Positions 1 through 45,813 of a DNA stretch of 45,813 bases are shown piece after piece. This DNA comes from Porphyromonadaceae bacterium. Lineage in GTDB: Bacteria; Bacteroidota; Bacteroidia; Bacteroidales; UBA12481. The notes under the pieces are model-generated. The model saw only the letters and a program-made list of their open reading frames with translations. It was not told the origin of the DNA and did not search any database. The position numbers were made by a program, and so were the translations under genes. How positions within the stretch are numbered: position 1 is the first letter of the stretch; each line of letters begins with the position of its first letter. The stretch lies in assembly GCA_007280905.1 (NCBI GenBank), contig QYQM01000146.1, positions 1-45,813 of the forward strand, given 5' to 3'.

Positions 1-129
1 AACCACCTTGCGACTTACTAATACTTCTGAGCGTTACCTCAGTGTATAAGGGACTTACACCCTCTGGGAAAATACACTCGCTGAAAATCTCTTTTGTATC
101 CGGAAATTTGTATTTTCGAAGTTTTTCCA
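1..129. other. Left edge, no gene assigned
   Basis: No convincing coding frame is seen. On the - strand the segment has short structured-RNA-like words (GGGTGTAAGTCCC and AAGTCGCAAGGTGG) that recall domain I of bacterial group II introns. The characteristic domain V lies outside the window if it exists, so this stays a guess. The next palindrome begins immediately to the right. Confidence 0.2.
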
Positions 130-296
130 GAGCTTACAACGAGTGCGCTCTGCTTATGCAGGGCGCACACACAGCCTTGCCATAACTGGGCGGGCGGTGG
201 CAACTTAACAATGATAACAAAACAAAAACATATTAGCGGCTTGACACCCACTACGGCTAATCGCCCAGCTATGTCAAGCCCAAACCGTTGCAATTT
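130..296 (+). repeat. attC-like imperfect palindrome A
   Basis: A gene-free stretch rich in inverted repeats lies upstream of the SDR gene. GTGCGC..CTGC (143-153) pairs with GCAG..GCGCAC (158-168). CTGGGCG (186-192) pairs with CGCCCAG (262-268), and GGCTTGACA (238-246) with TGTCAAGCC (272-280). It opens with ACAACGAGTGCGCTC and closes with CAAACCGTTG. A second element of the same design follows the QOR gene, opening ACAACATGCGCTC and closing CAAACCGTTA, so the pair frames a two-gene unit. AAC at the left end and GTT at the right end match the invariant triplets of integron attC sites, but the full RYYYAAC/GTTRRRY consensus is not met. No integrase is visible. Confidence 0.4.
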
Positions 297-337
297 TAAA
301 AAGAAGAACGAACATAGAACTAAAGTAATTTGATAAT

Positions 338-940
338 ATGAAAATATTGATAATTGGCGGAAATGGAACAATTGGAAAGAAAGTAACTGCCCACTTTTCT
401 GATAAAAATGTAATAATTATTGCAGGCCGAACGAATGGAGAGGTTACTGTAGACATTACTGATAGTAATTCTATAAAGAAACTATTTGAGCAAACAGGAA
501 AAGTAGATGCGATAATATGCATTGCTGGAGAAGCTAAATGGGCTGATTTTAACGAATTGACCGAAGAAGACTATTATATCGGACTGAAAAGCAAATTAAT
601 GGGACAAGTTAATCTTGTTCGAATTGGGCAAAATTATCTAAACTCAAATGGCTCAATCACATTATCTACAGGAATTTTGGCAGACGACCCAGTAGTAAAA
701 ACGACCAGTGCCGCAATGGTAAACGGTGGAATTCATAGTTTTGTTCAAGCAGTTGCTTTAGAAATTGAAAACGGAATTAGAGTAAATGTAGTTTCATCAG
801 GAATGGTTGAAGACGCTTACGAAAAGTATAAAGATTATTTCCCAGGACATAATCCTATACCTATGACAAAAGTAATTAATGGGTATGTTAGGAGTGTTGA
901 AGGAAAAGGAAATGGAGAAATAATCAGAATTTACAATTAA
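338..940 (+). CDS. Short-chain dehydrogenase/reductase-like protein
   Basis: This 200-residue cytosolic protein belongs to the short SDR group. The N-terminal Rossmann motif GGNGTIGK (residues 7-14) binds NAD(P), and an IAGEA stretch near residue 68 stands where NNAG is usual. A Ser sits in LSTGIL, but the usual catalytic YxxxK is absent: the corresponding stretch reads TSAAMVNGGIHSF. The conserved GIRVNVVSSG stretch follows. Substrate cannot be told. The ATG comes 7 bases after a near-consensus TAATTTG. The gene lies 20 bases upstream of a quinone-oxidoreductase gene on the same strand and is probably co-transcribed with it. Both sit between two attC-like palindromes, which suggests that they moved as a cassette. 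Confidence 0.8.
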   Translation: MKILIIGGNGTIGKKVTAHFSDKNVIIIAGRTNGEVTVDITDSNSIKKLFEQTGKVDAIICIAGEAKWADFNELTEEDYYIGLKSKLMGQVNLVRIGQNYLNSNGSITLSTGILADDPVVKTTSAAMVNGGIHSFVQAVALEIENGIRVNVVSSGMVEDAYEKYKDYFPGHNPIPMTKVINGYVRSVEGKGNGEIIRIYN

Positions 941-960
941 TTTTTAATACTAATTTTTAA

Positions 961-1929
961 ATGAAAGCACTTACTTTCTCGAAATTTGGAAGTTCTGAAG
1001 TTCTTGAATACATTGATGTTCCAAAACCAATAATAAAAGAGAATGAAATCCTTATAAAAACAAAAGCAATAGGTTTAAACTATGCTGATATTTATCGCAG
1101 AAAAGGTAATTACCATCTAAAAGGAGAACCACCTTTTATTGCAGGCTACGAAGGTGCGGGTGTGATTGTTGAGACAAAATCTGATAAATTCAAAGTTGGA
1201 GATAGAATTGCTTTTACCGATGTGCCTTTTGCGAATGCAGAATTTGTAAGCATTCCTGAAACACACGCAATTCCGATTCCAGATAATGTTGAATATTCAT
1301 TAGCTTCATCAATACTTTTACAGGGATTAACTGCACAATATTTAGCCAATGACAGCCACAAAGTAAAAACGAATGAAATCATACTTATTCACGCTGCTTC
1401 GGGTGGAGTTGGACAACTTCTAACCCAAATATGCAAATCAAAAGGGGCAAGAGTAATTGGACTAACCCGAAGTGAAGATAAAATAGAAACTATATTTAAT
1501 TGCAAAGCAGATTATGCCATTAAATTAGATAATAAATGGAAATCTAAGGTTATGGAAATAACCAATCAAAAAGGTGTAGATGTCGTTTTTGATAGCGTTG
1601 GTTCTACATTAATGGACAGTTTTAACGTAGCTAAAGATTGTGGACACGTCGTGTTTTATGGTATGAGTGGTGGAGACCCAAAATCAATAGACCCAAGAAT
1701 GCTTATGGACACAAGTAAAACTTTGACTGGTGGTGACCTTTGGAGTTATCTGACAACAGAAAAAGAAAGAAAAGATAGAGCTAAACAATTGTTCGATTTG
1801 ATAAATCAAGGCGTTATACAAGTTAAAGAACCTGTCAAATTCAAGCTGTCAGAAGGCAGAAAAGCTCATGATTTTTTAGAAAGCGGTCAAAGTTCAGGCA
1901 AAATATTATTAATCCCAGACAATGAATAA
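961..1929 (+). CDS. NADPH:quinone oxidoreductase family (MDR) protein
   Basis: This 322-residue, zinc-independent member of the medium-chain dehydrogenase/reductase superfamily has a GroES-like N-terminal half (FSKFGSSEVLEY at the start, GYEGAGVI near residue 62) and a nucleotide-binding half with AASGGVGQLLTQ near residue 145. The length and the lack of structural-zinc cysteines fit the QOR/zeta-crystallin group, which reduces quinones or enones with NADPH. It follows the SDR gene by 20 bases and likely shares its transcript. Codon and base composition are AT-rich, as in the rest of the first 5.5 kb and unlike the PUL. Exact substrate is unknown. Confidence 0.88.
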   Translation: MKALTFSKFGSSEVLEYIDVPKPIIKENEILIKTKAIGLNYADIYRRKGNYHLKGEPPFIAGYEGAGVIVETKSDKFKVGDRIAFTDVPFANAEFVSIPETHAIPIPDNVEYSLASSILLQGLTAQYLANDSHKVKTNEIILIHAASGGVGQLLTQICKSKGARVIGLTRSEDKIETIFNCKADYAIKLDNKWKSKVMEITNQKGVDVVFDSVGSTLMDSFNVAKDCGHVVFYGMSGGDPKSIDPRMLMDTSKTLTGGDLWSYLTTEKERKDRAKQLFDLINQGVIQVKEPVKFKLSEGRKAHDFLESGQSSGKILLIPDNE

Positions 1930-1935
1930 AAACTG

Positions 1936-2075
1936 CACACAACATGCGCTCATAAATAATTGCCGTTTCAGTAGTAAATTCAAGGGTTGTAGCCCGCATA
2001 AAGTTAGGTGTAACTTGAAAGGAAAGCACTCCGCAATCGGCACCTATTCATAGCGCAAACCGTTACCAGCAAGCG
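1936..2075 (+). repeat. attC-like imperfect palindrome B
   Basis: The arm 1945-1965 (TGCGCT, one extra C, an AT-rich core, TGCCG) pairs with 2038-2057 (CGGCA, core, AGCGCA). About 17 of 20 positions pair, with a single unpaired C on one arm. An inner stem TTCAAG (1979-1984) / CTTGAA (2014-2019) continues the fold. The outer ends are ACAAC and CCGTT. Long folded palindromes with unpaired bases and AAC/GTT ends are the hallmark of integron attC sites, although the core sequences here are not canonical. It follows the QOR stop closely, where a cassette's attC would be expected. Confidence 0.45.
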
Positions 2076-2292
2076 TAAAAAACGACACGACAATGACAAG
2101 CAGACATACAACTTTCACGACTTTCGGACACTTCACCAACCCGACAGCCGACCAAATGTTTTTAAAATATTACCCACCGCACTTTTTTAAATTCAATTTT
2201 ATGCCAGCCCACATTGGCACATTGGCTTTTGTCCCGACACTCAAAGCCAACCCTTCGGCAAAAGCCAAAGAGCCAATTTTCTGACCCGCCTA
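2076..2292. other. Gene-free spacer with inverted repeat
   Basis: This is low-complexity ACGACA/GACA-type sequence followed by a perfect 10-base inverted repeat, TTGGCTTTTG (2222-2231) and CAAAAGCCAA (2259-2268). A 63-codon open frame covers it but looks random in composition. It could be a terminator-like or cassette-boundary structure. Confidence 0.4.
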
Positions 2293-2322
2293 TTTGATTT
2301 ATAAATAAAGATAGTATCTTTG
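2293..2322 (+). promoter_or_regulatory. Bacteroidota-type promoter of the metal operon
   Basis: TTTG (2293-2296), an 18-base spacer, then TATCTTTG (2315-2322) fits the -33 TTG / -7 TAnnTTTG consensus of the Bacteroidota primary sigma factor. The ATG of the Cys-rich protein begins only 8 bases later, so the transcript would have almost no leader. Confidence 0.6.
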
Positions 2323-2329
2323 CACAGCA

Positions 2330-2683
2330 ATGAAATTTTTAACACTCATATTAGCAACAACGATTTTATTTCTGGCTATAAAGCCGGGTATAGATTTGAT
2401 TTCATTGCAAAGTAATACTGAACAAACTTGTTGTGGTGGACAATGCAAACCAATTGCAGACAACGAAAAATCATCAGACCAACAAAAACAAAAAGATGAC
2501 GGTTCGGACAAACCCTGCAATCCTTTTCAACTTTGCAGTTGCAGTATGTGTGTATTACAGTGCCAGACAGTTTCCTCTGTATCTTTCTCTTCACCTGAAT
2601 TTTTAGACCTGCATCATTCTTACCAATCTTCTCTTCACTCACAATTCGCATCTGACTTTTGGCAACCGCCTAAAATTGTCTAA
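2330..2683 (+). CDS. Small secreted Cys-rich protein (DUF6660-like)
   Basis: This 117-residue protein has a hydrophobic N-terminal signal or anchor (about residues 3-20), a TCCGGQC cluster near residue 33, a charged Gln/Lys/Asp linker, a second cluster CNPFQLCSCSMC near residue 63 and a WQPPK tail. The layout resembles the small Bacteroidota proteins DUF6660 and HYC_CC_PP, which are commonly found next to metal-related TonB receptors. The many cysteines suggest metal binding outside the cytoplasm. It is first in a three-gene + strand operon with an HMA-like protein and a TonB receptor. The family match is by pattern only. Confidence 0.6.
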   Translation: MKFLTLILATTILFLAIKPGIDLISLQSNTEQTCCGGQCKPIADNEKSSDQQKQKDDGSDKPCNPFQLCSCSMCVLQCQTVSSVSFSSPEFLDLHHSYQSSLHSQFASDFWQPPKIV

Positions 2684-2755
2684 CACTATTTGACTTTTGC
2701 CCCGCCAACATAGGAGCATCATTTCCTTATTGTTAACAATTTAAAATTCAGAAAA

Positions 2756-3094
2756 ATGAAATTTATAAAATTATTCGTTTTGGCTTTCATCGTTTTGACA
2801 GCCACAGCAAGCATTGCGTTTGCTCAAAGCACAACGCAAAAAACCGACAGCACAAAAACTGTTACTATCAAAGTAAAAGGTATCACCTGTTCAATGGACT
2901 TGAAAACGATTGTCGCTAATGTTGAGAAATTAAAAGGCGTTAGCAGTTGCAAAGCAGGTAAGATGGGAACAACATCTTCACTTGAAGTAAAATTTAATCC
3001 TGCATTGGTAACTGAAAAGGAAATTCATACAGCCATTGAAAACACAGGCGGTTGCGAAAATCCAGACGAAAGACCATATAAAATAAAACAGTAA
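2756..3094 (+). CDS. Exported HMA-like (heavy-metal-associated) protein
   Basis: This 112-residue protein has a clear signal peptide cleaved near SIAFAQ (residue 24) and then a ferredoxin-fold HMA-like domain (VTIKVKGITCSMDL through IENTGGC). HMA domains carry copper or similar metals through MxCxxC. Here the motif reads ITCSMD, so the second cysteine is missing. Other cysteines sit in VSSCKAG and TGGCENP and may replace it. It lies 72 bases after the Cys-rich gene and 64 bases before the TonB receptor, so it is probably a periplasmic metal carrier for that receptor. The domain is well supported. The metal is unknown. Confidence 0.75.
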   Translation: MKFIKLFVLAFIVLTATASIAFAQSTTQKTDSTKTVTIKVKGITCSMDLKTIVANVEKLKGVSSCKAGKMGTTSSLEVKFNPALVTEKEIHTAIENTGGCENPDERPYKIKQ

Positions 3095-3158
3095 ACAACC
3101 GATAAGGTAAGGTTCGTTCGGTAGAATAAACCTTACCTTATTTTAAAACATTCAAACA

Positions 3159-5387
3159 ATGAAAAAATATATCTTCATTGTTGGTTTACTGTTTCCGTAT
3201 GGACTATTTGCACAAACCATTTTAGGAAAAGTAACCAACGACAAAAAAGAACCGCTTCTTGGTGCAAGTGTGTATTGGCTTGGCACAACAGTAGGAATAT
3301 CCACAGGCGACAAAGGAGCATTTGAAATTACAACCAAAGACATCAGCAATAAGAAATTGATTGCAAGTTTTGTAGGACATACATCGGACACGATAGTAAT
3401 TACCAATCAAACATTTGTTGAGTTCAGATTAAAAGAGACAAAAACACTTGGAGAAGTTGTTGTAACAGGACAACGAGACGGTGTAATTATTTCTAACATT
3501 ACTCCAATCAAAACAGAAATTATTACTCAAACGGAATTGCGAAAAGCCGCTTGTTGTGATTTAGCGGGTTGTTTTGAAACTCAAACGACAGTGCAACCTC
3601 AAACGACTAATGTAATTACGAACTCAAAAGAACTTCGCATTTTGGGGTTATCGGGCGTTTACAATCAGGTTTTAATTGATGGGTTCCCAATGATACAAGG
3701 TCTATCCTACACTTACGGCATCAGTGGAATTCCCGGAACATTGGTTGACAACATCTATATTGCGAAAGGAGCTAACAGCGTTTTGCAAGGATATGAAAGT
3801 ATTAGCGGACAAATTAATGTTGAAACCAAAGAACCTGATAAAACCGATAAGTTGTTGCTCAATGTGTATATGAATAATTTTTCAGAAAAGCATCTTAACG
3901 CCAACTATGCTTTTAAAAAAAGAAAGTGGAGTAACCTTACGGCATTTCATACAGTGCAACCTGCAAATAAAATTGACCAGGACAAAGACAATTTCCTTGA
4001 CTTGCCACAGCTTACACGCTATATGGTTTTAAACAAATGGAAATACGGAAACGACAAAGATTGGGGATGGAGCAGCAGAGTTAGTTTGCGTTTTTTGAAT
4101 GAACAACGAATTGGCGGACAAACATTTTACAATTCAGAAAATGACAAGGGAAGCACTACTATTTACGGGCAAAATGTAAATATTAATCAACCCGAAGTTT
4201 GGACAAAGACCGCTTATCGTTTTAATGACAATCATAAAATATATTTGTTTGTATCTTCATTTCACCAAGACCAAAAATCATTTTTCGGAACGGTAAAATA
4301 CAACGCACAGCAAACAAATTTTTATGGAAACCTGCGATACGAATTAGTTTATTCGCAAAAACATTCATTAAAAACAGGTATCAGTTACCGTTACTTAAAC
4401 CTCAATGAAGACATTGCTTTTACAGACACTACTTTGCAACGGACTTATGCGGGGAATTACAAACGAACAGAAAATATCCCCGCACTTTTTGCGGAAAACT
4501 CAATGAGTTTCTTCAAAGACAAACTCACTTGGATTGCTGGTATTCGTGGCGACCAACATAACCAATTTGGTTTTACTGTTACACCGAGAACTTTATTAAA
4601 ATATGATGCCACGCCAAAAACGGTTTTTCGTGCAAGTGTTGGGACTGGTTGGCGAACAGTAAATTTATTCAGTGAAAATATTGGTTTGCTGGTTAGTTCA
4701 AGAGACATCGTTTTTGCAGAACAATTAAGACCCGAAAGAGCAACAAATTTTGGAATTAACTTTACTCAAAAGTTTGACAGTAAAAACCTTTCGGGTTATT
4801 TCAGTGCTGACTATTACAGAACTGATTTTCAAAATCAAATTTTTCCTGACTACGACAGCGACCCAACGAAAGCAATTATTAAAAACTTCACCGAAACAAG
4901 CGCAGGTAATGGTTTTCAGGCAGAACTTTATTTGAAAATATGGAAACACTTTGAATTAAAAACCGGCTACAACTTTTTAGATGTTTACAGAGAAATAAAT
5001 GAAACAAAACAGCGTTTGCCTTTTAATCCAATGCACAAAGTATTGACAACATTCGGCTATAAGCCCATAACAAATAAATTTCATTTTGATGTAAATATTC
5101 ATTGGTATGGAGAACAGCGTTTGCCCGACACAAAATCAAATCCAACAGAGTTTCAACGACCTGATTTTTCAAATCCTTACACTTTGGTGAATGCACAATT
5201 TACTTACAACTTTAAAAAGTTTGAAGTATATGCAGGTTGCGAAAATGTTTTTAATTTCCGACAGAAACAACCCATTATGAGTTGGCAAAACCCATTCAGC
5301 CCATACTTTGACACTTCTTCTGTTTGGGGTCCGACACGGGGCAGAGAAATATATGTGGGTATTCGTTTTAAACTAACAAATGAATAA
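3159..5387 (+). CDS. TonB-dependent outer-membrane receptor, metal-associated type
   Basis: This 742-residue protein has a signal peptide (about 1-19, GLFAQ), a carboxypeptidase-regulatory-like beta-sandwich (about 20-95: ILGKVTNDKKEPLLGASVYW), a TonB plug (about 110-225: ELRILGLSGVYNQVLIDG, GANSVLQG, ISGQINVETK) and a beta-barrel ending in VGIRFKL. An unusual Cys-rich CCDLAGCF lies just inside the plug. With the two preceding Cys-bearing exported proteins this suggests uptake or sensing of a metal or metal complex. No SusD partner is adjacent, which argues against a glycan role. It is full length for a non-SusC receptor and is the last gene of its operon. Confidence 0.85.
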   Translation: MKKYIFIVGLLFPYGLFAQTILGKVTNDKKEPLLGASVYWLGTTVGISTGDKGAFEITTKDISNKKLIASFVGHTSDTIVITNQTFVEFRLKETKTLGEVVVTGQRDGVIISNITPIKTEIITQTELRKAACCDLAGCFETQTTVQPQTTNVITNSKELRILGLSGVYNQVLIDGFPMIQGLSYTYGISGIPGTLVDNIYIAKGANSVLQGYESISGQINVETKEPDKTDKLLLNVYMNNFSEKHLNANYAFKKRKWSNLTAFHTVQPANKIDQDKDNFLDLPQLTRYMVLNKWKYGNDKDWGWSSRVSLRFLNEQRIGGQTFYNSENDKGSTTIYGQNVNINQPEVWTKTAYRFNDNHKIYLFVSSFHQDQKSFFGTVKYNAQQTNFYGNLRYELVYSQKHSLKTGISYRYLNLNEDIAFTDTTLQRTYAGNYKRTENIPALFAENSMSFFKDKLTWIAGIRGDQHNQFGFTVTPRTLLKYDATPKTVFRASVGTGWRTVNLFSENIGLLVSSRDIVFAEQLRPERATNFGINFTQKFDSKNLSGYFSADYYRTDFQNQIFPDYDSDPTKAIIKNFTETSAGNGFQAELYLKIWKHFELKTGYNFLDVYREINETKQRLPFNPMHKVLTTFGYKPITNKFHFDVNIHWYGEQRLPDTKSNPTEFQRPDFSNPYTLVNAQFTYNFKKFEVYAGCENVFNFRQKQPIMSWQNPFSPYFDTSSVWGPTRGREIYVGIRFKLTNE

Positions 5388-5532
5388 GCCAACGCTAAAA
5401 GCAAGCACACCGACAGACAGCAAAACACACGGCAGACAAGAAACACAGCGACACGAAAGACAGAACCCCAGCTGGTAACAGCGGCAAGTTGATCGAAAAT
5501 CACAACCTTAATATTAAATATATCATAGATTT

Positions 5533-7325
5533 TCACGGTAATTAACCGGGCGTATTTTATGAATAAGAAGCTCCCTTAAAAATAATGTTTTTATTACCGA
5601 GCCATGAGTAATTCTGCTGGTTATATTTTTGCATTACTTCCAGTATGAGCGGGAGCTCTCTTTTCTTCTTCAGTTGCACCGTAATGGCTTTTTCACCGAT
5701 TTCAATATCAGCCCCGTTCAGAACAAATTTGTCATAAAGGCTTTGCGATGTAAGATGTTCATAGCGGCCCAGTTCCAGAGCAAACAATCGGTACAGGTTA
5801 TGGGCGAGGATGGACATGGTGAGGTCAAAATCGACTTTGATGACCATTGACGAAGAGACCAGGTTCAGGTGAAAGAAATCAATTTGTTCAGAGATTGTTT
5901 TTTCAACCATCCAGCGACGGGCATATTTTCTGACTATTTGTTCAGTGGTCAAATCGGTATCATTGGTAATGATAACCGCGGGTTTGATTTTTCCATTTCC
6001 TGTTATGGTGATTTGGCGGATATCCTTAGCATAGCCGTTGAGGAAAACGATTTCATCATACACGCGTAAGGTTCTGTGCTTATTCCCGGCACATTCCACC
6101 TTGATATTTGCCCAGCCCTTTTCGGGCAGTTTGGCGATTTTCTCCAGGATCAGTTTCCCTCTGCGGCGGATGGTGATAAATCTGATTTTATCCTGATCCA
6201 GCTTCCGTAGGTTTTCATAGTTGGTGAACTTGCTGTCAAAAATAATATACCGGAGTTTGTTGTCCTTCTTTTTGTTCCCGGCCCGGTAGAAGTCGAGGAA
6301 TTCAAGGACTACCGCGCTTTCACTCTTTTGCAATACGTTGGCGCTTGCATAATCGATCAGCCCACTGTCGGGGTCATGGGCCAGCACGGCCAATATGCTG
6401 CCGAGGGCCTTGCCACGTTTTCCCGACCAGTTATTTTCCAAATAGCTATCGTCGCCCCAGTAGGGAATGGTTGTAAAATCCAGGTTAGCAGTATCTTCCA
6501 GTAATCCAAATTTCAGCCATACCTGGTGAAGCTTTTTCAGGAAAGCCAGGTTCATGTCTGTGGTTACCCGGTCAGAATAGGAAGTATACCAGGCCGTTTT
6601 CGGTAGAACATTCAGTCCGGCAAACAAGCCCATTCCCCGGTCCATGCACCAGGTATCGTCCGAGGAATATCGGCGGCGGTTAGCCAGCTTCAGGGCCAGA
6701 AAACAAAGAATGGACGAAGTCGTGTTAATGACGGATGTCCCGGAATAGTTTGATTGAGCTATCAAGGAATCTATTCCATAGCGTTTGATGATCGCCATAA
6801 ACATCAGGATACCAGCATTGGAACTTTTGAACGATTCCGGCACAAAACTCAGTGGCGCAGATTTCTCTGCCTGTATTTGGACCTTGTCCAATTGCTGTTT
6901 TAACAGTTTTGTCCGCCTGGGCAAACGGGAAAAACCTTCAGCAGCAATGACGTTATAGATATTCTTTTCCGACACGGAATGGCCCAAACCATCGAGGGCG
7001 ACTTTGATATCCGGCACAGAATAGTATTTCTTACGCATGTCGATAATCACCGATTTTGCCCCTATGGTTTCCGGGGAAGTTTTTCTTCCTGGGGTGCTCT
7101 CGACAAAAAACAGGGTACCGGATGGGTTCACGCTGAACTTCTCCCGGAAAGAAGACACCAGGGAAGTAAAAGCCCGGTAGGTATAGCCAAAGCGACCAGC
7201 CACTTCATGGGCAGAGAGGCCTTCAACATAATACAGCCGTAATGCTTCGTATTGCTTCTGCGCCACCGTTTTGGGTTCCAAAAAGAAAGTTAGAGGATTC
7301 ATAGTACTGTTTATTATTACCGTGA
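5533..7325. mobile_element. Insertion sequence with DDE transposase
   Basis: Inverted repeats TCACGGTAATTAA (5533-5545) and TTATTATTACCGTGA (7311-7325) bracket the transposase gene and share TCACGGTAAT. Weaker similarity (AATATAT..AT) continues outward on both sides, so the true tips may lie about 20 bases further out. No target duplication could be fixed. The element sits exactly between the AT-rich accessory region and the sugar catabolic genes. Confidence 0.6.
5557..7302 (-). CDS. IS4-superfamily DDE transposase
   Basis: This 581-residue transposase has an N-terminal helix-turn-helix-like segment (about residues 15-55: LSAHEVAGRFGYTYRAF) and a second DNA-binding region. The catalytic core has aspartates in LDFTTIPYWG (about 277) and IIFDSKF (about 358) and a C-terminal YARRWMVEKTISEQ, where YxRRWxVE supplies the catalytic glutamate of IS4-type enzymes. 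The gene fills the element between the inverted repeats and appears intact. Family placement (IS1634-like or another IS4 group) is uncertain. Confidence 0.8.
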   Translation of the reverse strand: MNPLTFFLEPKTVAQKQYEALRLYYVEGLSAHEVAGRFGYTYRAFTSLVSSFREKFSVNPSGTLFFVESTPGRKTSPETIGAKSVIIDMRKKYYSVPDIKVALDGLGHSVSEKNIYNVIAAEGFSRLPRRTKLLKQQLDKVQIQAEKSAPLSFVPESFKSSNAGILMFMAIIKRYGIDSLIAQSNYSGTSVINTTSSILCFLALKLANRRRYSSDDTWCMDRGMGLFAGLNVLPKTAWYTSYSDRVTTDMNLAFLKKLHQVWLKFGLLEDTANLDFTTIPYWGDDSYLENNWSGKRGKALGSILAVLAHDPDSGLIDYASANVLQKSESAVVLEFLDFYRAGNKKKDNKLRYIIFDSKFTNYENLRKLDQDKIRFITIRRRGKLILEKIAKLPEKGWANIKVECAGNKHRTLRVYDEIVFLNGYAKDIRQITITGNGKIKPAVIITNDTDLTTEQIVRKYARRWMVEKTISEQIDFFHLNLVSSSMVIKVDFDLTMSILAHNLYRLFALELGRYEHLTSQSLYDKFVLNGADIEIGEKAITVQLKKKRELPLILEVMQKYNQQNYSWLGNKNIIFKGASYS

Positions 7326-7360
7326 TGAAGATAATATATTATCACTAAATAATAACAGTA
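7305..7360. repeat. Nested palindrome upstream of the transposase start
   Basis: TACTGTTTATTATTA (7305-7319) pairs with AATAATAACAGTA (7348-7360) with one bulge. GTGAT (7322-7326) pairs with ATCAC (7341-7345). Inside lies a perfect 14-base palindrome, GATAATATATTATC (7330-7343). It overlaps the right inverted repeat and the likely promoter of the transposase, so it may be an operator or a transposase site. Confidence 0.5.
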
Positions 7361-7658
7361 AACCAGGAGAAATTTACTAACAATATGTTTGAATGATGTT
7401 TATAACTTTACGAAATAAATTCTGAGTAAAATCAAATGAGCAAAAATAATATCGCACAAATTCATTGCACCGTATTTGCAATTATTACAATGAATCAATC
7501 TGCCTCGTATTTGCCTCAATGCCAATAAGTAATATGAATAATTTGGGAAGACTGTGGAAAGGCAATACGGTCAATTATTGACGTGAAAATCTATGATTAA
7601 TTAAAAATGGGAATGTTATGATAAAATAATACCCGGATAAAACTCCCGGTTGATAAAA
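7361..7658. other. Gene-free stretch between IS and fucP
   Basis: No coding frame is supported. It holds an inverted repeat ATTCATTG (7460-7467) / CAATGAAT (7488-7495) and a repeated word GTATTTGC. This is the 3' side of fucP, and no clear U-tract terminator is present. Confidence 0.4.
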
Positions 7659-8903
7659 TCAATTGATACTTTTAACCTTGTATCCTTTTAGTCCAAAAAA
7701 GACAATAAAACCAAAACAAAACAAGGGGACAATGAATCCTAGTGCCATATTTGAGACATCAGCTATCCAACCCATGAACATAGGACAGATGGCACCTCCC
7801 ACTATTGTCATAATAAGGAAAGAGGAGCCTTTTTTTGTCAGTCCTCCCAGATCTTTTATCCCGAGGGCAAATATGGTGGGGAACATAATTGACATACAGA
7901 AATAGGTCAGATACAAGGCTATAAGTGATAACCAACCCAGGCCCAGAATAACGAAGACCATGGCAAGAACATTGATAACCGCATATAAAGCAAGCATTTG
8001 ATTAGGCTTAAACCAGCTCATTAGCACACTGCCAGAGAACCGGCCAACCATAAAGAATACAAAACCAAGTGATAAAAGGAACGCAGCTTTTTCATTGCCG
8101 AACTGGGGCATTGTCTCGGTAACATAATTTATAAAAAAACTGTTGATCCCGGTTTGCGCAGCAACGTAAAGGAACTGTGTTGCAACTGCAAATTTAAAAT
8201 GAGGAACTTTCAGCAGATCCCTGTATCTGCCTTTATCACCATGTTCATCATGTTCCCCTTCATGTATTTCAGGCAACCTGGTAAACATGAACAGTATTGC
8301 TACCAGGAGCACCATGGTTCCGATAATCATATACGGTAAAGTCATCGAAGCAAATTTGTTGGTTTCAGAACCATTTGTTCCGCCGAAAATCAACATCCCT
8401 CCGATAAATGGGCCCATTATCCATCCCAATCCATTAAAGGATTGTGAAAGGTTAAGGCGCTGTTCCGAAGTTGCTTTAGGTCCAAGAACCGTTGAAAACG
8501 GATTTGCTGCAGTCTCAAGGCAGGTCAGGCCGCATGCTATCACAAAGAGGCAAAGCAAGGTGAATCCGAATGTCTGTACCTGGGCTGCCGGAATGAAAAG
8601 AAATGCTCCTATTGCATAAAGAATTAAACCAAATATTATCCCTTTCTTATAGCCGAACCGGCTCATAATCAACCCTGCAGGTATTGCCATCACAAAATAA
8701 CCTCCATAAAGAGATGCCTGCACCCAGCCTGATTTGGCTCTCGTAATTCCTAATATTTCCTGAAAATGTTTATTCAGAACATCAAGAAGACTATGCGCGA
8801 AACCCCACAGGAAAAACAGGCTTGTAACAAGGATAAATGGAACTAAAAACCCGGCGGTAACAAGTTTCTTGCGGTTCCCGCTAACAGTTAAATCGTTTGT
8901 CAT
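7659..8903 (-). CDS. fucP: L-fucose/D-arabinose:H+ symporter
   Basis: This major facilitator superfamily permease of the FucP family has 12 predicted membrane helices and about 414 residues from the chosen start. It closely follows E. coli FucP: SLFFLWGFAHSLLDVLNKHF keeps the membrane aspartate, GLTCLETAANPF keeps the essential glutamate, and FPTIFALGIKDLG with KGSSFLIMTIVGGA matches the C-terminal half. It imports L-fucose with protons. The family also takes D-arabinose and L-galactose. An upstream in-frame start at 8957 exists, but a consensus promoter lies inside that extension, so the ATG at 8903 is preferred. It is divergent from fucI across a shared 208-base regulatory region. Confidence 0.93.
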   Translation of the reverse strand: MTNDLTVSGNRKKLVTAGFLVPFILVTSLFFLWGFAHSLLDVLNKHFQEILGITRAKSGWVQASLYGGYFVMAIPAGLIMSRFGYKKGIIFGLILYAIGAFLFIPAAQVQTFGFTLLCLFVIACGLTCLETAANPFSTVLGPKATSEQRLNLSQSFNGLGWIMGPFIGGMLIFGGTNGSETNKFASMTLPYMIIGTMVLLVAILFMFTRLPEIHEGEHDEHGDKGRYRDLLKVPHFKFAVATQFLYVAAQTGINSFFINYVTETMPQFGNEKAAFLLSLGFVFFMVGRFSGSVLMSWFKPNQMLALYAVINVLAMVFVILGLGWLSLIALYLTYFCMSIMFPTIFALGIKDLGGLTKKGSSFLIMTIVGGAICPMFMGWIADVSNMALGFIVPLFCFGFIVFFGLKGYKVKSIN

Positions 8904-8935
8904 ATAGATTATTGTTATTAACTCATCCGTTTCTC

Positions 8936-8965
8936 CAAAAATAGATAGATATAACAATAAAACAA
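8936..8965 (-). promoter_or_regulatory. Promoter of fucP
   Basis: Read on the - strand: TTG (8965-8963), a 19-base spacer, then TATTTTTG (8943-8936). This is a full match to the Bacteroidota -33/-7 consensus. Transcription would start near 8930, downstream of the alternative start at 8957, which decides the fucP start. Confidence 0.7.
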
Positions 8966-9056
8966 GGGATTTCCGCAGAAGTTTGATGTGTTTTCCGTTT
9001 ATTTTAAATTTGAAAACTTTAACCCAATGAATTTAGGAAGCCGTAATCCAATTTAT

Positions 9057-9064
9057 TATATTTG
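9057..9064 (+). promoter_or_regulatory. -7 element of the fucI promoter
   Basis: TATATTTG matches TAnnTTTG and lies 47 bases before the fucI ATG. The -33 region is weak, which fits a promoter that needs an activator. No local regulator gene is present beside fucP/fucI. Confidence 0.5.
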
Positions 9065-9111
9065 TTCTCTTCTTCATAGCATAAAAAGTATTAATTAAAA
9101 TATTGAATCAA

Positions 9112-10914
9112 ATGGCTAATAATGAGTTAAAGGTAAATCATACCTTTCAGACAGTTATAGGTGATTTTCCAAAAGTGGGAATCCGTCCGACAATCGATGG
9201 CAGGATGCGTGGTGTAAGGGAATCGCTTGAGGACCAGACCATGAACATGGCAATGAATGCTGCAAAACTTATCTCATCAAATCTGAAGTATCCCAATGGC
9301 AAGCCGGTTGAGTGTGTTATAGCTGACACCTGTATCGGTGGTGTTGCTGAATCGGCAATGTGTGCCGAAAAATTCAGTAAAAACGGTGTCGGAGTGAGCC
9401 TTACTGTTACTCCATGCTGGTGTTATGGAAGCGAAACAATCGACATGAACACTGATATTCCAAAAGCTATCTGGGGGTTTAATGGTACTGAGCGGCCTGG
9501 TGCTGTTTACCTTGCTGCAGCACTTGCTGGCCATACCATGAAGGGTTTGCCTGCATTCGGAATTTACGGACATGATGTTCAGGATTCAGGAGATCAGACG
9601 ATACCTGAAGATGTCAGTGAAAAAATTCTCAGGTTTGTACGCGCCGGTCTCGCTGCATCGCTAATGAAAGGCAAATCGTATCTTTCAATGGGATCGGTTT
9701 CTATGGGGATTGCAGGATCGATAGTTCGGGAAGATTTCTTCCAGGAATATCTTGGAATGCGGAATGAGTACGTTGACATGAGTGAATTTAACCGCCGGCT
9801 GAACGAGGAGATTTTTGATAAGGATGAATTCAAAAAAGCACTTGAATGGACAAAGAAAAGCTGCAAGGAGGGGAAAGACCTTAATGCTGCTCCAAAATCA
9901 AGAATGCAGAAGGATAAGGAATGGGAAATTGTTGTAAAGATGACACTCATTGCCCGCGATCTTATGGTTGGCAATCCAAAGCTTAAAAAGCTTGGCTTTG
10001 GCGAGGAGGCACTGGGACATAATGCTATTCTTTCGGGTTTCCAGGGGCAGCGCCATTGGACCGATCATATGCCAAACGGCGATTTTCTTGAAGCTATTCT
10101 TTGTTCATCATTCGACTGGAACGGTATAAGACCCCCATATCTTGTTGCCACTGAGAATGATGCAATGAACGGAGTGCCCATGCTATTTGGTTATCTTCTT
10201 ACCAATACAGCGCAGATGTTTTCAGATATCCGTACCTACTGGAGCCCTGAAGCAATAAAAAGGGTTACAAAGATGACACCTGAAGGTCTGGCATCGAATG
10301 GAGTTATTCACCTGATCAATTCAGGAGCTTCATCTCTTGATTTTTCTGGAAGGCAGACGAAGAATGGTGAGTCGTGCATTAAACCATTCTGGGATATTAC
10401 TGGAAAGGATGCAACCGCATGTCTTGAAGCAACACAATGGCCACCTGCAGCTTCAGAATATTTCAGGGGAGGTGGTTTCTCATCCCAATTCGATACAAAA
10501 GGTACAATGCCTGTCACCATTTCGAGAGTCAACCTTGTAAAAGGACAGGGTCCTGTTCTTCAGCTTGCAGAAGGCTGGACAGTTGAACTTCCGGAAAAGA
10601 TGAACAAGATACTTACTGACAGGACAAATCCCACCTGGCCAACAACATGGTTCGCTCCAAGGCTCACCGGAAAAGGACCATTCTCCGATGTCTATTCCGT
10701 AATGGCTAATTGGGGTGCTAATCACTCTGCCTCAAGCTATGGGCACATCGGTGCTGATCTTATAACACTTGCATCAATCTTAAGAATACCTGTTTGTATG
10801 CATAATGTTGTTGAGGAGAAAGTGTTCCGGCCAAGTGCATGGAATGCTTTTGGGATGGAAAAAGAGGGAGCTGATTACAGGGCATGTCAGACTTACGGGG
10901 CGCTTTATAAATAA
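9112..10914 (+). CDS. fucI: L-fucose isomerase (D-arabinose isomerase)
   Basis: This 600-residue, Mn-dependent ketol isomerase converts L-fucose to L-fuculose and, in the same family, D-arabinose to D-ribulose. It aligns with E. coli FucI over its full length: [57 protein letters not shown] and [15 protein letters not shown]. The metal and catalytic residues lie in [10 protein letters not shown] (Glu), [12 protein letters not shown] (Asp) and WGANH (His). The ATG at 9112 is chosen over the in-frame TTG at 9103. A hairpin with a short T-tract follows the stop and fucK lies beyond it. FucI and FucK are cytosolic and act one after the other. Confidence 0.96.
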
Positions 10915-10937
10915 TAATAATATAGTCAATCAGATAT

Positions 10938-10970
10938 AAAGGGGCTGTTTCAAAATGATTCAGCCCTTTT
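10938..10970 (+). terminator. Hairpin terminator/attenuator between fucI and fucK
   Basis: AAAGGGGCTG (10938-10947) pairs with CAGCCCTTTT (10961-10970), with one G-U pair, and ends in TTTT. It sits 24 bases after the fucI stop and just before the fucK ATG at 10997. It would lower fucK expression relative to fucI or end the fucI transcript. It also overlaps the alternative upstream fucK start at 10955, which makes that start unlikely. Confidence 0.65.
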
Positions 10971-10996
10971 ATTCTGTTTTAATTAATTCCTTTCTT

Positions 10997-12415
10997 ATGC
11001 CAAAAGGTGATATTGTACTCGTTTTCGACTGCGGAGCAACAAATGTCAGAGTTATAGCAATTAATAGCAAAGGAGAAATACTTGCATCTGAATCATCCCC
11101 CAATAATATACGACCAGATCCTTTCTATCCTGCGTACAGGATTTGGGATGTAAATGAGATATGGGAGAAGATGTGCCGGGCATCACAAAAAGTTATCAGT
11201 CAGATCCGTAAAGACAGAATTGCCGGCGTCACAGTCACAACTTTTGGGGTTGATGGAACCCTGTTCGACAGATCAGGGAAAATGCTTTACCCGGTCATAT
11301 CATGGCAATGCGAAAGAACCAATCCTATAATGAACAATATCGATAAATATTTACCTCTTAATGATTTATATAGCGAGTGCGGTGTTCTTCCTTTCAGCTT
11401 CAATACAATTAATAAACTGATCTGGTTTGTCGAACAAAAGCCTGAAATGGTTGAAAGAAGCTACCGGTTTCTTTTTATGCCTTCAATATTCTCATCCCTT
11501 CTTACCGGAGAGATGGTAAATGATGCATCAATGGCTGGAACATCGATGTTAACAAGCCTGTCGACAAGGGGTTTTTCTGAAAATATTATCAATAAGATCA
11601 ACTTCCCGTTTGAAAAAATCGGAACACCCGTTGAAGCAGGAACTGTTACCGGAAAGATCAATGCAAAGGCATCTGCAGAAACAGCAATTCCTGAGGGGAT
11701 TCCTGTTGTTGCAACCGGTCACGACACACAATTTGCAATTTTCGGATCAGGAGCTGAAAAAAACCAGCCCGTACTCAGTTCAGGAACCTGGGAAATACTG
11801 ATGGTACGATCAGAAAGTTTCCGGGCAGGAAGAGATCAGCTCCATATGGGGATCACTACCGAATTTGACTCCAGGCCAGGGTTGTATAATATTGGAAACC
11901 AGTGGATTGCCTCGGGTGTGCTTGAGTGGGCCCGCAGAAATCTATATGGCGATATTAAAGATGATGTTTATGATGTTATGATTTCAGGAGCAGAAAAAGT
12001 ACCATCCGGTTGCAATGGAGTGAAGGTTATTCCAAAATTCTATGAAGAGCTAAAGGGCAAACCAGGTGGCCAGATACTCGGTCTGACACTGGAATCGACC
12101 CGCGATGAGATATATCGTGCAATGCTTGAAGCACTTTCTGAAAGACTCGCAGAGGGGAAGAGGGCGCTCGAAAATGCCGGCGGATTTAAAACCGAAAGTA
12201 TCCTTTGTGTGGGAGGTGGATCAAGAAACAGACTGTGGAACCGTTTAAGAGCCGATTTTACAGGGGTTCCTCTGAAAATCATCGATCAGAAAGAGTCCAC
12301 TGTCCTTGGTGCTTCATCATTCGTACAGGCAGCATGTGGCAATGCAGCCTCGCCCGAGGAGGCCAGATCAGCAATTGTTTATAAAACCGAAATAATTGAA
12401 CCCGGAGTGAAGTGA
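10997..12415 (+). CDS. fucK: L-fuculokinase (FGGY family)
   Basis: This 472-residue sugar kinase phosphorylates L-fuculose (or D-ribulose made from D-arabinose) at O-1. It matches E. coli FucK: VLVFDCGATNVRVIAIN (ATPase phosphate-1 motif), VTTFGVDGTLFD, GHDTQFAIFGSG, LSSGTWEILMVRS and LCVGGGSRNRLWN, with MPKGD at the preferred start. The aldolase (FucA) and lactaldehyde reductase (FucO) that would complete the route are not in the window. The gene is convergent with the PUL, with only 32 bases between the stops. Confidence 0.93.
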   Translation: MPKGDIVLVFDCGATNVRVIAINSKGEILASESSPNNIRPDPFYPAYRIWDVNEIWEKMCRASQKVISQIRKDRIAGVTVTTFGVDGTLFDRSGKMLYPVISWQCERTNPIMNNIDKYLPLNDLYSECGVLPFSFNTINKLIWFVEQKPEMVERSYRFLFMPSIFSSLLTGEMVNDASMAGTSMLTSLSTRGFSENIINKINFPFEKIGTPVEAGTVTGKINAKASAETAIPEGIPVVATGHDTQFAIFGSGAEKNQPVLSSGTWEILMVRSESFRAGRDQLHMGITTEFDSRPGLYNIGNQWIASGVLEWARRNLYGDIKDDVYDVMISGAEKVPSGCNGVKVIPKFYEELKGKPGGQILGLTLESTRDEIYRAMLEALSERLAEGKRALENAGGFKTESILCVGGGSRNRLWNRLRADFTGVPLKIIDQKESTVLGASSFVQAACGNAASPEEARSAIVYKTEIIEPGVK

Positions 12416-12447
12416 TAATCTGTGCCTCTTTTTTGATTCACCCAGCT

Positions 12448-15220
12448 TTATTCCGGAGTTTTACTCAAGACTTTGCCTTTTGCGATCACCGGTTGATACC
12501 AAAATGAACGCCAATATTTCTCATCCATCTGATAATAATCGATGGTCTCTTTGTTGAGATCAAACTTTTCGGGCAACAGGCCATATTCCTTCATAAGCTG
12601 GAAATAGGTAAGAATAGGCCGATAACCAGGCATATCGAATCGTTTCATCCTGTTAAGTTCCCCGGATGAACTCATTATTGAGGAAAATATTGATTGATAA
12701 GCCTTATCATCTGTCGTACTGAAAACAGGCTTACCCTCTTTATTTTTACAAAAACCATAGCCACCCTTTTCTTTGGACAGCGGTGCCAGCAATGCAATAG
12801 CGGTTAAGGATAGGCTGAATATCACGGGGATAATCAAAAACCTCTGGAATATCAGGTATAGGAACAATCGGGCTGGCCGGTTTTCTGAGTGCCATAGGCA
12901 GGCCATTGCTCGGTTTTCTCGGAGTATTTGTACGTTTTTCATGACAACCGGAACAACTGGTGAACTCGCCTGGCTGCAACGTTACAAAACTCTGCATTCG
13001 CTTGACTGACAGATCATTTTCATCCAATGCCACGAAAAACAAACTCCGCAAGGCGGGCAATTCCATATAAGCCGATCCGTCCGGTTCAACCGGGACAGTC
13101 CCTAAAATACGTTTCAATGTAAATGTACCACCCATGCTGGTTGGCTCCGGTCCACCATTAGTATTGAAAGGTTTTGGTAATTGTTCCAGCACCAACAGCT
13201 TTTTTACTTCTCCGGGCTTGACTCCTTTCATATTACGACCAAACGTAACGTCCATAAGAGCAAGCCGGCCTGTAGCACGACCCGGATCGATCCTTGCGGG
13301 AATTATGTTTTCGCGTTTTCGTGGAATAATCGGACGAGGTTCCTGAATCATCAGATTTGGATGCGAATCCTCAGGCAAAGAATATAACGGATAGGTATGA
13401 CCGCATCCGTCCGTCATCAATATTTTTCGGTCATTCACAAAAAGAAATAAATCATTCGCCACGGGATAGGGGTCCATGCTCTGCCCCGGCTGAGCGACAA
13501 CTTGTCCAAGATCAATAGGCTTCACTGCAGCCCGTTCATCCGGCCCGTATTTTGGGTCCAATACCATCAATGTGCCGCGGCGGTCTTCCATTCCGTGAAG
13601 GGGTATATCCACATAAACGATTTTATCGCTATTCGGAATCGGTTTGGCATCAATGAATACATTATTGGGAAATTGATTGCCATCAAGGACCATCACTCCC
13701 GTTTCATCAGGATTAATTGTCCACAGGTGCTGATAGCGCATCTGGTTGCGGTCCACATACTCCCAGCGCATATACATCACGCGGCCATCCCCGTTACAGC
13801 GGTATAAAATCGATGTCCGGTAGGTTCCGCAGGCTACCCAGGGATTGCACCGGGTGGAGCTGAAAACAATATTGCCGTCAGGCAGACAGATCCCTTCAAT
13901 GTCATCATAAGGACCAATAGTGATTTGTTTCAGGCCCGTGCCATCCGAATTGATTTCATACAGATGATAATATTCGGCACCTCTTTTACGCCAGGAAAAT
14001 AAAATCCTGTTACCATTATAATAAACATGCGGATCTCGAAACGCACCTTCAGGATCATCGAGCAAAGTCGTAACACTGCCCGTACGTAAATTCAAACGGC
14101 ATAATTGACTGCCTCCTTCACAGTACATCTTGACCGAGGCGACTTCATAAAAAAAGAGAGATCGCCATACCAATTATGCCCCCTGGTTCTGTGTCGCTGC
14201 ACAAAAACAAGTTCTTCAACTCCCACCCGGGCACGTATTGCATACCATCGCAAAGCTTCCAGTTTTCCAGCCAATACTTTGAGTTCTGATAATTCCAGGC
14301 GATCTTCTTTCCCTTCTGCGAACGCGCCAAGAATCTGATCTCGCTGTCGTTGCAGGTCTGCCAGTTGAGAGGGAAAATCTGGTTGAGCCTCCGCAAATAG
14401 ATTGGGAAATTTACTTCTCAGGGTCGAAATCGTGGAACTGTTGGCCAATAGCAGGTCGAATTCAGTATTCTGTATAATTTTCAAGTATTTAAAGGCTTGG
14501 CGGGATTGATAATAGAGTCGCCTGATTTGCAACAGGTTATCATCTGTTTGGGCAGTTTTGGCAAACTCCATAAGTGTATTGGCATAACCCTTTCCTGAAC
14601 AAGCCAGTGCATAGCGCCGAGCTAGTGTTCTAATATTTTCTGAGTGCAAAAGTCCAAGATGTTCACTCCAGATGCCGTCTGCAAATTCCCATTTCATCTC
14701 CTGGCGTGCTACCGAATCGGAGAAATCGTGCTGCAACTGCTGCCAAAACAACAAACCTAATGTCAGAGGCGCCGGCACGAAATATTCCTTTTATCGTACA
14801 GGCAACCGGAACAAAGATGGTGCGATAAAGATAAACAGAGAGCAAAGAATTGTTCTGCCAATAATACGGCTCAGCGTCATGAAAATTTTGAAGTTCCTGC
14901 CAAATAGATTTTCCGTCAGCATCTTTAGCAGTCAGGTCCGGATTATTGAAAAATAATATATTAGCTGATCTGCCCTCGTTGAAAAAACTAATATCGAATT
15001 TGGGATCGCTCCAATTTTCTTCTACCAAAACATCATCAATCGGTCTGGTACTATACCAAGGCCCAACTTGCACGAGTGCTTTGCCTTTCGAGATCGAATC
15101 CTGATTATTCAGCACCAAAACTTCTTGTGAAGACAGCATAGACTGCTGCCAGGTATCCATATCCGGATGACTTCCCTTATGACTGCAACTTTGGGAAAGC
15201 CACATGGAAAATAAAACCAT
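12448..15220 (-). pseudogene. HzsA-like c-type cytochrome/PD40 lipoprotein, frameshifted
   Basis: Four consecutive frames (15220-14663, 14778-14092, 14173-12746, 12942-12448) join into one ~920-residue protein. It has a lipoprotein signal (LSQSC), beta-propeller PD40-like blades (YEINSDGTGLKQIT, LWTINPDETG), a heme c motif CSGCH, a second heme site broken near RYCIA, and the tail YWRSFWYQP. This resembles hydrazine-synthase-alpha-related proteins (HZS_alpha fold) common in Planctomycetes and seen in some Bacteroidota PULs. Their role there is unknown. Shifts lie near 14790 (removing one T from T4 restores the frame), at 14149-14155 (A7, one base short) and near 12777-12790. Either the gene is decayed or the read quality is poor. 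Confidence 0.6.
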
Positions 15221-15306
15221 TACTATTCTATAACTAATAGAAATCTTACTCCAAGATGCATTTATATCTCTTATTCCTGCGAGTCTTTATCATAATATCC
15301 AAGCTG

Positions 15307-15906
15307 TTATGTTATTGTTGAAATTGCATCCACTTCAATTTCAAAAAGCAATTCATCGCGGCAAATATCGGCTTTGACAATGAGCAGCGGGAAATCCGGA
15401 ATTCCCAGATCAGCACAGTATGCATCAAAAAACTCACAGTCAGCAGCATGTTTAAAATAAGCAATCGCTCTATTAATGTTTTTCCAGTTCATCTGCCGGC
15501 TATGCAAAATCGCCAGCACCACTTTCATAGTCTGGTCGATTTGTGACCTAACGTCACCCAGGTGCATGCTTTGTCCATCTATATCAATACTTGCTGTCCC
15601 CGATATCAAAAGCTGACGATAACCGGATGCAGATATTTCTATGGCACGACTAAAAAAACTGCCATATTTGATTGCCGGACACTGCAATGGTGAAGGGATT
15701 ATCTGTATTTTTAATAATGGATTCCTTACTAAAAGCGCAAAAACACCCGCAACCAATGCGCATCCCGAATGATTTCTCCCGCTGATCCCTGTGCTGGCCG
15801 GCACCAAACCATCGAACACTCTGTTGGAGGTACAGGAAACATTTATTAATGCAACAAAGCAGCAACTTAATAATAAGCAGGAGCCATATTTTTTTAAATT
15901 AGACAT
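15307..15906 (-). CDS. RidA/FkbO-Hyg5-like lipoprotein, probably truncated
   Basis: From the ATG at 15906 it has about 199 residues, with a lipoprotein-type leader (LINVSC). The C-terminal ~130 residues form a RidA-like fold: LLISGTASIDIDG, HLGDVRSQIDQTMKVVLAIL, NRAIAYFKH and CRDELLFEIEVDAI. These words are closest to the chorismatase-like FkbO/Hyg5 branch rather than to plain RidA deaminases. That family is normally well over 300 residues, so the N-terminal domain is missing. The segment between leader and domain (residues 25-75) looks degraded. It directly follows the GH2 gene; the alternative ATG at 15927 would overlap GH2. Confidence 0.5.
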   Translation of the reverse strand: MSNLKKYGSCLLLSCCFVALINVSCTSNRVFDGLVPASTGISGRNHSGCALVAGVFALLVRNPLLKIQIIPSPLQCPAIKYGSFFSRAIEISASGYRQLLISGTASIDIDGQSMHLGDVRSQIDQTMKVVLAILHSRQMNWKNINRAIAYFKHAADCEFFDAYCADLGIPDFPLLIVKADICRDELLFEIEVDAISTIT

Positions 15907-15910
15907 AGCT

Positions 15911-17815
15911 TCATTTTTTACCTTCATTTGCGGCCTTTATCCTTGCTGTATCCACTTTAATAAGCTGACGGTCATAGGTAACAAGTCCGTTGCATTCCAC
16001 TTCAACATCTGAGAACTGTGTATATATTCCCCCGCTGATCCCGTTGGCCTGAATCATCCTGTGTAAGGATTTCAGCATGGTTTCGTAACGGGTGGTGAAT
16101 TCATCAGCTGTTTTTAGCAACGGATAGCCTGCATCAGTAAATGGTTTCAACCCGATCAGTGACTTATTCCACGAGTGATCGGGAAAAAATAAGAAGGTTC
16201 CGCCAAATTCGCCTGCCACGGCCGCGCGTGTTTTCTCAGGCGAAGCTTTGACTTCCCACTGCCATTCATCCGGATCTGCCGATGGCCAGGATTTTGTCGG
16301 TCCGGGATCAGGACCCGGATACTGATGACCGTCGATGATGTCGCCGACACCAAAATTCTCGCAGCCGCTGGCGCTGTTCACCAATCTTGTTGAATCCAGT
16401 TCCTTAACCCATTTTGTCAATCGTCTGGTATCATACTGTCCCCAGGTCTCATTAAAAATAGTCCACATCACGATACTGGGATGGTTCCTTAATCCTTCCA
16501 CCATCCGCTGCATTTCAAGTTCAAATTGGCTGGCATCTGCCGGAGAGGTAAATAATTCGTTAGGGCCATACCCTGCAGCAGGAAATTTGGGTATCATATC
16601 CTGCCATACAAGCAGTCCCATTTTATCGCACCAGTAATACCACCGGTCAGGTTCAACCTTGCCGTGTTTTCTGGCAACATTGAACCCGAATTTTTTCATG
16701 AGTCCGATATCAAAACGGAGTGCGGAATCGGTTGGGGCCGTGTAGAGCGCATCCGGCCAATAGCCTTGATCGAGCAGACCTATCTGAAAAACAAACTTAT
16801 TATTCAAAAGTATGCGGGTGACTTTTTGGTCATCGATTCCGATGGAGATCTTTCTCATTCCGAAATACCCGTCAACTTCATCAATTTTCTTTTCTCCCTG
16901 ATAAAGAGAGATTTTAAGACTGTACAGAAAAGGACGTTCGGGCCACCAAAGCTTGGGATTTGGAATATCAAGAGTTAAATTGGCCTCGGGCTTACCAATA
17001 TTTCGGGCGATTTCTTTACCTTCATCCATGGCCACAGCAACTAATGAAAATGAATCATCTGTGCCTGTTCCTGAGACCTTCAGATTCAGGACCCTTCGGT
17101 CAATATCCGTTGCCACTTCAAATTTCTCAATTCTGGCGGAGGGCACAGGTTCCAACCACACGGTTTTCCAGATTCCGCTGACCTGCGAATACTCTGTCCC
17201 AAAGGGAATTGACCGCTGCTTACCGCTCGGCTGGCGGGGTGCCCGGATGGTATCGATCCGTCCCAGATCTGTGGGGTCCCAGACTTTTACAAGTAACTCC
17301 TGCTCTTTGTCAGATCTTAATTCATTGGTAATGTCAATACTGAATGGGTCATACCCGCCCTTGTGTTCGGCAAGTTTTTTCCCATTAAGATAAATTGACG
17401 CCTGCCAGTCAACAGAACCGAAATGCAGCACTATATGCTGGTTTTTCCAAGCAGGCGGGAACTTGAAAGTCCGATGATACCAAAGCCTCTGGTCGGGCTG
17501 AAGGTTTTTCATCACACCGGAAAGGGCTGATTCCATTGGAAAAGGAACCAGGATTTGACCCCGATAAGCCTGAGGAACCTTGGCAGCCTCATCCGTTATT
17601 GCATACTCCCATAATCCATTCAGATTCATCCACTGATCACGCACCATCTGCGGGCGCGGATATTCAGGAAGTACATTATCAGGAGAAACATCATGCGTCC
17701 AACGGGTTATTAATGGTCCTTCAGCAGGGCTCCATTTCGGTAAATCATTCTTGTTCTGACAAGAGGTAAATATCAGTCCAACAAGAATATATGATATTGC
17801 TGATAATAATTTCAT
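15911..17815 (-). CDS. Glycoside hydrolase family 2 lipoprotein
   Basis: This 634-residue enzyme has a lipobox (FTSC), a sugar-binding jelly roll (about 60-215: LNGLWEYAI, WYHRTFKFP, VDWQASIYLNG), an immunoglobulin-like domain (about 215-330) and a TIM barrel. The acid/base glutamate is in TIFNETWGQ (NE motif), and the likely nucleophile is in VAGEFGG. The family cleaves terminal beta-galactosides, beta-mannosides, beta-glucuronides or similar. The specificity is not readable here. Attached to a membrane, it would trim oligosaccharides in the periplasm or at the surface. It lies 42 bases after the 892-residue protein gene and is probably co-transcribed with it. Confidence 0.88.
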   Translation of the reverse strand: MKLLSAISYILVGLIFTSCQNKNDLPKWSPAEGPLITRWTHDVSPDNVLPEYPRPQMVRDQWMNLNGLWEYAITDEAAKVPQAYRGQILVPFPMESALSGVMKNLQPDQRLWYHRTFKFPPAWKNQHIVLHFGSVDWQASIYLNGKKLAEHKGGYDPFSIDITNELRSDKEQELLVKVWDPTDLGRIDTIRAPRQPSGKQRSIPFGTEYSQVSGIWKTVWLEPVPSARIEKFEVATDIDRRVLNLKVSGTGTDDSFSLVAVAMDEGKEIARNIGKPEANLTLDIPNPKLWWPERPFLYSLKISLYQGEKKIDEVDGYFGMRKISIGIDDQKVTRILLNNKFVFQIGLLDQGYWPDALYTAPTDSALRFDIGLMKKFGFNVARKHGKVEPDRWYYWCDKMGLLVWQDMIPKFPAAGYGPNELFTSPADASQFELEMQRMVEGLRNHPSIVMWTIFNETWGQYDTRRLTKWVKELDSTRLVNSASGCENFGVGDIIDGHQYPGPDPGPTKSWPSADPDEWQWEVKASPEKTRAAVAGEFGGTFLFFPDHSWNKSLIGLKPFTDAGYPLLKTADEFTTRYETMLKSLHRMIQANGISGGIYTQFSDVEVECNGLVTYDRQLIKVDTARIKAANEGKK

Positions 17816-17857
17816 GTCCCCCCATTTTTGAGATAAAGTAACCAGAACAATTTCAGC

Positions 17858-20536
17858 CTAAATTCCTATTTTGATAAGCCCTGCGGGTTGAACGATCACC
17901 TGTACGTGCGCTAAATCTTTGACAGTTGCCTTTATCGGATCACCACCGTTGATAATCAGTTCGTAGTTTTGCTCCGGGAGTCCTTCCATACGCATTTCCA
18001 GGGTAAAAGGCTCATTGAAAGGTACAGGCAATTCTGCCAGCAATGATTTCATGGAAATATTGATTTCCCCGTTTTTCACACTATACCTGTCCACTGAAAT
18101 CCCGTCAATACCGAGAGCTATGTTTCTTTCAAAATTGATATAAATACCACCCAGTTTATGCATAAGATGAGCCGCTGCCGCTAATCCCCCGATTTCGCAC
18201 CAGCTGGGTCCCGAGCGCAGCGGCATCTGCGGGAATCCCTCATGATCGATGTTCTCCGGGCCTAATCCGAGAGGGAAATTGGGATACTTGTATACGTCAT
18301 TCTCTATATGACCCGGAAGATTAACAAGAGTAAGGGATGAACGTGCAGCTGCCACAGCACGCTCCAGCAAATCCTGTCTTCCGGCCAGGAGCCCGATCCG
18401 TAAAAGCCCGTCGGCAAACCGGTGACTGCGCTGGTCGAGCCATTCTGCATCGCTGTTTTGTGAAGAAAATCCGCCAAACGGATAGGCAGTCACGATATAA
18501 TGTGGAGCCCAGACTGCCTGGTAAAACAGGGAGTAATCAGCAGCAGCTTCAGCTGCAGCCAGATATTCTTTTTTTTGCGTAATCTCATACAAGGAAGAAA
18601 ATCCTTCCAGTGCCCAGGATGTCGACATATTATTGGCAGGGTATTGACCGGTGCGGTAATCATAGAAAGTTTCCGGTTTGACCGCACAGGAATAAAACGT
18701 TTCAAAATCGTACCATTTCTGATGAGGCATTACTTCGTCGATCATGCAAGCAGCTATTTTCTCGGCAGCATCTGCATATTTTTTTTCTTTTGTTGCCCGG
18801 TACAATTCACTGAGCACCCAGATGTGTGCTCCTCCATCGGCATTCCAGCGAAGGCTCGGTAAAGGCTCGAGCAATTTGGTAAACCAGCCCGGAACACAAC
18901 CATTTGGTTCCAAATTGCGGATTAAAAAATCACCATATCTCTGAACATAAGGCAGGATATCGGGATCGTTCTCGCAAAACTGCCGGTAATACATTAAGAA
19001 ACCCGCGGTGACACTTGCAGAGGCTGTCTGGTATACACCCCTGTTATTATCCCAGCCCCAATAGGAATCAATCTTGTTTGGATCATATCCTTCGAGTGGA
19101 GGGTTCCATAAGCTTGGCTGCCAGGTGCCGTCATTAATATTGTAAAGTCCGGGAAACAGGCCGTCTTTTTGCGGTGCAGACAAGGTAAAACGAATGATCC
19201 GGCGAGCCTTGTCCAGCAGGGATGAATCACCTGATTTCTTTCCCCAGTAGTACATACCGGTTGCATCGCATACATTGTTCCACCAGGCGGTATTATAGAT
19301 GAACTGGTACCATTGCGGAGCACTGAGCCTGAATCCTCCTACGGGAACTCCATTCATATCCCATTGCTGCCATGAGGCCAGTTCAGGTTTTCCGGAGCGG
19401 TTAGTCACTACCGGACCCTTGGTTACATCATAACCCTGGTAGGCGAATGAAGCCGGATAACAGATTTTTGCATATTCGGCAAAAGGCATGACCTGCGGCC
19501 GGGGCAAATGGAAATACTTAGCACCGTACCGTTCCCACAGATAGGATGAAATACGCTGATATCCACGATACTTCTCAACATTCGCATTCAGGAACAGATC
19601 AAATCCGTATTTCAGCCTGTTATCCGAAAGGGTGCGTATCTGAGCCCCATCCTTATTCTCGTGCCGCCAATAAACATGCTGTTCTGTCCAGTAATCAATA
19701 AAACCATAAGACAGGACCGGATTATCCGTGATTCCGGAATTCAGGCTCAGATCCATCCCCGTTGGAAAGGATATATTACTGGTGTCAATCGGTATGGCAA
19801 ATATTCTCGGATGTTTCTGGGGACGTGCACCTGCCGCATGAATAACATTATCATTGATCATCTCGAGATCAGGAACCAATGCTGCCATCAGCCCGTTTTT
19901 TTCCAAAATGGTGGCCGGGGCAAAGAATTTCCGGTCTCCGATCAAATCATCATCAGCTCTCTTTACCGTGGGAGTAAACATATAGTCAGGGTTGCTTCCC
20001 GGAGTAAACACATACGATGATAATACATATTCCACTTTGGGCTGATCTCCGGGGAGCATGGCAGTCACCTCAATGTGAAAGTAATCGCGGTTCCGTTCCA
20101 GTGATACAACCTGCTCGATTTTGTTGGTACCGATTCCACCGGAAAATAAGATGCGTGCCTTTTCCTTACTATTTTCCAGAATCTTTACCGACTTCAATCC
20201 TTCTTGCACCATCAGCCGGAAATCATCGGCAAAATCCGCTCCCCTGCCGTACAAAGGCATGACATTCAGGCCTGTTTGTTCCGGTCTGACGAGTGATTCA
20301 ACAATCAATTCCCAACGTTTATCTTTTAAAACGTAAAATGACTGAGTAACAGCCGGAGCAGTCAGGTGAAAACGGCCCTTAACCAGTCCATTGTCAATTT
20401 CAATGATAGAATCGGTCTGTTTAACAGATATCGCTGATTCTTTTTGAACAGGTCCGTTGCAACCCGTGAAAACGTTTATAATGGTTGCCATGCTGATCAG
20501 CATCACGCATTGCAGGCTTTTTTTAATGGTATTCAT
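17858..20536 (-). CDS. Unassigned ~890-residue lipoprotein, candidate six-hairpin glycan enzyme (copy 1)
   Basis: This 892-residue protein has a lipobox FTGC. It has an N-terminal beta-sandwich-like half (about 40-330) and an alpha-helical half with repeated hairpins and aromatic/acidic conserved words: ATGMYYWGK, GLFPGLYN, KWYDFETFYSC, YPANNMSTSWALEGF, VTAYPFGGFS and GLGPENIDHEG. A C-terminal beta domain follows. This layout (beta sandwich, then alpha/alpha barrel) is that of many retaining or inverting glycosidases and lyases, but I cannot place it in a numbered family. A paralogue lies at 24362-27046. Conserved Asp/Glu in YDFE and ENIDHE are candidate catalytic residues. It lies within the long enzyme operon. 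Confidence 0.75.
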   Translation of the reverse strand: MNTIKKSLQCVMLISMATIINVFTGCNGPVQKESAISVKQTDSIIEIDNGLVKGRFHLTAPAVTQSFYVLKDKRWELIVESLVRPEQTGLNVMPLYGRGADFADDFRLMVQEGLKSVKILENSKEKARILFSGGIGTNKIEQVVSLERNRDYFHIEVTAMLPGDQPKVEYVLSSYVFTPGSNPDYMFTPTVKRADDDLIGDRKFFAPATILEKNGLMAALVPDLEMINDNVIHAAGARPQKHPRIFAIPIDTSNISFPTGMDLSLNSGITDNPVLSYGFIDYWTEQHVYWRHENKDGAQIRTLSDNRLKYGFDLFLNANVEKYRGYQRISSYLWERYGAKYFHLPRPQVMPFAEYAKICYPASFAYQGYDVTKGPVVTNRSGKPELASWQQWDMNGVPVGGFRLSAPQWYQFIYNTAWWNNVCDATGMYYWGKKSGDSSLLDKARRIIRFTLSAPQKDGLFPGLYNINDGTWQPSLWNPPLEGYDPNKIDSYWGWDNNRGVYQTASASVTAGFLMYYRQFCENDPDILPYVQRYGDFLIRNLEPNGCVPGWFTKLLEPLPSLRWNADGGAHIWVLSELYRATKEKKYADAAEKIAACMIDEVMPHQKWYDFETFYSCAVKPETFYDYRTGQYPANNMSTSWALEGFSSLYEITQKKEYLAAAEAAADYSLFYQAVWAPHYIVTAYPFGGFSSQNSDAEWLDQRSHRFADGLLRIGLLAGRQDLLERAVAAARSSLTLVNLPGHIENDVYKYPNFPLGLGPENIDHEGFPQMPLRSGPSWCEIGGLAAAAHLMHKLGGIYINFERNIALGIDGISVDRYSVKNGEINISMKSLLAELPVPFNEPFTLEMRMEGLPEQNYELIINGGDPIKATVKDLAHVQVIVQPAGLIKIGI

Positions 20537-20575
20537 TTTTATGATTTTTAGGTTATTGCTTCTGATAATTCATTG

Positions 20576-21781
20576 TTACAATAGTTCATCCAGCTTCTTT
20601 CCGTCTTCCGGGATAAATTGCCTCCAGTACCGGATCGTTTCCAGCAGTTCCCTGATTGTATAATAGTTAATGCTTCCAGTGGATGCAAAAACCTCAATAG
20701 TCATATAGATCCTGTCAACTTTCGGGACATTCAGGTTCCGTTGATGTTCATAGGAGGTTTTGATGGCTTCGAGCACCTTTCTCCCTTCAATCATTCCCTT
20801 GTCGTTGTTAGATTTGGTAAATGGCCAATGGCCGGATGATGTTCCATCCGTCTGCTGCAAATGAATGATCGGCGAATAGCAGGCAAGTTCTTCCAGCCAG
20901 GCATACGTTGAGCTGTCCGGATTTTCGGAAAACAAGTACGGATGGCTATCCATTTCCATAACGAGTTGCGCTCCAATATCCTCTAATTGACTGCTGTTAA
21001 ATCCTTTGCACGTATCAAATAATTGGAAGGCGGTATCGGAACCTAACCAAATCCGGCCTAGTTGTCCTTCCTTTTGGTATTGCTCCATGGCCTGGATGAG
21101 AGCTTCTTTCTTTGGTTTCAGGAAATTTCTCTGACCAGACTGGTGCCCGGTGTCAATGGTTATGTAAAGTGGTTTTGTCGACTTTTCACTGACCTGTTTT
21201 ATCAGGTCTTCTGCACCTTTAATCGTCCATGGAATCTGGTGAGGTGAATACATCTGCTCCACTCCGATGGATCTGCAGCCTGCCACGCCTGAGAATTGCG
21301 CTGCTTCAGCGAGGTTAGCGACGAGTTCGTTTTTATAATTCTCATAGAGGGCGGGGTCCTGCAAAACAGGATTTGAGAATGCGTGGCAAAAAAAACCAAG
21401 CCCTGCATCCAGGGCCGCTGCCGTTTCCACCATCGGTTTAAGCCATCCGTTCAGAATCCTGTCCCTGATCAGCGGGTCGGTATGAGAAAGGCCCAGGGTA
21501 GAATAGGTTCCATGTCCGGAATACAAATTACAAATTGAAACGCCATATTTTCCCGATGCATGAAATGCCTTATCCACCCACCTCCGGAGATATTCCCTTC
21601 CCATGTACAACGGATCACATTCGGTATCAGCGCTGGCTTCAATAAAAGATATTCCCAGGTCCCTGATCAGGCTCATCCAGTCATCCGGTTCGGTATAACG
21701 CTTGGATGCGAAGCAATTATCAATGGCCAGATAAATCTCAGGATAGGTTACGATATTGTTTTTCTGAAAAGCGGTTGTCAT
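20576..21781 (-). CDS. Xylose-isomerase-like TIM-barrel sugar isomerase/epimerase
   Basis: This 401-residue cytosolic protein (no signal peptide) is of the AP-endonuclease-2/xylose isomerase-like fold. Conserved words are PEIYLAIDNCFASKR at the start, FIEASADTECDPLYMG (Glu and Asp near the barrel floor), CRSIGVEQMYSPHQIPW (Glu), YITIDTGHQSG (Asp, His), LVMEMDSHPYL and YMTIEVFAS (Glu), which together give the usual set of metal ligands. It probably isomerises or epimerises a sugar released by the PUL. The start lies 4 bases after the GH94-like stop, so the two are translated from one mRNA. It is the only clearly cytoplasmic enzyme in this run. Confidence 0.75.
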   Translation of the reverse strand: MTTAFQKNNIVTYPEIYLAIDNCFASKRYTEPDDWMSLIRDLGISFIEASADTECDPLYMGREYLRRWVDKAFHASGKYGVSICNLYSGHGTYSTLGLSHTDPLIRDRILNGWLKPMVETAAALDAGLGFFCHAFSNPVLQDPALYENYKNELVANLAEAAQFSGVAGCRSIGVEQMYSPHQIPWTIKGAEDLIKQVSEKSTKPLYITIDTGHQSGQRNFLKPKKEALIQAMEQYQKEGQLGRIWLGSDTAFQLFDTCKGFNSSQLEDIGAQLVMEMDSHPYLFSENPDSSTYAWLEELACYSPIIHLQQTDGTSSGHWPFTKSNNDKGMIEGRKVLEAIKTSYEHQRNLNVPKVDRIYMTIEVFASTGSINYYTIRELLETIRYWRQFIPEDGKKLDELL

Positions 21782-21785
21782 GGTT

Positions 21786-24299
21786 TTAATTTTTTAATGC
21801 CGGTCCCAATTCCACATTAACCTGATGTGTATTCCCATCCTTGACCGGAATGATCAGATTTCCTTTAATGGTCTTTCCATCAAGCTGGATTTTCAATTCA
21901 CCGGGAGCGAGTCTGGTATTTTTCTTCACCAGAACCGAATAATGATCACCTCTGAAAGGCCTTTCAACTGAATATTGGTCCCAATCAGCAGGCATTTTAG
22001 GATCAATGACCAATCCGTCAAATTCAGGCCTGATTCCCAACAGGTAGTAATTATAGGCGATCCACATCCACGAGGTAGCCTCGCCCAGGCACCACTGAAA
22101 CTGCCCTTTCCCGGCCAGCCGGTGATCGGGACCCACATAATTCTCCGGATATACATAAGGTTCACATTGATACACCTCGATTTTTTTAATCTGATTTGCC
22201 AGGGAAGCTTTGGTGTACATTTCCCAGGCTAGATCATCCTTACCGGCCATACTGGCTGCAATGATGGCCCAGCCGGCCGGCCTTGGATAAATATTGCCAT
22301 TCCGAAATCCGGGAGCATAAATTGACTGGGTTCCGATAAATTCATCATAAGAAGTGTAGGAAGGATAAAAAATCATGGGCCCGTAATCGCTTATCAGCAT
22401 TGATTTTACTGAGTTCATGCACTTATCCGCCCTTTCCGGTGTGGCTACTCCGCTGAGTACCGCCCACGACTGGGCATTCAGGTAAATCTTGCCTTCTTTG
22501 TTGAGATGTGTTCCGATAGGAGTGCGCTTGCCGTTTCGGTCGGAAAATGCCCGGGTATACCATTCTCCATCCCAGGAGGTCTCATTGATGGATTTCTTCA
22601 TATAGTCATATGCTTTTCCCCATTTGGCTGCGAGGTCATCCCTGCCTGCCTTCTTTGCGATCTTCGCGTATTCCTTCAGGAAATAGCACAATTCCATACC
22701 AAACATAACACTCTCGGCCTGACCGTATTGGCTCAATTTTGTAAATTCATCCATCCAATCCCCCACATTGGCCGGGATCCGTGGCAGGCCGTTTACCGAA
22801 AGCCCAGACAGGCAGATCATGAACGCCCGGTCTATATGATCCCAGACCGAGCCGCTGGTCCCCTCGAGGTAGGGGTAATCCCGGTTGAGAAAATCCTTAT
22901 CGCCGTTCTCCTTGATGTAGTTGAGAATGGAAAACAGGTATCCGTAGGTGTCATGATGATGAGGAACCTTAAACTGGGAGCCGGCTTTAATGTCCTTCGG
23001 GTCGCGCTGGATATCGGCATACCGCATGGCCGGCAGGCTGACCGCAATCTCCGTGAGTGAAATATTATCAGTCTGGCATTTCAGCAGGTAGTCGATCATC
23101 TGGTCATTTACCTTCCGATTGAAGGGCAGGGTGGTATGTTCCGGGTGGACACTGAGGTTCCCCCCTTCGATCCCGTAGTTCCAAAGGCCTATCCCTGCAA
23201 TGTTTTTGTCATTTTCACTCCTTTTAATCACCTGGTTCCAGTGGTATTTGGTCCAGATGTTGATGATCCGGTCGTTCGCCGGATCAGGAGTCCGGGAATT
23301 GATATTGTTACCCACCAGGTCGGCATAGTAGGTGTTGATTCGTTTAAACTCCAGGTCAACAGCGGCCTGTCCGAAATATTTCCGGATCAGCTGAGCTCCG
23401 CCTTCTTTTGTGTAATCCATGCCCAGGATGTAGGTAACCACAGCCTCGCCTTTATTCCCCAGGGAGACTTCGGTCTGCAGCGCGCCCCATGGGAAATCAT
23501 CCTCGCTCCAGAAATCCGTATTGGAAAGTTTCCCCGCTAAAACTTCCTGAGGCCTCGCAAAGTCCAGCATGCTTCCCAGGAATTTCCTCCGGATAGTTTC
23601 AAATGAAACCACTGGAGCATTGGCGCTGAAAAAACCCGTATAGGGCCAGGCCCGGCATGCACCGACATTGATCCAGTCGGGCTGGATTGCCCAGATGGCA
23701 TTATCGGAGAACGTGGCCTTTTTATACAGATTTTGCTGGCTTCCGGCCCTGCCGTCGCCACGGTAAATAATGTACTTGTTTCCATCTCCCAGGTTCCATT
23801 CCACCTGGCCGAAGATTTTCATTTTCCGGCTGGAAGTGGAAAGGTTGGTCAGGCGGACTTGCATCAGCAATACATTATCGTCCAAGGGGATGAAATAGGT
23901 GACTTCCGATTTTACCTGGTCCCGGACACAGACAATCCGGCTGTATCCCAAACCGACCTGGCACTCCCAGCTTTCTTCTGATTCAGGGTTGTTGATCCAG
24001 GTATATTTCCCGCTCCCTTCGTCCCTGACCCAGAAATTTCCGGAAACTTCCTGAGGATTCACCAGCCCGTTGATTGACGGATCGGACATAAATACCTCAA
24101 TACCCCCTTTATGGGTCACCCAGGCGGTCAGATAGCCGTTTGACAGCCTGTTAAACCAGGGCGTGGGAAGATCTCTTTTGTATATGTGGCATACGGTTCC
24201 ATCATCGGAAAATTTATACCAGGGTTTTGAATCTTGTGAATAGCACAAATTAATACACGACAGTAACACGCTGATAAATAGTAGTTTAAGTGTTTTCAT
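21786..24299 (-). CDS. Secreted GH94-like (glycoside phosphorylase-type) protein
   Basis: This 837-residue protein has a signal peptide (LCYSQD), an N-terminal beta-supersandwich (LSNGYLTAWVTHKGG, TWINNPESEESW, YSRIVCVRD), a linker and an alpha/alpha barrel. The barrel has NVGDWMDEFTKLSQ, where GDWxD holds the likely general acid of GH94, then LYLNAQSWAVLSG-type sequence (YLNAQSWAVLSGVATPER) and YAPGFRNGNIYPRPAGWAI. It ends with RPFRGDHYSVLV. GH94 enzymes phosphorolyse cellobiose-, chitobiose- and laminaribiose-type linkages and are usually cytosolic, so the signal peptide is unusual. It may be a periplasmic phosphorylase or a hydrolase. A scrap of a second GH94 tail lies at 30898-30960. Confidence 0.78.
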   Translation of the reverse strand: MKTLKLLFISVLLSCINLCYSQDSKPWYKFSDDGTVCHIYKRDLPTPWFNRLSNGYLTAWVTHKGGIEVFMSDPSINGLVNPQEVSGNFWVRDEGSGKYTWINNPESEESWECQVGLGYSRIVCVRDQVKSEVTYFIPLDDNVLLMQVRLTNLSTSSRKMKIFGQVEWNLGDGNKYIIYRGDGRAGSQQNLYKKATFSDNAIWAIQPDWINVGACRAWPYTGFFSANAPVVSFETIRRKFLGSMLDFARPQEVLAGKLSNTDFWSEDDFPWGALQTEVSLGNKGEAVVTYILGMDYTKEGGAQLIRKYFGQAAVDLEFKRINTYYADLVGNNINSRTPDPANDRIINIWTKYHWNQVIKRSENDKNIAGIGLWNYGIEGGNLSVHPEHTTLPFNRKVNDQMIDYLLKCQTDNISLTEIAVSLPAMRYADIQRDPKDIKAGSQFKVPHHHDTYGYLFSILNYIKENGDKDFLNRDYPYLEGTSGSVWDHIDRAFMICLSGLSVNGLPRIPANVGDWMDEFTKLSQYGQAESVMFGMELCYFLKEYAKIAKKAGRDDLAAKWGKAYDYMKKSINETSWDGEWYTRAFSDRNGKRTPIGTHLNKEGKIYLNAQSWAVLSGVATPERADKCMNSVKSMLISDYGPMIFYPSYTSYDEFIGTQSIYAPGFRNGNIYPRPAGWAIIAASMAGKDDLAWEMYTKASLANQIKKIEVYQCEPYVYPENYVGPDHRLAGKGQFQWCLGEATSWMWIAYNYYLLGIRPEFDGLVIDPKMPADWDQYSVERPFRGDHYSVLVKKNTRLAPGELKIQLDGKTIKGNLIIPVKDGNTHQVNVELGPALKN

Positions 24300-24361
24300 G
24301 ATATGAATATTTAGTGATTCAATTCCATAGGATCATTTGAGTTTGACGAACTTCTTTCTGG

Positions 24362-27046
24362 CTACGTTATTTCCATAGGAGACTTCCATGAAGAAAATTC
24401 CCGAAGGCAGATTTGTGATTTTGTTTGTTTTTTTCTGACGGGGCTAAATTCTTCGGTAGCTACCAGACCGCCTGATGGAGAAAAAATCTTAATGGCGGTA
24501 AACCCCAAAGGTGCATCGATGGTTACGAAATCAAAAGTAGGATTGGGATACATGTTAAAATCATAATCAATCTGGCCATACAGGCTAACCTTGTCATTAA
24601 AAATGTCCCCGCCGGGGTATATCATCAGGTTAAGATTTGATAAAGCCGCACTGGTCAGGCCGGTCGTTTTTTCACCGTTTAAAACAACTGCGTAAAGTTC
24701 ATCCGCCAATAATCCATCTATTTTTAAAGTTATTTCATACGGGGAATTCCAGGGAACATCTAAAATGCTTAGCATCGATGATATATCAATGGAAAGCGTA
24801 ATTCCTGAAAGACTAAATCCTTTAATTTTTACACCATCTACACCTATTGCCAGGTTTTTCTCCACATCAATATAGGCACCTCCTAGCTCCCGATAGGTAT
24901 CTGATAATCCTGTGAAAACCCCTGAGCCTTCTCCCCAGCCCGGGTGTGTGCGCATGGCCGATTGGGGATGTCCCTCATGGTCAATATTCTCAGGGCCTAA
25001 CCCATACGGATAAATATTCGTATGCTCATATATCCCATTGGATTTGTGTACAGGAAGATGAATCAGAACAACTGATGACCGGGCTGCTGCGACACCTCTT
25101 TCGAGTAAATCCTGTCTTCCCAGGGTTTTACCATACCAGATAAAGGGGGCTGCGTATTCCGCCTGGCGTGCATCCAGGTAAGTGGCATGGTCTGAATTGT
25201 CGACTGAGAATCCCCCGAATGGAAACGCAGTATAGATGTAATGCGGATCCCAGCTGCATTGGCTGAATGTCAGGTAGTCAATACATTGTTCCCCGGCTTT
25301 CAGGTAGGACTCTTTTCCGCTTGCCCGGAAGAGGGCGGCAAATCCCTGTGCAGCCCAACCCACGCTCAGGTTGCCGCGGGCAAGCTGTCCCTGCTCCTCA
25401 TCACCGGTAACGGAAAACAATTCTGCCAAAAACCACATACTGGCGGCAGGGTGGGCGCTATTTTTTAAAATTTCAGAAATTTCCATTTTTAACCCAACGT
25501 AGGATGGAACCGTTCCTTCCTGATCAATTGCGGTTATCAGCCAATTCCCGTACTTCTTTACGAATGGCAATATTCTGTTGTCCGTTTCGCATCTCTGGTA
25601 GTATTCCAGCAAACGGGCACCCGTTAAACTCATGGATACAACATCATAGGTACCGCAATCGAGTCCGGCACTGAAAAGTCCGTACTTTCCATTTATTACA
25701 TCATAACTATTAGTCTGCCAAGTCTTTGTCGCTGCACGATAGATTAAAGGGAATAAACCAAAAGCATTCTGAGGGGCCATGAGCGCCAGGTTGATCGTTC
25801 TCTTTGCTTTATCAACAAGAGTAGAGTCATTCAACTGCTTACCCCAGTAATACATTCCGGCAGCATCCCTGACATTATTCCAGAACATGCAATTCCATAA
25901 AGCATCCAGCCAGCCGGGAACTGCACTTCGGAATCCACCCACGGCCTGACCGTTTAATTCAAATTCAAGGAATAAACCGGTATTAGTATATCCTGCAACC
26001 CCGGGCTGGACCGCCATCGGTGCAAAGCTGATTTTATTAACGGTCCCGACATACTCAGTAAAAGGCATGGCGAGATGCCGGGTTTCAGTAAATACCGTAT
26101 GCCCGTAGTTTTTCCAGATATGGCGTGTTATTTCCTGATATCCCGAATTTTCAGGCGTATCTGCCCCCAGAAAAAGATCAAAGCCATAGCAGGGTGTATT
26201 GGAATCCAGCGTTCGGAGCATTGAACCGTCATTCGGGTGTAAATACCGGATATGATGCTGAATGACATTATCAATCAGACCGTACGAAAAAACCGGTTTT
26301 CCGGTCAGTCCGGTTTTAACATTCAGGTCAAGGCCTGTGGGCATCGTGTACTTATCTTCATCAACCGGCACTGAAAATTGATTTCTTGGAATAAGAATGG
26401 TCCTGCGGGCATCGGGTGAGATAATCCGGTAATCATTTATCATATTCAAATCCGGAACGAGGGCTGTAAAAAGCCCGCCATTTTGCAGGATGATTGCCGG
26501 CGAATGGAAGCAGCGATCTCCTATTATCTGGTCCTCAGCGGGCGTATCCCATCTGATTTCATTGTACTTCAATGTTGGAGTATGGACAAATTCCGGAACT
26601 GAGTCCCAGTTAAAAATAAAAGTTGAAAGCAGGTATTCAAGTTTTGCCGGTTTTTCGGATAACACAGATGAAACCTCAAAATGGAAGTAATCAGCATCCT
26701 GAACAAGAGAGATCCTCTGCTTTATCCGGACCCCTCCGGCAGATCCTGAGAGTTCGACAAACCCATTCCCATTGGCCGGAAAGGGATGTTCAGGATAAAA
26801 TGATTTTGCTATAAGCTCCCATTCACCGCCCTTTTTTGCATAGAATTCCTGGCTGACCGTCCGGGAATTCTTCGCAAACCGGGCCTGTACTTTCCCATTT
26901 TCCAAAAAGGTAGTATCATCTAACCTAACTATAAGCACATCCGCATGCAGCCGTGATCCAATTAAGGATTCCGCGGGTCCCGCAACCAATGAGAGGCATA
27001 AAGTCAACTTACAAACAATGCTGATTATCTTATAATTTCTCATCAT
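24362..27046 (-). CDS. Unassigned ~890-residue secreted protein with T9SS tail (copy 2), damaged
   Basis: This paralogue of the 17858-20536 protein shares AGMYYWGK, AFPFGGFS, GLGPENIDHEG and GGAYIDVEKN. It has a signal peptide instead of a lipobox and a C-terminal type IX secretion domain beginning MYPNPTFDFVTI. Two defects stand out. First, about 46 residues that include the counterpart of KWYDFETFYSC are missing near 25388, in frame. Second, a frameshift at the T7 run 24428-24434 cuts the sorting domain. One more base would extend it to SGIFFMEVSYGN and KKFVKLK, ending at 24333. As written, sorting and activity are both doubtful. Related function to copy 1 is likely. Confidence 0.7.
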   Translation of the reverse strand: MMRNYKIISIVCKLTLCLSLVAGPAESLIGSRLHADVLIVRLDDTTFLENGKVQARFAKNSRTVSQEFYAKKGGEWELIAKSFYPEHPFPANGNGFVELSGSAGGVRIKQRISLVQDADYFHFEVSSVLSEKPAKLEYLLSTFIFNWDSVPEFVHTPTLKYNEIRWDTPAEDQIIGDRCFHSPAIILQNGGLFTALVPDLNMINDYRIISPDARRTILIPRNQFSVPVDEDKYTMPTGLDLNVKTGLTGKPVFSYGLIDNVIQHHIRYLHPNDGSMLRTLDSNTPCYGFDLFLGADTPENSGYQEITRHIWKNYGHTVFTETRHLAMPFTEYVGTVNKISFAPMAVQPGVAGYTNTGLFLEFELNGQAVGGFRSAVPGWLDALWNCMFWNNVRDAAGMYYWGKQLNDSTLVDKAKRTINLALMAPQNAFGLFPLIYRAATKTWQTNSYDVINGKYGLFSAGLDCGTYDVVSMSLTGARLLEYYQRCETDNRILPFVKKYGNWLITAIDQEGTVPSYVGLKMEISEILKNSAHPAASMWFLAELFSVTGDEEQGQLARGNLSVGWAAQGFAALFRASGKESYLKAGEQCIDYLTFSQCSWDPHYIYTAFPFGGFSVDNSDHATYLDARQAEYAAPFIWYGKTLGRQDLLERGVAAARSSVVLIHLPVHKSNGIYEHTNIYPYGLGPENIDHEGHPQSAMRTHPGWGEGSGVFTGLSDTYRELGGAYIDVEKNLAIGVDGVKIKGFSLSGITLSIDISSMLSILDVPWNSPYEITLKIDGLLADELYAVVLNGEKTTGLTSAALSNLNLMIYPGGDIFNDKVSLYGQIDYDFNMYPNPTFDFVTIDAPLGFTAIKIFSPSGGLVATEEFSPVRKKQTKSQICLREFSSWKSPMEIT

Positions 27047-27057
27047 TTTGAGCGTGA

Positions 27058-28299
27058 TTATTTCCCAAATATTGATTTGATCTGCTCAATGGAAACGCCC
27101 AGTACCTTCTGAGAAACCGCGCTCAGTTGTTCTTCGTTGCCAATAAAATGGAATATCCGCTGGGTATGGGTGAGGTTTTCTCCCGGGGCTAGAAAAGCTG
27201 CTGGAGAAGAGCTCTCCAATTCGTAAAACGGTCCCATCTGGGTGCCATCTGCCAAGGGTCCGTCGTTGTATGAATTGAGCACATCACCTTGAAAAGGTTC
27301 TTTTTGAATTTCCCAGAGTGAATTGATGTATCCGGAAGAAGTGGCAGGTTTGCTGAACTGAAGGATGGTCAGCACATTATTTATGGCATCATAACTGCCA
27401 GCCAGCGAAGTTGCACGCTTTTCCGATAGCCCGAGTTTGCTGCGGTGCTTGCCGTCAACTTTAAAATACAGATGACCATTAACGTATTTGATACGGTCGG
27501 CAGGGATTTCGCCGAAATAGTTGGTGGTGGCAATTTTTCCAAGGTTTTTTTCTTCTCCCTGAACATAAGGAATAACCACTGTTCCACGATCTGATGGATT
27601 GAGCATTCCCAGCATCCAAATACTTAAAGTCCCTGTTTCTTTGGTCCAGGGCTTTGTTCCGGCGTTCGTCAGGGTATTTGCGGATTCGAATCCCACCCAT
27701 TTTAAGCCTGAATCAGAAGTGATTCCGAGCATTTGGCTAAGATCAGAGGCCGACAATAATTTTACTTCCCGGCCGAGAGTCGCATCAATCCGGGTTCCCG
27801 AATAATTCTCGAGCTGCAGTTCTTTTTTCATCGACACTCTGGCACCACCGTGGGACACCAGAACCCAGGGTTCGTAATCGAGTCCGGCAGGAGTTTGCCA
27901 GTTTTCGAAAACCATTTTACTGCCAGGCTTAAAAAATATGGAAAACTGACCGCCTTCAGGACCCAGCCACATGCGGTCTTCTCCTCCATAGGGGTTGATG
28001 TGCGCAGCCAATGAATCGGTACTCAACGCCATGTAGTTGATCCAACCAAAACTGGTTCCGTCTAGTCCCAAAGCTGTACTCGTAAACACTTTGCCCTGAT
28101 ATTTTGGAGATACAATGACCTGTGCATCACCCTTTTCCAGGACAATTACACTATCCTTCGACCTCAGAAACTGAAGGTCGTAACCAAATGTTCCTTTTTC
28201 AAATTTCATTTCCTTTTTCCTTTCTTTATTCGAATTCTGATCACACGAAATAGTAAATCCAATGAGTGCCAGACTTGAGATGATCAAAGAAATTTTCAT
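27058..28299 (-). CDS. DUF6786-like lipoprotein (mutarotase-like fold suspected)
   Basis: From the ATG at 28299, which begins a proper signal ending in the lipobox FTISC, it has about 413 residues. Conserved words QVIVSPKYQGKVFTST, FGWINYMAL, INPYGGEDRMWLGPEGGQF and YFKVDGKHRSKLGLS match the Bacteroidota family DUF6786 as I recall it. The beta-rich pattern and the YGGEDRxWLGPEGG motif suggest a galactose-mutarotase-like sugar-binding fold. The function is uncharacterised; it may bind or epimerise a sugar at the outer membrane. It lies 11 bases upstream of copy 2 of the ~890-residue protein. Confidence 0.65.
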   Translation of the reverse strand: MKISLIISSLALIGFTISCDQNSNKERKKEMKFEKGTFGYDLQFLRSKDSVIVLEKGDAQVIVSPKYQGKVFTSTALGLDGTSFGWINYMALSTDSLAAHINPYGGEDRMWLGPEGGQFSIFFKPGSKMVFENWQTPAGLDYEPWVLVSHGGARVSMKKELQLENYSGTRIDATLGREVKLLSASDLSQMLGITSDSGLKWVGFESANTLTNAGTKPWTKETGTLSIWMLGMLNPSDRGTVVIPYVQGEEKNLGKIATTNYFGEIPADRIKYVNGHLYFKVDGKHRSKLGLSEKRATSLAGSYDAINNVLTILQFSKPATSSGYINSLWEIQKEPFQGDVLNSYNDGPLADGTQMGPFYELESSSPAAFLAPGENLTHTQRIFHFIGNEEQLSAVSQKVLGVSIEQIKSIFGK

Positions 28300-28327
28300 G
28301 ATTAAATAGTCATAAGTTAAATTCAAT

Positions 28328-29230
28328 TCATTGAAAATCAGCCATTGCCGGTTTTAAAGTTTTATCATCATACCAATACCAGACCACACCGAAAATCTCA
28401 GGTGGGCGCTGCGGCGCACCCGGAAATTCCTTCCATGATCCTTTTGTCAGCTTATTGTCTTTTGTGAAATGAACATGATGAATCAGTTTAACTTTTCCAT
28501 CGGTATACCACGATTCCCAAGGCCATTCATCCGAGTGGTCCATTGGCGGTAAAATGTATATCACCGGCCCGTCGCCGCCCAGGATATGAGGAATTACTAC
28601 CCACCGGCATTGCTGATAATAGGTTTTTGCCTTTGCAGAGAGTGGAGCAATCAAAACTTCTTCGGCATCGAAATCCAGTACCTTTGCCGCATCATAGATC
28701 CGTTCACGACGAAGTTGTTCCTGCAAAGTGGCTGGTTTATTCAAATTTCGAGGGTACAAGTCGTCTTCCTCAATTTTATACCAACGCGCGACTCCTTTTT
28801 CGGTTGGATCTTTTAAAGGATACAGCACCCAGGATTCTTTCCGGGTTATTCCCTGGTCATCTTTATACCATCTTTCCCAAGGGGTCCAGCCTGATTCCTC
28901 TTCCGGAGGCAAGGCGCTGATCATAATTCCTCCGCCTTCATGATAGCCAACCGACCAGCGATACCGGCGGTAATTATGATCAACCCTTTGGGCCAGCGGT
29001 TTCAGGTATTTATCGATATCCAAACCGATTTGACCGGCGGCCGCCAGCACACCGGCCGAACTCAGGCTGGCCAGAAAATCAGTATCAATCCATTCATTTA
29101 CGCCTGCTGCGGTTATTTTTTGGGATAAAGCTGCCGGCTCTGAGTTTCCCTTCCCCGGGCCTGTTGAGCAGGAGGAACCGCCCAACCACCAAATCAGTAA
29201 CACTATGGCATACTTATTCATGCAATTCAT
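28328..29230 (-). CDS. Lipoprotein of unknown function with two internal repeats
   Basis: This 300-residue protein has a lipobox GGSSC. I do not recognise a family. Two copies of a ~50-residue module are visible. The first, near residues 89-140, has RYRWSV, ISALPPEEESGW, PWERWYKDD and ESWVLYP. The second, near residues 215-275, has CRWVVI, IYILPPMDHSDEW, PWESWYTDG and GSWKEFP. The shared core is LPP-x(5-7)-W-x-PWExWY. Tryptophan- and proline-rich surfaces of this sort suit carbohydrate binding. An ATG at 29221 is an equally good start. It sits between the DUF6786-like gene (28 bases) and the broken GH116 gene (13 bases), in the enzyme operon. Confidence 0.6.
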   Translation of the reverse strand: MNCMNKYAIVLLIWWLGGSSCSTGPGKGNSEPAALSQKITAAGVNEWIDTDFLASLSSAGVLAAAGQIGLDIDKYLKPLAQRVDHNYRRYRWSVGYHEGGGIMISALPPEEESGWTPWERWYKDDQGITRKESWVLYPLKDPTEKGVARWYKIEEDDLYPRNLNKPATLQEQLRRERIYDAAKVLDFDAEEVLIAPLSAKAKTYYQQCRWVVIPHILGGDGPVIYILPPMDHSDEWPWESWYTDGKVKLIHHVHFTKDNKLTKGSWKEFPGAPQRPPEIFGVVWYWYDDKTLKPAMADFQ

Positions 29231-29243
29231 TCTTGATTACCAT

Positions 29244-30876
29244 TTAATTTTGAGTTGCATTAACCGGCATACCTGCCGTTTTATCATTCGCAGTCACCAC
29301 AAATTCTTCTGGTTTGCCATCCACAAATACCCTGGTCGTTTTGAATTTAGTAATACCCGTTCCGTTTAACGTAAAGCTGTTAAGATTTAATGGCCCATTC
29401 AGGGAAGTCAGTTTGACCGACTTATCCTGGCCATTATCGGCGATCTCAACCGTACCATAATGATAACCGTTCGACCAAAAATATTTTCCCGGTCTCGAAT
29501 TGAAATTCATACTCTTCTTTACGGCTGAGTAATTAAATCCGGTAAAAGCCAAAACGCCTCCCCAGGCTGCCATGGCGCGGGCATAGCGGTGGCCGTATTC
29601 TCCTTCATTGAACGGGTTGCGCTTGTTGCCATCAAAGCGGTCGCGAATGGCCTTGTAAACCTGTAATCCGGCATCCAATTGGCCCTCGTAGATCATGCCA
29701 ATCGCAGCACTGTATTCAAAACCAGTCATGATCTCGGTGTAATAAGGAAAAGGAAAATCCAACAATTCTCCTTTGGGATAGCTCGCCATGATCAATCCTG
29801 ATTCACCACCCAAACCAAAGCTTCTGAAGGTGTTAAAATGCTCGTTAAAATTGGTTATATAATTATACTTCATAATGCTTTGGAGGGTAGTCTGAACATG
29901 CGACTGGTCCAGGATATATCTGAGACCTGCCGTATGTGCCAGTTATACCTTCTTTTTGTATTGGGATAACAACATCATGATCATTCGCTGGCTTTCCAAA
30001 AGAAGCTTCATCATTCGGATGATCTGTCAGTTCACCATCTGCAATAAAATCATCCCAAAATTCCCTAAACGTCCAGTTCCATCCCAATTTTGCCCATGAC
30101 GTCCGGTAGGTAACGTTTTCATCAGATAAAGTTGTTAAGGCCATGGTGCCCCAGTTGATATCGTCCGTGTCTTTCCGAGTGGTATACATGTAGATACCTC
30201 TTATCGAGCCGGTTTTTCTAAACTCATTTTTATTTTCAATGGGCTTTCCACTCCACCCATCAACACCAATAAAGTTGGGGATCATGCCGCATAATGAAGT
30301 CTCGATGGGTTTATCGGAAATATTGGTAATGACATAGCGGAGCACCGCTACCGGAATCCCGCTTTTGTTTTCATCGCCCGCGATCAGCGGATTAAAGGCT
30401 TCCAATCTGATATTCAGCGGAACTTGTTTATGGCTGAAGGTGACCTGGGCCAAAGGATAGGCTGCCGCAAAGGCAGTTTCCTCAAAACGCGGGAACCCTC
30501 CGTTCAGGGCATCGGCACCCCAGTCGCCATAATACTCTTTAATCGGTACCGGTCCTTCCAGCACTCGTATGCTGGCTTCACCTCCTTGCGCCTTATAATA
30601 TATGGCGAAGAAAGGTCCGTTGGCGATCGTGGGTTGCACCAGTTTGAAGGCAGGCAGCCATCCGATTGCCCCACGGTTCATCAGTTCCCAATCGCGCAAA
30701 TCTCCCCGTCCTCCAATGGAAACGCCCCCTGTTCCGATACCTCCCAGGGGCATTGCCACTTCTGTAAGGTAAATTCCATTATATGATTTTAATACAGGCC
30801 AGTCTTTATTCAACTCTTGTGCCGTGATCTGATTACAGCATAGAATCAAACCTAATAGAAATATGTTTCTTATCAT
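29244..30876 (-). pseudogene. GH116-like enzyme, internal deletion (second copy)
   Basis: Two frames (30876-29863 and 29873-29244) are the two ends of a GH116/DUF608 protein like the intact copy at 32076-34616. The N-terminal part has a signal peptide, [33 protein letters not shown] and [11 protein letters not shown]-type sequence. The C-terminal part starts [11 protein letters not shown] and has [15 protein letters not shown] and [10 protein letters not shown]. About 300 residues are missing at the junction near 29870, including the counterparts of EGC, CTHVWNY and HNTMD that hold the catalytic glutamate and aspartate. The join is also out of frame. It cannot be an active hydrolase. Confidence 0.75.
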
Positions 30877-30897
30877 AGGTTTAGATTTTAGTGATTG

Positions 30898-30960
30898 CTA
30901 TTTGGTGCCTATTATTACTTTAACCTGATGTTTCTTTCCATCCTTAATAGGAGTGATCAT
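30898..30960 (-). pseudogene. Remnant C-terminus of a GH94-like gene
   Basis: A 20-codon open tail, reading TPIKDGKKHQVKVIIG before a stop, resembles the end of the intact GH94-like protein (IPVKDGNTHQVNVELG), with 9 of 16 residues identical. It begins 2 bases after the stop of the second GH172 gene. A GH94-like gene once stood between the second GH172 and the second GH116 and has been lost except for this end. Confidence 0.6.
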
Positions 30961-30962
30961 AT

Positions 30963-32049
30963 TTACCTGGGCCATCTGTCTTTAATCTCAGGAAATTTCG
31001 GGAATTTGTTATGTGGTTCCACTTGATACCAATAGGCAACAGAAGCAATATCATCTGCCAGAGCTCTGTATCCTTCAGGCTTTCCATTATACCAGCCTAA
31101 TGCCTGAATGGTCATTCGCAAATCTTTTTTAAAAAAGATTGGATCCATAATATGCCATCTATACAAGCTCCATTTTCTGGGTCCACCATCAGTAGCATCC
31201 TTGTTATTTAATGTATTGCCAACATAGGCTGTAGTATATATTTCCGGAAACCCATAACTGCCACAAAAATAATCTTCAGTTCCTGTGCCACAGATTGTTG
31301 GAAATTTATCATCCCCATCGATATAGAATTTAACTTCACCTTCACCAAACCATCCGGAATGCAGTTGGGTCCATGCCAGGAAAGTTCCAACGTATTTGCC
31401 TTGCCCTTTAACATTGTCCAGAATAGTATAATCAGGATTTGACGGATCAACTGTCGATTTTCTCCATTGGGCATGGAAATAGCCAATATTTTCAGGTATT
31501 TCACTTATAGCATAAGTTATTTGATAGGTAAGTAATCCTAATTCTCTTTCTCCCTCATTTGTAAATGTGATTTTTACATGCTTTCGAAATGGCATAGGCC
31601 AATAACAATTAAGTGCTGACATTGGGTTTACTATAACAGCTAAGGAATTAACCCGTGCAAAAATATCATGACCTACCATTTCCATTCCAACTTGTTTCAG
31701 TTGCCATCCAGATATGTTGAATCGTCCCGGGACCATCAACATCCATTATGGTAACAGTTACTCCCGGTTTAGGCTTAATAAAAGGACTGACTTTCCATCC
31801 CTGACCCAGGTGTTCGGCAGCTTTTGAAAAAGGCAGATTTGGATTGTTAACATCAGGTATTGCCATTCCTCCCTTACCCTTTTCTCCGGTCGGATTTTCC
31901 GGTGAAATCATACGGGTTTCAACATTCATCATTAATGGAAGACTGCCAAGACCAAAATTTAGTATTGGATCATTGAATTTCATTGTTTGCGCAAACAATC
32001 CGGGACATAATAATCCTGTCACTATAAAACCAAGAATAGTTTTTTTCAT
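30963..32049 (-). pseudogene. GH172 (DUF2961) short-type protein, internal deletion (second copy)
   Basis: Two overlapping frames (32049-31666 and 31742-30963) make one GH172-type protein. The first has a signal peptide (GLFAQ), a beta strand region and GPGTIQHIWMATE. The second continues GHDIFARVNS, CYWPMPF, GWFGEGEVKFYIDGD, CGTGTEDYFCGSYGF and YRWHIMDPIFF, where WFGEGE and GTEDYF carry the glutamates that are catalytic in the family. At about 31670 roughly 30 residues, normally including the DFF motif, are missing and the frame changes, so translation stops after residue 127. It lies 26 bases after the intact GH116 gene and appears to be a duplicated, decaying module. Confidence 0.72.
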
Positions 32050-32075
32050 TTTTCAGTCTCCCTGTTTTATAATCA

Positions 32076-34616
32076 TTATAGTTTTATGTTGAATACCTGG
32101 TTATCACCTGCCTGTAAAGTTTTAACGGCATTTAATGAAGATTTGCCCAGCCCTGGAACCGTTATTGATGAAATTTCCAGTTTGCCGTTCAATACATTCA
32201 ATTTCACTTGCTTTGCACCATCTTTTTGAGAAATTTCCACCGTTCCATAAGAATAACCATTGGACCAGAAGTAATTTCCAATAATGTTGCCGAATGTGAT
32301 TTCTTTAGTTACTCCTGAATAATGAAATCCGGTCAGAGCGAGCAAAGCTGACCAGCTGGCCATGGCACGGCCATAGTGATGCCCGCATTCAGCTTCGTCG
32401 AAAGGGCTTCTTTTTCTTCCGTCATAACGGTCCCGGATATTCTTAATACATTTCAATCCATCGTCTGTTTGTCCTTCGTAAAGCATACCTATAGCAGCCA
32501 CATATTCGAAACCTGTCATAACTTCAGTAAAATAAGGGAAGGGATTCACCGGTCTGGTCCTTGGATACGATGCCATCAGAAGTGCCGCTTCATCTGCGAA
32601 AGCATAACTCCTGAAACAATTGAAATGGTCCGACAGATCAGGTTGATAATTATATTTCATAATACTCTGCAGTGTGGTTGCCACATTTTCTTTCTGCACC
32701 AGGTATCCTAATCCACAAACATGAGCAAGGTACTGACCAACAAGCTGATCAACAAGACATCCTTCGCCAAGCTGATAGTCAGGGTTTCCATAATCTGTTG
32801 AACCCATTCCGACCAACTGCTCTGCAGGAATATCTTCTTTTTTAGGAACAATAACCTTATGTATATAATACTCCCCATTAAAAAGATTTTCATCGGTCCA
32901 CTTGCTGCCGCTTTCAAAAAGTTTTCTGCATTTCAGAGCCATTTCCTTGTCCTTCAAATAGGTTGACATTTCTTCCATGGCGCGCAATGCACCCAGATAC
33001 CATATTGTCATCTGTGGATTGGGACCATAATACTCCACATCCATCGTATTATGCTGAACACCTTCCATTACTCCATCCTGGTTTCCATCCCAGCCTCCTT
33101 TAATCCAGGCATAGCTTAATGCACTTTTAGCTTTGGGATAGAGCTCCTTTAAAAAGTGATCATCCCCGGATAGCTGCCATTCCCTGAAAAGCTTTATAAT
33201 GCAACCCATCTGACCATCGGCTGCCACTTTAGCAAAATCAGGTATATTGTCAAGGGGCAGCTTTACCCGAAAGCTCATCAGGCCATTGTCTTTGGTTGCA
33301 CGGCCAAATTCAACCTGACGGAATGTCCGCGCCAGATCCCCGAAAAGAAATGCCGTAGCGGTTTCATAATTCCATACATGGGTGCAGGTTCCAAAACAAC
33401 ATCCGGCTTTATCGCCGCATCCCTCCCATGCGTAAAAGTTCCCGTCAGAAAGGCGAAAACAGGTCTGGGTCCTTAAAGTGCTGACATTAAACAACGCAGC
33501 CTCTTTCACTTCAATTGGTATGTTGCTGTTACAGAATGCACTGACAAACTCAATGGTTTTATTCTCCAACTGCACCAGTTGCGGAACCGCTTTGGATGCA
33601 ACATCCCATGCACCGGCATACCTCGTGGTATAATAATTCTTCAAAGGCTTGGTTGCCCAGGCTGTCCTGTTAGGAAAATACCAGGTAATCAGGAATCTGA
33701 TGGTCTTTTTCGCATGGGCCGGCAGAATATCGCTGACGGCCAGCGAGGCCATCGGCTTATCGGAAATACTATCCTTTCGGTTCTCCAGTTGACCGTCTTT
33801 TGACAGATCATCCCAAAAGTCCAATATAGAGGAGCCCCATCGCTCGGGCAACCATGCGGTTCGATAGGATATATTTCCCTTTGATGTGGTCACAAGAGCC
33901 ATTTCTCCCCATTGGTCGGTTTTATTATCCACACCATCGGATGAAAATAGTATTCCGCTTAAGCCCTGATTCTTATTAAAAGTATTCTTATTACCTTTTG
34001 CCTTCCCCTGACTGCCGTCCTCTCCGATAAAATTTTGCATGGTACCGCAGACGCTGAATGAAATTTCCTTATTCGTGGTGTTTGTCAACTCAAAATCAAT
34101 TACAGCCATCGGGATGCTGCTATTGTCGATATCTCCCGGGATCAGGGGATTAAAAGCTTTGATCTTCACATCAACGGGTACCTGCGGGGTTTTCAGGTTA
34201 ACTTGTCCGAAAGGATAGGCCGCATCAAATGAGACTTCCCTGAAACGCGGAAGACCGTGATTGGTAGCGGTTGCCCCCGAATTTCCTTCATACAGATAAA
34301 ATGGAGCCGGACCTTCCAGTAATCGAAGGTCTTTTTTACCGTCGATCTCGGTAAAGAGAGTAAAAAATGCAGAAGTTTCCCTTCCTGAAGACGGATTGTA
34401 ACCCTTTGCCGGGCGGCTCATGATTTCCCAATCCTGCAGATTTCCCCTGCCACCGAGGGACACGGTGCCTGTGCCGATGCCTCCGAGCGGAAGCGCAATT
34501 TTGTAGGTATGTTCCAGATCGTATTTTTTCAGAACGGGCCATTCCGAACCGCTGGCATTTTCAAATTGAAATGCCGATAAAAACAGAATAATACAAAATA
34601 TTGGTAAAGTTTTCAT
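32076..34616 (-). CDS. GH116 family (DUF608) glycoside hydrolase
   Basis: This 846-residue exported enzyme has a signal peptide cleaved near NASGSE, an N-terminal beta-sandwich (about 25-320: WPVLKKYD, LGGIGTGTVSLGGRG, KAFNPLIPGD) and an alpha/alpha six-hairpin catalytic domain. AWEGC with CTHVWNYETA marks the likely nucleophile region, and QHNTMDVEYYGPN holds the likely acid aspartate. GH116 includes beta-glucosidases, beta-xylosidases and beta-D-arabinofuranosidases. It lies 101 bases after the intact GH172 gene in the same direction and is probably co-transcribed. Specificity is inferred only from this pairing. Confidence 0.85.
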   Translation of the reverse strand: MKTLPIFCIILFLSAFQFENASGSEWPVLKKYDLEHTYKIALPLGGIGTGTVSLGGRGNLQDWEIMSRPAKGYNPSSGRETSAFFTLFTEIDGKKDLRLLEGPAPFYLYEGNSGATATNHGLPRFREVSFDAAYPFGQVNLKTPQVPVDVKIKAFNPLIPGDIDNSSIPMAVIDFELTNTTNKEISFSVCGTMQNFIGEDGSQGKAKGNKNTFNKNQGLSGILFSSDGVDNKTDQWGEMALVTTSKGNISYRTAWLPERWGSSILDFWDDLSKDGQLENRKDSISDKPMASLAVSDILPAHAKKTIRFLITWYFPNRTAWATKPLKNYYTTRYAGAWDVASKAVPQLVQLENKTIEFVSAFCNSNIPIEVKEAALFNVSTLRTQTCFRLSDGNFYAWEGCGDKAGCCFGTCTHVWNYETATAFLFGDLARTFRQVEFGRATKDNGLMSFRVKLPLDNIPDFAKVAADGQMGCIIKLFREWQLSGDDHFLKELYPKAKSALSYAWIKGGWDGNQDGVMEGVQHNTMDVEYYGPNPQMTIWYLGALRAMEEMSTYLKDKEMALKCRKLFESGSKWTDENLFNGEYYIHKVIVPKKEDIPAEQLVGMGSTDYGNPDYQLGEGCLVDQLVGQYLAHVCGLGYLVQKENVATTLQSIMKYNYQPDLSDHFNCFRSYAFADEAALLMASYPRTRPVNPFPYFTEVMTGFEYVAAIGMLYEGQTDDGLKCIKNIRDRYDGRKRSPFDEAECGHHYGRAMASWSALLALTGFHYSGVTKEITFGNIIGNYFWSNGYSYGTVEISQKDGAKQVKLNVLNGKLEISSITVPGLGKSSLNAVKTLQAGDNQVFNIKL

Positions 34617-34717
34617 GATATATTATTTATTTGTTGAACTTAGGTAATACTTAATTAACTAATATGATTTTTTTGAACCGGAACAAATCCGGCAGATCAT
34701 TCCATACAGGTTGAGAA

Positions 34718-37045
34718 TTATTTCACCGGAATATCAAATGTAACACCACCCATAGTTGCTTCCCAAGGTTTATCATCCTTACTAATGCCAGAAATTACTA
34801 TAATATCACCAGGTTTGGCATTTGAGATATCAAAGAAATACCAATCGGGGACACGGTTGGATGTTGCCAGCGGAACCAGGCCGCTATCACCTCCATCTGA
34901 TTTAGCTACTCTGATGCTTTTTCCTAATTTATTAAAATCATCCAGATTATCTGTCATAATTCCCAATCTAAATACATTGGGGACAGGATCTTTAAGTCTT
35001 ATCTTCATTATTTCTGTTTCTTTATTTGCTTTACACTCAACCATAACTGCACCGGTAATTATGTAAATATCAGGTTGTTTAGGATCAACCAACCAGGAAT
35101 TAAGTAATACGGAATGCTTTTTACCAAATATCTTTACAGATTCTATAAAATCCGGCAAGGTTTTTACAGAGTCGTCCAGGAATTTTAAAGCTCTTCCATT
35201 AAATCGCATGCAGTATATCAGATAGTATCCGGCAGTTCCGTAAATATTATCCTGATCAGCATCCAGGGGTTTAAGATCTGCAGGTATACGCCAGGTCAGG
35301 TAATCGAGATGGTTGCCAACATGTTTTATTGAACCATCACCTTCCGGCTTTGTTGGTCCATTACTTGCCGGATCCGGATAAATAGTACCTGGCAAAATTT
35401 CCTCAGCTTGAGGATAATAATCAGGTAGAAGCCGCTTAACGGAGTTCTCTTCTGATTTTCTGTTACTTGTTGCATCCGGCCGGGCATACCAATAGGTGGC
35501 ATTAGAATAGGAAACTGTCGAATCATGCAACCAGGCTTCAACGTTAACATTCAATGCTGAATTAAAAGGGATTCCATCCAGGAGCCGGATGCGGGAAACC
35601 GTGGTGTAACCGCTCCAATCAGCCTTTCCCCTGGCATCGCGCATAGGAACAGAAATAAAGGGAGAGCTGAACTGATGGGCCATCCCCCAGGAATAGCCGT
35701 AATAGTCCTCCAAACCGGTCCCCAACTGAGACGGGAAAGTCTCATTATCCAGGTAAATCTTTTCATCACCCTCGCCCCACCAGCCTTTGGAAAAGGCATG
35801 TACGGTGAGTACATCTCCTGTATATACGCCTTTCCCTCCAATTTTAATATAATTCCAGTCAATGGGAGTTGATGTATTAATTGGAGCATCCTCATGCCAG
35901 CTTGAATGGAAGTACATGGAGTTTGCCTCCCAGGTATACGGAGAGGCTGCAATTTTCATCTCAACAGTTATGGGCCGGGAACCATGGTTTCTTAGCTGTA
36001 TGAAAGCGGATTGCTGGTAAGGCATCACCCAATTTGACTGTAAAACGCCATTCTCAGTTACCATACTTGCCCAATTCCTAACCGTTCGCAAGTAAACACC
36101 ACCCCCGAAAAACTCGGAGACAGGGCACCACACGGTTTCAACATTATCAAAGAAAAACTGCAGGACACTGGAACGCAAGGTCTGCTTATCAGGTTCAGAA
36201 TCATACCTGATCTGAATGGAACGAACTGCGTTGCTTCCGGCGGGCAGGTCAAGTTTCAGTGCTTCACCCGGTTGTATCGTCTGTTTTCGTTCAATAGTAT
36301 AGGTAAAGGTTTCGTGCTCCGTCAACTTTTTAGCAGTGCGCGCAATCGTTTCATGTGCACTATTATAGCCTTTCAAGCTGAATGACTCAACTTTTATCCC
36401 CGGATTGTAAAACCGGTAACCAATTATATAATAAAACGGATTATCGTCCAATGTAATTTTGCAGCTCTTTGAGAATGGAATGGGCAGGTAGAAGTTTGCT
36501 CCCATCTGTTTGGGATGGCCTACCGGCAAGCCATATTGCCAGCTCGAATCTCTTTCATCAGATGAGATGAAGGCAAAAGGTTCTTTAACGAATGACTTCC
36601 CACTCATCAGATTATGGCAATTCTCCTCTATTACAGGCTTTTCCATACCATCAATATAAAACCTGACAGTCCGGGTTTTATAAGTGTTTTCCAAGGGCAT
36701 CTCCCATCGAACTATACAACCGGGACCATTTTCGTCCATGATCACATATTCATCCCTTCCGTTATTGATTTCTTTCCGGATGTAGTATCCATAATCGATA
36801 TTATTAAACCAGGTTTTTGGGTCTTCCGGTCCTGTCTGGGTGCGATCCCAGCTGCTTAACTGTTTAAGGGTGTAATCTGGAAATTTGGTGATCGATTCCC
36901 GGTCAGTCATTTCGGTCAGCAAGGAGGTAAATGTCACCCTGTGAGAATCCTCATTTGATGCCTGCCGTTTCCCATTACAACTTTGCTGGGTAAGGATGGT
37001 GAGACAGGCAACCATCATCAGCAATACTTCAGCCCGGATTCGCAT
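34718..37045 (-). CDS. GH172 (DUF2961) long-type glycoside hydrolase
   Basis: This 775-residue lipoprotein (lipobox QQSC) has two jelly-roll halves typical of DUF2961: GPGCIVRWEMPLEN, RFYIDGMEKP, YLPIPFSKSCKITL, WWGEGDEKIYLDN and LGTGLEDYYGYSWGM. The glutamates in WGEGDE and GLEDYY correspond to the family's catalytic pair. A ~250-residue C-terminal extension with beta strands follows (VFRLGIM, IVISGIS). GH172 includes enzymes acting on alpha-D-arabinofuranosides and on difructose anhydrides. It is first of the enzyme run after the susD terminator, so it likely has its own promoter, although no TAnnTTTG was found in the 346-base gap. Confidence 0.85.
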   Translation of the reverse strand: MRIRAEVLLMMVACLTILTQQSCNGKRQASNEDSHRVTFTSLLTEMTDRESITKFPDYTLKQLSSWDRTQTGPEDPKTWFNNIDYGYYIRKEINNGRDEYVIMDENGPGCIVRWEMPLENTYKTRTVRFYIDGMEKPVIEENCHNLMSGKSFVKEPFAFISSDERDSSWQYGLPVGHPKQMGANFYLPIPFSKSCKITLDDNPFYYIIGYRFYNPGIKVESFSLKGYNSAHETIARTAKKLTEHETFTYTIERKQTIQPGEALKLDLPAGSNAVRSIQIRYDSEPDKQTLRSSVLQFFFDNVETVWCPVSEFFGGGVYLRTVRNWASMVTENGVLQSNWVMPYQQSAFIQLRNHGSRPITVEMKIAASPYTWEANSMYFHSSWHEDAPINTSTPIDWNYIKIGGKGVYTGDVLTVHAFSKGWWGEGDEKIYLDNETFPSQLGTGLEDYYGYSWGMAHQFSSPFISVPMRDARGKADWSGYTTVSRIRLLDGIPFNSALNVNVEAWLHDSTVSYSNATYWYARPDATSNRKSEENSVKRLLPDYYPQAEEILPGTIYPDPASNGPTKPEGDGSIKHVGNHLDYLTWRIPADLKPLDADQDNIYGTAGYYLIYCMRFNGRALKFLDDSVKTLPDFIESVKIFGKKHSVLLNSWLVDPKQPDIYIITGAVMVECKANKETEIMKIRLKDPVPNVFRLGIMTDNLDDFNKLGKSIRVAKSDGGDSGLVPLATSNRVPDWYFFDISNAKPGDIIVISGISKDDKPWEATMGGVTFDIPVK

Positions 37046-37337
37046 ATTGAATTTGTTTTTTAACTTGATTTATGGTCATTAAAAAAGTCATAAACGAAAC
37101 ATTCGGTTGAGATTCAGCTTTTAATGGAGAGATAATAGCAAGGGCAGTCGTTAGCCAAGATGCTGTGTAAACCTTAATAATGCATCAGCTTATTACGGTT
37201 GGTAAAACGATGGCAGACCTAAAGACCGCCGGCTCCGCTGTGAAAGAACCGGGGGAAAAACATATCTCAATCCGGACCAACCAGATGAAAAACCAATCAT
37301 CTCCTTTCCACGTCCAAATGAGATAGACAAGATTTGT
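37046..37337. other. Intergenic region upstream of the enzyme operon
   Basis: No gene is supported. The promoter of the GH172-led operon should be here on the - strand, but no TAnnTTTG box is visible, which fits use of an ECF or other sigma factor. A + strand frame ends with PNEIDKICKKF inside the neighbouring terminator and may be a chance reading or a gene remnant. Confidence 0.35.
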
Positions 37338-37380
37338 AAAAAATTCTGATGCAGGAGGATTCTCCTGCATCAGAATTTTA
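37338..37380 (-). terminator. Strong terminator after susD
   Basis: TTCTGATGCAGGAG (37344-37357) and CTCCTGCATCAGAA (37362-37375) form a perfect 14-base stem with a GATT loop. It is flanked by A-run and T-run, so it can work in both directions. On the - strand it ends in a U-tract 13-50 bases after the susD stop. It separates susC/susD from the enzyme operon. Confidence 0.85.
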
Positions 37381-37392
37381 GTTACAGACAGA

Positions 37393-38790
37393 CTAACTTC
37401 CAGGATAGCCTGGATTTTGTACCAGGTTGGGATTGTTCAGCAAAGTAAAATTAGGTATCGGAAACAGCAGATCATCCGGACCAATGGTAATGGCCCCATT
37501 TTTTTCTTTCACAAAAAACGCATTCATAACTTCGATGGCCACTCCAAACCTTAAAAGATCATGCCAGCGATGATTCTCATAGGCTAATTCAACACGTCTT
37601 TCATGCAATAACTTTTGAGCAAAAGTTCCGGGTGTTGAGCTGCTTATATTTGCAAGACCCACTCTGCTTCTGACCTGGTTAATCAGATTATACGATTCGG
37701 AAGTTTCCCCAAGGCTTTCAGCAAGCAATAATAATACTTCCGAGTACCTCATGAGAGGTATGTTATTATTTGCATCACTAACGGGATTGGCAGCAGGATC
37801 TTTGTATTTTACACAATAATAAAGACCTACGTTGTCTTTTGCCATCGTCAAATCCCTTCTTGGATCACCTGCCTCAAAAGCATCAAAGAGATCCTGTGTT
37901 CCCTTATTGTAGCCCAGGCCGGGTTTAACATCCACCTGCATTGAGGTAAATATATAGATAAATGGGCAGGCATCAGTTGTGGATTTAAACTGAAGTTCAA
38001 ATACAACCTCTTTATTATTACCATTATTGGCCTCAAACACATCGGCATATTGAGGTAATAACTCATAACCATAGGTAAGGACCTTTCTCAGAGCAGCTTC
38101 AGCTTCACTTTTTTTACCTAAAGTCAAATATACCTTCCCAAGGTATCCGTTAGCAGCCCCCTTTGTGGCGCGGCCAATATATTTACCATCGATATAAGAG
38201 ACAGGAAGATTTGCCTCCGCAAATTGAAGGTCTGCTACAATTTGATCATAAACCTCTGAAACAGTGTTACGTGAGACATTTATTGCATCGCGATCCAAAG
38301 ATTTTGGAGTTTCAAGAACCAGGGGTACGCCACCATAGTTCCTGACCAGTTCAAAATAGGTAATGGCACGCAGAAATCTTAATTCACCTAAATACTGGTT
38401 CATCAATTCATCTGACATGGTAATTCCGACTGCTTTTTCGATAGCAACATTACAGGTATAAATGGCTTTGTAGCACTTATCCCAGGACCACATGTACCAT
38501 TCTTTACCGGTGTCTTTAGTAAAATTATCGACTTCATCAGTCAGATTCGAATAACCCGTATTATCCGACCGCTGTTCATCCAGTAGATGCTGGCTGCAAA
38601 AGTCATTTGAAAATATATATTTTTGATACTTATAAGCAGCAATTACTGCATTATCAAGGTCTGCGGGTGTCTTATAGAAATCCTCGGTGTTCGCCTGTGA
38701 AACAGGTGCAAGGCTTAAGAATTTCTCACAACTACTAAGTATCCCAAGAAGAATAACAGTAGTTAATATAGTCTGAAATATTCTTTTCAT
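37393..38790 (-). CDS. SusD-family glycan-binding lipoprotein
   Basis: This 465-residue outer-membrane lipoprotein (lipobox LSSC) is of the SusD/RagB family: KFLSLAPVSQANTEDFYKT, YLGELRFLRAITYFELVRNYGGVP (TPR-like helices), GYLGKVYLTLGK, YSEVLLLLAE and LLHERRVELAYENHRWHDLLRFG, with an LFPIPNFTLLNNPNL tail. It caps the SusC pore and binds the glycan. It starts 11 bases after the susC stop, as usual. The fold is certain. The ligand is not. Confidence 0.95.
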   Translation of the reverse strand: MKRIFQTILTTVILLGILSSCEKFLSLAPVSQANTEDFYKTPADLDNAVIAAYKYQKYIFSNDFCSQHLLDEQRSDNTGYSNLTDEVDNFTKDTGKEWYMWSWDKCYKAIYTCNVAIEKAVGITMSDELMNQYLGELRFLRAITYFELVRNYGGVPLVLETPKSLDRDAINVSRNTVSEVYDQIVADLQFAEANLPVSYIDGKYIGRATKGAANGYLGKVYLTLGKKSEAEAALRKVLTYGYELLPQYADVFEANNGNNKEVVFELQFKSTTDACPFIYIFTSMQVDVKPGLGYNKGTQDLFDAFEAGDPRRDLTMAKDNVGLYYCVKYKDPAANPVSDANNNIPLMRYSEVLLLLAESLGETSESYNLINQVRSRVGLANISSSTPGTFAQKLLHERRVELAYENHRWHDLLRFGVAIEVMNAFFVKEKNGAITIGPDDLLFPIPNFTLLNNPNLVQNPGYPGS

Positions 38791-38801
38791 GATTAGCGTT
38801 A

Positions 38802-41800
38802 TTAAAAGGTAACATTTAATCCAAGGGAAATGGTTCTGGGCAGAGGATATCCGCCTCCTAAAGTAAATCCGCCCAATGTAGCGCTCTGTGCATTATTCTT
38901 AACCTGTGGATTATATCCGTTAAAAGTATCCCATGTTGCCAGATTCTCAATTGATATGAAAGCTCTTAATCCAGACATCACAGAAGTGTTTTTCAATGGA
39001 AGGGTATAACCCAATGTTATATTGGCAATTCTAATAAAATCCGTTTTTTGAACCAAACGATCATCAGGCAATCCACCTAATCCAAAAGTAAGTCGCGGGG
39101 TCATTCCATCTCCCGGCTGAGAGTCGGAGATATATCGGTTGTCAAGCCATGATCTCCAGATATTGTTTCCTCCACCACCCCACATGCCTTGTCCTAAAAG
39201 GTCAGTGGACCTTCCTCCGGTTTGCCCGTGGATAAATACAGTCAGGTCGAAGTTTTTAAAAGTAAACATATTGGTTAATCCAAAACTCATTTTCGAGTTT
39301 GAATTGCCAATGTTAATACCATCCGGACCGTTAAAGTTACTGATAACGCCATCTTTGTTTACATCCTCATACTTCACATCCCCGGCCAGTTCTCCAGGGA
39401 AAACGGCTACACCGGCATCGATATCAGCCTGCGTCAATATCCCGATCACATGTAATCCATTGGATGCTCCGATCTCATAACCAACTGCAGTTATTCTGGT
39501 TCCGTAAAAATCATAAATCGGATCTCCGTTGGGCCCGAGTTTCAGGACCTTATTATCATTATAGGATATATTAAAGTTGGTACTCCAGCCGAATGCCCCG
39601 GTAATATTTTTGGTAAACAGCGAAAACTCATACCCGCGGTTCTGTACTTCTCCGATATTTTGCAATGAAGTTGAAAAACCAGTTGTAGTAGGCAAATTTA
39701 CACGCAACAAAAGGTCTGATGTATGGTTATTATAAAAATCGAATATAAAGGTTATTCTGTCTTTAAATAATCCAAGATCAAGTCCAATGTCGAATTGTTT
39801 CGATGATTCCCAGGAAAGCCCGGGATTACTCAGGGTTGAGGGATATATCCCGGAATAATTGGTCCCGGAGCCGAGACCGAAGGTTTGGTTGGTTATCCCA
39901 ACCAGTCCGATGGCAGAGTAATTCCCGATATCATTGTTACCAGTCTTACCATAACTCGCCCTGATTTTAAGATCGCTGATCGCCTTAACATTCTTCATGA
40001 ATGATTCCTGAGAAACTCTCCATGCAGCAGCAATTGAAGGGAAGGTACCATAGCGGACATTGGCTCCAAACCTTGAGCTTCCATCTCTTCTCAGGGTAGC
40101 GGTTAACAGGTATTTATCAGAAAATGAATAATTTGCCCTTATCAGGTAGGACAACATTGACCACTCGCTCACATTACTGTTGCCGCTTGTGATAGTTGCA
40201 GCGTTCAGAGTATGAACCAGGTTATTTGGGTATTTATTTGAATACAAATAATTACTGGTTGCTTGGTCCTTTTGTGCCGTAAAACCTGCCGTAACATCAA
40301 TTTTATGTAAATCAAAAGTTTTGGCATAGGTAAGGAATGTCTCTGATAACCAATTCAACCCATTACCATATGAAGATGAGCCATCAGCATAGGTTGGAGG
40401 GGGAGCGAAAGGCCGCCAGCAGGTAGAAGGCAAAAAATACTGGGTGTCATTGTTATTGATTACCGTCCCAATGGAGGTTTTCAGATTAAGCCCTTCCAAA
40501 ATGGAAAGATCCAGGTAGCTATTCAGCATATTTGTAAAGCTGGTGCTTTTGTTTTCATATTCATTGGCCAGCTGTACCGGATTGCCGCCCAGTGCCATTA
40601 AACCGGGTTTACCATATGTAGCACCATAAGTGCCGTCAGCATTGTAAACAGGAATAATAGGCGGCATGAATAAAGCCGTTCCAATTACTGAAGAGAAAAC
40701 ATCACCGCGACCAGTGACCGTATTCCTTAGTTTTGAGAACGATGGACTTATGTTAATACCTGCTTTAAGCCTGTTTTTAATTAAGTCGGACTCCAATCGC
40801 AGCCGGGCTGTCAATCTTGAATAATTACTTCCGATGATCACTCCATTATCGCCTGAATACCCCATGGAATAGAAGTAGCGTGTTCTTTCATTTCCCCCCC
40901 GGACACTTACTGAGTAATTTTGAACAGAGGCAGGTTCCATAATAGCATCTTGCCAATTAGTATCAATACTTTTATCCCGGTTTTTTACGGCATCAGGAAC
41001 CTGGTATTCCAATGGCCTGTTTGCCATAGGAACTGAAGGATCATTACCGGCGCGCACCCACTGTTCATCTCTGAGAATACCCATATAATCTGCATATTCC
41101 TGAGCATTCAAAAGATCATAATAATCTCTCCTTGCAACCTTGGCAAAACCATAGGAGGTTTCAAACGAGATCACGGGAGCCTGGTTTGCACCTGACTTCG
41201 TTGTAATAATGACAACACCATTGGCACCCCTTGACCCGTAAATGGCCGTTGAAGAAGCATCTTTTAAAACGGTAATGGACTCAATATCTGAAGGAAGAAT
41301 CTGGTTAGCTTCTCTTTGACCAACAGGGAATCCATCAATTACATATAAGGGTTCATTTCCTGCAGAAATAGATCCCGTTCCACGAATCCGAATGGAAGTT
41401 ACTGAGCCTGGTGTAGCATCATTAACTTCTACTTTTACTCCGGCCATTTGCCCCATAAGAGCTTGGTTCACAGTGGTTACTTTTCTATCTTTAATCGCAA
41501 GTTTTGAAATTGAAGCCACTGATCCGGTAAGATCAGTTTTTTTGACAGTACCATAACCAACGACAAGAACCTCTTCCAGGCCGATAGATGACACAACCAT
41601 CGTTACATCAATCTGTGTCAGATCCCCGATAAGTATTTCCCTGGTTTCCATTCCTATAAAAGAGAATGTGAGGCTCCTGGTTCCCTGAGGAACATCGATG
41701 CTGTATTTACCAGCTATGTTGGTGGAAGTGCCCTGATTCGTTCCGGTAATAAAAACATTGACTCCCGGCAACGGAGCTCCATTTCTGTCAGTAACTGTTC

Positions 41801-42206
41801 CGGTGATCATCCGTAGCTGAGAATCGGACTGTTTGGTCAGATATTCCGGGGCCAGGATTATCTTGCGGTCAATGATTGTATACATAACCTCAGTGCCGCC
41901 AAATAACTGCTCCAATACCACACCAATTAATTGGTTTTTGGCATCGATGCTGACTTTTCGGTTGGTGTCGAGCAACTTTTCATTATACAAAAAGAAAAAT
42001 TCACTTTCATCCTCAATTTTGTCAAGGACCCTCACAAGTTCAGTATCCGAAAAATTGATGGAAAGCCTCGTTTTCTGAGAATAAGTGTCGTTAGCGTGTG
42101 CTTGCACTATTCCAAGGATCAGGAGAATGATAGCAAAACGCATGATTAGTAGAATTTTCTTCAGTGAACGATATGACAACTCCCTGAACGGTTTGTAAAT
42201 TTTCAT
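38802..42206 (-). CDS. SusC-family TonB-dependent transporter with STN signalling domain
   Basis: This 1134-residue outer-membrane transporter has a signal peptide ending near QAHAND and an STN domain (about 47-121: SINFSDTELVRVLDKIE, IIDRKIILAPE). A carboxypeptidase-regulatory-like domain follows (about 132-210: MITGTVTDRNGAPLPGVNV), then a TonB-box/plug (EEVLVVGYGTVKKTDLTGS, IRGTGSISAGNEPLYVIDGFP, ILKDASSTAIYGSRGANG-type) and a 22-strand barrel ending in SLGLNVTF. The STN domain marks it as a sensor that passes the substrate signal to FecR, encoded immediately upstream. It forms a pair with SusD. Confidence 0.95.
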   Translation of the reverse strand: MKIYKPFRELSYRSLKKILLIMRFAIILLILGIVQAHANDTYSQKTRLSINFSDTELVRVLDKIEDESEFFFLYNEKLLDTNRKVSIDAKNQLIGVVLEQLFGGTEVMYTIIDRKIILAPEYLTKQSDSQLRMITGTVTDRNGAPLPGVNVFITGTNQGTSTNIAGKYSIDVPQGTRSLTFSFIGMETREILIGDLTQIDVTMVVSSIGLEEVLVVGYGTVKKTDLTGSVASISKLAIKDRKVTTVNQALMGQMAGVKVEVNDATPGSVTSIRIRGTGSISAGNEPLYVIDGFPVGQREANQILPSDIESITVLKDASSTAIYGSRGANGVVIITTKSGANQAPVISFETSYGFAKVARRDYYDLLNAQEYADYMGILRDEQWVRAGNDPSVPMANRPLEYQVPDAVKNRDKSIDTNWQDAIMEPASVQNYSVSVRGGNERTRYFYSMGYSGDNGVIIGSNYSRLTARLRLESDLIKNRLKAGINISPSFSKLRNTVTGRGDVFSSVIGTALFMPPIIPVYNADGTYGATYGKPGLMALGGNPVQLANEYENKSTSFTNMLNSYLDLSILEGLNLKTSIGTVINNNDTQYFLPSTCWRPFAPPPTYADGSSSYGNGLNWLSETFLTYAKTFDLHKIDVTAGFTAQKDQATSNYLYSNKYPNNLVHTLNAATITSGNSNVSEWSMLSYLIRANYSFSDKYLLTATLRRDGSSRFGANVRYGTFPSIAAAWRVSQESFMKNVKAISDLKIRASYGKTGNNDIGNYSAIGLVGITNQTFGLGSGTNYSGIYPSTLSNPGLSWESSKQFDIGLDLGLFKDRITFIFDFYNNHTSDLLLRVNLPTTTGFSTSLQNIGEVQNRGYEFSLFTKNITGAFGWSTNFNISYNDNKVLKLGPNGDPIYDFYGTRITAVGYEIGASNGLHVIGILTQADIDAGVAVFPGELAGDVKYEDVNKDGVISNFNGPDGINIGNSNSKMSFGLTNMFTFKNFDLTVFIHGQTGGRSTDLLGQGMWGGGGNNIWRSWLDNRYISDSQPGDGMTPRLTFGLGGLPDDRLVQKTDFIRIANITLGYTLPLKNTSVMSGLRAFISIENLATWDTFNGYNPQVKNNAQSATLGGFTLGGGYPLPRTISLGLNVTF

Positions 42207-42253
42207 AGTTTTACAATGTTTTTAGTTTAAAAAATATCAATAGGATGTTTTTT

Positions 42254-42284
42254 AAGGAAATCGTTCCCGCGATTTCCTTTTTTT
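42254..42284 (+). terminator. Perfect hairpin with T-run between fecR and susC
   Basis: AAGGAAATCG (42254-42263) pairs perfectly with CGATTTCCTT (42270-42279), followed by seven T on the + strand (42278-42284). As a terminator it faces the + strand, against the direction of fecR and susC. On the - strand it would be a leader hairpin in the susC mRNA. No + strand gene ends here. Confidence 0.5.
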
Positions 42285-42342
42285 ATCCATCATTCTAAGG
42301 ACCATGTATTGTTTTCATAGCTGGGGTTTTAAAAAGTTAGTA

Positions 42343-43386
42343 TTATCGTTTTTTGAGATAAATAGTTACTTTTTCTTTTTCGTAGGTGCCATCCGGCAGG
42401 AGTTTGCGCGGCGTGATTTTATATCTGATAGGAGAAGTCAGGGATAATAGCCGGAACACCTCTTCAAGTTTGTCGTCTTCAAAAGTTCCCCGGAAGGAAT
42501 ATTTCTCAAGCTCTTTGTCAGCCAGCACCACCTTTACATTATACCATCGTTCTATACGCCTGGCGACTTCACCCATTGGATCGTTATTGAATACCATCCT
42601 GCCCTTAGTCCAGCCAATGTACTTTGACGGATCGGCAACCGTTTTGCTGATTTTACTGCTCCTGAAAACCAATCTTTCCGATGGGAGCATAGTCACCGTT
42701 CTATCACCGGTCTTATCAAGGAAATCTACTTTACCTTCCTGAAGTACAACCTCGACATAACTCTCTTCTGGATAAGCCATCACATTGAATCTGGTGCCCA
42801 GTACTTTGACTGTTGAACTACCGGTATTAATTTCAAAGGGGTGTTCTTCATCCTTCATCACGTCAAACCAGGCTTCGCCCTCAAGGCTTACCTGCCGTTT
42901 TTTGTTAAATGGCAGTGAGTAGGTAAGTTTTGAATTGCTGTTGAGCATACCGGAAGTACCATCCGGCAAAAGGAAAGAAACCCGTGCACCCTTGGGCGAG
43001 AATATTGTGGAGCTGACTTGCTGGCTGGCGGTTGTCTCACCTTTCTGAGCAAGGTAACTGTAAACCAGGCCTCCTGCAATCATCAACGGTAACAGCAAAA
43101 TGGCGGCAGCCTTCATGTAGATCCTGATGAAACGCCGCAAACCGGTCTGCTTTTTCCGATACTCCATTTTCCTGATCATATGGTGAACACGGTCGAGCAG
43201 ATAGCTGAGATTAACTTCGGATGTTGAGGGATCACTAATAAAAGAATTCCAGTCTTTTTCAAGCAAGTGCCGAAGAGTATTGTTATCTTCTCCGTTTAAA
43301 AACAGAGACTCCACCCAGGCTTTTTCGCTGTCATCGCTTACTCCGTTGACATAGCGTTCTATCTTATCTAAATCGTTTTCTTTCAA
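42343..43386 (-). CDS. FecR-family anti-sigma factor
   Basis: This 347-residue inner-membrane protein has a cytosolic sigma-binding N-terminus (about 1-85), one transmembrane helix (about 91-112: AAAILLLPLMIAGGLVYSY) and a periplasmic FecR domain (GARVSFLLPDGTSGMLNSNSK split by SLEGEAWFDV and HPFEINTG, then VKVLGTRFNVMAYPEE). The DUF4974 C-terminus (FRGTFEDDKLEEVFRLLSLTS) meets the SusC STN domain. It holds the ECF sigma until SusC signals. No ATG is available in frame: the coding frame opens with TTG at 43386, after an AT-rich leader. A partial second copy lies at 44713-45099. Confidence 0.92.
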   Translation of the reverse strand: MKENDLDKIERYVNGVSDDSEKAWVESLFLNGEDNNTLRHLLEKDWNSFISDPSTSEVNLSYLLDRVHHMIRKMEYRKKQTGLRRFIRIYMKAAAILLLPLMIAGGLVYSYLAQKGETTASQQVSSTIFSPKGARVSFLLPDGTSGMLNSNSKLTYSLPFNKKRQVSLEGEAWFDVMKDEEHPFEINTGSSTVKVLGTRFNVMAYPEESYVEVVLQEGKVDFLDKTGDRTVTMLPSERLVFRSSKISKTVADPSKYIGWTKGRMVFNNDPMGEVARRIERWYNVKVVLADKELEKYSFRGTFEDDKLEEVFRLLSLTSPIRYKITPRKLLPDGTYEKEKVTIYLKKR

Positions 43387-43467
43387 AATTTCAATTTTTA
43401 ATTTTTACCGGGGAAAGTTCTTTCCCATCAGTATATGTTATACCCACAAGTAAAGTGAATCTCATAT
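43351..43467. repeat. 117-base direct repeat, copy 1 (fecR start and leader)
   Basis: It covers the first 12 codons of fecR and about 80 bases of leader, including a perfect hairpin GGGAAAG-TT-CTTTCCC (43411-43426). Copy 2 is at 45064-45180 with 115 of 117 bases identical. The flanking coding DNA of the two copies is clearly more diverged, so the repeat was conserved or recently converted. Confidence 0.8.
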
Positions 43468-43523
43468 CGAAAGTGCATTTTTTTCAATGCTTGTTAACTG
43501 CACCTTGCAGATGATTTTTTAGC

Positions 43524-44108
43524 TCAAAGGAAAAACAGCGAAAAAAACAGCAGTACTGGTAAGCTTTCATTGTTCAACCGGCTTCGGATAAATTTCAAGG
43601 CTTCTGATATATAATTATCAACGGTTCCGGGGGAAAGACCAACTTCTTTAGCAATTTCTTTGGATGATTTACCTTCCTGCCGGCTTTTCAGAAAGATGGT
43701 TTTTTGTCGTTCGGGGAGTTTATCAACGATTTGTTGCACCCGGTCCAGAACTGACTGGTAGTCTATACCGTCTTCTATTTCATTGAAAGACTGAGAATTT
43801 TCATACAGGGTGTCGTTGATGAATTTTTGCTGGTAATTCCTTTTTCGGAAAAGTTTGCAAATTTCGTTGTACGAAATGGTAAAAAGATATGATTTGAACG
43901 ATGATTCTTTTTTTAGGTTCTTATAGTTTTCCCACAACTTTAAAAAAACCGACTGGACGAGTTCTTCGGCTTCGGCTGTTGATCTGCAGTATTTTAAACC
44001 GAAGGCGTAGAGTTTCCCTGAATATTTGTCATATATCAGGTCAAATGCTTCTACATCGCCTTTTTGCAATCTTTCAACCAATGCATTATCGTCAGGAAAC
44101 ACTTTCAT
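43524..44108 (-). CDS. ECF sigma factor of the FecI/PUL type
   Basis: This 194-residue RNA polymerase sigma factor has region 2 (about 10-80: AFDLIYDKYSGKLYAFGLKY, AEELVQSVFLKLWENY) and region 4 (about 125-180: LPERQKTIFLKSRQEGKSSKEIAKEVGLS, the HTH). It ends with a hydrophobic LPVLLFFSLFFL tail, which is common in Bacteroidota PUL sigma factors and may touch the membrane or FecR. An AAAGGAAA site lies 6 bases before the ATG, unusually good for this window. With FecR and STN-SusC it forms a trans-envelope switch that should turn on the PUL when the glycan arrives. Confidence 0.95.
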   Translation of the reverse strand: MKVFPDDNALVERLQKGDVEAFDLIYDKYSGKLYAFGLKYCRSTAEAEELVQSVFLKLWENYKNLKKESSFKSYLFTISYNEICKLFRKRNYQQKFINDTLYENSQSFNEIEDGIDYQSVLDRVQQIVDKLPERQKTIFLKSRQEGKSSKEIAKEVGLSPGTVDNYISEALKFIRSRLNNESLPVLLFFSLFFL

Positions 44109-44245
44109 AAAAATTTCCTTTAACCTAACCTTTATAATTCATAAACCGAAAATACCAAATCCGGACATTTTTTAGCTATTCATTCTAGGAATTTTCATAC
44201 TGAGGTGACCAATTTTTCTTCTTCTTGGATTGGGAACACGGCTTA

Positions 44246-44551
44246 CTACCTGTTTTTCAGACTTATTTTGTGGAAAAAAACTGCATTTCCGCCAGTAATA
44301 ATCATGTTTTTCCCCGTCATATACTTCATATGTGTTAGATTTCTAAAACGAGCATGGGTTTGTCTACCTACTTGTCTACGCACCAGTCCATCAGCTCTTT
44401 GCTGTGCCCTGTGAGTATCACTGTTGGTATCATCGCAATCGATGATTATTACAGGTAGTACAGATCGATAGGATTCAACAAACTTATCGTCAAAGACGTC
44501 CGCAATAGTACCCAATGGCAATGGGATTCCCTGGTAAGGTGCAGATTTCAT
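44246..44551 (-). pseudogene. IS1380-like transposase fragment
   Basis: A 101-codon frame contains IIIDCDDTNSDTHRAQQ, close to the first catalytic-aspartate block of IS1380-family transposases (IDCDDTNSDTxGxQ). The sequence before it, ADVFDDKFVESYRS, also fits that family. After AQQ the reading loses resemblance, so only a scrap remains, without ends or later catalytic motifs. Confidence 0.45.
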
Positions 44552-44651
44552 AAGTAAAGTTGAGTCTCTTTCGCAAATATTTCTTCTGAAAGCTAAGGTT
44601 GTCGATCTGCAATCGGGGGAAACAAAAAGTATGAAGATTAATAAAGCATAA

Positions 44652-44682
44652 AAAAAGCCCCACCAGTACAGCGGGGCTTTTT
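44652..44682 (-). terminator. Bidirectional hairpin terminator
   Basis: AAAAAGCCCC (44652-44661) pairs with GGGGCTTTTT (44673-44682). The A-run on the left is 7 long, so the U-tract is stronger on the - strand, where it ends transcription from the partial fecR. To the right, ACTAAACCT before an ATGAAAAAA at 44701 looks like the leader of a + strand gene that stops after eight codons. Confidence 0.7.
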
Positions 44683-44712
44683 AACCAAATACTAAACCTA
44701 TGAAAAAAGAAC

Positions 44713-45099
44713 CTATAAAGTCTTAACCCTTATTCCCAGAAACTCCACTTTGCCTTGCTGAAGTACTACCTCGACATAATTTTCAGCCGGGTATGCGCTT
44801 ACGTTGAAGCTGTTGAGCATACCGGTAGTATCATCGGGCAGATTGAAGGAAACCCTTGCACCCAGAGGGGCGATGATCGTGGAACGGACCTGCTGGTCGG
44901 TTGTTGTTTTACTATGATAGCCCGGATAACTGTAAACCAAGCCTCCTGCTATCATCAACGGTAACAGCAAAATGGCGGCAGCCTTCATGCAGATCCTGGT
45001 GAAACGCCGCAATACGCTTTGCCTTTTCTCATGCTCCTTTTTCCAGATCATATGGTGAACACGATAGCGTTCTATCTTATCTAAATCGTTTTCTTTCAA
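44713..45099 (-). pseudogene. Shrunken fecR copy
   Basis: This 128-residue frame matches the intact FecR in blocks: MKENDLDKIERY, then RVHHMI after a gap of about 54 residues, the transmembrane stretch AAAILLLPLMIAGGLVYSY, GARVSFNLPDDTTGMLNS, then FNVSAYPAENYVEVVLQQ after a gap of about 50 residues. The end is lost after KVEFLG. Both gaps are in frame. It starts with the same TTG and nearly identical leader as the intact gene. It keeps the membrane anchor but has lost most of the sigma-binding and signalling parts, so it is probably dead. It is followed by a terminator. Confidence 0.7.
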
Positions 45100-45180
45100 A
45101 ATTTCAATTTTTAATTCTTACCGGGGAAAGTTCTTTCCCATCAGTATATGTTATACCCACAAGTGAAGTGAATCTCATAT
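45064..45180. repeat. 117-base direct repeat, copy 2
   Basis: This is the partner of 43351-43467, differing at two bases. It includes the same hairpin (45124-45139) and covers the leader and first codons of the shrunken fecR copy. Confidence 0.8.
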
Positions 45181-45538
45181 AAAAAGTTCACTTATTTTCT
45201 TCGGTACAAGGGAGGAAGTTGAGACCGAAACTTTGCGGCTCATCAGATCAGGGGAAAAGGGAGGTCTGATATTATCCCTCCCATTCAGTTGAAAGTGATA
45301 CTTCCCTGGAGAATATACTCGCTTTCGTCCGGATTGCCCGTAATCAGCACAGATATACCCGGCTGAACCGGCACAAAACAGCCTCCAGCCAATGGAGCAG
45401 AAAATCGTTGTTAACCAGATTGAAATTATCCAATGGCTGATGTCAGAAATTTCTCAAGGCCAAATTCCATTATAGTCTCTCAATATGGAGCTTATGGCCC
45501 AAAAAAAATAACCTTCTAAAAGAAGTTAAATAAAAGAT
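45181..45538. other. Right-edge stretch with a possible gene remnant
   Basis: No intact gene is seen. On the - strand 45410-45285 gives a 41-residue open tail (PLAGGCFVPVQPG, LITGNPDESEYILQG) preceded by a stop, which reads like the C-terminus of a lost protein. The rest shows no assignable feature. Confidence 0.3.
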
Positions 45539-45790
45539 ATGTTGGCACGATGTAAGCTGGCTTTTACCCGGACTTTGATTTTAGAGCTCACATTGACCCT
45601 TTCGATTGACAAGTATGTCAAAATGCATTTAAAGAGCAATCCCTCTGACAATGAAAAAGATGTAAGGGAGAGGGTTATCCGGAAGATGATTACGAGATTG
45701 ATCAAGCCTTGCCGAAAAGTTAAATTGGACATAGGCGAAAACAACATCGGAAATTACAATGTAACTCGCAAAAATGAATCCGATCAATAA
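45539..45790 (+). CDS. Small hypothetical protein
   Basis: This 83-residue open frame has a mixed hydrophobic N-terminal half (RTLILELTLTLSIDKYV) and a charged second half (DNEKDVRERVIRKMITRLIKP). No family is recognised, no Shine-Dalgarno or promoter box is clear, and no neighbour supports it. It could be a chance frame or a remnant in this debris-rich edge. Confidence 0.25.
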   Translation: MLARCKLAFTRTLILELTLTLSIDKYVKMHLKSNPSDNEKDVRERVIRKMITRLIKPCRKVKLDIGENNIGNYNVTRKNESDQ

Positions 45791-45813
45791 ACATATGACT
45801 AACATAGTAGAGA

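Follow-up and report, generated by a model that had tools for sequence, protein, structure and literature searches.

A partly broken GH172/GH116 locus beside the fucPIK genes of a Porphyromonadaceae genome

Gene content and layout of the locus

Do the fucose genes of this locus serve fucose, or do they take up a sugar that the enzymes encoded beside them release from a D-arabinofuranose (D-Araf) glycan? In the window, which is the whole stretch of DNA analysed here (45,813 nucleotides), FucP, FucI and FucK lie beside two copies each of GH172 and GH116, with one copy of either gene broken, an arrangement described in an earlier note on this DNA and confirmed here by domain matches (Table 1). 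FucPIK of E. coli is an L-fucose system, with D-arabinose as a side use. The earlier note had taken the three genes as a link to D-arabinose and proposed that the target may be a D-arabinan-like polymer or another D-Araf glycan, not fucose.

D-arabinan-degrading enzymes are known from few organisms and are relevant to the mycobacterial cell wall; outside mycobacteria, a polymer of alpha-D-Araf only is described from the marine bacterium Devosia (PMC8707391). GH172 and GH116 occur together, as here, in PUL42 of Dysgonomonas gadei, with a fucose isomerase inside the PUL, and in the D-arabinan cluster of Microbacterium arabinogalactanolyticum, with an isomerase and a kinase (PMC10115798, PMC10509167). 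According to the former report, a predicted fucose isomerase mapping to PUL42 is the carbohydrate-active enzyme of top abundance in D. gadei on D-arabinan. Compared with these loci, the window has no GH183, its exo-alpha-D-Araf-type GH172 is broken and its FucI is of the fucose-operon type, and it adds a pair of proteins that we call uFam, together with GH94-like, GH2 and TIM-barrel genes. The sequence comparison with D-arabinan PULs was made with G230:C33, from a genome of the same order, in place of D. gadei sequences. We favour, at about even confidence, the reading that the locus is related to D-arabinan PULs, lacks GH183, is in decay and targets a glycan bearing D-Araf, and that the L-fucose operon next to it is an ordinary one with a possible second use for D-arabinose.

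The fuc genes are placed outside the PUL operon because the PUL lies on the minus strand and FucI-FucK on the plus strand, and a decayed gene some 2.8 kb long separates the two. Pfam was run on 30 ORFs of the window, among which there was no match to GH29, GH95, GH106, sulfatase or Aldolase_II (fuculose-phosphate aldolase). A signal peptide was sought by eye in the TIM-barrel protein and none was seen.

Table 1. Features of the window; signal peptides and lipoprotein starts were judged by eye throughout.
Feature	Position	Strand	Matches and remarks
FucP, L-fucose:H+ symporter family	7659..8957	-	TIGR00885 348.9 bits, cut-off 280.4
FucI, L-fucose/D-arabinose isomerase	9103..10914	+	TIGR01089 1037.2, cut-off 850
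FucK, L-fuculokinase family	10955..12415	+	TIGR02628 501.5, cut-off 470.9
Decayed HZS_alpha-domain gene	12448..15220	-	broken into four ORFs that overlap; lies between fuc genes and PUL
Chorismatase/RidA-like C-terminal piece	15307..15927	-	TIGR04444 36.7 bits, PF01042 21.2 bits, both under cut-off
GH2-family protein, lipoprotein-like N terminus	15911..17815	-	PF02836, PF02837, PF00703
uFam, 892 aa, lipoprotein-like N terminus	17858..20536	-	no Pfam/NCBIfam match
Xylose-isomerase-like TIM barrel	20576..21781	-	PF01261; 3qxb 3.1e-9, 4k3z 6.4e-9
GH94-like protein, signal-peptide-like N terminus	21786..24299	-	PF17167, PF06165; cellobiose phosphorylase 3qde 5.8e-77
uFam paralogue, 894 aa	24362..27046	-	36-40% to the 892-aa uFam
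DUF6786 protein, lipoprotein-like N terminus	27058..28326	-	PF20583 535 bits
Lipoprotein-like protein, 300 aa	28328..29230	-	no Pfam family matched
GH116 copy 2, broken	29244..30876	-	PF12215/PF04685; middle with catalytic residues lost
GH172 copy 2, broken	30963..32049	-	PF11175; two overlapping frames
GH116 copy 1, intact	32076..34616	-	PF12215/PF04685
GH172 copy 1, 775 aa, intact	34718..37045	-	PF11175 (DUF2961) 202.5 bits
SusD	37393..38790	-	PF14322, PF07980
SusC	38802..42206	-	PF07715, PF00593
FecR anti-sigma factor	42343..43386	-	PF04773, PF16344
ECF sigma factor	43524..44108	-	PF04542, PF08281

Descent of the fuc genes

All three Fuc proteins exceed their curated NCBIfam cut-offs, as expected of an E. 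coli-type fucPIK, but fucP is divergent from fucIK and no aldolase adjoins. Elsewhere in the genome, Aldolase_II has four matches in three genes. To place FucI, surroundings were viewed for 20 of the 68 matches over the cut-off (18, plus G230:C33 and the window) and for two genes that resemble FucI; no clear kind could be assigned to nine of the 18. Kinds were labelled from the neighbours ahead of tree building (for G562 and G297, ahead of the second tree), and G166:C1 was labelled PUL-linked by its ribulokinase-like, LacI and SusCD genes, without a GH172. The first tree had 44 rows. The second had 19, namely 17 of the 44 together with G562 and G297, and omitted 22 rows whose surroundings had not been fetched, three that could not be assigned a clear kind (G212, G272 and G023) and two PDB rows.

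In the 19-row tree, the window FucI groups (96/95) with G257 and G164, which come from fucose clusters, and with G006, whose context is unclear. It lies outside the separate clade (99/96) formed by the FucI of D-arabinan-type PULs, and an AU test rejects joining it to five PUL-linked FucI (p 0.007). A ribulokinase-like gene sits beside four of these five, with none seen in G562 (NCBIfam was run on that of G230), whereas the kinase in the window is FucK. On these sequence grounds, the FucPIK of the window has the ancestry of an ordinary L-fucose operon.

The genome also contains 16 matches to the GH29 domain (E 1e-33 or better for 11), so the lack of GH29 and GH95 in the window, which the earlier note had pointed out and which held among the ORFs scanned, says little on the cell's fucose use. 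It is quite unlikely that FucPIK and the PUL form a single D-arabinan pathway with a FucI dedicated to D-arabinose, the sense in which the earlier note had read them. Adjacency would suit such a pathway, as would the occurrence of FucP and FucI in clusters with GH172 in G562 and G297 and the finding that the window FucI, the sole FucI found across its genome (G000), has a D-arabinose isomerase as its best solved relative (3a9r, 977 bits; L-fucose isomerase 4c21, 890 bits). These points are set against the AU result, FucK in place of a ribulokinase, the opposite strands with the decayed gene between, the richness of the genome in GH29, and G257 and G164, where FucI, FucK and FucP are neighbours and neither GH172 nor GH116 has a match within some 9 kb. 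As a link to D-arabinose, FucPIK was not supported by the comparison.

The GH172 and GH116 enzymes

The favoured reading, a decaying D-Araf PUL beside a fucose operon, draws on the glycosidases. Read in two frames, the broken GH172 aligns with a 390-aa homologue over residues 13-124 and 156-383 of the latter, and it falls within the clade of the exo-alpha-D-arabinofuranosidase ExoMA1 (100/100). The intact GH172 has E425 and E446 aligned with the two catalytic Glu. In an 18-row tree that included four tested chains, all partial, it belongs to a third clade together with C68 and C152 of the same genome (100/99), in which there is no tested member. Its assignment to the "1.5-domain" kind of G230 and G060 was rejected, as it groups apart and those two are without Glu motifs by pattern search.

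The closest solved structure to the intact GH116 is ExoMA2 (8ic6, GH116 subfamily 4), at E 1.1e-122 versus 3e-23 for beta-glucosidases, with 35% identity over 744 columns. ExoMA2 is an exo-beta-D-arabinofuranosidase, and its report assigns the roles of the key residues (PMC10509167); E431, H446, R483 and D557 of ExoMA2 are matched by E398, H413, R450 and D526. We rejected these residues as a test of substrate: all four are present in 26 of 27 GH116 rows and are therefore uninformative on this point. Despite its likeness to ExoMA2, the intact GH116 sits in a separate 13-row clade (100/100), apart also from the GH116 of G230 and with no tested member. This tree held 25 of 30 fetched loci, the window protein and a partial ExoMA2, and omitted L008, the window's own locus, and four partial loci (L020, L029, L032 and L034). 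Two parts of the intact copy, residues 6-282 and 653-842, have counterparts in the broken GH116, and the second match extends to residue 629 if a stop is read through; about residues 283-628, including the catalytic residues, are therefore lost. A tblastn search with residues 286-650 found in the window only the copy in the intact gene. In the phylogenetic check proposed in the earlier note, the broken GH172, which groups with ExoMA1, supported its reading, and the intact GH172 and GH116 join no tested enzyme; a grouping with beta-glucosidases or fructan enzymes, which it had named as contrary to that reading, did not appear.

With a GH172, a GH116, the HZS_alpha gene and a second FecR broken, the locus could also be dying, its target abandoned and its remaining genes relics. 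We consider this unlikely, given that SusC, SusD, ECF, FecR, GH116, GH172, both uFam, DUF6786, GH2 and GH94 are unbroken ORFs, and that the genome holds intact counterparts outside the PUL, namely an ExoMA1-type GH172 at C73 (57% to that of G230) and a G230-type GH116 at C21 (60%).

Neighbours of related genes raise a different substrate. Pfam was applied to 20 selected neighbours at nine loci that hold close GH116 relatives; it shows a sulfatase and ThuA in G228 and G096, GH95 and GH106 in G262, and GH106 and GH29 in G058. Long-type uFam relatives have sulfatases nearby in G502, G551, G571, G643 and G667, combined with GH116 in G502 and G571. These neighbours, the genomic GH29 matches and the fucose-type FucI would fit a PUL for a complex glycan resembling those of plants or algae, either sulfated or containing fucose, rhamnose or L-galactose; GH116 would there remove a beta-linked sugar other than D-Araf, and the fuc operon would take the fucose. 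This is possible though somewhat unlikely. Sulfatase, GH29, GH95 and GH106 are missing among the window ORFs scanned and also among the scanned neighbours in G272, G136 and G023, three of the nine loci; the broken GH172 falls in an exo-alpha-D-Araf clade, GH116 keeps the four beta-D-Araf residues, and the nearest SusCD found lies in a D-arabinan-type cluster.

The uFam and DUF6786 proteins and a proposed route

The earlier note had also suggested a genome search for GH183 (endo-D-arabinanase; PF13810), which came back empty in G000, while the same search gave 4.4e-96 in G230 and 4.3e-85 in G060. In the literature searched, we found no account of a GH183-free locus of this kind. The two uFam proteins could bear on this gap. 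A model of the 892-aa protein from 14 sequences has a beta-sandwich and an (alpha/alpha)6 barrel (pLDDT 77, pTM 0.84); a first model from two sequences was discarded at pLDDT 31. In whole-model Foldseek, TM to the query was below 0.3 among the matches listed (50), and therefore only the barrel comparison was used. The barrel fold is shared with GH76 alpha-1,6-mannanases (best Z 26.7 over 335 residues, 3.5 Å, 11% identity), from which uFam differs in its N-terminal beta-sandwich domain and in having no Pfam match by sequence. With the 14-row profile, GH76 chains appear from 3.7e-5 upwards, matched for the most part over stretches of about 30 residues. By its model, uFam contains a GH76-like barrel, and we regard it as a candidate for a new enzyme family. 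The more specific proposal that these proteins are glycoside hydrolases or lyases of a new family that open D-Araf polymers, taking the endo role where GH183 is missing, is rather doubtful.

The profile found uFam in 11 of 395 genomes of the phylum, the window's own included ("order", "family" and "phylum" are the taxonomic labels of the genome set searched); an order-level search with a single-protein query missed the divergent member in G230. The 894-aa paralogue has one relative in a genome-contig scan, in Catalimonadaceae JC749 (60%). A YPNP motif was seen in it by eye, with no T9SS-tail match in Pfam, and is absent from the JC749 orthologue.

DUF6786, of which we found no mention in the literature searched, is present in nine of the 13 uFam loci viewed, window included, and missing in G571 (contig end) and in the distant G299, G536 and G309. 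It also occurs in a plain fucose cluster of G262, with FucI, GH95, GH29 and FucP. Both families accompany GH172 or GH116, together with a FucI-type isomerase, in four other genomes (G230, G562, G297 and JC749), one of which also has GH183. That one, G230:C33, has GH183 (320 bits), GH116, three GH172, FucI, a FucP-family permease, ribulokinase and SusCD, along with DUF6786 (49%) and a uFam relative (25%). In JC749, SusC (55%), SusD (57%) and the uFam orthologue adjoin each other, and within 25 kb of them lie DUF6786 (54%), an isomerase resembling FucI, another uFam protein (64% to that of G230) and a GH116 (69% to that of G230); no GH172 was seen near this cluster. G562 and G297 each have uFam, GH172a, DUF6786, FucI and FucP in one cluster.

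For the proposed D-Araf target, then, the likeness of GH116 to ExoMA2, the broken GH172 in the ExoMA1 clade, the recurring DUF6786 and uFam and the nearest SusC/SusD found, those of JC749, speak in favour; the unsupported FucPIK link, the lack of GH183 and the 16 GH29 matches of the genome speak against. Under the favoured reading, the genes on the minus strand between 44.1 and 15.3 kb would form a PUL for a D-Araf-carrying glycan, sensed by ECF sigma/FecR and imported by SusC/SusD. Two exported large uFam proteins would cut the glycan, GH116 would remove beta-D-Araf and GH172 another alpha-furanoside, one copy of each having decayed. DUF6786, perhaps a mutarotase, may act on the sugar of L-fuco/D-arabino shape that is set free. 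FucI, as the sole copy found, would also have to handle D-arabinose, so that FucPIK might be used twice, converting D-arabinose to D-ribulose and D-ribulose-1-phosphate for an aldolase encoded elsewhere.

A fucI gene adjoining GH172 and GH116 is by itself no evidence for D-arabinose. Since FucI splits, among the rows compared, into a PUL-linked group and others, its position offers a quick test for other loci. If this locus does act on D-Araf glycans, it would represent a route without GH183, pointing to the unnamed uFam family.

Genes of the window

The genome that contains the window spans 4.39 Mb in 185 contigs, of which the window is contig 154, and is 99.3% complete. Gene calls and domain matches bear out the earlier note's tally both of genes and of damaged copies.

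Features of the window and of its polysaccharide utilisation locus (PUL)
Feature	Position	Strand	Remarks
DDE transposase gene	5557-7302	-	adjoins the fuc genes
FucP, FucI, FucK	7.7-12.4 kb	-, +, +	all three pass NCBIfam cut-offs
Decayed gene with HZS_alpha domain	12448-15220	-	four overlapping ORFs; between fuc genes and PUL
PUL, second half	down to 15.3 kb	-	300-aa protein, DUF6786, 894-aa uFam, GH94-like, TIM-barrel, 892-aa uFam paralogue, GH2, chorismatase-like piece
892-aa uFam (unnamed family) protein	17858-20536	-	
TIM-barrel protein	20576-21781	-	signal peptide not visible
GH94-like protein	21786-24299	-	signal-peptide-like start; LGEATSWMW near C terminus
894-aa uFam protein	24362-27046	-	
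PUL, first half	44.1 kb downward	-	ECF sigma factor, FecR, SusC, SusD, GH172, GH116, broken GH172, broken GH116
Truncated second FecR-like gene	44713-45099	-	51% to intact FecR; upstream of ECF sigma gene; perhaps remnant of a duplicated regulator pair

Enzymes of the PUL

The earlier note proposed that the fuc genes and PUL target a D-arabinofuranosyl (D-Araf) glycan, not fucose, and the enzyme phylogenies agree in part. The broken GH172 falls in the clade of the exo-alpha-D-arabinofuranosidase ExoMA1 (100/100) with G230_GH172a, G562, G297 (G, compared genomes; C, contigs; L, fetched loci), and an intact copy at C73 of the window's genome. The intact 775-aa GH172 keeps both catalytic Glu and groups with two same-genome proteins, from C68 and C152 (100/99), in a clade that contains no tested enzyme. 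By these placements, only the broken GH172 of the PUL is clearly of D-Araf type at the sequence level. Elsewhere, a pattern search found neither catalytic Glu motif in GH172 proteins of 675 aa (L073:9015-11042, G230:C33) and 649 aa (L075/L076, G060).

The broken GH116 lacks approximately residues 283-628 of the intact copy, catalytic residues included, and this stretch was not found elsewhere in the window. The intact GH116 is far closer to the exo-beta-D-arabinofuranosidase ExoMA2 (8ic6) than to beta-glucosidases, and keeps ExoMA2 E431, H446, R483, and D557 as E398, H413, R450, and D526 (roles as described in an excerpt of PMC10509167). All four are, however, kept in 26 of 27 aligned GH116 rows and do not distinguish substrates. 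The window GH116 lies in a separate 13-row clade (100/100), apart from ExoMA2, whose long branch makes its placement unsure, and from the group that holds G230's GH116; a third GH116 of the genome, at C21, is 60% identical to the latter. The main rival to a D-Araf target, a complex glycan bearing fucose or sulfate, draws on the neighbours of GH116 relatives (52-62% identity; nine loci, Pfam on 20 chosen neighbours). These include sulfatase and ThuA in G228 and G096, GH95 and GH106 in G262, and GH106 and GH29 in G058; the G164 relative lies near a 3-keto-disaccharide hydrolase, and the remaining loci show other genes.

The uFam proteins have no match in Pfam or NCBIfam. A model from 14 sequences (pLDDT 77, pTM 0.84) predicts a beta-sandwich plus an (alpha/alpha)6 barrel, the latter most like GH76 alpha-mannanases (Z 26.7, 335 residues, 3.5 A, 11% identity); lyases, epimerases, and phosphorylases are also among the structural matches. 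Barrel residues D667, D696, D701, and E761 are invariant in the 14 sequences, and D610 and E612 nearly so. The family is a candidate hydrolase, lyase, or epimerase; a shared fold shows no function. In the GH94-like protein, LGEATSWMW replaces the Thr-Gly phosphate-binding motif that phosphorylases have at this position, so it may be a hydrolase. The TIM-barrel protein weakly resembles 4k3z (D-erythrulose 4-phosphate enzyme) and 3qxb (putative xylose isomerase) and could be an epimerase for the released sugar.

FucI type and fucose capacity

The genome-wide search that the earlier note suggested returned 16 GH29-domain matches; GH183 (endo-D-arabinanase) was not found in the window's genome. 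A single FucI was found, and three genes account for four class II aldolase matches. Of 68 FucI matches over cut-off, a further 18 were inspected in their genomic context, together with two FucI-like genes, all from the same order. Seven of the 18 (G230:C8, G166:C5, G096, G262, G257, G164, G238) have relatives of FucK and FucP, or else GH29/GH95, close by. Two (G166:C1, G002:C15) lie near a ribulokinase-like gene and LacI, accompanied either by SusCD or by DUF6786 plus GH172, and nine are of no clear kind. The PUL-linked kind also occurs in G230:C33, G562, and G297; G230 and G166 hold both kinds.

In a careful 19-row tree the five PUL-linked FucI group together (99/96), and the window FucI groups with G257, G164, and G006, the last with surroundings of no clear kind (96/95). 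A quick preliminary tree with 44 rows gives the same picture (SH-aLRT 92 and 93). Constraining the window FucI to the PUL-linked group was rejected (AU p 0.007). By placement and rejection, the window FucI is of the fucose kind in sequence, and the fuc genes are not supported as the D-arabinose part of the PUL. As the only FucI found in the genome, it may also serve D-arabinose, and enzymes of either kind could accept L-fucose as well as D-arabinose; the best-related solved structure is named D-arabinose isomerase.

Related loci in other genomes

Among 295 genomes of the order, GH183 matched at E 0.001 in 20 and passed the cut-off in eight, with strong matches in two, G230 and G060. G230:C33 holds GH183, GH116, three GH172, SusCD, FucI, a FucP-family permease, ribulokinase, LacI, DUF6786, and a 707-aa uFam relative, and by enzyme families is a putative D-arabinan PUL.

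When 84,980 species genomes were scanned once with two short patterns, a single relative of the 894-aa uFam turned up, in Catalimonadaceae bacterium JC749. This orthologue (60%) follows SusC (55%) and SusD (57%), as in the window. Within 25 kb lie DUF6786, a FucI-like isomerase, a second uFam (64% to G230's), a second SusCD pair like G230's (48/47%), and two GH116, one 69% to G230's. GH172 was not seen across the 96 kb inspected, and the sole GH183 match, a weak one, is on a different contig.

A profile search found uFam in 11 of 395 genomes of the phylum, the window's included. It occurs with GH172a, DUF6786, FucI, and FucP in G562 and G297, and adjoins DUF6786 in G502, G551, G643, and G667, with a FucP-like gene near in G502 and G551 and a Fucose_iso_C isomerase and class II aldolase in G643. 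Sulfatase relatives, which touch on the sulfated-glycan alternative, lie near uFam in these four and in G571, whose locus reaches the contig end; none of these neighbours was found at the distant loci of G299, G536, and G309. In G571 and G502, clusters (L178, L194, L195, L180, L181) combine uFam with three sulfatase relatives, GH116, and SusCD that are 36-37% like those of the window, with DUF6786 and a FucP-like permease added in G502; their target may be a sulfated glycan related to the substrate of the window's PUL.

D-Araf glycans occur outside mycobacteria: an excerpt of PMC8707391 describes deep-sea Devosia, in which one of two polysaccharides is alpha-D-Araf only. Since neither GH183 nor a PUL-type FucI, two features of D-arabinan PULs, was found in the window's genome, we do not claim membership in that kind. 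We keep a D-Araf target, and with it the idea that the locus works like D-arabinan PULs, at about an even chance. The favoured reading is of a partly decayed locus, related to D-arabinan PULs but lacking GH183, that would act on a glycan containing D-Araf and lies next to an ordinary operon for L-fucose.
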